Under the pieces are notes generated by a model that had not been told where the DNA came from, ran no database searches, and was given only the letters and a program-made list of their open reading frames with translations. DNA of 34,562 nt from a virus. The translations under genes were made by a program, and so were the position numbers. This document shows, one piece after another, positions 1 through 34,562 of the stretch (position 1 is its first letter; each line of letters opens with the position of its first letter). Location: positions 1 to 34,562 of the IMG/VR virus record IMGVR_UViG_3300037961_001129; one strand, given 5' to 3'.

Positions 1-231
1 CAATATAATACACATAATCACACTGTCGTAAAACTTGGTTATCTATGGGTTACTCCACCTACTTTTGATGAAGATGGGGAATTAGTAACAGATGGAGTAG
101 CTTCTGACAAATACTCGGTAGATGTTTTGTGGAATGATTTAGATAGTAGCCCTTATGGATGGGGTACTTATGAAATAACTTGCGAAGGTAATGGTGTGCA
201 TACCTTTGGCGGATGGACGTTTAATAGTTAA
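1..231 (+). CDS. Partial fibre-associated protein (C-terminal 76 residues)
   Basis: The reading frame is open from the first base and stops with TAA at 229-231. The start lies outside the window. The 76 residues align without gaps to the C-terminus of the complete 108-residue protein at 33594-33920, with about 53 of 76 identical, including the stretches YSVDVLW and CEGNGVHTF. The complete copy directly follows a fibre-like gene, so a role as a fibre accessory, tip or chaperone protein is inferred from position only. I know of no defined function for the family. Partial because of the window edge, not because of a mutation. Confidence 0.85.
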   Translation, partial: QYNTHNHTVVKLGYLWVTPPTFDEDGELVTDGVASDKYSVDVLWNDLDSSPYGWGTYEITCEGNGVHTFGGWTFNS

Positions 232-241
232 TCTTATAAAT

Positions 242-535
242 ATGGCTGACCTTAACCCTAACTCAAAATTTCAACTAACAATAAAAGAACTAATAGCTTT
301 AGGGTTTGGTATCTCTTCCCTTTTAGGTGTGTACTTTACGCTCAAGTCTGACATAGCGATTGCTATGCAAGAGCCAAAGCCAATCATTACACAGCAAGAG
401 TTTCAGTATAAAGACGAGTTGGTTCGTAAGACTATTATGCTCACTCAGCAAGACGTTGATGGTATAAAAGTTGACGTGCAAGAGATAAAGGAGTCTTTAA
501 ATAAAATAGAGGATAGATTATATGAGGCTCGCTAA
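242..535 (+). CDS. Small membrane protein with C-terminal coiled coil (holin or spanin-like candidate)
   Basis: 97 residues beginning MADLNPNSKF. I chose the ATG at 242 rather than an upstream GTG at 191 because 191-231 belongs to the preceding gene and the second copy at 33933 starts at the same place. Residues about 14-34 (IALGFGISSLLGVYFTL) form one transmembrane segment. The rest is hydrophilic, and residues about 60-97 look like an amphipathic coiled coil (VDVQEIKESLNKIEDRL). A single TM followed by a helical domain resembles XhlA/holin accessory proteins or an inner-membrane spanin; no family could be assigned. It overlaps the next gene by 14 bases and lies upstream of the endolysin and holin genes. 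Confidence 0.8.
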   Translation: MADLNPNSKFQLTIKELIALGFGISSLLGVYFTLKSDIAIAMQEPKPIITQQEFQYKDELVRKTIMLTQQDVDGIKVDVQEIKESLNKIEDRLYEAR

Positions 536-854
536 TTACATATTTATTTTAGCTTCTATGCTTATATATTCTCAACATGAGGATGGCATAAGCATTGTAC
601 AAGCGTCTGCTGAGTTTACAAAAGAAGCTAACCTAAATATAAAAAAACTTGACGATACAAATACATACAATTACGATTTAAGCAAACACTCTGATTTTTT
701 TGAAGATCACGACATAGTTTACCTACCGACTATTATATTGTTTGAAAATGGCGAAGAGATTAAAAGGTGGGAAGCGGACATAACGCTTAAACTAAAATGT
801 AAATTAGAGGACTTACAAGAGGAAATAAATAAATTAATAGAAGCTAAATTTTAA
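522..854 (+). CDS. Secreted thioredoxin-fold protein lacking the CxxC active site
   Basis: 110 residues. The N-terminus MRLANYIFILASMLIYSQ looks like a cleavable signal peptide or membrane anchor. The following part reads like thioredoxin: a strand ISIVQASAEF where thioredoxins have VDFWAxWC, a helix, and the cis-proline strand YLPTIILFENGEEIKRW, matching the usual PTxxxFxxGxxxxR pattern. The CGPC active site is replaced by TKEA and the only cysteine is in the C-terminal helix (KLKCKL), so disulphide chemistry is not expected. The last 25 residues form a charged helix. Neighbours are membrane and lysis genes, so a periplasmic binding role is inferred. A second copy lies at 34213-34545 with 104 of 110 residues identical. 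Confidence 0.75.
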   Translation: MRLANYIFILASMLIYSQHEDGISIVQASAEFTKEANLNIKKLDDTNTYNYDLSKHSDFFEDHDIVYLPTIILFENGEEIKRWEADITLKLKCKLEDLQEEINKLIEAKF

Positions 855-2026
855 TGAGATACTTAATACTTTTACTATGGTGCTTTGTAGCACAAGGACA
901 AATACTAAAAAAAGCCTATGATGAGTTTTTTAAATACTCTTCAATATACGTTGCAGGTAATGTTTCAAATGCATACGAAAGCACTACCAAAAACTACTTT
1001 GTAGAGAAACCTACTGAAGGCGATTTATACGGAATACCAAGAGTTATAGATGTAACTGAATACTACCCAAACGACTATCGTGTTGGCTTTGGTTTGCGTA
1101 AACTTGCACGTTTTGATTATGAGGTAAAGCCAAAGTTTTACGATGGCACAGAAATTAACAAAGCACTATCTGCCCCTACCGCTGCTGTAAAGGGATTTGA
1201 GTATATGTTTCACTATGAACAAGAGCGTGAACGTGGTGAGGAATTTGTAAATACAAGATACTTTTTAAGACATACAGGTAAGTATCATATTGTAAAATTA
1301 GAGCAAAGAAAACAGGGAAACGTAGGTTTCGAGTATCAGTCAGCAGAAGCAAGGTTAAGATTGCCTATTGGTAAAAAGTTTAGCGTTTCAGCAGGATATA
1401 TCTATCGCACTCATCAGACAGCTTACGGATACAACCCTATTGAGATATGGCTAAACGAAACAGATGAAAACGGATCACCTATCAATGCTTGGTACTCTCT
1501 TGGATATATGTATGGTTATAAAGACAATATCTACATATCAAATATTTATGACCAAGATGGTAATGTGTCTGAGGTTATAGACTATGTGTGGGTAAACGAA
1601 AGAGGGCAAACAGTTGCTTATACAGACCTTGACTTTAGAAACAGAATTTTTGGTAGATTGATGAATAGATACAATAGAGAACAATGGGCAGAGCTTGAAA
1701 GTTTTGCTGAATATGCACCCATTGTAGGTTTTGATTTCTACCATTACGGAAGTAAGTTTTGGTTACACGCTTACGGAAACTACATACTACCACATCACGA
1801 GTACGTTGAGGGTAATGTTGACTTTAGTTACCTACATAGAAACTCTTGGGGTAAAGGTGGGCATAATGACCTACTTGGTGGCGAACAATGGGAAGATTGG
1901 CAAGGTGGTCTAATACTCGGATGGAAAATAACAAACAGATTAGGTGTGTTTATTGAAAGTGAATATACACGCTTTTGGGATACCGAGATACACGACACTC
2001 GGTTTGGTTTAAATTTAAGATTATAA
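854..2026 (+). CDS. Signal-peptide protein resembling an outer-membrane beta-barrel
   Basis: 390 residues. The start overlaps the previous stop (TAATG). Residues 1-16 (MRYLILLLWCFVAQGQ) are a short signal peptide. The mature part is rich in Tyr, Phe and Trp with many alternating polar/hydrophobic strands, for example around 150-190 (VGFEYQSAEARLRL, FSVSAGYIYR), and the chain ends in a strand, FGLNLRL. This pattern fits a beta-barrel exported to the outer membrane, or a beta-rich structural protein. No domain was recognised. It sits between secreted/membrane proteins and the endolysin, so outer-membrane disruption at lysis, receptor masking or superinfection exclusion are possible roles; all are inference. 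A second copy begins at 34545 and is cut by the window end. Confidence 0.7.
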   Translation: MRYLILLLWCFVAQGQILKKAYDEFFKYSSIYVAGNVSNAYESTTKNYFVEKPTEGDLYGIPRVIDVTEYYPNDYRVGFGLRKLARFDYEVKPKFYDGTEINKALSAPTAAVKGFEYMFHYEQERERGEEFVNTRYFLRHTGKYHIVKLEQRKQGNVGFEYQSAEARLRLPIGKKFSVSAGYIYRTHQTAYGYNPIEIWLNETDENGSPINAWYSLGYMYGYKDNIYISNIYDQDGNVSEVIDYVWVNERGQTVAYTDLDFRNRIFGRLMNRYNREQWAELESFAEYAPIVGFDFYHYGSKFWLHAYGNYILPHHEYVEGNVDFSYLHRNSWGKGGHNDLLGGEQWEDWQGGLILGWKITNRLGVFIESEYTRFWDTEIHDTRFGLNLRL

Positions 2027-2065
2027 TTATGTGTGAATTTTGCATATATTGCGGATTATGTTAAT

Positions 2066-2422
2066 ATGAAATACTTTAATTACCACGAATTTGACTCACC
2101 AGATGTACAAGGTTCTGGTCAGTTAATGAGTAAAGAGCTCCTTGAAATACTTGAGGAGGTTCGTGAACATTACGGAAGACCTATACATATTACTTCAGGT
2201 TACAGAACTGAATCTCACAATGCTAAGGTTGGCGGAAAAATCGATTCAAGTCATTTAAAAGGTTTAGCTTGTGATGTGGCGTGTACTAACTCAAGAGACA
2301 GATTTCACTTAGTGCGCCTATTTATAGAGTACGGAATTACTCGTATAGGGATAGCTAATAACTTTATACACATCGACATAGACGATGAAGATAAATCTGA
2401 ACAAGTAATCTGGACATACTGA
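2066..2422 (+). CDS. Endolysin, peptidase M15 family (D-Ala-D-Ala carboxypeptidase-like)
   Basis: 118 residues from the ATG at 2066. An upstream in-frame GTG at 2033 would add 11 residues, but the family typically starts MKYFxxxEFDSPD as here. The zinc peptidase motifs are visible: SGYRT at 44-48, SSHLKGLACD at 61-70 with ligands His63 and Asp70, and HIDID at 102-106 with His102. The enzyme would cleave peptidoglycan peptide cross-links at lysis. The stop codon overlaps the holin start (TGATG), so the two are probably translationally coupled. The size is normal for phage single-domain M15 (Peptidase_M15_3) endolysins. Confidence 0.93.
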   Translation: MKYFNYHEFDSPDVQGSGQLMSKELLEILEEVREHYGRPIHITSGYRTESHNAKVGGKIDSSHLKGLACDVACTNSRDRFHLVRLFIEYGITRIGIANNFIHIDIDDEDKSEQVIWTY

Positions 2423-2823
2423 TGAAAAAGATACTACAACTTATAACTGGTGGTCTTGTAAAAGATATAGGGAATGTTATTGACAAGGTAACAACCACTG
2501 ACGAAGAGCGCCTTATAGCAAAACAAAAAATACAAGAATTATTAGAAAAAGCAGATAATGATGCTCAAACACAAGTTACAGAACGCTGGAGACTGGATAT
2601 GCAAAGCGACTCGTTCCTGTCAAAAAATATACGACCGCTTGTTATGGTGTTTCTTACGGCGATGTTTACCTTACTGGCATTTACCGATGGCAACATTGGG
2701 CAGTTTTCAATACAGAAGGAATATATCCCTATATTTCAAACGCTCCTCGTTACTGTTTACGGTGCGTACTTTGTTGGAAGAACTTGGGAAAAAGGTAAAA
2801 GTAATGGCAAAAAAGATAATTAG
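2422..2823 (+). CDS. Holin, 3TM-type
   Basis: 133 residues. An amphipathic, charged N-terminal half (residues 1-60, rich in E, K and Q) is followed by the junction SFLSKNIRPLVM, a transmembrane segment at about 72-89, a short polar loop and a second segment at about 101-119 ending in GRTWEKGK. This arrangement, W/L-S-x-N-x-RP before the first membrane helix and GGRTxEK after the last, is typical of the 3TM holin superfamily found in GTA-like and Bacteroidota phages. It sits directly after the M15 endolysin. Its role would be to release the endolysin to the periplasm by inner-membrane lesions. It overlaps the next small gene by 20 bases. Confidence 0.88.
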   Translation: MKKILQLITGGLVKDIGNVIDKVTTTDEERLIAKQKIQELLEKADNDAQTQVTERWRLDMQSDSFLSKNIRPLVMVFLTAMFTLLAFTDGNIGQFSIQKEYIPIFQTLLVTVYGAYFVGRTWEKGKSNGKKDN

Positions 2824-2929
2824 TACATACAAAACAAAAAGTAAAGTAAGACGACCAAACGTACATTCTAAAAATGCTTCTGTAGGTCAGAAGGGTTATA
2901 AGAAAAAGTATCGTGGACAAGGTCGTTAA
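2804..2929 (+). CDS. Small basic protein, unknown function
   Basis: 41 residues with a start ATG at 2804 inside the end of the holin gene. The protein is strongly basic, with about 14 Lys/Arg, and ends GYKKKYRGQGR. Small K/R-rich proteins with the pattern RPxVHxKNxS and a YRGQGR end are common in Bacteroidota phages next to lysis genes; I know of no function. The frame can be extended upstream to 2558, but that would lie entirely inside the holin gene, so the short start is preferred. This is the last gene before the control region and terminator at 2937-3069. Confidence 0.75.
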   Translation: MAKKIISTYKTKSKVRRPNVHSKNASVGQKGYKKKYRGQGR

Positions 2930-2936
2930 TAACTTT

Positions 2937-2979
2937 TGTGAATTCAATACCCCCTTGTGAATTCAATAGGGTATATTTG
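2937..2979 (+). promoter_or_regulatory. Paired TGTGAATTCAATA elements plus -7 box
   Basis: Two exact copies of TGTGAATTCAATA start at 2937 and 2956 (19 bases apart). The first is followed by CCCC and the second by GGG. Immediately after the second comes TATATTTG (2972-2979), a perfect match to the Bacteroidota -7 box TAnnTTTG. The spacing to a TTG at 2955-2957 is only 14 bases, short for a -33 element, so promoter strength is uncertain. A second lone TATATTTG lies at 3012-3019. The paired element recurs in five other places of the window and is probably a binding site. Confidence 0.65.
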
Positions 2980-3037
2980 CATTATATAAAGTTTTTCTCT
3001 GTTTAGTCCTTTATATTTGATTTTGTTCAATCAAGAG

Positions 3038-3069
3038 AGTGGCAGCCCCGTAAGGCTGTCACTTTTTTT
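3038..3069 (+). terminator. Intrinsic terminator after lysis block
   Basis: A ten-pair stem, AGTGGCAGCC (3038-3047) with GGCTGTCACT (3054-3063), loop CCGTAA, one G-U pair, followed by a run of seven T to 3069. It ends transcripts coming from the envelope/lysis genes. It also lies downstream of the -7 box at 2972, so a transcript starting there would be only about 85 bases long. Confidence 0.92.
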
Positions 3070-3077
3070 GCATATAA

Positions 3078-3109
3078 TTTGGATATGTCAGTTGGGCTTT
3101 ATATATTTG
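3078..3109 (+). promoter_or_regulatory. Promoter for recombination genes, leaderless
   Basis: TTTG (3078-3081), a 20-base spacer and TATATTTG (3102-3109) match the Bacteroidota -33/-7 consensus closely. The ATG of the next gene is at 3114, only four bases after the -7 box. In this promoter class transcription starts roughly 3-7 bases after the box, so the mRNA would be leaderless or nearly so. Confidence 0.85.
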
Positions 3110-3113
3110 CCTT

Positions 3114-3665
3114 ATGACTATATACGAGAAACTGGTGGATGTTCAGGGGAGACTGAAAGCACCAAAGAATCAGAGAAACAATTTCGGTAAATATAATTAC
3201 AGAAGTTGTGAGGACATCTTAGAGGCAGTAAAACCTCTATTAGTAGAGCACAAACTTGCTCTTACTATATCGGACTATGTAGATACTACACAAGCTCCGA
3301 TGGTTTCAGCTACAGCAAAAATCACTGATGGTAAAGATACTATTGAGGTTAGTGCTCAGGCTGGAATTGACATTAACAGGAAAGGTATGGACATCGCTCA
3401 ATCATTTGGGTCAAGTTCATCTTATGCACGGAAATACGCTCTAAACGGATTATTTCTTATTGACGATACCAAAGACTCAGATGCTACTAATACTCACGGA
3501 AAAGCAGTTACAAATACTGTAAACGAGGCTTTAGCTTGGTTACCTGACAGTGGTGTTAAATTTGATAACGCCAAAACAGCATTGAAGTCTGGTAAAGTGT
3601 CGATTCAAGACATTAGAAAGAAGTATAAAGTAAGTAAAAAAGTAGAAGAGTTATTAAACGCTTAA
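3114..3665 (+). CDS. erf: ERF-family single-strand annealing recombinase
   Basis: 183 residues. The N-terminal two thirds follow the ERF pattern closely: LKAPKNQRNNFGKYNYRSCE at 15-33, then ILEAVKPLL, then GMDIAQSFGSSSSYARKYAL at 91-110 and NGLFLIDDTKDSD at 111-123. ERF proteins anneal complementary single strands and promote recombination and genome circularisation. Residues about 135-183 form a Lys-rich C-terminal tail that is variable in the family. The gene follows its own strong promoter and is followed within 10 bases by an SSB-like gene, the usual partner. Confidence 0.93.
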   Translation: MTIYEKLVDVQGRLKAPKNQRNNFGKYNYRSCEDILEAVKPLLVEHKLALTISDYVDTTQAPMVSATAKITDGKDTIEVSAQAGIDINRKGMDIAQSFGSSSSYARKYALNGLFLIDDTKDSDATNTHGKAVTNTVNEALAWLPDSGVKFDNAKTALKSGKVSIQDIRKKYKVSKKVEELLNA

Positions 3666-3674
3666 TTTTTAAAT

Positions 3675-3941
3675 ATGGATAATAAACAAGCAATTTATGT
3701 AGGAACTGGCACAAAGCCAGATAATTTCAATGGCATTAACTTCAGTGTATCTGAAAGTAAACTAAGAGACCATTGGTATGAGTATAACGGAGAGAGATAC
3801 GTTAGACTTACCATCGAGCCAAAGAAAGAGCCGATGTATGGCAAGACTCACAACGTAAAGGTTAACACTTGGAAGCCACAAGGTGAGGCAAGTGCTCCAG
3901 TTAAACAAGCTGTGGAGGAGAATAGCGACCTCCCTTTCTAA
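3675..3941 (+). CDS. SSB-like single-stranded DNA-binding protein
   Basis: 88 residues. The centre, with YNGERYVRLTIEPKKEPMYGKTHNVKVN at residues about 37-64, looks like a small beta-rich OB-type domain with many aromatic and basic residues. The last residues, EENSDLPF, match the acidic C-terminal tip of SSB proteins (DDDIPF/DDLPF) that recruits partner enzymes. No standard SSB domain could be recognised by eye, so the call rests on the tail and on position right after the ERF gene. A strong terminator follows at 3949-3973. Confidence 0.7.
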   Translation: MDNKQAIYVGTGTKPDNFNGINFSVSESKLRDHWYEYNGERYVRLTIEPKKEPMYGKTHNVKVNTWKPQGEASAPVKQAVEENSDLPF

Positions 3942-3948
3942 AGTAATC

Positions 3949-3973
3949 AGGGGAGGTTCGCCTCCCCTTTTTT
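3949..3973 (+). terminator. Intrinsic terminator after SSB-like gene
   Basis: A perfect eight-pair stem, AGGGGAGG (3949-3956) with CCTCCCCT (3961-3968), closed by a stable TTCG loop and followed by T's to 3973. The next start codon is only three bases downstream, so some readthrough or processing must feed the next gene, or it depends on a promoter not seen. Confidence 0.95.
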
Positions 3974-3976
3974 ATT

Positions 3977-4276
3977 ATGAAACCTAAATTTATAAAATTA
4001 ATTATGAGCGACTTAAATTTACCCCTACAGGAGAACGCTGTATTTAGCTATGTCTGCTCTCTGGCGAATAAGACAGGTTATTGTTACGCCACTAGCAAAC
4101 ATATATGTGAGAGTCTTGATATAAAAGACAGGACTTTTTATAGAATCCTAACAAGACTTGAGGAGAAAAAGTTTGTGACTAGGGTTACTAAGAGTGTAGG
4201 GAATGATGGTAAAGAGCGTAAAATCTACGTTAATCCGAAATATCGTTCTCTTTGTGATACAACGTATGATAATTAA
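3977..4276 (+). CDS. Winged-helix DNA-binding protein
   Basis: 99 residues. Residues 10-40 (MSDLNLPLQENAVFSYVCSL) resemble the start of replication initiator or helix_turn_helix_36-type winged helices. A helix-turn-helix can be read at about 43-63 (TSKHICESLDIKDRTFYRIL) followed by a wing, FVTRVTKS. A DNA-binding role as initiator or regulator is inferred. It sits between a strong terminator and a cluster of TACAATGTA palindromes (4277-4340), which makes it a candidate to bind those sites. It starts in the context TTATTATG. Confidence 0.75.
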   Translation: MKPKFIKLIMSDLNLPLQENAVFSYVCSLANKTGYCYATSKHICESLDIKDRTFYRILTRLEEKKFVTRVTKSVGNDGKERKIYVNPKYRSLCDTTYDN

Positions 4277-4340
4277 ACAATGTACTATAGAATACAATGT
4301 ATTATAGATAAATAAAATATACTATACATTGTACTATAAT
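4277..4340 (+). repeat. Cluster of TACAATGTA palindromes before primase-helicase operon
   Basis: Three sites: ACAATGTACTATAG at 4277-4290, TACAATGTA at 4293-4301 followed by TTATAG, and the inverse TACATTGTA at 4325-4333 flanked by ACTA and CTATAAT. The core TACA-W-TGTA is palindromic. A second cluster with the same core lies at 15659-15730 before the structural operon. No TAnnTTTG box is seen between here and the primase start at 4370. Probable operator or activator sites. Confidence 0.7.
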
Positions 4341-4369
4341 ATTTATAAAAAACAAAATTATCTTTTATT

Positions 4370-6118
4370 ATGCAAACGATTGAACAAAAATTTTTAGCTT
4401 TAGGCATACAACCAAAGGGAAATGGTGTAGAGCAAAAAGTTAGATGTCCTAGGTGCGCCAGTTTAGGAAAAGAGAATTGGAAAGATACTTGTCTTTCTAT
4501 TAATCTGGCGAAAGAGGTATATAATTGCCACAAGTGTGGATTTAAAGGTACAGTTAAAGATAGAGAAGAATATAAAATTATGGAACAAACCAAAAGAGTT
4601 TATAAGTCTCCGAGTAAAAGTAATATGAAAATCCTTACTGCTGAAGGGCGTAAGTTTTTAAACGATAGAGGTATTACTGATGAAGTGATTAACCTTAATA
4701 AAATTGTATCGACTAGAGATAACAAGAGTATTGCTTTCTCGTATCTTAAAGACGGGCAACTCATAAACTACAAAACAAGAGGTATAAACGGCAAAACATT
4801 TACTCAAGCTAAAGATGCTAAGCCTATTATATACAATTACGATAGGGTCAAAGATTCTGAATCTATTGTTATATGTGAGGGTGAGATAGATTCCTTATCG
4901 TGGGAAGTTACTGGTATTGACTTTCACACTTCAGTAAATATGGGTGCGCCTAATGTGGGAGATAAGAATATAGATAAGAAGTTGGAGTGCATTTCTAATT
5001 GTTATGAAGTGTTTGAACAGGCAAAGAAAGTGTATATTGCCACTGATAATGATGATAACGGCAGATTGCTAGAAAGAGAACTACTTAGACGAGTTGGCGC
5101 AGATAAATGTAAAATAGTAGATTTAAGACCATTTAAAGACGCTAATGAGGTACTCCTAAAGGAAGGCGTAGAAAGCCTCAGAAACAGGCTTAAAATGGCT
5201 CAAGACCCTAAATTAGAGGGTGTATTTGAAGTAACAGATGTTATGGAATCTATGTTAGATGGATTTCATAACGGACAGGAAAGAGGTACAACTACTTACA
5301 TTTCTGCTGTAGATGAGGCGTGGACTTGGAGAAAGCAAGAGATTACAATATGGACAGGATACCAAAATGAGGGAAAGAGTTTGTTTCTTAATCAACTTGC
5401 AGCGATAAAGGCGTTTTACGATGGATGGAAGTTTGGTATTTTTACGCCAGAAAATATGCCTATGAGAGACTTCTTTAATGATATTATTGAGATGTACATA
5501 GGCAAAAGTGCTGACCCATACTACTCACATCAGATGACTGAAGAAGAATATAAAGAAGGTATTGAGTTTGTTAAAAAACATTTCTTTGTTATCTATCCTA
5601 AGAAGTTCTTTACTCTTGATAATATCTTTGAACGTGCTAAGTTCTTGGTACGTCAAAAGGGTATTAGGTCTCTAATCATTGACCCATACAATACAGTTCA
5701 GCACAAGATGTTTTCTGGCGAAAGAGAAGATTTATATATTAGTAGATTTATGTCTGAACTAAAAAGGTTCGCAATAGAAAATGATATAAGTGTGAATTTA
5801 GTAGCGCATCAAGTAACGCCACAAAAAACTGAAGATGGAAGGTACTACAAGCCTGATGTCAATAAAATAAAGGGCGGAGGCACGTTTGCTGACAAGGCAG
5901 ATAATGTGGCGTATGTATGGAGACCAAACAGGGCTTTGGATTTTTCAGATACAAGTGTTATATTTGGAACACAGAAGATAAAGAAACAGAAGTTAGTTGG
6001 TATCCCACAAGACGTTACTGGCATAAACTTCAACGTAAGAGAGCAGAGGTATTACTTTAATGGGTACACGCCCTTTAATGATATTGATGCTAAAAGATGC
6101 GAAAGAAAGCAAGAGTAG
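4370..6118 (+). CDS. Bifunctional DNA primase-helicase (T7 gp4-like)
   Basis: 582 residues with three recognisable parts. A zinc ribbon at 26-56 has Cys26, Cys29, Cys53 and Cys56 (CPRC...CHKC). A TOPRIM primase core has CEGEIDSLS at 169-177 with catalytic Glu170 and ATDNDDNGR at 224-232. A RecA-like DnaB-family helicase domain has Walker A GYQNEGKS at 330-337 and Walker B LIIDPYN at 435-441, plus the VAHQVTP motif further on. It would unwind the fork and make primers. The length is normal for the family. The end overlaps the next gene by 22 bases. The start ATG is in the TTATTATG context. Confidence 0.95.
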   Translation: MQTIEQKFLALGIQPKGNGVEQKVRCPRCASLGKENWKDTCLSINLAKEVYNCHKCGFKGTVKDREEYKIMEQTKRVYKSPSKSNMKILTAEGRKFLNDRGITDEVINLNKIVSTRDNKSIAFSYLKDGQLINYKTRGINGKTFTQAKDAKPIIYNYDRVKDSESIVICEGEIDSLSWEVTGIDFHTSVNMGAPNVGDKNIDKKLECISNCYEVFEQAKKVYIATDNDDNGRLLERELLRRVGADKCKIVDLRPFKDANEVLLKEGVESLRNRLKMAQDPKLEGVFEVTDVMESMLDGFHNGQERGTTTYISAVDEAWTWRKQEITIWTGYQNEGKSLFLNQLAAIKAFYDGWKFGIFTPENMPMRDFFNDIIEMYIGKSADPYYSHQMTEEEYKEGIEFVKKHFFVIYPKKFFTLDNIFERAKFLVRQKGIRSLIIDPYNTVQHKMFSGEREDLYISRFMSELKRFAIENDISVNLVAHQVTPQKTEDGRYYKPDVNKIKGGGTFADKADNVAYVWRPNRALDFSDTSVIFGTQKIKKQKLVGIPQDVTGINFNVREQRYYFNGYTPFNDIDAKRCERKQE

Positions 6119-6399
6119 ATGCGAATCAAAAAGAAATAGTACAGGAATTGAGAAAGCGAGGTATATCTGTTTTACATACACACCAACTTGGTAAAGGTGC
6201 GCCTGATATTATAGTAGGCTATATGAATTCAAATTACCTTATTGAACTAAAAGACGGAAACAAATCTAAAAGTCAACAGAGATTAACCAAAGACGAATTA
6301 GACTTCTCACTTAAATGGCGTGGAAGTTATGCAGTGTGCAATTCGTTAGAGCAAATCCTGTTACTTATAGATTATGACGAAGAACGAGCTATTAGATAA
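6097..6399 (+). CDS. VRR-NUC domain nuclease
   Basis: 100 residues. The sequence GKGAPDIIVGYMN (32-44), then YLIELKDGNKSKSQQRLTKD (47-66), follows the VRR-NUC pattern GxPDxxx...ExK...SxxQ, a small PD-(D/E)XK fold related to Holliday-junction resolvases. Asp37, Glu51 and Lys53 are the likely catalytic residues. A role in resolving branched replication intermediates before packaging is expected of the family. It overlaps the primase-helicase by 22 bases and the next gene by 26, indicating a tightly coupled operon. Confidence 0.88.
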   Translation: MRKKARVDANQKEIVQELRKRGISVLHTHQLGKGAPDIIVGYMNSNYLIELKDGNKSKSQQRLTKDELDFSLKWRGSYAVCNSLEQILLLIDYDEERAIR

Positions 6400-6922
6400 A
6401 TTAGCTGAAAAATATGATGATTGGTGGAATATGGCGAAGTCTTTTAAAGTCAGTGATGACGAGGCTTCAGACCTTGTTCAAGAGATGTTTGTTAGGATAT
6501 ATGATTATGTCAAAGAGCCTAAAAAGATATTCTACAACAAGGATGAGATTAATACGTTCTACATATATATAACGCTAAGGAATTTGTATTATTCAAACTT
6601 TAAAAACAATAGATTGACATTTGTAGAGGAAGTAAAGGATTTTATGATAAAGGAGTTTGATATGCCAAACTATATGGAGACAAGTAAAAAAGAACACCTT
6701 GAGAGAGTATTTAACAATGTTGATTCTGTTATAGATACTTGGTATTGGTATGACAAAAAAATGTTTGAATTATATTATAGGACTGATATGTCTATGCGAG
6801 ATATATCCAGTGAGACAAAAATAACATTGAGTTCAATTTTTAATACGTTATCAAATGCAAAAAAAGAAATCAGGAAAAAGCTCGAAGAAGCCTATCAAGA
6901 GTACAGGCGCACAAAAGAGTAA
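6374..6922 (+). CDS. Sigma-70-family (ECF-like) sigma factor
   Basis: 182 residues. Residues 28-75 resemble sigma region 2 (SDDEASDLVQEMFVRIYDYV, then TFYIYITLRNLYYSNFKNNR). Residues 125-170 resemble region 4 with a helix-turn-helix (MSMRDISSETKITLSSIFNT, NAKKEIRKKL). The linker is short, as in ECF factors. It could direct host RNA polymerase to phage promoters; the structural operon lacks a clear TAnnTTTG promoter, so late gene activation is an attractive inference. Identification rests on motif pattern, and the protein is diverged. Its 3' end overlaps the next gene by 68 bases. Confidence 0.75.
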   Translation: MTKNELLDKLAEKYDDWWNMAKSFKVSDDEASDLVQEMFVRIYDYVKEPKKIFYNKDEINTFYIYITLRNLYYSNFKNNRLTFVEEVKDFMIKEFDMPNYMETSKKEHLERVFNNVDSVIDTWYWYDKKMFELYYRTDMSMRDISSETKITLSSIFNTLSNAKKEIRKKLEEAYQEYRRTKE

Positions 6923-7265
6923 GGGATTAGGAGACACTGTAGAGAAAGTATTTAAAGCTACAGGTGTAGATAAAGTCGCCAAGTGGATATTAGGAGAGGA
7001 CTGCGGTTGTGAAGAACGAAAGCAATCCCTCAATAGATTGTTCCCTTATGTTAACCCAGAATGTTTGACTGAAATTGAATATAATTATCTACACAAGTAT
7101 TTTACTGATAGACCCAATGTGGTAGATAATGCTATGCAATTAGAGTTACTTAAAATATATAATAGAGTATTACATCAAAATAGCAAGCCAACAAGTTGTT
7201 CGCCTTGCTTTTTAAATAACGTACAGGACAAGTTGTATAAGATATACTCCGAATATGAAAAATAA
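6855..7265 (+). CDS. Conserved phage protein with CGC and CSPC cysteine clusters, unknown function
   Basis: 136 residues. The Lys/Ser-rich N-terminus (about 1-25) is encoded by the 68 bases that also encode the sigma factor's C-terminus in another frame. Then follow GLGDTVEKVFKATGVDKVAK (25-44) and GEDCGCEERKQSLNRLFPY (47-65), a pattern I associate with Bacteroidota phage proteins of unknown function near replication genes. Cysteines at CGC and CSPC could bind zinc. A downstream start that would avoid the long overlap is not available as ATG near residue 25, so the overlapping start is kept. Not assignable further. Confidence 0.75.
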   Translation: MQKKKSGKSSKKPIKSTGAQKSKGLGDTVEKVFKATGVDKVAKWILGEDCGCEERKQSLNRLFPYVNPECLTEIEYNYLHKYFTDRPNVVDNAMQLELLKIYNRVLHQNSKPTSCSPCFLNNVQDKLYKIYSEYEK

Positions 7266-7689
7266 AATAAACAGAATACATAGTTTAGAGAAGGCGTTTG
7301 TTCTATATATGAACACTATGTATGACTGGAATCTAAACTGGACTGGCGAAGGTATGTCTAATTGGGATGCTGAAGGTTCTACGGCTAAGGGAAATAAATG
7401 CGTTGTTGAAATGAAGTTTAGAAAGACCTATTATGAAACTAAAATGATTGAGGTATTTAAGTATAATAAACTTATGTCTCTTGATGATAGCATTGTAAAA
7501 TTATACTTTGTCAGTGACCCTAAAGGTAGCTATATGTTCCACCTCAATAAACTTAATGGATTAAGCAAGGAAAGTTTATCTTGTCCGAAAAATACTATGT
7601 GGAATGGAGCAAAGACAAATAAAGAGGTTTACCTTTTATCAGAGGACTTGGCTGTAATGAAACAACAATTCAATACCAAGTTATTTTAG
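7255..7689 (+). CDS. Putative small PD-(D/E)XK endonuclease-like protein
   Basis: 144 residues. The segment SNWDAEGSTAKGNKCVVEMK (35-54) has the spacing D-x10-14-ExK of a PD-(D/E)XK catalytic core, with the strand CVVEMKFR carrying Glu and Lys, followed by a helix (KMIEVFKYNKL) as in small Holliday-junction resolvase or restriction-type folds. This is a motif reading only, and substrate and role are unknown. It lies in the replication block and overlaps the preceding gene by 11 bases. Confidence 0.6.
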   Translation: MKNKINRIHSLEKAFVLYMNTMYDWNLNWTGEGMSNWDAEGSTAKGNKCVVEMKFRKTYYETKMIEVFKYNKLMSLDDSIVKLYFVSDPKGSYMFHLNKLNGLSKESLSCPKNTMWNGAKTNKEVYLLSEDLAVMKQQFNTKLF

Positions 7690-7690
7690 T

Positions 7691-7846
7691 ATGCCATTAA
7701 TGAGACCAAAGAAATACGAGAAAAACAAAGACTTCATTCAAAGATGTATGGGTAATGCTAAAATGGGAGAGGAGTTTCCCAATAGAGACCAGCGTTATGG
7801 CGTATGTCAAACAATCTGGAAAGACCAGTTCGACCCAAAAAAGTAG
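7691..7846 (+). CDS. Small conserved phage protein with RCM...EFP...QR motif
   Basis: 51 residues, start ATG directly after the previous stop. It carries FIQRCMGNAKMGEEFPNRDQ at 15-34, followed by RYGVCQTIW. Small phage proteins, or C-terminal tails of phage proteins, with the pattern FIxRCMxxxxMxxEFPxxxQRxxVCxxxW are widespread, and I recognise the pattern but know no function. The two Cys residues, C19 and C39, are part of the conserved signature. It is the last gene before a strong promoter at 7855-7886. Confidence 0.8.
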   Translation: MPLMRPKKYEKNKDFIQRCMGNAKMGEEFPNRDQRYGVCQTIWKDQFDPKK

Positions 7847-7854
7847 TTAACAAT

Positions 7855-7886
7855 TTTGTTTATTAAGTAATTCTTTTATATATTTG
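7855..7886 (+). promoter_or_regulatory. Bacteroidota-type promoter for genes 7905-10212
   Basis: TTTG (7855-7858), a 20-base spacer and TATATTTG (7879-7886) match the -33/-7 consensus and have the same spacing as the promoter at 3078-3109. The first ATG downstream is at 7905, leaving a leader of about 15 bases without a Shine-Dalgarno sequence. Confidence 0.85.
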
Positions 7887-7904
7887 TACTCAAATCGAGT
7901 ACGA

Positions 7905-8096
7905 ATGATTATAAAGAGAATTATATTACACCCCCTTAATCTTATACGAGTATCTATAGCTATTGTAACACTAATCGTGTTCTTCTGCTTAGAGACTATA
8001 CTCCTTACTATATATCACGGAGTAGAGACACCGTTAAGGAAATCCCTTGATTGGATAGAGAAGTTTATTAAATACACAGTCAAATACATAAAGTAA
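7905..8096 (+). CDS. Small membrane protein
   Basis: 63 residues from the ATG at 7905; an upstream TTG at 7884 would fall inside the -7 box, so it is rejected. Residues about 12-38 (LIRVSIAIVTLIVFFCLETI) form one transmembrane helix. The N-terminus is basic (MIIKRIILH) and the C-terminal part is amphipathic and basic (KSLDWIEKFIKYTVKYIK). The topology suggests N-in. It is the first gene after a strong promoter. No family recognised. Confidence 0.7.
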   Translation: MIIKRIILHPLNLIRVSIAIVTLIVFFCLETILLTIYHGVETPLRKSLDWIEKFIKYTVKYIK

Positions 8097-8097
8097 A

Positions 8098-8385
8098 ATG
8101 AATACAAAATTAAATACAGTAGAATTTACATACAACCTCACTAAATTGAATTTAGGAGGTAATCCAACGGAAATACAAGTAATGAACGCTATCGCCAAGT
8201 CAGACAAGACTGGAAAGTTTCTAAAAGAGATACAAGACTTGCCTTGCTACGATGAGTCAAATGCTAGAACTAAATTTAAGATAAAACTAATTATCGACCT
8301 TAAATCTGGCAATAGATATCAGACTTCATACGCAGTCTTTAACTTTGTTCAGGCTCTTAGTTCAAAATATAATACAGAGGAATAA
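8098..8385 (+). CDS. Hypothetical protein
   Basis: 95 residues with mixed alpha/beta character and no motif I recognise. The gene starts two bases after the preceding stop and overlaps the next start by one base (TAATG), so it is part of the operon driven from 7855. It contains one Cys (PCYDES) and a strand-rich centre (TKFKIKLIIDL). Short length and position among early genes suggest an accessory or host-takeover protein, which is inference only. Confidence 0.65.
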   Translation: MNTKLNTVEFTYNLTKLNLGGNPTEIQVMNAIAKSDKTGKFLKEIQDLPCYDESNARTKFKIKLIIDLKSGNRYQTSYAVFNFVQALSSKYNTEE

Positions 8386-8609
8386 TGGGAAAGTCAGGAG
8401 AAGAATTTTTAAAGTTTATTGAAAGACAAAAGCAGGAATCTGAAGATGATAGAGCAAGAGAGTTTTATGAGGATATGGAACGTCAATACTATGAAGCTCA
8501 AAAGGAGAGGGCTTATATGGAGACAGAGGAATATAAACAACGGAAAGAGGAAATGAGAAAAACACTTTGGGGTGTGTTCAACCACTTTCATCCACACACT
8601 TGGATATGA
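8385..8609 (+). CDS. Small charged helical protein
   Basis: 74 residues. Residues 5-62 are almost entirely E, K, R, Q, D and Y and would form a long charged helix or coiled coil (ERQKQESEDDRAREFYEDM). The C-terminus, LWGVFNHFHPHTWI, is aromatic with three His. It overlaps both neighbours by a few bases (TAATG at the start, ATGA at the end). No family recognised. Translational coupling with the following nuclease suggests a shared role, but nothing in the sequence says which. Confidence 0.65.
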   Translation: MGKSGEEFLKFIERQKQESEDDRAREFYEDMERQYYEAQKERAYMETEEYKQRKEEMRKTLWGVFNHFHPHTWI

Positions 8610-9385
8610 AGCATACAATAATGACGCTAGACGGAAAGTTCTGGCAATATGAAGACATACTAAAAGAGATGGATAGTGACGAGTTTTACTATGGTTACTT
8701 AGGAAAGTACGCTCTTAGCAGTAGTTCGGTAAAGACACTTTTGGATTCTCCAAAGGCTTACTTAAAATCATTAAGACAACGTAGCGACACCCCTGCGCTT
8801 ATGCAGGGGAGGCTCGTTCACTTGGCGGTTTTAGAGCCTGATAAGTTTGACGAGCTAAACTTTGTAGATGTACAGAGTAGAAACACCAAAGCATTCAAAG
8901 AGGCACTTAGCGAAAACTCGGAGAGTTATACAATTAAAGAACACGACTCAGCTATGTATATGGCTCAAGCGATTCACGATAATAAATACGCCAGAGAATT
9001 ATTAGAGGGCACTGATAAAGAAGTGCCATCAATGAATATGATGTTTGGTAAACCCTTCAGAGGTAAAGCAGATGCTTTAGGTTCAGGGCGTATGGTTGAT
9101 TTAAAGACTACCAGTAGCGATATGAATGATTTCCACTGGAGCGCAAAGAAGTATAAGTATATGTGTCAAGCCTACATTTATAGCAAGTTATTCGATGTAG
9201 ATTACAAAGACATATATTATCTGGCGATAAACAAAGAGACTTATGATATAGGAATCTTTGATGTTTCTCAGGAATTTTATAACTTAGGCGAAAGTTTAGT
9301 AGAGAAGGCAGTTCAAGTATATACGGATGAGATAGAGAATGGTATGAATGAATTACACAACTATACTATTAGAGGTACACTTTGA
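8606..9385 (+). CDS. PD-(D/E)XK exonuclease, RecE/Cas4-like (DUF3799-type)
   Basis: 259 residues from the ATG at 8606, which overlaps the previous stop (ATGA); an upstream TTG at 8567 would overlap the neighbour by 43 bases and is not needed. Motifs: MQGRLVHLAVLEPDKF (67-82) with His72, FRGKADALG (151-159) with Asp156, and MVDLKTTSS (163-171) with Asp165 and Lys167, followed by YKYMCQAYIY (183-192) with the conserved Gln. This is the layout of phage RecB-family exonucleases (PDDEXK, RecE-like). It would resect double-stranded ends for the ERF annealing protein. Confidence 0.88.
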   Translation: MKHTIMTLDGKFWQYEDILKEMDSDEFYYGYLGKYALSSSSVKTLLDSPKAYLKSLRQRSDTPALMQGRLVHLAVLEPDKFDELNFVDVQSRNTKAFKEALSENSESYTIKEHDSAMYMAQAIHDNKYARELLEGTDKEVPSMNMMFGKPFRGKADALGSGRMVDLKTTSSDMNDFHWSAKKYKYMCQAYIYSKLFDVDYKDIYYLAINKETYDIGIFDVSQEFYNLGESLVEKAVQVYTDEIENGMNELHNYTIRGTL

Positions 9386-9576
9386 TTGAAGACGATTATA
9401 AATTATTAATAGAAGAATATAAGAATGACATTCTCTTGTCACTAAGAATGGGTGTGCTTAAAGTAGATGAGTTAAAATATCTACTTCAGTATTTCAAGGA
9501 TGAAGAGAATTACGAGGCTTGTCAAGGATTGTCAAATGCTTATGTTTTATTTAAAGAAGAGTTAGATGAATACTGA
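9382..9576 (+). CDS. Small acidic helical protein (TTG start)
   Basis: 64 residues. The apparent start is TTG at 9382 overlapping the previous stop (TTGA); no ATG occurs in this frame until residue 23, so the non-ATG start with translational coupling is the most likely reading. The protein is acidic and mostly helical (LLIEEYKNDILLSLRMG, then DELKYLLQYFKDEENYEA). No family recognised. It overlaps the next gene by 11 bases. Confidence 0.6.
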   Translation: MIEDDYKLLIEEYKNDILLSLRMGVLKVDELKYLLQYFKDEENYEACQGLSNAYVLFKEELDEY

Positions 9577-10084
9577 TTTTGATATATTAAGAGATATTAC
9601 ACAAGAGGTTTGCAAGGCGGACCCAATGAAAGAAAACAGAACTAGGGAGGTGGTATATGCACGAATGATTATGTATAAAGTCCTTCAACAATTTCACAAT
9701 TACACTTACACAAGGATAGGCAGGATGTTCGGTAAGAATCACGCCACAGTTTTATATAGTGTAAACCAGTTTGATAGTATGATTAGGCAAGACGACTGGT
9801 TGAAGAACAGGTTTCACTGCGTTCTTAGTGAATACACAAAAGAGCTTAGCTTGCAGAATGAAGCTATTGCCGATGTGTATTTGAGAAATAAAATACTTGA
9901 ATCTAAGCTCAAGGCGCAAAGAACAATAATAAGGCAGTGTAAGGAAATATCTGATATTATTAATAGCGTTCCAAAAGACAAAGTTGATGAGATAACTAAG
10001 AAACTTACTTTCTTGGCTGAGGCAGCTAAACAAGAGATTAAAGTTCCTAATCAAAAAACTAAAATATATAGTGCTACAGAATGA
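9566..10084 (+). CDS. DnaA domain-IV-like origin-binding protein
   Basis: 172 residues. Residues 25-72 resemble the DNA-binding domain IV of DnaA: RTREVVYARMIMYKVLQQF, then TYTRIGRMFGKNHATVLYSV, compared with the DnaA signature IGxxFGGRDHTTV. The AAA+ ATPase part of DnaA is absent. The remaining 100 residues are helical and charged, with a coiled coil at about 95-130. The domain binds 9-bp DnaA boxes, so this protein may mark the phage origin or compete with host DnaA. A near-match box, TCATCCACA, lies at 13387-13395 within a small repeat array. Confidence 0.8.
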   Translation: MNTDFDILRDITQEVCKADPMKENRTREVVYARMIMYKVLQQFHNYTYTRIGRMFGKNHATVLYSVNQFDSMIRQDDWLKNRFHCVLSEYTKELSLQNEAIADVYLRNKILESKLKAQRTIIRQCKEISDIINSVPKDKVDEITKKLTFLAEAAKQEIKVPNQKTKIYSATE

Positions 10085-10212
10085 AACAAAAGAAATGGAC
10101 TCAGGCTCAAAGGATAGCTAATTTGGAAAAAGCTACTTCTAATTTGTATATGATGATTCAAGCTATAATTGATAAGCTACCAAAAGAAGAAAACGCCAAA
10201 GATAAAAAGTAG
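10081..10212 (+). CDS. Small hypothetical protein
   Basis: 43 residues; the ATG overlaps the preceding stop (ATGA). The sequence is basic and helical (WTQAQRIANLEKATSNLYMM), with an amphipathic helix that could form a short coiled coil. No family recognised. It is the last gene of the block before the terminase genes; 22 bases separate it from the next start. Confidence 0.55.
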   Translation: MKQKKWTQAQRIANLEKATSNLYMMIQAIIDKLPKEENAKDKK

Positions 10213-10234
10213 TTACTTTAATTAAAGATGGCGT

Positions 10235-10753
10235 ATGTCTGATGACCAACAGTTTGAGAAACAGGATGTTGTAAGTGTAAAAGCGCAGAAGTGGTTAGCT
10301 GAGAAGAAACGTAAAGAGGCAGAGAATAAAGCTAAACCTAAACCAGCTCCAAAAAAACAAGAGCCAAAAACAAATCAACCTACCATACTAAAAGAAGAGC
10401 ACGTCAAGTATTCTGATGGGCGCAGAAACAACGGAGCGACCAAAGGTGTTTCTAGGGGTCAAGGGAGACCTCCAAAAGCAAAAGAAGAGGATATAAAGAA
10501 CTTCGCTCTTGGCTCTATGAAGCGTGCCTTTGGTAGTGAGAAGAAAGCGTGGGAAGCTCTTGCGAATATGAGTAAAGACTCATTTCCTCACTTACGACTT
10601 CTTTGGGAGTATAAGTATGGCAAGCCTAAAGAACAAAAAGAATTGAACGTAAAACAGGAAGTAAACATTCCTGTAATATCATTTTTAGACCCAGAGAAGA
10701 CTATTGATATTGACGCTGAAATACAAGATGATGGCAAAGAAAATAAAGAATAG
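10235..10753 (+). CDS. terS: Terminase small subunit (putative)
   Basis: 172 residues. The N-terminal third is Lys/Pro/Glu-rich and probably disordered. Then comes YSDGRRNNGATKGVSRGQGR (59-78), a basic, Gly-rich segment usual before the DNA-binding part, and the helical region KKAWEALANMSKDSFPHLRL (102-121), followed by WEYKYGKPKE, which is typical of small terminase subunits of Bacteroidota phages. The acidic C-terminal tail could contact the large subunit. The assignment also rests on position just before the large subunit. It overlaps the next small gene by 23 bases. Confidence 0.75.
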   Translation: MSDDQQFEKQDVVSVKAQKWLAEKKRKEAENKAKPKPAPKKQEPKTNQPTILKEEHVKYSDGRRNNGATKGVSRGQGRPPKAKEEDIKNFALGSMKRAFGSEKKAWEALANMSKDSFPHLRLLWEYKYGKPKEQKELNVKQEVNIPVISFLDPEKTIDIDAEIQDDGKENKE

Positions 10754-10868
10754 TCATTCTCCGTTCTTTAGTGAGAATAAGGGATTTGATTGTGTTGAGT
10801 ACGAAATAGGTAGAGATAGATGCGAGGAGCAGTGTTCGTTCTGTAGCGTTGTAGCTATCACTGAGTAA
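10731..10868 (+). CDS. 45-residue protein with CxxxCxxC motif
   Basis: 45 residues between, and overlapping, the two terminase genes: it begins 23 bases before the small-subunit stop and ends in the TAATG that starts the large subunit. It contains CEEQCSFC at 31-38 plus Cys21. The CxxxCxxC spacing is the one that holds a 4Fe-4S cluster in radical SAM enzymes, but the protein is far too short to be one, so zinc or metal binding is more likely. Coupled overlaps on both sides argue that it is really translated. Function unknown. Confidence 0.6.
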   Translation: MAKKIKNSHSPFFSENKGFDCVEYEIGRDRCEEQCSFCSVVAITE

Positions 10869-12082
10869 TGAAGAATGTTAATCTTAATCCAAAGTATCAT
10901 TCGTTATTTAAGTCTCCATCCAGATATCATATCTGTACTGGCGGTCGAGGTAGCGGAAAGTCTTTTGCAGTAAATACGTTCTTAGTATTACTCACTTACG
11001 AAAAAGGACATAAAATACTTTTTACTCGATATACGATGACTTCGGCAAGTATGTCTATTATACCAGAGTTTCTGGAGAAGTTAGACCTTATGGGTATTGG
11101 TGGTAATTTTACTGTTACAAAGACTGAAATCATAAATAATCTTACAGGGAGTAGTATATTCTTCAGTGGTATCAAAACAGCCAGTGGAGACCAGACCGCA
11201 AAGCTAAAGTCCATTCAGGGTGTTACTACGTTTGTATTGGATGAGGCGGAGGAGCTTACAGATGAAGAGTCGTTTGATAAGATAGATTACTCTGTAAGGG
11301 CTATGGGTACGCAGAATAGATGTATCTTAATTCTAAACCCTACCACAAAAGAACATTGGATATATCAGAGGTTCTTTCAGAACAGAGGTATTCCTGATGG
11401 GCACAATGGAGAGAAGGAGAATGTGAATTATGTACACACTACATACTTAGATAATAAGAAACACCTATCTGAATCATTTGTTGGGCAAGTTGAAGATATG
11501 AGAACAAGACGACCAGATAAATATAAGCACCAGATATTAGGTGGCTGGTTAGATAGAGCTGAAGGAGTTATCTTTACTCACTGGCGCATTGGAGAGTTCG
11601 ATAACAATCAGGACACAATCTTTGGCTTGGATTTCGGATTTTCCACAGACCCTTCAGTATTAACTGAAATTGCGATAGACAAGACACGAAAAATAATATG
11701 GATTAGAGAGCACTTCTACAAAGCAGGTATGTCCACCTCCAACATATTCGAGATGTGCCGTAGAATCGCAGGAAAACAGCTTATAGTGTGCGATAACAGT
11801 GAACCTCGACTTATAAGTGAATTGAAGACTAAAGGGCTTAATATAACGCCAACGATAAAGAAGAAGGGTAGTATATTGACAGGAATCGCTCTAATGCAAG
11901 ACTACGATATTATTGTAGATAAAGAATCTATCAATACAATTAAGGAGTTCAATAATTATGCTTGGAAGCTAAAGGGTAGTATTCCACAGGATAACTGGAA
12001 TCACAGCATTGATGGAAGTCGGTACGCAATTCAATACCTACTTACTCGCTCTGTTCCGAAGGGGATGTACATTCTCCGTTAG
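10868..12082 (+). CDS. terL: Terminase large subunit
   Basis: 404 residues. ATPase domain: Walker A GGRGSGKS at 25-32 and Walker B TFVLDEAEEL at 121-130 with Asp125 and Glu126. Nuclease domain: FGLDFGFSTDPS at 252-263 with Asp255, VCDNSEP at 307-313 with Asp309, and a final acidic site near DGSRYAIQY. This is the Terminase_3/PBSX-type packaging motor, with a length normal for the family. It cuts concatemers and pumps DNA into the prohead. Its last 41 bases overlap the end of a convergent minus-strand gene, with no terminator visible between them. Confidence 0.96.
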   Translation: MKNVNLNPKYHSLFKSPSRYHICTGGRGSGKSFAVNTFLVLLTYEKGHKILFTRYTMTSASMSIIPEFLEKLDLMGIGGNFTVTKTEIINNLTGSSIFFSGIKTASGDQTAKLKSIQGVTTFVLDEAEELTDEESFDKIDYSVRAMGTQNRCILILNPTTKEHWIYQRFFQNRGIPDGHNGEKENVNYVHTTYLDNKKHLSESFVGQVEDMRTRRPDKYKHQILGGWLDRAEGVIFTHWRIGEFDNNQDTIFGLDFGFSTDPSVLTEIAIDKTRKIIWIREHFYKAGMSTSNIFEMCRRIAGKQLIVCDNSEPRLISELKTKGLNITPTIKKKGSILTGIALMQDYDIIVDKESINTIKEFNNYAWKLKGSIPQDNWNHSIDGSRYAIQYLLTRSVPKGMYILR

Positions 12083-12467
12083 AACGCTCTATCTCTTTCT
12101 GTAGATTAGCAAGAGCTCTCCAAGCAACTTTGGCTGAGTGGCGCACTCCATCTGTATCTATTGTACCAGCCTGAAGTAGGTGGCGAGTTAGTGCATCTAA
12201 TTCATCGCCAGATTTACCTCTATCCCAATGCAGAGGTTTATCTGGATTGTGTTGCTGATTTCCCATAAAAGAACATTGAGCAACTTCTTTTATCGCATCA
12301 GGGAAATAATTAAGCACTCCACTGTAAACAGGTGTTTGTTTTCTTGTGAATTCAATAGGGGTCTCTGTGAATTCAATAGGGGTCTTTTCTTTTTCTTGTG
12401 CATACTCTATTGCTTCATCAAAATAATCTCCTGTGAATTTAACACCTCCTGTATTGTTCTGTTTCAT
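12042..12467 (-). CDS. dATP/dGTP diphosphohydrolase-like protein (PF18909 type)
   Basis: 141 residues and the only convincing minus-strand gene. From residue 50 it reads VLNYFPDAIKEVAQCSFMGN, then a KPLHWDRGKSGDELDALTRH segment, then RHSAKVAWRALANLQKEIE. This is the layout of the small phage family named dATP/dGTP diphosphohydrolase N-terminal (DUF5664 relatives), with the conserved RHLL, Asp-rich and HxAKxAWRAL parts. The family is linked to nucleotide-pool control. The N-terminal 48 residues are low-complexity and include TPIEFTETPIEFTR, created by two in-frame TGTGAATTCAATAGGGG elements. Its promoter candidate is at 12559-12566, with a terminator-like hairpin in the leader. Confidence 0.8.
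   Translation of the reverse strand: MKQNNTGGVKFTGDYFDEAIEYAQEKEKTPIEFTETPIEFTRKQTPVYSGVLNYFPDAIKEVAQCSFMGNQQHNPDKPLHWDRGKSGDELDALTRHLLQAGTIDTDGVRHSAKVAWRALANLQKEIERSNGECTSPSEQSE
12345..12381 (+). repeat. Two TGTGAATTCAATAGGGG elements inside a coding region
   Basis: Copies start at 12345 and 12366, 21 bases apart, so each unit adds exactly seven codons to the minus-strand gene (TPIEFTE and TPIEFTR). They are the longest exact matches to the elements at 2937-2971, 15364-15393 and 27784-27818, and are in the same orientation on the + strand. They lie within the first 125 bases of the gene they interrupt. Confidence 0.9.
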
Positions 12468-12485
12468 ATCCGTGAATTTAATAGG
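12432..12485 (+). repeat. Two degenerate TGTGAATTTAA(TA) elements at the minus-strand gene start
   Basis: TGTGAATTTAACA begins at 12432 (inside the first codons of the minus-strand gene) and CGTGAATTTAATAGG spans 12471-12485, just upstream of its start codon. Both carry GAATTT in place of GAATTC. The second abuts the terminator-like hairpin at 12489-12520. Confidence 0.7.
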
Positions 12486-12488
12486 TAC

Positions 12489-12520
12489 AAAAAAAATACC
12501 CTATCTTTCGACAGGGTATC
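12489..12520 (-). terminator. Terminator-like hairpin in leader of minus-strand gene (possible attenuator)
   Basis: Read on the minus strand, GATACCCTGTC-GAAA-GATAGGGTATT forms an eleven-pair stem with a GAAA loop, followed by eight U's. It lies between the likely minus-strand promoter box (12559-12566) and the start codon at 12467, so it would stop transcription before the gene unless read through. No other minus-strand gene lies upstream that it could serve. Confidence 0.8.
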
Positions 12521-12558
12521 TAAACCAATAAATGAAAAAGATTAACTAATAACCAATA

Positions 12559-12566
12559 CAAATATA
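12559..12566 (-). promoter_or_regulatory. Minus-strand -7 box
   Basis: CAAATATA on the + strand is TATATTTG on the minus strand, an exact -7 match. The -33 position on that strand is weak (no clear TTTG about 20 bases upstream). It would give a leader of about 85-90 bases that contains the hairpin at 12489-12520. Confidence 0.55.
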
Positions 12567-12593
12567 AAACAATTTCTTAACATTACCATAACA

Positions 12594-12621
12594 TTGGGAA
12601 AAAAATTTCTGTTTATGTTTG
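12594..12621 (+). promoter_or_regulatory. Rightward promoter for small early genes
   Basis: TTG at 12594-12596, a 17-base spacer and TATGTTTG at 12614-12621, matching TAnnTTTG. The first ATG downstream is at 12650. It is divergent to the minus-strand promoter box at 12559. Confidence 0.7.
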
Positions 12622-12649
12622 CAGTGTAACAATTTTAAATATAAATAAT

Positions 12650-12760
12650 ATGGTGATAACAGATAAAGAAATTGTAGATATATTGCATCAAGACTTTCCT
12701 GATGTTTACAATAAAATAGTTGACTACATTAATATAATAAATGAGTCTTATGGAGAATAA
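12650..12760 (+). CDS. Small hypothetical protein
   Basis: 36 residues, first ATG after the rightward promoter. It is acidic and helical (VDILHQDFPDVYNKIVDYIN). The 3' end overlaps the next gene by 20 bases. No family recognised. Support comes from position after a promoter and the tight overlap with the following gene. Confidence 0.5.
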   Translation: MVITDKEIVDILHQDFPDVYNKIVDYINIINESYGE

Positions 12761-12965
12761 ATGGATATATATAAATGAGATAACTACGCTCCACGCTGAT
12801 GATGATGGCGTATGTTTGTCCAACGAGTATAACTCAATTACGATTGACCCCTACACTCTAGTGGATTGGTTGCCGAATATAATTGAGGTGGCGTTTCAAG
12901 AGAAAGAGAAACGAGACAAAAAAAAGATTGAAGAACTTAAAAATATAGTAAATGAAAAAATATAA
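12741..12965 (+). CDS. Small hypothetical protein
   Basis: 74 residues from ATG 12741; a second in-frame ATG at 12750 is equally possible. The N-terminal half is beta-like (WIYINEITTL, then CLSNEYNSITIDPYTLVDWL), and the C-terminal third is a charged helix (EKEKRDKKKIEELKNIV). No family recognised. It overlaps the following zinc-ribbon-like gene by 14 bases. Confidence 0.6.
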   Translation: MSLMENKWIYINEITTLHADDDGVCLSNEYNSITIDPYTLVDWLPNIIEVAFQEKEKRDKKKIEELKNIVNEKI

Positions 12966-13074
12966 TTATTGCCCTTATTGTGGATTTGATATAGTTTATG
13001 ATGAGGGAGAATTTAAAGGAGAGGTGATGAGCCACTATTGTGTAAATGATGAATATATAACAGATATAATATGA
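12952..13074 (+). CDS. Small zinc-ribbon-like protein
   Basis: 40 residues. CPYCG at 7-11 and the later SHYC (27-30) give Cys7, Cys10, His28 and Cys30, a possible zinc site. The rest is acidic. Such small CPxCG proteins are common in phage early regions and have no assigned function. The stop overlaps the next start (ATGA). Confidence 0.6.
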   Translation: MKKYNYCPYCGFDIVYDEGEFKGEVMSHYCVNDEYITDII

Positions 13075-13238
13075 AACAAAATAACTTAATTGATGAAGTT
13101 GACGATGGATTCAATTATTTTGAATATAGAATGGAAGAACTTAATACAGATGATTCCTGCTATGTAAAAGCATTTATGGATTACATAGTGGTGTTAGAAT
13201 GTAAATTAGATAGATTAACTAAACAATTAAAGAAATGA
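13071..13238 (+). CDS. Small helical protein
   Basis: 55 residues, acidic N-terminal half and helical C-terminal half (AFMDYIVVLECKLDRLTKQL) that looks like a short coiled coil. The start and stop both overlap neighbours by four bases (ATGA), a pattern repeated in this run of small genes. No family recognised. Confidence 0.55.
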   Translation: MKQNNLIDEVDDGFNYFEYRMEELNTDDSCYVKAFMDYIVVLECKLDRLTKQLKK

Positions 13239-13408
13239 AACAATTTAAAGTAAACATTCCAAGTCTGGCAAATACCAGTGCGGTATTTAACGCCAGAGAC
13301 AAAGTAGAACTATTAAAACTAATTTGTCAGAAGTATGACGTGGATATTCAGAAGCACAGGGTGTTCATTTGTGAGGTACAGGATAATCATCCACAGGTGC
13401 AAGGATAA
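13235..13408 (+). CDS. Small hypothetical protein
   Basis: 57 residues beginning MKQFKVNIPSLANTSAVFNA. The length and the ATGA overlap with the previous gene support translation. Its last ten codons contain the first copy of the GGATAATCAT repeat (13381-13390), and its stop lies in the second copy, so the DNA there is doing two jobs. No family recognised. Confidence 0.55.
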   Translation: MKQFKVNIPSLANTSAVFNARDKVELLKLICQKYDVDIQKHRVFICEVQDNHPQVQG

Positions 13409-13429
13409 TCATTACGCAAGGATAATCAT
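13381..13429 (+). repeat. Three GGATAATCAT direct repeats with a DnaA-box-like site
   Basis: GGATAATCAT occurs at 13381-13390, 13403-13412 and 13420-13429 (22 and 17 bases apart), each preceded by CA or CAA. The first copy runs into TCATCCACA (13387-13395), one mismatch from the DnaA box TTATCCACA. Iteron-like; AT-rich DNA and more repeats follow. The phage encodes a DnaA domain-IV-like protein at 9566-10084. Confidence 0.6.
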
Positions 13430-13452
13430 TGTATAATATAAAACAGATTCTT

Positions 13453-13785
13453 ATGAAACTTAAATGGATTGAAACAATAGATGTAAATGCCAAAGAATGG
13501 TTTGACAAACAGAATGGAAATTCTTATTTCGCTGGTACTGTTACACTGAACTACGGAAAGAAGAACCAAAGAGAATACCTTATGCCTATGCAATACGGAT
13601 ATGGTTCGCAATATGAATATGAAGCAAAGAAGGTACTGACTGAATTTAATTGTATCTCTGGTGCTGAATTATCTCCATTGTCTTCTTTTTGTAGAGACAA
13701 CAATATAATTCTACGAACAAGCAAACAAGAAAATTGTAAGCAAAGAGAATTGTTTGAAATTGAACGGAACTATAATGCAAAGTAA
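13453..13785 (+). CDS. Conserved hypothetical phage protein
   Basis: 110 residues from ATG 13453; the frame can be extended to a TTG at 13429, but that lies in the repeat array. The sequence has an N-terminal beta-rich part (WFDKQNGNSYFAGTVTLNYG) and LMPMQYGYGSQYEYEAKKVL, a pattern (NGNSY...PxQYGYGxQYE) I recognise from phage hypothetical proteins near early genes. Two Cys lie in the C-terminal part. Function unknown. Confidence 0.7.
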   Translation: MKLKWIETIDVNAKEWFDKQNGNSYFAGTVTLNYGKKNQREYLMPMQYGYGSQYEYEAKKVLTEFNCISGAELSPLSSFCRDNNIILRTSKQENCKQRELFEIERNYNAK

Positions 13786-13860
13786 ATTCAATACCCTGTT
13801 GAGTTGTGTACCTTATGAATTTAATATATAATAGATTCAATCGGTGAGCAATTCAATAGG
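13782..13860 (+). repeat. Four degenerate TGAATTCAATAGG elements
   Basis: Copies: GTAAATTCAATACCC at 13782-13796, overlapping the stop of the preceding gene; TATGAATTTAATA at 13814-13826; AGATTCAATCGG at 13833-13844; and TGAGCAATTCAATAGG at 13845-13860. All are in + orientation. The first again carries CCC after AATA, as at 2937 and 15365. Confidence 0.65.
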
Positions 13861-14024
13861 TAACAGATTCGGTCAGTTGCATACTATTTAGATTGGTTCT
13901 AAATTGTATAAATGTTTGGATATGTCGTAAAATTGTCGTAGTATTCGCGCGCCCGTTCATATAGTATATATAAATACCCCCCTTATTTAGAATGGATATA
14001 AACTAAAAAAAAAGTTTGTTTTTG
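13861..14024 (+). other. AT-rich non-coding stretch with a GC-rich spot, possible origin or control region
   Basis: Together with the repeats before it, this forms about 300 bases without a gene (13786-14091). It contains a short CGCGCGCCCG island near 13950 in otherwise AT-rich DNA, two similar GTCGTA words, and ATATAGTATATATAAATA followed by six C's. No ORF with support and no terminator were seen. A replication origin is possible because of the neighbouring iterons and AT-rich content; the evidence is weak. Confidence 0.35.
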
Positions 14025-14055
14025 TTTGGCTTATTAACTTTTTTGTGTATATTTG
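14025..14055 (+). promoter_or_regulatory. Bacteroidota-type promoter
   Basis: TTTG (14025-14028), a 19-base spacer and TATATTTG (14048-14055) give an almost ideal match. The first gene starts at 14092, leaving a leader of about 34 bases. It drives the run of small genes to the tandem terminators at 15065-15112. Confidence 0.88.
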
Positions 14056-14091
14056 TACTGTAATTAATTGTTGAACATAAATCAAAACAAA

Positions 14092-14229
14092 ATGAAAACA
14101 CAAAACACAAAAAACAATAGAATTGAAAAAATGGTATTTTATTCAATTGCGAGTATTTACGGACTTATTTCTTTCGGGGGTATCATTGTAATCCTTAAGA
14201 ACTTTAGTGACGTATCCTTTAACTTCTAA
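14092..14229 (+). CDS. Small membrane protein
   Basis: 45 residues. A basic/polar N-terminus (MKTQNTKNNRIEK) is followed by one transmembrane helix at about 14-36 (VFYSIASIYGLISFGGIIVI). It is the first gene after the promoter at 14025-14055 and two bases upstream of another small membrane protein. No family recognised; such early phage membrane peptides may act on the host envelope, which is inference. Confidence 0.6.
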   Translation: MKTQNTKNNRIEKMVFYSIASIYGLISFGGIIVILKNFSDVSFNF

Positions 14230-14231
14230 GA

Positions 14232-14357
14232 ATGGAAAACAAGAAAGTCAAACGAGCATTTGAAACGCTTGACAAGTGGACAAATAAAGCCGTCATTTTT
14301 ATGGCGGTTTTTGTTCTCCTGTTCGTTCTCCTTCATTTGCTCTTATCATTTGTATAA
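14232..14357 (+). CDS. Small membrane protein
   Basis: 41 residues. A basic amphipathic N-terminus (MENKKVKRAFETLDKW) is followed by a very hydrophobic helix at 21-41 (VIFMAVFVLLFVLLHLLLSF) reaching the C-terminus, so it is a tail-anchored or single-pass protein. It is paired with another small membrane protein just upstream. No family recognised. Confidence 0.6.
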   Translation: MENKKVKRAFETLDKWTNKAVIFMAVFVLLFVLLHLLLSFV

Positions 14358-14373
14358 ATTAAAATAAATAATA

Positions 14374-14523
14374 ATGGATTTACATACTATTAAAAGAGTG
14401 GCGGACAAGTTCTCCGACACATTTAACGAGGAAATTGAGGACAGACTTTTAAGTCAGGGATTGGAAGCCACTGAAAAAGAAGTTGAAGCCGTTATAAATG
14501 AGATAATAAAAATTTATAAATAA
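14374..14523 (+). CDS. Small acidic helical protein
   Basis: 49 residues, acidic, predicted mostly helical (VADKFSDTFNEEIEDRLLSQ). Sixteen bases separate it from the previous stop. No family recognised. Supported by its place in a regularly spaced operon behind a strong promoter. Confidence 0.5.
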   Translation: MDLHTIKRVADKFSDTFNEEIEDRLLSQGLEATEKEVEAVINEIIKIYK

Positions 14524-14539
14524 ATAAAAATAACCAAAT

Positions 14540-14815
14540 ATGAAAAAAATAAAAGTACATCAAATGACCAGCCCACGAACAGGCCGACCAGTCGCCAACC
14601 AGTTCGAAATATATACAGACAAGGGCGTATATTTTCAAAGCTATCGCTCCATTATAGCTTTCAAACCTCATAACGGAAAAACGCAACTCGATGAGCATTA
14701 CTGGGATTATTCCCGCACAACCTCCCGTTATCGTGGCGAGTTTCTGGGAGAGAACACAAACGAGACAAGGCGAAGAATAAAAGAGGGAGAATATAAACTA
14801 ACAGACTTAAACTGA
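14540..14815 (+). CDS. Conserved DUF8033-like protein
   Basis: 91 residues. It has GRPVANQFEIYTDKGVYFQS (15-34), YRSIIAFK, then the long signature LDEHYWDYSRTTSRYRGEFL (50-69), GENTNETRRRIKEGEYKL. The pattern VANQF...FQSYxSxIA...WDYSxTTxRYRxxFLxE is shared by a family of small phage and Bacteroidota proteins of unknown function (I believe DUF8033). Base composition is visibly more GC-rich than the neighbours, for example around 14700-14750, suggesting a different origin. The stop overlaps the next start. Confidence 0.75.
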   Translation: MKKIKVHQMTSPRTGRPVANQFEIYTDKGVYFQSYRSIIAFKPHNGKTQLDEHYWDYSRTTSRYRGEFLGENTNETRRRIKEGEYKLTDLN

Positions 14816-15030
14816 TGGCGAATAAAATACAATTTGAACACCTCCAGAAATGGAAGAAAGAACAGAGACAAATGAAGAGATATATTAATTTCAAATATGA
14901 CAACCAGCCGACCGAAACAATAGACGAGGCGAAAGACTTAACAGAAGCAAACTATTTGTTAAATGAGTACCAAATGGCTGGCGATGGTCGCTATTGGATA
15001 AGCAACAAACCGACAAAATGTTGGCTATAA
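14815..15030 (+). CDS. Small hypothetical protein
   Basis: 71 residues, basic N-terminal half (FEHLQKWKKEQRQMKRYINF) and a C-terminal part with AGDGRYWISNKPTKCWL that resembles the tail of small early proteins seen next to DUF8033-like genes in Bacteroidota. ATG overlaps the preceding stop (TGATG). It shares the more GC-rich composition of its neighbour. Function unknown. Confidence 0.65.
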   Translation: MANKIQFEHLQKWKKEQRQMKRYINFKYDNQPTETIDEAKDLTEANYLLNEYQMAGDGRYWISNKPTKCWL

Positions 15031-15064
15031 ATTAAAAATAAAATAATTTTTCGTTATGTTTTTG

Positions 15065-15085
15065 CCCTCTTCGGAGGGTTTTTTT
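15065..15085 (+). terminator. Intrinsic terminator (first of tandem pair)
   Basis: CCCTC (15065-15069), loop TTCG, GAGGG (15074-15078), then seven T's. It ends the small-gene operon that starts at 14025. Confidence 0.92.
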
Positions 15086-15087
15086 GT

Positions 15088-15112
15088 ACCCTTATTTTGA
15101 TAGGGGTTTTTT
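15088..15112 (+). terminator. Intrinsic terminator (second of tandem pair)
   Basis: ACCCTTAT (15088-15095), loop TTTG, ATAGGGGT (15100-15107), eight pairs with one U-G, then T's to 15112. It lies three bases after the first terminator. The ATAGGGG word is shared with the dispersed repeat family. Confidence 0.8.
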
Positions 15113-15362
15113 GTTATCTTGTTTCCAGTCAGTCAGTTAATATATTTTTAAGGGTTAAATTGACATTAAATAGATGTGTTTTTCTGCCGTTTTTAGCTCG
15201 TTTCTACCTTCCAACCATACCAACATACCATAAAGAACCTGTTAAGCTCTTAAATATACCTTAAAATGCTTTATAAGCGTTATATTGATGACTCTGACAG
15301 ACAAACAGACCGACAGACTAATATACCTCAACTCTACACGCATCTCAGTTTCCATCTGCCAA
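15113..15362 (+). other. Non-coding stretch with short periodic repeats
   Basis: About 250 bases between the tandem terminators and the next promoter. It contains CAGTCAGTCAGT at 15126-15137 and three ACAGAC words at an exact 8-base period (15297-15318). No TAnnTTTG box, hairpin-plus-U run or supported ORF was found. An in-frame upstream extension of the next gene to 15266 exists but is not favoured. Possibly a protein-binding or DNA-processing site. Confidence 0.4.
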
Positions 15363-15408
15363 CTGAATTCAATACCCTTGTGAATCTAATAGGTGTTTTG
15401 TATATTTG
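15363..15408 (+). promoter_or_regulatory. Leaderless promoter overlapped by paired TGAATTCAATA elements
   Basis: CTTG (15377-15380), a 20-base spacer and TATATTTG (15401-15408) match the Bacteroidota consensus. Two repeat elements overlie it: CTGAATTCAATACCC at 15363-15377, just upstream of the -33, and TGTGAATCTAATAGG at 15379-15393, starting in the -33 and filling most of the spacer. A protein bound there would block RNA polymerase. The ATG at 15413 is four bases after the -7 box. Confidence 0.85.
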
Positions 15409-15412
15409 TATT

Positions 15413-15658
15413 ATGGCAAAGCGCAAGAAAAAAACAATCAATCTACAGAATCACACAGAATCATTAAAAGCATTCAAGTGGTGTGTAGAAAGAAATATAA
15501 GAATCTACCCAATCCCATCTGCCACACAATACCAAATAGTAATTGATAATGGCGTATCTAAAGTTATATCACCTAAATTGTACGATAAGAATGAATGGTC
15601 AGATAAAATATGGGAGTTATACAGGCATTTTTACAACAAAAGTAAAGTTTCAGTATAA
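15413..15658 (+). CDS. Small basic phage protein, possible regulator
   Basis: 81 residues. The start at 15413 is chosen because the promoter lies at 15377-15408. The N-terminus is strongly basic (MAKRKKKT), followed by LKAFKWCVERNIRIYPIPSA and a C-terminal KLYDKNEWSDKIWELYRHFY. Small proteins ending in DKxEWxDKIWELYxHxY are common in Bacteroidota phages, usually without function. It has its own operator-rich promoter and is followed at once by the TACAATGTA cluster, so it might regulate that cluster or itself; this is inference from position. Confidence 0.75.
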   Translation: MAKRKKKTINLQNHTESLKAFKWCVERNIRIYPIPSATQYQIVIDNGVSKVISPKLYDKNEWSDKIWELYRHFYNKSKVSV

Positions 15659-15730
15659 TACAATGTATAGTAAGATACAATGTATATATATTCTTTTTAC
15701 ACTGTACAGTGTATTCTACTATACAATGTA
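15659..15730 (+). repeat. Cluster of TACAATGTA palindromes before structural operon
   Basis: TACAATGTA at 15659-15667, 15676-15684 and 15722-15730, the last followed by TTATAATAT, plus a perfect 16-base palindrome TACACTGTACAGTGTA at 15698-15713. Flanks such as TATAA and TATAGTA match those in cluster 4277-4340. The region 15659-15809 has no TAnnTTTG box although it precedes about 18 kb of virion genes. Confidence 0.75.
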
Positions 15731-15809
15731 TTATAATATACTACTGTATTATATATTGTGCCATACAGGCAGTTGCGAAAACACTAAGAAATATAAAAGT
15801 TAATTTATT

Positions 15810-16523
15810 ATGGCGAAAAAAGTAGAGATAGAGCTATCAGTTCCAAGCGAACTTTCAGACATAACACTTGGGCAGTATCAGAAATACTTAAAGATACTTG
15901 ACCAGAACAAAGATGACGATAATGCTACGGAGTTTATCAATCTAAAGACTATTGAGATATTCTGTAATGTTGACTTCAAAGACGTATTAAAGATTCCTTT
16001 AGGTGAGGCGGAAAAGGTACTCAAAATCATTAACAAGGCGTTTGAAGAAAAGCCTGATATTATACGCCACTTCAAATTACTTGATGTGGATATGGGCTTT
16101 ATACCAAACTTAGAGCGTATATCTCTTGGCGAGTACATTGACGTAGAAAACGGAATTACTGATTGGCAAACTATGCACAAAGCTATGTCAGTTTTGTATA
16201 GACCAGTAAACTTTAGAAGTAAAGAAAGATATACTATTGCGCCATACGAACCAAGTGATGAGGTATCTGAGCTTATGAGGGAAATGCCACTAGATGTAGC
16301 TATGAGTTCTGTTGTTTTTTTTTACGATTTAGGGAAGGAGTTACTGAAAGCTATTCCGACCTTTACTCAGGAGAATCTGACGGAGGAACAGATTTATCTG
16401 CTCAAGCAAACTTTGGCTCAAAGTGGGGTTGGTATCAATCAATTTACGCACTTGCTGGAGGGGATGTCCTTAGATTCGATAAAGTTACCAAAAGTCCACT
16501 CTTCAAGTGCCTCACCTACCTAA
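15810..16523 (+). CDS. Tail assembly chaperone (frame-0 product, lambda G-like)
   Basis: 237 residues. It reads as the tail chaperone of Bacteroidota siphophages: LSDITLGQYQKYLKILDQNK (15-34), a middle helical part, DVAMSSVVFFYDLGKELLKA and the end LAQSGVGINQFTHLLEGMSL. Its last 100 bases overlap a second coding frame (-1) that encodes a conserved-looking domain, so a fraction of ribosomes probably shift frame as in the lambda G/GT pair. Tail chaperones coat the tape measure during tail assembly. It is the first gene of the structural operon and starts in TTATTATG. Confidence 0.85.
   Translation: MAKKVEIELSVPSELSDITLGQYQKYLKILDQNKDDDNATEFINLKTIEIFCNVDFKDVLKIPLGEAEKVLKIINKAFEEKPDIIRHFKLLDVDMGFIPNLERISLGEYIDVENGITDWQTMHKAMSVLYRPVNFRSKERYTIAPYEPSDEVSELMREMPLDVAMSSVVFFYDLGKELLKAIPTFTQENLTEEQIYLLKQTLAQSGVGINQFTHLLEGMSLDSIKLPKVHSSSASPT
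16315..16323 (+). other. Candidate slippery run (T9) for -1 frameshift
   Basis: Nine T's, read GTT TTT TTT TAC in frame 0, contain the ideal heptamer T TTT TTT. The -1 frame is open from 16271 through this site to 16585. A second, weaker candidate is T CAA AGT at 16418-16424, just before the recognisable -1 domain. I cannot tell which is used. Confidence 0.45.
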
Positions 16524-16585
16524 CATTTGAAAAAGAGAAAAACGAATTAGAAGCTATGATGATTAAGAAAGCATATAAAAGATGA
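16424..16585 (+). CDS. Tail assembly chaperone -1 frameshift extension (lambda T-like)
   Basis: In the -1 frame relative to the chaperone, the sequence reads WGWYQSIYALAGGDVLRF, then KSPLFKCLTYLTFEKEKNEL and ends in MIKKAYKR. This is the typical C-terminal extension of frameshifted tail chaperones in Bacteroidota phages (WGWYxxxYxLAGGD...ECLxxLxFEKEKxELE). It has no start codon of its own: the open frame runs back to 16271 without ATG or GTG. Its stop overlaps the next start (ATGA at 16582), as expected for a translated gene. The true product is a fusion with the N-terminal part of the 15810 protein. Confidence 0.8.
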   Translation, partial: WGWYQSIYALAGGDVLRFDKVTKSPLFKCLTYLTFEKEKNELEAMMIKKAYKR

Positions 16586-17076
16586 GAGCATATTACGATT
16601 TAATAGACAAACTAAATACATATCTGGATGGTAGCCCATCTGTCAATACGGTTACATTTGGAGATATATTTAAAGTGGACTTATCGAAGCAAACCATATT
16701 CCCACTAGCTCACGTTAATGTTGAGAATGTGACTTTCTCTGAGCAAATAATGACATTCTCTTTGCAAGTTATTTGTATGGACATCGTAAACGAAAATAAA
16801 GATGATAAGTTAGCCGCTACCTCCACGCCATACAGAGGACTCGACAATAAGCACGATGTATTTAACACTCAGCTTACAGTAATCAATGGATTGCAATCGT
16901 CTTTGCGTAGAGGCGACTTATATACCGACAAATACCAACTTATCTCTGACGCATCTGCCGTTCAGTTTGAAGATAGGTTTGAGAATTTATTAGCTGGTTG
17001 GAGTATGACATTAGTAATACAGACAGCTAATACAGATATGCAGCTTATTAACGCAACAGGAGACGCTTGTAGATAA
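16582..17076 (+). CDS. Tail completion/neck protein (putative)
   Basis: 164 residues. It begins with a helix (YYDLIDKLNTYLDGSPSVNT), then FGDIFKVDLSKQTIFPLAHV, a beta sandwich, DNKHDVFNTQLTVINGLQSS, and QFEDRFENLLAGWSMTLVIQ. This sequence layout (GDIxxIDLxKQTIFPLxH...NLAGW) is one I know from small tail-terminator/neck proteins of Bacteroidota phages. It would close the tail tube or join it to the head. Position right after the chaperone and before another neck-like gene fits. Confidence 0.7.
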   Translation: MRAYYDLIDKLNTYLDGSPSVNTVTFGDIFKVDLSKQTIFPLAHVNVENVTFSEQIMTFSLQVICMDIVNENKDDKLAATSTPYRGLDNKHDVFNTQLTVINGLQSSLRRGDLYTDKYQLISDASAVQFEDRFENLLAGWSMTLVIQTANTDMQLINATGDACR

Positions 17077-17621
17077 TGGATATAGAACTCAAAAATACAA
17101 TAGCATATCTAAAAGGCTTTGCTGAAAAGGAATTGATAAAATACTTTTTAGAGTCTTACACCAAATCAAGACCAAGAGGTTCTGGTGTAAACGCTAAGGT
17201 AGAGTCATCTGGAAGAGGTGGCAAGTCTTTAAATGTAAAAAGCACTAAGAGTTCTATTGACTTGTTTGGAGACGCATATTTAAAATATGTTGACGAAGGA
17301 ACAGATGCATTTAATCCAAGTATAAGTGGATTGAAAAGATGGATTGGAGAGAAACCAGTAACATTAAAAGACGCAAAAGGAAGGTCTTTACCAGTTAATG
17401 ATTCAAATGTAAACTCACTTGCATTTTTAATCGCAAGAAAAATAAGTACAGAAGGTATTGCGCCAGCTAATTTTATAGGTGAAGTTGTAGATAGAGCTGT
17501 AAGAGAAATAAAAGATTCTATATTACAACCAATAGGCTCAGATATTATAGAAGACTTAGATACATTTATGACAAGTATTGGTTATATTAAAAAGGGAAAC
17601 ACTTACGAATTAAAAAGATAA
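17076..17621 (+). CDS. Putative neck/minor tail protein (HK97 gp10-like region)
   Basis: 181 residues. Basic, Ser/Gly-rich segment at 30-60 (SRPRGSGVNAKVESSGRGGK), then AYLKYVDEGTDAFNPSISGL (67-86), GLKRWI and later FLIARKISTEGIAPANFIGE (116-135). A central xYVxxGTxxxNPS...LxxWI with GxAPxxF near the C-terminus is reminiscent of HK97 gp10-type head-tail or tail-completion proteins, but the match is by pattern only. Overlaps the previous gene by one base. Confidence 0.6.
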   Translation: MDIELKNTIAYLKGFAEKELIKYFLESYTKSRPRGSGVNAKVESSGRGGKSLNVKSTKSSIDLFGDAYLKYVDEGTDAFNPSISGLKRWIGEKPVTLKDAKGRSLPVNDSNVNSLAFLIARKISTEGIAPANFIGEVVDRAVREIKDSILQPIGSDIIEDLDTFMTSIGYIKKGNTYELKR

Positions 17622-17622
17622 G

Positions 17623-18810
17623 ATGGCGCAAATAATAAACACAAGGAGTCCGTTTTACATAAAGGTGTCAGATAGTTCACTTTCAATTGCGACACTTAGA
17701 CTTTATATATATGAAGGTGCAAAAAATACTGGAGTTCCCCCAACTTCAGATTTAAAATACACTATAGCTAAGTCCGAATTAGAGGCTAACAATCAAGTTG
17801 TATTTGAAATATCAGAGCTCATAAGAGACTATATCGACATTAAATATGATGGCGAGTATGATAGTTACTCCGTATGGGTTCTTGCGACTATAACTGCTGA
17901 AGACTCAAGCGGAAGCACTATATCATCTCCAACAGTAACTCCAAGTGATTATGCAGATCAATTTGTAGCTTTAGATGGATATGGTTACTTTGAGGAAGGT
18001 GTGAACCCTGAGCCAAGCCGTTCACTACTTCAGTCAAATAAAATAATGTATCGACCAGAAGACGGTAATATAAACATTCCTATTTTTGCTGAAGATACTA
18101 ATAGCGTTGCGTACTACAACAATGGAACTCTCGTTAGAAGCGAAACAATAACAGACAACGATAACACTAACCAAAAAATTCAATACATATCCGTATCAGG
18201 AAACTCAGATAACGCCACATACGAAGAAAGAGTATTAGAGGATGGCGGTACACTTGAATCCTCTAAGTGTCTAACAGATTTCTTATCCCTATTGGATATA
18301 GGTGAGGTAGATGAGATTGTGGTTGGTTACGATACTTCTGCTGGTACTTCATCTCACGTTATAAAAGTAAGAAAATTTGATTGCTCTAGATATGAACCAA
18401 TCAGAGTTACCTTTGTAAATAAATATGGTGCACTACAAGATTTGTGGTTTGACAGAAAGAGTGTGAATTCAATAAATGTTAAATCAAGCGATTACAAAGC
18501 GTCTGTAATGAACTTCTCTTCAACACCAACTTATGATACCTCCGCACACCAGAATAGGGTGTTAGATTTAGTGGGTACAGAAAGTATAATAATGAATACT
18601 GGGTATATAGATGAATCGTTTAACGAGGTGTTTAGACAGCTTATGCTATCAGAGCAAGTGTGGATGACAAGGTTAACTGATACTGAAGAGGTGTTGCCTT
18701 TGCGCCCAAAAACACAATCGTTACAATTTAAAACCAGAACTAACGATAAGCTAATAAACTATACAGTAGAATTTGACTTTGCTTTTGACAAGATAAACAC
18801 TATTCGATAA
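17623..18810 (+). CDS. Structural tail protein, unknown detailed role
   Basis: 395 residues, beta-rich throughout, starting MAQIINTRSPFYIKVSDSSL. The C-terminal half reads RYEPIRVTFVNKYGALQDLW, then DESFNEVFRQLMLSEQVW, VLPLRPKTQSLQFKTRTNDK and LINYTVEFDFAFDKINTIR. I recognise this arrangement from conserved tail proteins of Bacteroidota siphophages upstream of the tape measure. Distal-tail or baseplate function is plausible. It overlaps the next gene by one base. It contains one GTGTGAATTCAATAAA word at 18461-18476, probably by chance. Confidence 0.65.
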   Translation: MAQIINTRSPFYIKVSDSSLSIATLRLYIYEGAKNTGVPPTSDLKYTIAKSELEANNQVVFEISELIRDYIDIKYDGEYDSYSVWVLATITAEDSSGSTISSPTVTPSDYADQFVALDGYGYFEEGVNPEPSRSLLQSNKIMYRPEDGNINIPIFAEDTNSVAYYNNGTLVRSETITDNDNTNQKIQYISVSGNSDNATYEERVLEDGGTLESSKCLTDFLSLLDIGEVDEIVVGYDTSAGTSSHVIKVRKFDCSRYEPIRVTFVNKYGALQDLWFDRKSVNSINVKSSDYKASVMNFSSTPTYDTSAHQNRVLDLVGTESIIMNTGYIDESFNEVFRQLMLSEQVWMTRLTDTEEVLPLRPKTQSLQFKTRTNDKLINYTVEFDFAFDKINTIR

Positions 18811-21272
18811 TGAATAAGGTTATACTACATATAAAAGATGCTGATAATGTATTTCAGCAGGTGGACTTGTTTAAGGATGAAACGATATCTGTCACATCCA
18901 AAATACAGGACATTCGAGATATATCTAAAGTATTTACTGATTTTTCTCAGTCATTCACTCTACCTGCGTCTAAAAAGAATAATAAGATATTTAAGCACTT
19001 TTATAATTACTTCATATCTGAAGGCGCATTTGATGCTCGAAAGAAAGTAGAAGCTGTATTAGAGATAAATTATATACCCTTCAGAAGAGGTAAGATATTT
19101 CTGAATAGCGTAAAAATGAAGAATAATAAAGCGTATTCTTACAACGTAACATTTTTCGGTAACACAGTTAGCTTGAAAGATTTATTTGGTGACGATGAAT
19201 TAGAATCTTTAACTTGGTTAAATAATTTTACTCACGATTGGAATCACACAGAAGTTTATAGTGGATTCATCTATGGTAAGAGCTTCACTGTCGATGGAGA
19301 GACAAAAACTGATGCCATCATATATCCACTAATAACTCCAGAAAAAAGATTGTATTTTGATTCGTCAAATAATGATTCAAATACATTATCTGGAAACTTA
19401 AACTATCAGTCTGGAGGCGGAACTCACGCTATTGGACTTAGATACACAGATTTAAAACCTGCTATAGATTTAGCGTTTGTTATAGAGGCTATAGAAAAAA
19501 AATACGGAATAGAATTCACAACAGACTTCTTTAAAGATACAAAAGGTTCAGGTGCATTCAGAGGGACTCTTTCAAGTAACAATGGGCTGTTTATGTGGTT
19601 GAGTAGAGAGAAAGGGGTAATAGGTTCTTCAAGTGAGAACGCCGAGAATATATTGAACGGATTTACATATACATCTGGTTATGCACTTGCTAATATGATT
19701 CCTAATAACACTTTTTATCTAAGTGATTCTGGTGATTTAACGGATAGCATTATTAATGTGACTAAAATGGGAATACCTGGTGAAATACCACCAAAACACA
19801 ATAGGTGGATTTTCACGCTAAACATATCCACATCATCTACATATAAATATAAAGTTGAAATGTTTGATGAAAATAATAATAATGAATTATTACAAACATT
19901 TGATAACCAAGAAGGAAGTCAATCATTGGTGTTTAATTTAGGTACGGAGAATAGGTCTTATGGTATTAAGTTTGTGTTAACATCAAACACTGGTTTTGTA
20001 GCAACATCTACTTTAGAGATTAAGGAAGAGATAAGACAAAACAGGGGCAACGTCTTGGTAGATACATACACTGGCGTATATACTCCATCATCAATAACGC
20101 CAGTATTACAAATAATTCCTACAGAAAGAGTGCCTAAGATGAAGGTATATGATTTTATGAGTGGATTATTCAAGTTGTTCAATCTAACTGCATATTATGT
20201 AGATAATGAAAATGAAGCTGATTTTGGTAAAATAAGGGTGTTGCCTCTTGATGAATTTTACGATGATAACCCAAAGATATTTGATATAACTAAATATGTT
20301 GACTCCTCAAATACAGATATTGAATCAACTATTCCATATAGCGAGATAGAATTCAAATATCAAGAACCGAAAACCTTATTGATGCTAAAGCACAAAGAAG
20401 AATTTAATGAAATATTCGGCGATACAACATATAAGTCAGATGATGTAGATAGGGGTAAACCATATAAGGTTGAAGTTCCATTTGAGCATCTCAAATACGA
20501 AAGGTTATTTGATGATGACACAGGAGACACAACGGAAATTATGTGGGGATATTCTGCTGGAAATAATTTTAAACCTGATGCTGGAACAGACCCTCCTTCT
20601 GCAAATTACGATTCTGTCTTGACAAAGCCTATTTTGTTTTATGGAAGGGCGTTTACTTTAACATCATCTGATTATATTTCTTGGATGAATGGCTCTACTC
20701 ATACTTACGCAACGAGATACTGGATGCCTGCAAATGCCGTAGAGAGAGGTACAAGTCAGACCAACCCTTTAAGGTCTGGACTTAATAATTCAAGTAGTTC
20801 TTTCAGGCTTTATGACATAGGCGGAGACTTTGTTCCAAGCGTTAAACCAAATGATATAGTCTTTAATACAACAGACACCTTGTTCGCTAAAGTTGTATCA
20901 GTTATTGACGATGACACACTTGAACTTGATAATGATATATTCCCTGCTGGAACTTCAGGAAAAATCTATATTATATATAGACCACCAACATTTACATTGA
21001 ATTTTGATGCAGAAATAGATGAATACACAAGAGATGATTATGGCTCGGATACAAATTCACTTTTTAATGTTTTCTATCGAACATATATAGAAGACGCATT
21101 TAATGCTAAGAAGCGTATATTTAAACTAACAGCACATTTACCGAATAGTGTGTTACTTAATTATGAGCTAAAAGATAGATTTCAGATTGGCGATAAAGTA
21201 TTTACTATAAATTCAATAGACACTAACCTTAAAACAGGGGAGTCTAAACTAGAACTACTGAACGTATTATGA
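18810..21272 (+). CDS. Large tail/baseplate protein
   Basis: 820 residues. The N-terminus, VFTDFSQSFTLPASKKNNKI with FNPVxGRRKIxLNSVxxK-like strands (RRGKIFLNSVKMKNNKAYSY), is typical of large tail proteins in Bacteroidota phages that precede or follow the tape measure. Most of the chain is beta-rich, and the end, LKDRFQIGDKVFTINSIDTN, resembles tail-hub C-termini. No catalytic motif was seen. Probably part of the tail tip/hub. It overlaps the next small gene by four bases. Confidence 0.65.
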   Translation: MNKVILHIKDADNVFQQVDLFKDETISVTSKIQDIRDISKVFTDFSQSFTLPASKKNNKIFKHFYNYFISEGAFDARKKVEAVLEINYIPFRRGKIFLNSVKMKNNKAYSYNVTFFGNTVSLKDLFGDDELESLTWLNNFTHDWNHTEVYSGFIYGKSFTVDGETKTDAIIYPLITPEKRLYFDSSNNDSNTLSGNLNYQSGGGTHAIGLRYTDLKPAIDLAFVIEAIEKKYGIEFTTDFFKDTKGSGAFRGTLSSNNGLFMWLSREKGVIGSSSENAENILNGFTYTSGYALANMIPNNTFYLSDSGDLTDSIINVTKMGIPGEIPPKHNRWIFTLNISTSSTYKYKVEMFDENNNNELLQTFDNQEGSQSLVFNLGTENRSYGIKFVLTSNTGFVATSTLEIKEEIRQNRGNVLVDTYTGVYTPSSITPVLQIIPTERVPKMKVYDFMSGLFKLFNLTAYYVDNENEADFGKIRVLPLDEFYDDNPKIFDITKYVDSSNTDIESTIPYSEIEFKYQEPKTLLMLKHKEEFNEIFGDTTYKSDDVDRGKPYKVEVPFEHLKYERLFDDDTGDTTEIMWGYSAGNNFKPDAGTDPPSANYDSVLTKPILFYGRAFTLTSSDYISWMNGSTHTYATRYWMPANAVERGTSQTNPLRSGLNNSSSSFRLYDIGGDFVPSVKPNDIVFNTTDTLFAKVVSVIDDDTLELDNDIFPAGTSGKIYIIYRPPTFTLNFDAEIDEYTRDDYGSDTNSLFNVFYRTYIEDAFNAKKRIFKLTAHLPNSVLLNYELKDRFQIGDKVFTINSIDTNLKTGESKLELLNVL

Positions 21273-21430
21273 TAAAAGATATTATAGATTTATTGCAGCT
21301 TTCTGATTGGTATGGCGTATCTCACAACGTAGATATAGCTAAAGGATTATATAAAGCACCAAGAAACTGGGAGGAAACATCAGAAATTTTAACAAGAGTT
21401 AGAAAATCAAAATCATACAGAAATGGCTGA
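21269..21430 (+). CDS. Small protein before tape measure
   Basis: 53 residues, overlapping both neighbours (ATGA at the start, eight bases with the tape measure gene). It is basic and helical with SDWYGVSHNVDIAKGLYKAP in the centre. Short conserved proteins at this place are found in related phages as far as I can recall, but no function is known. The double overlap supports real translation. Confidence 0.6.
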   Translation: MIKDIIDLLQLSDWYGVSHNVDIAKGLYKAPRNWEETSEILTRVRKSKSYRNG

Positions 21431-23669
21431 GCAAAAAATAATAATATCTATACAGGTAAACGAAAGAGAGTCAAAGAACACTAACAAGGCTCTAAAGATA
21501 ACAAAAGATAATTTTGATAAATTAACTGCTGCTGAGCAGAAAGCTATCATAGCTGACAAACAATTATCTTTAGCAGCCAAACAACTTGATAAGGATTTAA
21601 CTGCCAAAGCAGCAGCAGCAAACGCCGCCGCAGCAGCAACAGACAATATGAGAGCCACATCTGGCTTGAATAACGCAATCATAATGGAAACCAGCCGACT
21701 CGCCTCCGATGCAAGTTTTGGTTTTACTGCGATTGCAAACAACTTGTCTCAGTTAGTAAACTTAGTTCAGCTAAATGCAAAAGCTACAGGTTCTTTTGCT
21801 GGAGCTTTAAAGGGATTGTTTACGGCTCAAGCTGGTCTTTTGATTGGTATCCAGTTGTTAATCACATTTGGAGATGACCTTTATAAAGGATTTATAAGAC
21901 TTGTAAAAGGAAGCCAGCTTATAAAAGAAACTATGTCTGATGCTGGCTCTACTGTTGAAAGTACTGCTGGTAATTTTGAAATGTACATAAGAACACTTCA
22001 GGACTCTAATAAATCACAAGAGGAGCAGGCTGAAGCTATACATTTATTGAATGAAGAGTTTCCAGAATATGTCAAGAGTTTAGAGGATGCTGAATTAACT
22101 CTAAAGGATGTCGCTAACCAAACTAAAGAGGCGACAAGAGTTACCGACTTATACAGAGAATCTATAGTTAGATTAGCTCAATCTGAAGCTGCTAAACAAA
22201 AAATACAACAATTAGCATCGGAGCAAGTTCAAATTACTATTGATGCAGACCTTCGTTTGAAAGAATTAAATTCAACAGAGAGGGAAGCTATTGAACTTCA
22301 ACAAAAACTAAATAAATTACAAGAAAAAAGTAATATAATTCAAAATGACAAGAAAGGTTTTAGAGTAAGTGAAAGAGCTTTGCAAAGGGAGAATGAACTC
22401 ATTATGAGGCAATTTACGATGAGAGAGAGAAAAATTATGCAAACTATATTCGCAAGAGATAAAGATATTGCATCTCGAAATGAAGATATGGACTCTCTTA
22501 TGAAGTTTGTTGACCTTGAAATTGAGTTAAATGAAAAAGGTGCAGGGTCGAGAGCAAAAAGAAACGCAGCTTACAAAGCTGGTGATTTAGACTTCGAAAA
22601 AGAAAGACAGCAATCAAGAGAGAGAGAGTTAAAGTCTATAATAAAAAATGAAAAAGCTATATTACTTATAGAATCTGGAGGAATAAAAGAAAGGGCTAGA
22701 ATAAAGCAAAAAGAGTTTGTTGAAGATGAAAAGAGAAGATTAGATGCGTTTAAAAGAAGAACTAAAGACCAAAACGCTATTATAGAAGCTACAAGATTAA
22801 GTGAAGAAGCTATAAGAAACTCTGAAACTGAGCTTAATAAGTACATCATAAGAATAAACGATGAGACTAATACAAAGCTGCTTCAGATGGACAATGATTT
22901 TGCTAAAGAGAGATATGATAATAAAGTAAAAAATGATGCTGAATTTGCGGAGCTTGAGCTGTTAGAGGAGACGGCTCATATAGGTAATGAAGGCAGAAGA
23001 GCAAGAAAACTATTTGATTTAGATACTGAGCAGTTAGAGCAGAAAAAGCGAAGATTACAAGCGGAAATGGCGTTTAATTCTACTTTTATGATGGGATTAG
23101 CAAGCTCTACCCAAACTCAGATTCAACTTCAGGAGGAACTTACTCAGGTAGAGCAAGACTTGTCAATGAAAAGAATAAAAATAGCGGAAGCAGAGGCTTT
23201 TGCTAAAAGAGAAGGCTTGAGAGTTACAGGAGATGCTTTAGGTGCATTTGCAGAATTAGCTGGTAAATCTACTGGAGAGGGTAAAGCGATGGCTATAGCA
23301 TCAACTCTTATTTCTACATATCAAACCGCACAATCTGCTTTTGAATCACAATTTAAGCCTATAGCTTTAGCAGACTCACCAATTAGAGGTGCTCTTGCGG
23401 CGGCAGCAGCTATAGCGAGAGGTTTGGCGCAAGTAAAGCAAATACAAAGCGTTAAAGTACCTGGAGGAAAAAGCGGGGGAGCAGGAAGAGGCTCTGTATC
23501 AATTCAATCGCCAGACTTTAATGTTGTTGGCGCATCTCAGACATCTCAATTATCTGAAGCTATAGCAACACAGGAAGCTAAGCCAGTAAAAGCGTTTGTA
23601 GTAGGTAAAGATATTTCCACACAACAAGAACTTGATAGAAACATAACAAACACCGCATCATTCGGTTAA
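21423..23669 (+). CDS. Tail tape measure protein
   Basis: 748 residues. Long helical and coiled-coil stretches with Ala-rich segments (residues 61-73), a hydrophobic helical patch at 124-149 (AGALKGLFTAQAGLLIGIQL), a very charged middle (about 330-560), and a C-terminal Ala/Gly region (DSPIRGALAAAAAIARGLAQ, VKQIQSVKVPGGKSGG) typical of tape measure proteins. It sets tail length; at about 1.5 angstrom per residue it predicts a tail of about 110 nm, which fits a siphovirus. It is positioned before the capsid genes, not after them as usual. Confidence 0.88.
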   Translation: MAEQKIIISIQVNERESKNTNKALKITKDNFDKLTAAEQKAIIADKQLSLAAKQLDKDLTAKAAAANAAAAATDNMRATSGLNNAIIMETSRLASDASFGFTAIANNLSQLVNLVQLNAKATGSFAGALKGLFTAQAGLLIGIQLLITFGDDLYKGFIRLVKGSQLIKETMSDAGSTVESTAGNFEMYIRTLQDSNKSQEEQAEAIHLLNEEFPEYVKSLEDAELTLKDVANQTKEATRVTDLYRESIVRLAQSEAAKQKIQQLASEQVQITIDADLRLKELNSTEREAIELQQKLNKLQEKSNIIQNDKKGFRVSERALQRENELIMRQFTMRERKIMQTIFARDKDIASRNEDMDSLMKFVDLEIELNEKGAGSRAKRNAAYKAGDLDFEKERQQSRERELKSIIKNEKAILLIESGGIKERARIKQKEFVEDEKRRLDAFKRRTKDQNAIIEATRLSEEAIRNSETELNKYIIRINDETNTKLLQMDNDFAKERYDNKVKNDAEFAELELLEETAHIGNEGRRARKLFDLDTEQLEQKKRRLQAEMAFNSTFMMGLASSTQTQIQLQEELTQVEQDLSMKRIKIAEAEAFAKREGLRVTGDALGAFAELAGKSTGEGKAMAIASTLISTYQTAQSAFESQFKPIALADSPIRGALAAAAAIARGLAQVKQIQSVKVPGGKSGGAGRGSVSIQSPDFNVVGASQTSQLSEAIATQEAKPVKAFVVGKDISTQQELDRNITNTASFG

Positions 23670-23678
23670 TTTAATAGT

Positions 23679-25529
23679 ATGAGAATTATAGAACTTTTTA
23701 TAGACGAAGAAGGATTGTTCTCTGGTATAGATGCCATTTCAATAGTAGAGAAACCAGCGATAGAAGAGCATTTTATCGCCTTATCCGAAGAAAAAGAAAT
23801 AAAACTTGCCGAAGTAGATAAAGAGAAGAAAATACTTATGGGTGCGGCGTTAGTACCTAATAAGAATATCTACAGACGTAATGGAGAAGACGAATACTAC
23901 ATTTACTTCTCAGAAGAAACTGTACGCAAAGCATCAGAGCTATTTTTGATGCGTGGTAATCAAAATAAGAGCACTTTAGAGCACCAAGCAGAGCTTAACG
24001 GGTTATCTGTGGTAGAATCGTGGATTGTAGAGGATAAAGTGCACGACAAGAGCCGTAAATATGGTTTAGATATGCCTGTAGGCACTTGGATGGTATCTAT
24101 GAAAGTCAATAATGAAGAAGTTTGGGATGATTATGTTAAATCTGGTAAAGTAAAGGGCTTCTCTATTGAAGGTTACTTCACTGATGAGGTTGCTATGTCT
24201 CAAATAGAGCAACTTGAAGAAGAAAACGAAGCAAAACAGGTACTTTTGGAGATTGCTAACGTGATTCTTGGCGATAAATACGAATTAGCTACATACGGAG
24301 ACTACGGAAGTGGTGTTAGAAACAATGCAAAGCGTGGTATTGAGCTAAATAAGAAGGTAAACAATAAGTGCGCCACCTCTGTGGGGAAAGTAAGAGCCCA
24401 ACAGCTCAGTAGGGGTGAAAAACTCAGTGTGTCCACGATAAAGAGGATGTATTCTTACTTGTCAAGAGCTGCTGAATACTATGACCCAAGCGATTCTAAG
24501 GCTTGTGGTACAATCTCATACCTTCTATGGGGTGGAAAGGCAGGATTGGCTTGGAGTAGGTCTAAACTTCGTGAATTAGGCGAATTAGAGCTTAATTGTG
24601 ACTGTCACGAGCTATCTGAGGAGCTTGAACTCGGCTTGTACGACAAAACTTACAAAGATTACCCTGCTGCTGCCAGAAAAAACGCTAAACAAGCTCTTGC
24701 GTACTACGATAGCAACAAACCAAGATGCGGAACGCCTCAAGCGTGGCAATTCGCCAAACTATTGGTTGATGGCAAGCCATTATCTCGTTGTTTGATATCA
24801 GAGATGGCATCTTACAATAGATTTGAAAAAAAGAAAGACGAACCATACAATAAAGGTTGCGGAGGTCTTCTATGGGATGCTTGGGGAGGCGAAGAAGGAA
24901 TACGATGGGCGGAAACTAAACTTGATGAGATAAATTCTCAGGAATCTAAAATAGAATTATCCACTAAAGAGATTGATGGAAGACTCGCCTACGACACAAA
25001 AGAAGAAGCATTAAGAATTGCAAAGGATATTGGATGTGATGGTTATCACGAGCACGATGTAGATGGACAGAAGTGGTATATGCCTTGCAAAGAACATAAA
25101 TTAGCTAAATATGATGACAAAGGAAGAATTGTTAGAAGCCCGAAAGCACCAAATTCCGATACTAAAAACCCTTCTCCAAAAAGAGGTAGCAAACGCAATC
25201 CAAAAGGAGCTGCTGGGAAGGGAAGGGGAGTATCTGTTCCAGCCACAGTGTTAAAATCGCTTCAGAAGAAAGCAAATGACTTTAATGAGAAGTATAAATC
25301 TAAATTAGGTTACGGAACGACTGTAGGTCAGCTTAAATCTGTATATCAAAGAGGTGTTGGAGCGTTTCAAACATCACATAGTCCTATGGTAAAGTCTGCT
25401 CAACAGTGGGGTCAGGCAAGAGTCAATGCTTACATTTACTTACTTAAAAATGGAAGACCTCAAAACGATAAATATACTACAGATTACGACTTATTACCTA
25501 AAAAACACCCTAAATCAAGTAAAAAATGA
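23679..25529 (+). CDS. Multi-domain prohead protease (XkdF/S78-type) with duplicated accessory domains
   Basis: 616 residues. Residues 1-175 are an XkdF-like (Peptidase_S78_2) protease, with His102 in STLEHQAEL and Ser162 in VKGFSIEGYF as likely catalytic residues. Then come two related segments at about 245-300 (TIKRMYSYLSRAAEYYDPSD, SYLLWGGKAGLAWSRSKL) and 365-416 (EMASYNRFEKKKDEPYNKGC, WDAWGGEEGIRWAETKL). Next is a domain at 436-473 (YHEHDVDGQKWYMPCKEH), a Lys-rich linker and a C-terminal domain at 519-608 (LGYGTTVGQLKSVYQRGVGA, NDKYTTDYDLLPKKHP). The protease processes the scaffold and capsid. The unusual length comes from the fused domains, whose roles are unknown. Confidence 0.85.
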   Translation: MRIIELFIDEEGLFSGIDAISIVEKPAIEEHFIALSEEKEIKLAEVDKEKKILMGAALVPNKNIYRRNGEDEYYIYFSEETVRKASELFLMRGNQNKSTLEHQAELNGLSVVESWIVEDKVHDKSRKYGLDMPVGTWMVSMKVNNEEVWDDYVKSGKVKGFSIEGYFTDEVAMSQIEQLEEENEAKQVLLEIANVILGDKYELATYGDYGSGVRNNAKRGIELNKKVNNKCATSVGKVRAQQLSRGEKLSVSTIKRMYSYLSRAAEYYDPSDSKACGTISYLLWGGKAGLAWSRSKLRELGELELNCDCHELSEELELGLYDKTYKDYPAAARKNAKQALAYYDSNKPRCGTPQAWQFAKLLVDGKPLSRCLISEMASYNRFEKKKDEPYNKGCGGLLWDAWGGEEGIRWAETKLDEINSQESKIELSTKEIDGRLAYDTKEEALRIAKDIGCDGYHEHDVDGQKWYMPCKEHKLAKYDDKGRIVRSPKAPNSDTKNPSPKRGSKRNPKGAAGKGRGVSVPATVLKSLQKKANDFNEKYKSKLGYGTTVGQLKSVYQRGVGAFQTSHSPMVKSAQQWGQARVNAYIYLLKNGRPQNDKYTTDYDLLPKKHPKSSKK

Positions 25530-25663
25530 GAAAAACAAACGAAACACCAAGCAGAACATCTCCACGCAATTCAAAACGTGGTTGTTTATGTAAAGATGGA
25601 AGAACATATGCACGAAAGTGCTGTGATGGAACATTAAGAGCTCAAGGTATAGGAAAAATCTAA
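25526..25663 (+). CDS. Small Cys-rich conserved phage protein
   Basis: 45 residues overlapping the protease stop (ATGA). The core RGCLCKDGRTYARKCCDGTL is followed by RAQGIGKI. Small proteins with the pattern GCLCxDxxTYSxKCCDGxLxAQGIG are very common in Bacteroidota phages and prophages between the protease and scaffold/capsid genes. Four cysteines (20, 22, 32, 33) could bind a metal. No function is known. Confidence 0.85.
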   Translation: MRKTNETPSRTSPRNSKRGCLCKDGRTYARKCCDGTLRAQGIGKI

Positions 25664-25715
25664 CAGGGAAAATTAAATTAGTTATTATTATATACTTTAA
25701 AGTTAAATTTTTATT

Positions 25716-26273
25716 ATGGAAGGTAAAGCAACTCTTATTTTAAAAGACATTATGCAGAAACTTTCTATGATTAATTCCGAAGAGGTAAAAGAAGAAGTAG
25801 AGAACGTAGAAGTATCTGCTGAAGAAGTTGCTCCTGAAGTTGAAGTCACAGAAGAAGTTGCACTGTCTGAAGACGAAGTGGCTGAAGAAGCTACAGAACT
25901 ATCTGACGAATCTACTGAACAAGAACTTGCTGAGGATGATGAAGCTGAAAAAGAAGCTGAAGAATCTGAAGAAGAATCTGAAGAAGAAGAGTTAGAAGAA
26001 GAAAAATATGTTTCTAAATCTGAATTCGATTCTAAAATCGCTGAACTCAAAGATATGATTGAGTCAATGAAAGGTGAAATGGGTAAGGAAATGGAAACTT
26101 ACGAGAAAGAAAAAGCTGAATTGAACGCACAAATTGAAAAGCTATCTGCTGAACCAGCAGTTGAGCCTCTTGCGCACAATCCAGAACAAAAACAAGAAAA
26201 AAACGAGGGCTTCAAATTCGGTCAAAATCGCCCTCAATCGACACTTGACCGAGTAATGTCCAAACTAAATTAA
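25716..26273 (+). CDS. Head scaffolding protein (putative)
   Basis: 185 residues. Residues 22-97 are extremely acidic and repetitive (mostly E, V, A, S). A coiled coil follows at about 98-145 (KSEFDSKIAELKDMIESMKG), and the C-terminus FGQNRPQSTLDRVMSKLN matches the end of scaffolding-type proteins located right before the capsid gene in related phages. An acidic helical protein at this place would act as the internal scaffold and be removed by the protease. It starts in the TTATTATG context. Confidence 0.78.
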   Translation: MEGKATLILKDIMQKLSMINSEEVKEEVENVEVSAEEVAPEVEVTEEVALSEDEVAEEATELSDESTEQELAEDDEAEKEAEESEEESEEEELEEEKYVSKSEFDSKIAELKDMIESMKGEMGKEMETYEKEKAELNAQIEKLSAEPAVEPLAHNPEQKQEKNEGFKFGQNRPQSTLDRVMSKLN

Positions 26274-26283
26274 TAATTAAATT

Positions 26284-27177
26284 ATGCCAACTCCATCAAT
26301 TACTACTACTTACGCAGGAGAGTTTGCTGGAAAGTACATCTCTGCTGCTCTATTAAGCGGTAATACAATCGCTAACGGCGGTATTACTGTTAAGCCTAAT
26401 GTAAAGTACAAAGAAGTTGTAAAGAAAGTTGCTACAAGCGGTCTTATTGCGAACGCTACTTGTGACTTCACTGACGCTGGTTCTTTGACTTTGACAGAGC
26501 GCATCCTTCAGCCTGAAGAGTTCCAAGTGAATGTCGAGCTATGTAAGAAGGACTTTCGTTCTGACTGGGAAGCTGTTCAAATGGGTTATTCAGCCTATGA
26601 CAACTTACCTCCAAAATTCGCTGATTTCTTAATCGGTCACATCGCTGCTAAAGTAGCTGAAAAAACTGAGACAACTATCTGGCAAGGTACTAACGCTACT
26701 GCTGGTGAGTTTGACGGATTTGCTACTTTGTTAGGTGCTGACTCTGATGTTGTAGATGTTACAGGAACTACTGTTACTTCTTCTAACGTAATCGCTGAAT
26801 TAGGAAAAGTTGTTGATGCAATTCCTTCTGCTGTTTACGGTAAAGAAGACTTGAAGATTTACATCTCTTCAAACATCGCTAAAGCCTATGTGTCTGCCCA
26901 AGCTGCTCTAGGATATCGTGACCTATATCACGTTGGTAAGACTGAAATGAACTTTCAAGGTTTACCTTTGTTCGTTGCTAATGGTCTTGCTGATAATGAT
27001 ATGGTAGCTGCCGAAACATCTAACTTATACTTTGGTACTGGTTTATTATCTGACCACAATGAAGTTAAGGTTATAGATATGGCGGATTTGGATGGGAGTC
27101 AGAATGTTCGTGTTATAATGCGTTTTACATCTGGTATCCAATATGGTATCGGTTCTGACATCGTTCTTTACACCTAA
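26284..27177 (+). CDS. Major capsid protein
   Basis: 297 residues. Regular Ala/Thr/Gly-rich composition without Trp/Cys excess, LTLTERILQPEEFQVNVELC (68-87), then FRSDWEAVQMGYSAYDNLPP, a central TETTIWQGTNATAGEFDGFA, and the C-terminal RVIMRFTSGIQYGIGSDIVL. The order scaffold-capsid, the terminator directly after the gene, and the strong codon bias (more GCT/GGT/CGT, few rare codons) point to the most highly expressed gene. HK97 fold is expected for the family. No separate decoration protein was seen. Confidence 0.88.
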   Translation: MPTPSITTTYAGEFAGKYISAALLSGNTIANGGITVKPNVKYKEVVKKVATSGLIANATCDFTDAGSLTLTERILQPEEFQVNVELCKKDFRSDWEAVQMGYSAYDNLPPKFADFLIGHIAAKVAEKTETTIWQGTNATAGEFDGFATLLGADSDVVDVTGTTVTSSNVIAELGKVVDAIPSAVYGKEDLKIYISSNIAKAYVSAQAALGYRDLYHVGKTEMNFQGLPLFVANGLADNDMVAAETSNLYFGTGLLSDHNEVKVIDMADLDGSQNVRVIMRFTSGIQYGIGSDIVLYT

Positions 27178-27195
27178 TAATTAATCGTCTAACAC

Positions 27196-27221
27196 AGGGG
27201 TGCTAAACCCACCCCTTTTTT
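27196..27221 (+). terminator. Intrinsic terminator after capsid gene
   Basis: AGGGGTG (27196-27202), loop of seven bases, CACCCCT (27210-27216), then T's to 27221. It gives high capsid mRNA levels relative to downstream genes, or partial termination. Confidence 0.9.
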
Positions 27222-27233
27222 AATACTTATAAT

Positions 27234-27788
27234 ATGGCTTGTGATTTAACTGGCGGAAGATTGAGACCTTGTAAAGATGCCGTAGGTGGTATTAAAAAAG
27301 TTCATTTTGTTGATTTTGGTGATTTAGGAACGCTTACTTTTGGTAGTAGCGATGAGGTCACCGATATGACAGGAACTTTTACTTATCATACTTACGATGT
27401 CAAAGGTAATTCTTCCCTTGAAACTAACATTACGTCTTCTCTTGAGAACGGAACTACATTCTTTGAGCAAGTCGTAAACATCACTTTATTCAAACTAACT
27501 AAAGAGGACAACAAAGAATTAAAATTGATGGCGTATGGTCGCCCTCACGTTGTTGTACAAACATTCGATGATAAGTTCTTGTTAGTTGGTGCTGAAAACG
27601 GTGCTGATGTTACTGGTGGTACTGCGGTTACTGGTACTGCTATGGGTGATTTAAACGGATATACACTTACACTAACTGCTAACGAACTTCGTATGCCTTC
27701 ATTTATTGATGGCGGTACTGATGCTGACCCATTTGCAGGTATGTCTAGTGCTACTGACACAGAATCTACTCAAAGAGACCCTTCATAA
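27234..27788 (+). CDS. Major tail or head-tail structural protein (MACDLT family)
   Basis: 184 residues. The start MACDLTGGRLRPCKDAVGGI, then KKVHFVDFGDLG, is a signature of an abundant structural protein in Bacteroidota siphophages, usually called a major tail protein or phage structural protein. The remaining chain is beta-rich (TFTYHTYDVKGNSSLETNIT) with a central EQVVNITLFKL, as in tail tube folds. It is flanked by terminators on both sides, consistent with high, separately tuned expression. Its stop codon lies inside a TGAATTCAATAGGG-type element. Confidence 0.7.
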   Translation: MACDLTGGRLRPCKDAVGGIKKVHFVDFGDLGTLTFGSSDEVTDMTGTFTYHTYDVKGNSSLETNITSSLENGTTFFEQVVNITLFKLTKEDNKELKLMAYGRPHVVVQTFDDKFLLVGAENGADVTGGTAVTGTAMGDLNGYTLTLTANELRMPSFIDGGTDADPFAGMSSATDTESTQRDPS

Positions 27789-27818
27789 ATTCAATAGGGT
27801 TATGAATCTAATAGGGGG
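27784..27818 (+). repeat. Paired TGAATTCAATAGGG-type elements
   Basis: ATAAATTCAATAGGG (27785-27799) and TTATGAATCTAATAGGGG (27800-27817), with GAATTC-equivalent cores 17 bases apart. The first overlaps the stop codon of the tail protein gene. The ATAGGG end of the second forms the 5' arm of the terminator at 27811-27841. Confidence 0.8.
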
Positions 27819-27841
27819 TGTTTTACACTCCCTATTTTTTT
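27811..27841 (+). terminator. Intrinsic terminator after tail protein gene
   Basis: ATAGGGGGTGT (27811-27821) pairs with ACACTCCCTAT (27825-27835), eleven pairs with one G-U and a three-base loop, followed by T's to 27841. The 5' arm is the end of a dispersed repeat element. Confidence 0.9.
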
Positions 27842-27863
27842 ATGTAATGAAAACAAATTGTTG

Positions 27864-27871
27864 TATTTTTG
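27864..27871 (+). promoter_or_regulatory. Possible -7 box for portal/fibre operon
   Basis: TATTTTTG matches TAnnTTTG and lies ten bases before the ATG at 27882, after a strong terminator. No clear TTTG is found about 20 bases upstream, so this is tentative. Confidence 0.4.
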
Positions 27872-27881
27872 TTACTTTGAT

Positions 27882-28217
27882 ATGCACTTATTAACTACAT
27901 CTACTGATGCTCAACAGTTAAAGATAGTACCTCGACAAGATGCGAGTTCTGTTACTCTTGAGCTCACAGACAAAACACAATTCACCACATCTGCTGTATC
28001 TGTATCTAAAACGTCATCTGACCCTTTTATGATACTATCAGGCTCTTTCTCTCTTGTGGAAAATAGGTCTTACTCATTTGAAGTAAAAGATGGTAGTGAC
28101 ATTATATACAGAGGACTTATATTCTGTACAGACCAAACTGACGGAGAGAAGTTCTTTGTACAGGATGGCGACTATACATCCGAAACAAGTTATGATAATG
28201 AATATGTAATACTATAA
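27882..28217 (+). CDS. Small virion protein, paralogue 1
   Basis: 111 residues from ATG 27882 (MHLLTTSTDAQQLKIVPRQD); an upstream TTG at 27858 is rejected because the paralogue starts at the equivalent Met. The C-terminal half, YRGLIFCTDQTDGEKFFVQD, then SYDNEYVIL, matches the next gene's YKGVLFCTNQTDYDKFDIHK and SYDNEYITV. Beta-rich, Ig-like or head-fibre-like proteins with YDNEYI ends are frequent in Bacteroidota phages near the portal. Function unknown. The pair looks like a tandem duplication. Confidence 0.72.
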   Translation: MHLLTTSTDAQQLKIVPRQDASSVTLELTDKTQFTTSAVSVSKTSSDPFMILSGSFSLVENRSYSFEVKDGSDIIYRGLIFCTDQTDGEKFFVQDGDYTSETSYDNEYVIL

Positions 28218-28627
28218 TGCACGTTGTAACAACATCCACTGATTCACAAACTATTCGTGTTATACCAAGGCGACAGAATGTTAGTCAAGTTACCATTCGT
28301 ATTTACGACAAGTCTTCAAGGAGAGAGATAAACTATAGTTCTCCGTATTACTGGCAAACAGCAGATGTGTTCTTTAATGAGGTTGACCAAAACTGGAATA
28401 CAGACCCTCAAGTTGTGTTTAATTATGGTGACCCATTCTCCACAGTATCAGGTCAATTCAACTTTAGAGAAAACGAATACTATGGTATTAAGTTAATTGA
28501 TAATAGTGGAGAGTTATACAAAGGAGTATTATTTTGTACTAACCAAACAGACTACGATAAGTTTGATATACACAAAGACGATTATGTAGTTGAACAAAGC
28601 TACGACAATGAATATATAACAGTATGA
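28217..28627 (+). CDS. Small virion protein, paralogue 2
   Basis: 136 residues starting MHVVTTSTDSQTIRVIPRRQ. It is similar to the preceding protein at both ends but has a longer middle (about 40-75) rich in Tyr, Trp and Asn. The start overlaps the upstream stop (TAATG) and its end overlaps the portal start by four bases. Likely a minor head or fibre-type protein; no function is established. Confidence 0.72.
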   Translation: MHVVTTSTDSQTIRVIPRRQNVSQVTIRIYDKSSRREINYSSPYYWQTADVFFNEVDQNWNTDPQVVFNYGDPFSTVSGQFNFRENEYYGIKLIDNSGELYKGVLFCTNQTDYDKFDIHKDDYVVEQSYDNEYITV

Positions 28628-29856
28628 GTAAGTCAAGAAGAAATACAAACACAAGGGTAAAACCTCAAGTAAAGGATGGAAAGATACACATTGTAAATCT
28701 TGAGTCTTATTCACGCCCTGATATTAAGGAGTACAGTAATCAAGACTGGGTTTCTTACGGCGATGATAACAATTACTTTGAGTACCTAATTGATAGGTAC
28801 AATGGTTCGCCAACAAACAACGCTGCAATAAATGGTATTGCGGAAATGATTTATGGTAAAGGTCTTGATGCTACTGATGGAGATGAAAATCAAAGTCAGT
28901 ATGACGATATGAAAGAACTCTTTACTAAGGATTGTATGAAAAAAATATGCTACGACTACAAAATGATGGGTCAAGCTGCACTCCAAATTATATACACTAA
29001 AGATAGAAAGAAAATAGCTCAGGTTGAACATATGCCTGTAGAGACTCTTAGAGCAGAGAAGTGTAATTCAAAAGGGGAGATAGAGGCTTACTTCTATCAC
29101 TCTAACTGGGAAGAATACAAGCAATCTGACAAATTAAAAAGAATACCTGCATTTGGTTTCTCTAAGTCTCCATTAGAAGTATTGTACATAAAACCTTATA
29201 GGGCTGGATACAAATACTATTCGCCAGTAGATTATCAAGGAGGGCTACAGTATGCAGAACTTGAAGAAGAGATTGCGAACTATCATATAAATAACATACA
29301 AAATGGGCTTGCTCCTTCTATGCTTATTAACTTCAATAATGGAGTTCCACCAGAAGAGCAAAGAGAAATGATTGAAAGAAGTATCGTAGAGAAGTTTAGC
29401 GGTAGTTCTAACGCAGGTAGATTTATATTGGCGTTTAACGACTCAAAAGAACTTGCGGCTACAATAGACCCCGTACAGTTATCTGATGCTCACCAGCAGT
29501 ATCAATTCTTATCTGATGAATCTATGAGAAAGGTAATGGTATCTCATAGGATAGTATCCCCTATGCTTGTTGGTATAAAAGATAATAGCGGACTTGGAAA
29601 TAATGCAGAAGAGCTTCAAACTGCCTCTGTACTTATGGATAACACTGTTATCCGCCCTATGCAAGTAACAATCTTAGATGAGTTAGAAAAAGTGCTTATG
29701 TATAACGGAATTGAATTAGATATCTACTTCAAGACATTACAGCCACTTGAGTTTACTGACTTGACAAATGCTATATCTGAGAGTGAAGTAGAAAAAGAAA
29801 CTGGTGTTAAAAGAGACCAAGTTGATGAAGAACCTCAAATAGAAGAAGAAGAATAA
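28624..29856 (+). CDS. Portal protein
   Basis: 410 residues. Signature segments: DNNYFEYLIDRYNGSPTNNA (48-67), AAINGIAEMIYGKGLD, then IKPYRAGYKYYSPVDYQGGL, HINNIQNGLAPSMLINFNNG, and SGSSNAGRFILAFNDSKELA in the centre, followed by RIVSPMLVGIKDNSGLGNNA near the C-terminus. This is the layout of the portal of Bacteroidota siphophages (phage_portal-type), the dodecameric DNA gate. The acidic tail (EEPQIEEEE) is usual. Its position after the capsid and after the tail genes is unusual. Confidence 0.85.
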   Translation: MSKSRRNTNTRVKPQVKDGKIHIVNLESYSRPDIKEYSNQDWVSYGDDNNYFEYLIDRYNGSPTNNAAINGIAEMIYGKGLDATDGDENQSQYDDMKELFTKDCMKKICYDYKMMGQAALQIIYTKDRKKIAQVEHMPVETLRAEKCNSKGEIEAYFYHSNWEEYKQSDKLKRIPAFGFSKSPLEVLYIKPYRAGYKYYSPVDYQGGLQYAELEEEIANYHINNIQNGLAPSMLINFNNGVPPEEQREMIERSIVEKFSGSSNAGRFILAFNDSKELAATIDPVQLSDAHQQYQFLSDESMRKVMVSHRIVSPMLVGIKDNSGLGNNAEELQTASVLMDNTVIRPMQVTILDELEKVLMYNGIELDIYFKTLQPLEFTDLTNAISESEVEKETGVKRDQVDEEPQIEEEE

Positions 29857-29857
29857 T

Positions 29858-30361
29858 ATGGCAACTGCATTATTTATAAAGAGAGCTGACCTTGTAAAGA
29901 ACACCGCACTTAATGGTTCGGTGGACACTGATAAGTTTATTCAGTTTATACATATAGCTCAAGAGATTCACGTTAGGAATTTTATGGGTACTGACTTATA
30001 TGATAAGATTAGTGCTGATATTATTGCAGGAAGTTTAACTGGTGATTATCTAGCTCTTGTAAACGATTATATTCAACCTATGCTTATTCACTATGCTATG
30101 GCTGAATACCTACCCTTTGCAGCGTACACAATCGCTAATGGTGGCGTATATAAGCATAACTCTGAGAATAGTACAATCGCCAGTAAAGAAGAGGTTGATT
30201 TACTAATTAATAGAGAGCGTGATTATGCAGAATACTATACTCAGCGTTTTATAGACTATATGAGCTTCCACGCAGATGATAAGTTTCCAGAGTATTATAC
30301 AAACAATAATGAGGATATTTACCCAGATAAAGACGTATTATTTCACGGATGGAGTCTATAA
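29858..30361 (+). CDS. Head-tail connector (DUF6712-like)
   Basis: 167 residues, mostly helical. IQFIHIAQEIHVRNFMGTDL (28-47), then LYDKISADI, DYIQPMLIHYAMAEYLPFAA, and YAEYYTQRFIDYMSFHADDK. This all-helical pattern (IxxAQxxxLxxxLGTxLYxxI) is shared by gp6-type adaptor proteins of the DUF6712 family that sit below the portal. Two bases separate it from the portal gene. The next small gene overlaps its end by 13 bases. Confidence 0.8.
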   Translation: MATALFIKRADLVKNTALNGSVDTDKFIQFIHIAQEIHVRNFMGTDLYDKISADIIAGSLTGDYLALVNDYIQPMLIHYAMAEYLPFAAYTIANGGVYKHNSENSTIASKEEVDLLINRERDYAEYYTQRFIDYMSFHADDKFPEYYTNNNEDIYPDKDVLFHGWSL

Positions 30362-30465
30362 GTAAGTACAAGCCTAAAGAGGGTAACATAGTAAAGTTAA
30401 AAAAGTATTTAGAGAAAAAAGTTAAACAAGTAAAACCAACAGAGAGCATTGGCTACACTAAATAA
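30349..30465 (+). CDS. Small basic hypothetical protein
   Basis: 38 residues (MESISKYKPKEGNIVKLKKY and a Lys-rich end). It overlaps the connector gene by 13 bases and the fibre gene by 17 bases. Basic, helical and without a family I recognise. The double overlap is the main support. Confidence 0.5.
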   Translation: MESISKYKPKEGNIVKLKKYLEKKVKQVKPTESIGYTK

Positions 30466-32380
30466 CAAAAAGATAAAGGATACTTTCAAGGGATTACTAA
30501 AAACCCTTGATAACTCTGAGATTACAGGTCAGGTAGAAATTACTGATGGCGATGGTAATCAAACAGGCGTATTTATAAATACTGATGGCTCTATAAAGGT
30601 TACTGGCACTGCCGAGTTTGGTTCTCTCAAAGATACTGGAGAAGACATTACGGTTACTAAGTTTGTAGATGAAGCTGATGGTATATCTAACAATGATGAC
30701 GACAGTTCAATACCCACTTCAGCAGCAGTAAAAGATTATGTTGATTCTGGCGTAAATACAAACGCAGCTAACATAAGCACGAATACGTCTAATATAAGCA
30801 CAAATACAAGCGATATAAGCACGAATACAAGTGCTATTGCTCTCAATACAGCTAAGAACTCTTATCCTTCAGCAGACGCAGCGAAAGTAGCTAATATAAG
30901 TGTCACACAAGCTGTAGATTTAGATGCTCTTGAATCTAATGTGGCGACTAACAATTCAAAGGTCAGTTTTGACTCTGCAAGTTCTTCTAAGTTAGCTGGA
31001 ATAGAAGCTAATGCGCAAGTGAACGATGTCACTTCTGTAAACGGTCAGACTGGTTCTGTAACGCTTACTTCAAGTAATGTTAATGAAGGCACTAATTTAT
31101 ATTACACTGACTCTCGTGTTGCAGCAAACAGTGCGGTTGCAGCCAATACCGCCAAGACAGGAATAACTGACCAACAGGCGAGTGCTATTAACGCCAACAC
31201 ATCAAAAGTGGGTATAACAACTCAACAGGCTGATGCTATTGTGGCAAATACTGCTAAGATAAGTTTTGATAGCGATTCCTCAATTAAACTATCTGGAATA
31301 GAGTCTAACGCTGATGTTACAGATTCTACTAACGTGACTTCTTCTCTTGTTGCTGCTACATCAATATCAGAGACTGACAAATCTACTATAAGAACTAATA
31401 TAGGAGCTGGAACTGGTGGAGGTGCAGTTGATAGTGTAAACACCCAAACAGGGGATGTAGTCCTCGATACAGACAATATATCAGAAGGTAGCTCTAATCT
31501 TTACTTTACAGATTCTAGAGTAGCATCTAATAGTGCAGTAGCAGCAAATACTGCTAAGGTAGGAATCACTACACAACAAGCAAGTGATATCACCACAAAT
31601 AACGCTAAGGTTGGAATTACCGCACAACAGGCATCTGATATTACCGCTAACAATGCTAAGGTCGGCATTACAACTGACCAAGCTAATGCAATTACAGCAA
31701 ACACCGCTAAGAATACTTATCCTACAGACGATTCCACTAAACTCGCAGGAATCGAAGCGGGTGCAGAGGTCAATCCTACATCAACAGATGGTCTTTCTGA
31801 AGGTAGTAGTAATTTATATTACACAGAAGCAAGAGTATCTGCTAACACAAGTGTAGCTGCAAATACATCCAAAGTTGGAATAACAACTGAACAATCAAAT
31901 GCAATAGTCGCTAATACGGCAAAGGTCGGAATTACTACGCAACAGGCAAGTGACATAACAACTAACAACGCTAAAATAAGTTTTGACAGCACCTCTTCTG
32001 CTAAGTTAGCAGGTATTGAAGCGGGCGCAGAGGTTAACACAGTAGATAGCGTAAACGGACAAGTAGGTGCGGTAACATTAAGCACCTCAAATGTAAGTGA
32101 AGGTACAAATCTATATTATACAGACGCAAGAGTTACAGCCAATAGTAGTGTAGCAGCTAACACGGCTAAAATTAGCTATAATGCAACAGATTCAACTAAA
32201 GTTGGTTATATTAGTATAACGCAAGCTGTTGATTTAGATAGCGTAGAAAACAAGCAAGAGAACCAATATAAGGTAATTGGTATAGCTATGGATTATTCAA
32301 ACAGAGTGTTATCAGATAGTGGAACTGCTGAAGGTACTCAAAGTATTATGGAAAATATAGAAACTTTAATCTTAAACTAA
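30449..32380 (+). CDS. Tail fibre with internal repeats (TTG start)
   Basis: 643 residues. The start codon is TTG at 30449, giving MATLNNKKIKDTFKGLLKTL, a well-known N-terminal tail-attachment motif (NNKxIxxTxxxLLK) of Bacteroidota phage fibres, so the TTG start is believable. Residues 100-620 consist of repeats: NTSNIST-type heptads, then four EG(T/S)NLYYTDxRVxANxxVAANTAK units and four DSxSSxKLAGIEAxAxV units. Such repeats form the long triple-beta or coiled shaft. The C-terminal 40 residues (VIGIAMDYSNRVLSDSGTAE) differ and may hold the link to the next protein. Confidence 0.82.
   Translation: MATLNNKKIKDTFKGLLKTLDNSEITGQVEITDGDGNQTGVFINTDGSIKVTGTAEFGSLKDTGEDITVTKFVDEADGISNNDDDSSIPTSAAVKDYVDSGVNTNAANISTNTSNISTNTSDISTNTSAIALNTAKNSYPSADAAKVANISVTQAVDLDALESNVATNNSKVSFDSASSSKLAGIEANAQVNDVTSVNGQTGSVTLTSSNVNEGTNLYYTDSRVAANSAVAANTAKTGITDQQASAINANTSKVGITTQQADAIVANTAKISFDSDSSIKLSGIESNADVTDSTNVTSSLVAATSISETDKSTIRTNIGAGTGGGAVDSVNTQTGDVVLDTDNISEGSSNLYFTDSRVASNSAVAANTAKVGITTQQASDITTNNAKVGITAQQASDITANNAKVGITTDQANAITANTAKNTYPTDDSTKLAGIEAGAEVNPTSTDGLSEGSSNLYYTEARVSANTSVAANTSKVGITTEQSNAIVANTAKVGITTQQASDITTNNAKISFDSTSSAKLAGIEAGAEVNTVDSVNGQVGAVTLSTSNVSEGTNLYYTDARVTANSSVAANTAKISYNATDSTKVGYISITQAVDLDSVENKQENQYKVIGIAMDYSNRVLSDSGTAEGTQSIMENIETLILN
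30760..32200 (+). repeat. Degenerate repeats inside the fibre gene
   Basis: DNA-level repeats of the fibre shaft: short 21-base units at about 30770-30845, GTNGGAATTAC-ACNCAACAGGC-like units at about 31555-31700 and 31860-31975, and long units spaced about 300-400 bases starting near 31085, 31482, 31798 and 32098. Copies differ mainly at third positions, suggesting old duplication kept by selection on the protein. Confidence 0.8.
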
Positions 32381-33594
32381 TGAGCATATACGATAAAGCA
32401 AGTATAGCGTTAATACCAAGTGGATTTAAAGCGGGGTCAACAGATAACTTATATTCTGTTTTGCCTGCTAATGGTAATGGTGATTTTAATGCCACAAGGG
32501 CTTCAAGTGCGACACGAATAAATAAAGATGGATTTATAGAAAGTGTTGCCACAAATGTACCTCGTTTAGATTATCCAATAACAAGTGGAGTTGTAGGGGA
32601 TTGTCCACATTTACTTTTAGAACCACAAAGAACGAATCTACTTGAAAGGTCAAATGAGTTTGATACTACTTGGGGTTTAGGGTCAACTATGACTCTAACA
32701 AGTGGTCAAGCCTCTACTTTGTCAGGCTCAAATGATGCGTGGTTATTGACTTCTGACGGAACAAGTGGCTTTGGTCAGGTAAATCAATCTGTTTCTCATA
32801 GTGGTTCACACACATTTAGTGTTTTTGCTAAAGAGGGAACAAACCAAACAGTTTCTTTAAGGTCTATAAGTGGAACAGATGTAAGGGCTGAATTTAATTT
32901 AAACACTGGCACTGTGACTGGTTCATCTAACACTACTTCAACAGAAATACAAAACTATGGTAACGGATGGTATAGGGTTTGTATGACTTTTGATGCAACA
33001 AATTCACAAGTCTTTATCTATCCAAGTCCAATAGGTACGGCTGATGGGGGTAATATACTTATACAAAACGCTCAACTTGAAGCAGGTGATTACAAGACAA
33101 GCTACATACCTACAACGTCAGCGTCAGTAACTCGCTCTGCCGATGAATGTAATAGCTCAGGAACTACTGCGGAATTTAACGACAGCGAGGGTGTTTTGTT
33201 CGTAGAGTTTGCAGCTCTTAGTAATGCTGATTTAATACACAGACGTATTGCAATCTCAGGCGGTAGCTCATCAAGCAATTTTGTTTACATATCTTTTGAT
33301 ACAGTTTCTAATAGAATTTTAGCAAATGCAAATGGTAAGGCTTTAGTTTACGTTACGACAGATGTAACAGAATTTCAAAAAGTAGCAGTTTATTACAATG
33401 CTACTGCGCCAAAACTATTTGTAAATGGTGTATTAAGAGAAACCGAGTCAGCAATGTCAGCAATAACGGGGTTAAATGAGTTAGCCTTTGATAATGGTGC
33501 AGGTGGTAATGATTTTCTTGGCAAAGTTAAACAAGCAATAGTTTTTAACGAAGCATTAAGCGATAGCGAATTAGTAACTCTAACAACTCAATAA
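32380..33594 (+). CDS. Receptor-binding/fibre protein with LamG-like domains
   Basis: 404 residues. The N-terminal part has NGDFNATRASSATRINKDGF (33-52), then a CPHLLLEPQRTNLLERSNEF segment. This signature (FxxTRASxATRxN...PxxLLEPQRTNL) is common in fibres of marine phages and precedes concanavalin/LamG-like jelly-roll domains. The rest is beta-rich, with LFVNGVLRETESAMSAITGL and KVKQAIVFNEALSDSELVTL (about 385-404), a typical LamG C-terminus. Probably binds a host glycan or other surface receptor. It overlaps both neighbours (stop/start TAATG). Confidence 0.8.
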   Translation: MSIYDKASIALIPSGFKAGSTDNLYSVLPANGNGDFNATRASSATRINKDGFIESVATNVPRLDYPITSGVVGDCPHLLLEPQRTNLLERSNEFDTTWGLGSTMTLTSGQASTLSGSNDAWLLTSDGTSGFGQVNQSVSHSGSHTFSVFAKEGTNQTVSLRSISGTDVRAEFNLNTGTVTGSSNTTSTEIQNYGNGWYRVCMTFDATNSQVFIYPSPIGTADGGNILIQNAQLEAGDYKTSYIPTTSASVTRSADECNSSGTTAEFNDSEGVLFVEFAALSNADLIHRRIAISGGSSSSNFVYISFDTVSNRILANANGKALVYVTTDVTEFQKVAVYYNATAPKLFVNGVLRETESAMSAITGLNELAFDNGAGGNDFLGKVKQAIVFNEALSDSELVTLTTQ

Positions 33595-33920
33595 TGGGAT
33601 ATTTATTTAAAAAATACGAGTTTGACTCACAGGAACAAGCAGAAGAGAAAATTGCTGCTCTTCCACACGAAACAGATGAGGATGGAAACGAATATCCATC
33701 TCACAGTCACACAATAGTAAAACTTGGTTATCTATGGACTACTAAGCCAACATTTAACAATGATGGGGAAATAGAAACTGAGGGCGTTACATCTAGTATG
33801 TATTCTGTTGATGTGTTGTGGAGTGGCTTAGACGAATCACCTTATGGTTGGAAGTCTAAAGAAATAACTTGCGAAGGTAATGGTGTACATACCTTTGCGG
33901 GATGGAAATTTAATAGTTAA
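33594..33920 (+). CDS. Fibre-associated protein (complete copy)
   Basis: 108 residues; the start overlaps the fibre stop (TAATG). MGYLFKKYEFDSQEQAEEKI, then SMYSVDVLWSGLDESPYGWK and CEGNGVHTFAGWKFNS. Its C-terminal 76 residues are homologous to the partial gene at 1-231, with about 70% identity, much lower than the neighbouring genes. The family (VDVLWxxLDxSPYGW...EGNGVHxFxGW) appears beside fibre genes in Bacteroidota phages and may be a fibre tip or chaperone. Divergence between copies fits strain-specific host range genes. Confidence 0.75.
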   Translation: MGYLFKKYEFDSQEQAEEKIAALPHETDEDGNEYPSHSHTIVKLGYLWTTKPTFNNDGEIETEGVTSSMYSVDVLWSGLDESPYGWKSKEITCEGNGVHTFAGWKFNS

Positions 33921-33932
33921 TCTTAAGAAAAA

Positions 33933-34226
33933 ATGGCGGAACTTAACCCTAATTCAAAATTTCAACTAACAATAAAAGAACTAATAGCTTTAGGGTTTGG
34001 CATCTCTTCCCTTTTAGGCGTGTACTTTACGCTCAAGTCTGACATAGCGATTGCTATGCAAGAGCCAAAGCCAATCATCACACAGCAAGAGTTTCAGTAT
34101 AAAGACGAGTTGGTTCGTAAGACTATTATGCTTACTCAGCAAGACGTTGACGGTATAAAAGTTGACGTGCAAGAGATAAAGGAGTCCTTAAATAAAATAG
34201 AAGATAGATTATATGAGGCTCGTTAA
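33933..34226 (+). CDS. Small membrane protein with coiled coil, second copy
   Basis: 97 residues, 96 identical to the protein at 242-535 (Asp3 to Glu). About eleven base changes, ten of them silent, so both copies have been under protein-level selection. The same transmembrane segment and coiled coil are present. It follows the fibre-associated gene with a spacer of 12 bases, against 10 in the left copy. Confidence 0.8.
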   Translation: MAELNPNSKFQLTIKELIALGFGISSLLGVYFTLKSDIAIAMQEPKPIITQQEFQYKDELVRKTIMLTQQDVDGIKVDVQEIKESLNKIEDRLYEAR

Positions 34227-34545
34227 TTACATATTTATTTTAGCTTCTGCGATTATATATTCTCAGTATGAGGATGGCATAAGCATTGTACAAGCGTCTG
34301 CTGAGTTTACAAAAGAAGCTAACCTAAATATTAAAAAACTTGATGATACAAGTGCATACAATTACGATTTAAGCAAACACTCTGATTTTTTTGAAGACCA
34401 CGACATAGTTTACCTACCGACTATTATATTGTTTGAAAATGGAGAAGAGATTAAAAGGTGGGAAGCGGACATAACGCTTAAACTAAAATGTAAATTAGAG
34501 GACTTACAAGAGGAAATAAATAAATTAATAGAAGCTAAATTTTAA
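34213..34545 (+). CDS. Secreted thioredoxin-fold protein without CxxC, second copy
   Basis: 110 residues, 104 identical to 522-854. The six changes (for example Ala4Val, His19Tyr, Asn47Ser, Thr48Ala) are concentrated in the signal region and one loop, while the thioredoxin-like core, including TKEA in place of the active site and YLPTIILFENG, is unchanged. This conservation argues that loss of cysteines is a stable feature. Confidence 0.75.
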   Translation: MRLVNYIFILASAIIYSQYEDGISIVQASAEFTKEANLNIKKLDDTSAYNYDLSKHSDFFEDHDIVYLPTIILFENGEEIKRWEADITLKLKCKLEDLQEEINKLIEAKF

Positions 34546-34562
34546 TGAGATACTTTATACTT
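34545..34562 (+). CDS. Partial outer-membrane-like protein, second copy (first six codons)
   Basis: ATG at 34545 overlapping the previous stop (TAATG); only MRYFIL is inside the window. It corresponds to MRYLIL at 854, with Leu4 changed to Phe. Truncated by the window edge. Confidence 0.7.

Follow-up and report, generated by a model that had tools for sequence, protein, structure and literature searches.

The window analyzed here, meaning the whole stretch of DNA, is a virus record of 34,562 bases in which the major genes all point rightward. Its two ends (positions 18-871 and 33706-34562) match each other at 91% identity along 857 bases and contain the same three genes. End overlaps were also found in six relatives (123 to 637 bases at 96 to 100% identity), indicating that the record corresponds approximately to a single genome of ~33.7 kb and suggesting that this genome is circularly permuted or redundant and was assembled from variant strains. 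The nearest cultivated phages are the Nonlabens phages P12024L and P12024S (terminase, 56%), and the phage collection searched contained no member of the lineage itself. The lineage is one of uncultured marine phages that probably infect flavobacterial hosts, as judged from these relatives and from the TAnnTTTG promoters.

The window contains a short word in approximately 14 copies (Table 1). Ten of these match the strict unit, T[GAC]AATYYAATA followed by GG or CC, and the remaining copies are degenerate. The consensus is a sharp asymmetric 13-mer, T(R)AATYYAATA(GG or CC), usually with TR in front. All strict copies are on the + strand, and a search for T[GAC]AATYYAATA[GC]{2} on the − strand of the window returned no match. 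Without any prior motif, AATTCAATA was the top over-represented 9-mer of the window (13 occurrences versus 0.56 expected, none reversed), and TGAATTCAATA, with at most one mismatch, gave 11 matches, all on the + strand, versus 1.85 expected. Intergenic DNA makes up only 6.7% of the window but contains eight of the 10 strict copies (p = 1.6e-8). An extra copy at position 18464 lies in coding sequence and has no G/C tail. These analyses confirm that a repeated one-directional word is present in this phage window. The original prediction, which listed approximately 14 copies in a single orientation, gave places that were all recovered in the sequence; the copy at 18464 had been missed.

Table 1. 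Repeated units and associated features of the window
Feature	Position	Strand	Remarks
Site (i), strict unit 1	2939-2951	+	Tail CCC
Site (i), strict unit 2	2958-2971	+	Tail GGG; in the −33/−7 spacer
−7 box	2972-2979	+	TATATTTG; promoter after the lysis genes
Winged-helix protein gene (HTH_36)	3977-4276	+	99 aa; preferred candidate reader
dGTP_diPhyd_N gene	12042-12467	−	Holds antisense units; PF18909, 38.4 bits, cut-off 27
Site (ii), strict unit	12347-12359	+	In the leftward dGTP-diphosphohydrolase gene; PIEFT on the − strand
Site (ii), second strict unit	12368-12380	+	Same gene, 21 bp on, in frame
Site (ii), degenerate unit	12434-12446	+	TGAATTTAACACC; same gene
Site (ii), strict unit	12473-12485	+	Just upstream of the leftward dGTP_diPhyd_N gene start
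Site (iii), strict unit	13783-13795	+	Contains the TAA stop of 13429-13785
Site (iii), degenerate unit	13816-13826	+	No G/C tail
Degenerate unit	13834	+	
Site (iii), degenerate unit	13848-13860	+	GCAATTCAATAGG; right arm of hairpin 13795-13862
Site (iv), strict unit 1	15364-15376	+	Tail CCC
Site (iv), strict unit 2	15381-15393	+	In the spacer before the −7 box at 15401-15408
82-aa protein gene	15413-15658	+	Directly behind site (iv); only in the unit-bearing clade
Site (v), strict unit 1	27786-27798	+	Contains the TAA stop of 27234-27788
Site (v), strict unit 2	27803-27815	+	GGGGG in the 5′ arm of the terminator
Intrinsic terminator	27810-27836	+	Hairpin then T run; z −4.7

Across relatives, whose genes are simple ORF calls, the units recur at approximately five homologous loci, which correspond to the spacers of promoters, terminator-bearing gene ends, the start of the 82-aa gene, and the inside of the leftward dGTP-diphosphohydrolase gene. 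Core spacings were 19 at site (i) (pair at 2939), 21 for the pair at 12347, and 17 at sites (iv) and (v) (pairs at 15364 and 27786), exactly as predicted. The succession of CCC and GGG tails in the pairs at 2939 and 15364, the abutment on the −7 box at 2972, the overlaps with stop codons, and the contribution to a terminator arm had likewise been read correctly. In eight genomes, among them the distant G009, unit 2 of site (i) keeps the same distance to the −7 box, with 3 nt separating its AATA from the box. In other lineages, three to six units are arrayed at site (iii), and often these arrays continue into a terminator. At site (iv), most relatives carry units and some the promoter only. A G/C stem followed by a T run is present at 27810-27836 and in arrays of G002, G005, and G008, and none was found at sites (i), (ii), and (iv).

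The units of site (ii) are read in frame as PIEF, GIEF, or IKF, yet they point rightward. Homologues of the dGTPase gene located on the + strand in G002, G005, and G008 contain no unit, indicating that unit placement depends on the position in the genome rather than on the gene. The original prediction needs correction in that the copies at 12347, 12368, and 12434 are coding, in frame in a leftward gene. On the − strand, a terminator-like hairpin with a T8 run (12492-12516) immediately precedes the start of the leftward dGTPase gene and separates it from a possible promoter. It looks like an attenuator, and a similar hairpin is present in G001. Downstream of site (i), region 2972-3110 comprises a promoter, ~85 nt, a strong terminator, and a second promoter before the erf gene; since this layout is kept in relatives, a short RNA or leader is possible. 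At 3086-3109 and in relatives, an extended promoter-like TGTCAGTTG or TGGCAGTTG followed by TAnnTTTG occurs in much of the clade.

Scanning IMG/VR for two neighboring units identified at least 118 stretches. Among the matches listed, 112 of 114 loci carry a core protein of this lineage, and the other two are in contigs that also belong to it (G004 and G011). The full motif TRAATYYAATASS was found 154 times forward and 2 times reversed in 21 genomes, i.e., the window and 20 large contigs picked for holding the pair pattern. Terminase-anchored sets were picked without that criterion: among the IMG/VR matches listed, 80 close terminase relatives (at least 74% identical) contained at least 241 units, none reversed, in 805 kb, and 80 relatives whose terminases are 52 to 58% identical to that of the window contained none in 919 kb. 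The element is also absent from P12024L and P12024S. In a collection of 84,980 bacterial genomes, the pair pattern was found only on two contigs of one metagenome-assembled genome (MAG), and a host element was rejected on this basis. In an alignment chosen without regard to the motif, the unit columns and the −7 box were ~90 to 100% conserved, with changes mainly at R and YY, and the downstream flanks diverged. In G018 and G020, variant units follow a small palindrome, GATTGCTTCGCAATTCAATA, at several sites (e.g., G018 7075-7098 and 8630-8655). No Rfam family was detected in the window. In agreement with the original prediction, the open part of PubMed Central yielded no described phage element with this sequence; judging by titles and abstracts, none of the papers there containing TGAATTCAATA is apparently on phages. 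The three outcomes that would have refuted the original prediction (no enrichment over shuffled sequence, absence from syntenic positions in related phages, and an equal frequency in coding DNA) were each examined, and none of them refuted it. Together, these results define the motif, its direction, its positions, its conservation, and its restriction to one clade.

The internal grammar of the unit bears on the nature of its target. YY is TT, TC, or CT, and almost never CC. The GG and CC tails are about equally used, and GC or CG is rare. In a duplex, GG and CC correspond to a single step, so that reading of the duplex provides the simpler account, which is an argument rather than a proof. Start-to-start distances were odd in 132 cases and even in 12 (73 non-redundant arrays; arrays in L007-L242), p-values for arrays being indicative because the relatives are not independent. 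With spacings of 15, 17, 19, and 21 bp, neighboring units do not stay in a fixed phase on the helix, which counts against DNA operators. Positions that would pair inside the unit do not covary, and a palindrome with a bulged A was rejected as the unit, since A at R accompanies TC more often than TT. Because the major genes are rightward, unit direction cannot separate the polarity of transcription from that of replication. Replication polarity itself was discarded, as GC skew rises monotonically through the window, with no turning point at the array and no origin indicated.

We tentatively favor, at somewhat less than even confidence, a reading in which a single phage regulator recognizes the units as asymmetric DNA operators, all in one direction, and represses initiation or rightward elongation. 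The reader, DNA as its target, and repression are the elements that we infer in this reading. In its favor are the nearly absolute direction, the sharp asymmetric motif with its tail usage, the dependence of the units on genome position, the conservation of the unit columns and −7 box, and the distance of 3 nt at site (i). At sites (i) and (iv), a protein bound to the unit in the −33/−7 spacer would block initiation, and we propose that these spacer units place the early operon and the 82-aa gene under negative feedback. On units at gene ends, ahead of terminators, or inside the convergent dGTPase gene, the bound protein would hinder rightward RNA polymerase or help to end transcription. By analogy with stoperators (see below), such an effect on rightward polymerase would be the simplest single function for units at gene ends or inside the convergent gene. 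Since no integrase was found in 23 records, the control is expected to be temporal, and a classical immunity repressor is unlikely. The purpose for the phage would thus be temporal control and not immunity.

The protein reading such units would probably be the 99-aa winged-helix protein encoded at 3977-4276. Its predicted structure (pLDDT 83) matches MarR-like and initiator winged helices, and the residues of the recognition helix and wing are invariant. The gene was detected in 20 of 21 carriers, the exception being a fragment lacking that region, and is absent from P12024L and P12024S. The model of the 82-aa protein displays an alpha-beta-beta-beta-alpha topology with weak dsRBD-like matches only, and this protein is poorly conserved, unlike the motif. 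The winged-helix protein is preferred on the basis of these differences in conservation and predicted fold. Of the two small DNA-binding candidates originally proposed, the winged-helix protein is the better one, the 82-aa product being no recognizable DNA-binding protein. Co-occurrence does not single out a reader, because several genes are limited to the clade in the same manner: those for the HTH_36 99-aa, 82-aa, 64-aa, and VRR-NUC proteins, the primase-helicase, and the exonuclease occur in the unit-bearing clade and were found rarely or not at all in the unit-free one. Two other candidates were rejected, namely, a phage sigma-like protein, whose gene also occurs in the unit-free clade, and a DnaA-domain protein, which is missing from three carriers. 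AT-rich repeats of the ACAATGTA and TACATTGT types, corresponding to inverted repeats I1 and I2, are located behind both candidate regulator genes (4269-4340 and 15654-15757).

The units might instead be read in RNA, a phage RNA-binding protein steering terminators, leaders, and ribosome sites through UGAAUYYAAUA repeats in a manner comparable to TRAP or CsrA. We regard this explanation as rather unlikely, although it accounts for the strict sense direction, and the variable spacing would suit a flexible single strand. Some units are located at most 10 nt from the start codon of the clade-specific 82-aa gene, and the weakly dsRBD-like topology predicted for its product would be compatible with such a role. 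In several arrays that enter intrinsic terminators, the G/C tail forms one arm of the stem, an arrangement that also fits a signal in RNA and thereby counts against the DNA operators. A 26-pair hairpin at 13795-13862 (z −6.4) is conserved in the close relatives of the window; its variation mostly keeps pairing, with no pair changed on both sides, and for this reason RNA recognition stays a serious rival. The left arm of this hairpin consists of an antisense copy of the unit with wobble pairing. Against reading in RNA, units in promoter spacers lie upstream of the start point that they would control, R and YY show no pairwise covariation (the combination of A with TC, i.e., A·C, is common), and the 82-aa protein is poorly conserved whereas the motif is conserved. 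Stems formed by the G/C tails look suggestive at terminators, but the hairpin reading was rejected because tail pairing is only slightly above chance (z −2.3 with permuted tails; flip test not significant). RNA hairpins are present at a number of sites, yet they leave the motif unaccounted for.

A broader proposal is that in this one virus lineage a single word serves as promoter operator, terminator part, and gene-end signal, with a length rule governing the distance between copies, a genome-wide punctuation imposed even on an antisense coding sequence and read by one small protein; we consider it improbable. The phage-wide regulatory code put forward in the original prediction is supported in part: enrichment, strand bias, synteny across relatives, and footprint-like conservation speak for a shared, directional, phage-specific class of sites at promoters, terminators, and gene ends; a single factor and the choice between DNA and RNA go further than these observations. 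The predicted link between early, middle, and late control would follow only from the position of the sites.

It is distinctly improbable that the units are iterons, i.e., direct repeats serving a replication initiator, in which case the post-terminase array would be the origin and the promoter copies would mediate self-repression. Direct repeats 15 to 21 bp apart do lie beside AT-rich non-coding DNA, the best PHROG matches of the HTH_36 protein are replication initiation proteins, and its gene precedes that of the primase-helicase. However, approximately five loci carry units, including the end of a structural gene, the GC skew is uninterrupted at the array, and some lineages have one array only and others many. 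Recombination or selfish repeats spread between gene blocks as crossover points are most unlikely, since the footprint-like constraint in the unit, its fixed distance to the −7 box, the reuse of the same loci, and the absence of longer homologous flanks common to the sites outweigh the variable copy number per site among relatives, the in-frame entry into coding sequence, and the single direction needed for in-register crossover.

Among known systems, the stoperators of cluster A mycobacteriophages (L5) are asymmetric 13-mers present many times per genome in promoters and short intergenic gaps, with a direction tied to transcription and loss of function upon reversal (PMC9283540). Our units are similarly short, asymmetric, numerous, and located in promoters and intergenic gaps. 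In contrast, their sequence and host differ, they form arrays at 15 to 21 bp, merge with terminators and stop codons, and lie antisense in a gene: they point rightward like the main operons, and also inside the leftward dGTPase gene. The carriers also differ from the temperate phages that bear stoperators by the lack of a detected integrase in the records searched. For this reason, and because the sequence differs, we do not claim membership in cluster A, and the likeness would concern the working mode only. Start-Associated Sequences of cluster K mycobacteriophages (consensus GGGATAGGAGCCC) are located 3 to 7 bp before start codons (PMC3203893). They resemble the units in being short, asymmetric, nearly all in one direction, phage specific, and absent or rare in hosts. 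Most units are not beside a start codon: none of the 10 strict copies of the window is located 3 to 7 bp upstream of one, and some are at site (iv) in relatives. The intergenic repeats of halovirus HF2 are themselves promoters of 29 to 58 bp (PMC8707807). As for the units, they are found between genes with sequence and place conserved within one virus genus, whereas the units are beside or inside ordinary Bacteroidetes-type promoters or have none nearby. Plasmid iterons share direct repeats ~17 to 21 bp apart and a suspected winged-helix reader, with the difference that the units occupy approximately five loci rather than one origin.

Dispersed sets of directional operators have been well studied mainly in mycobacteriophages. 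If the operator reading is true, control of many sites by one protein arose also in apparently lytic phages in which no integrase was detected. A similar set in a widespread marine, probably flavobacterial, lineage would provide an entry point for studying how uncultured flavophages control their genes, and the candidate reader and its sites are small enough for direct binding tests.
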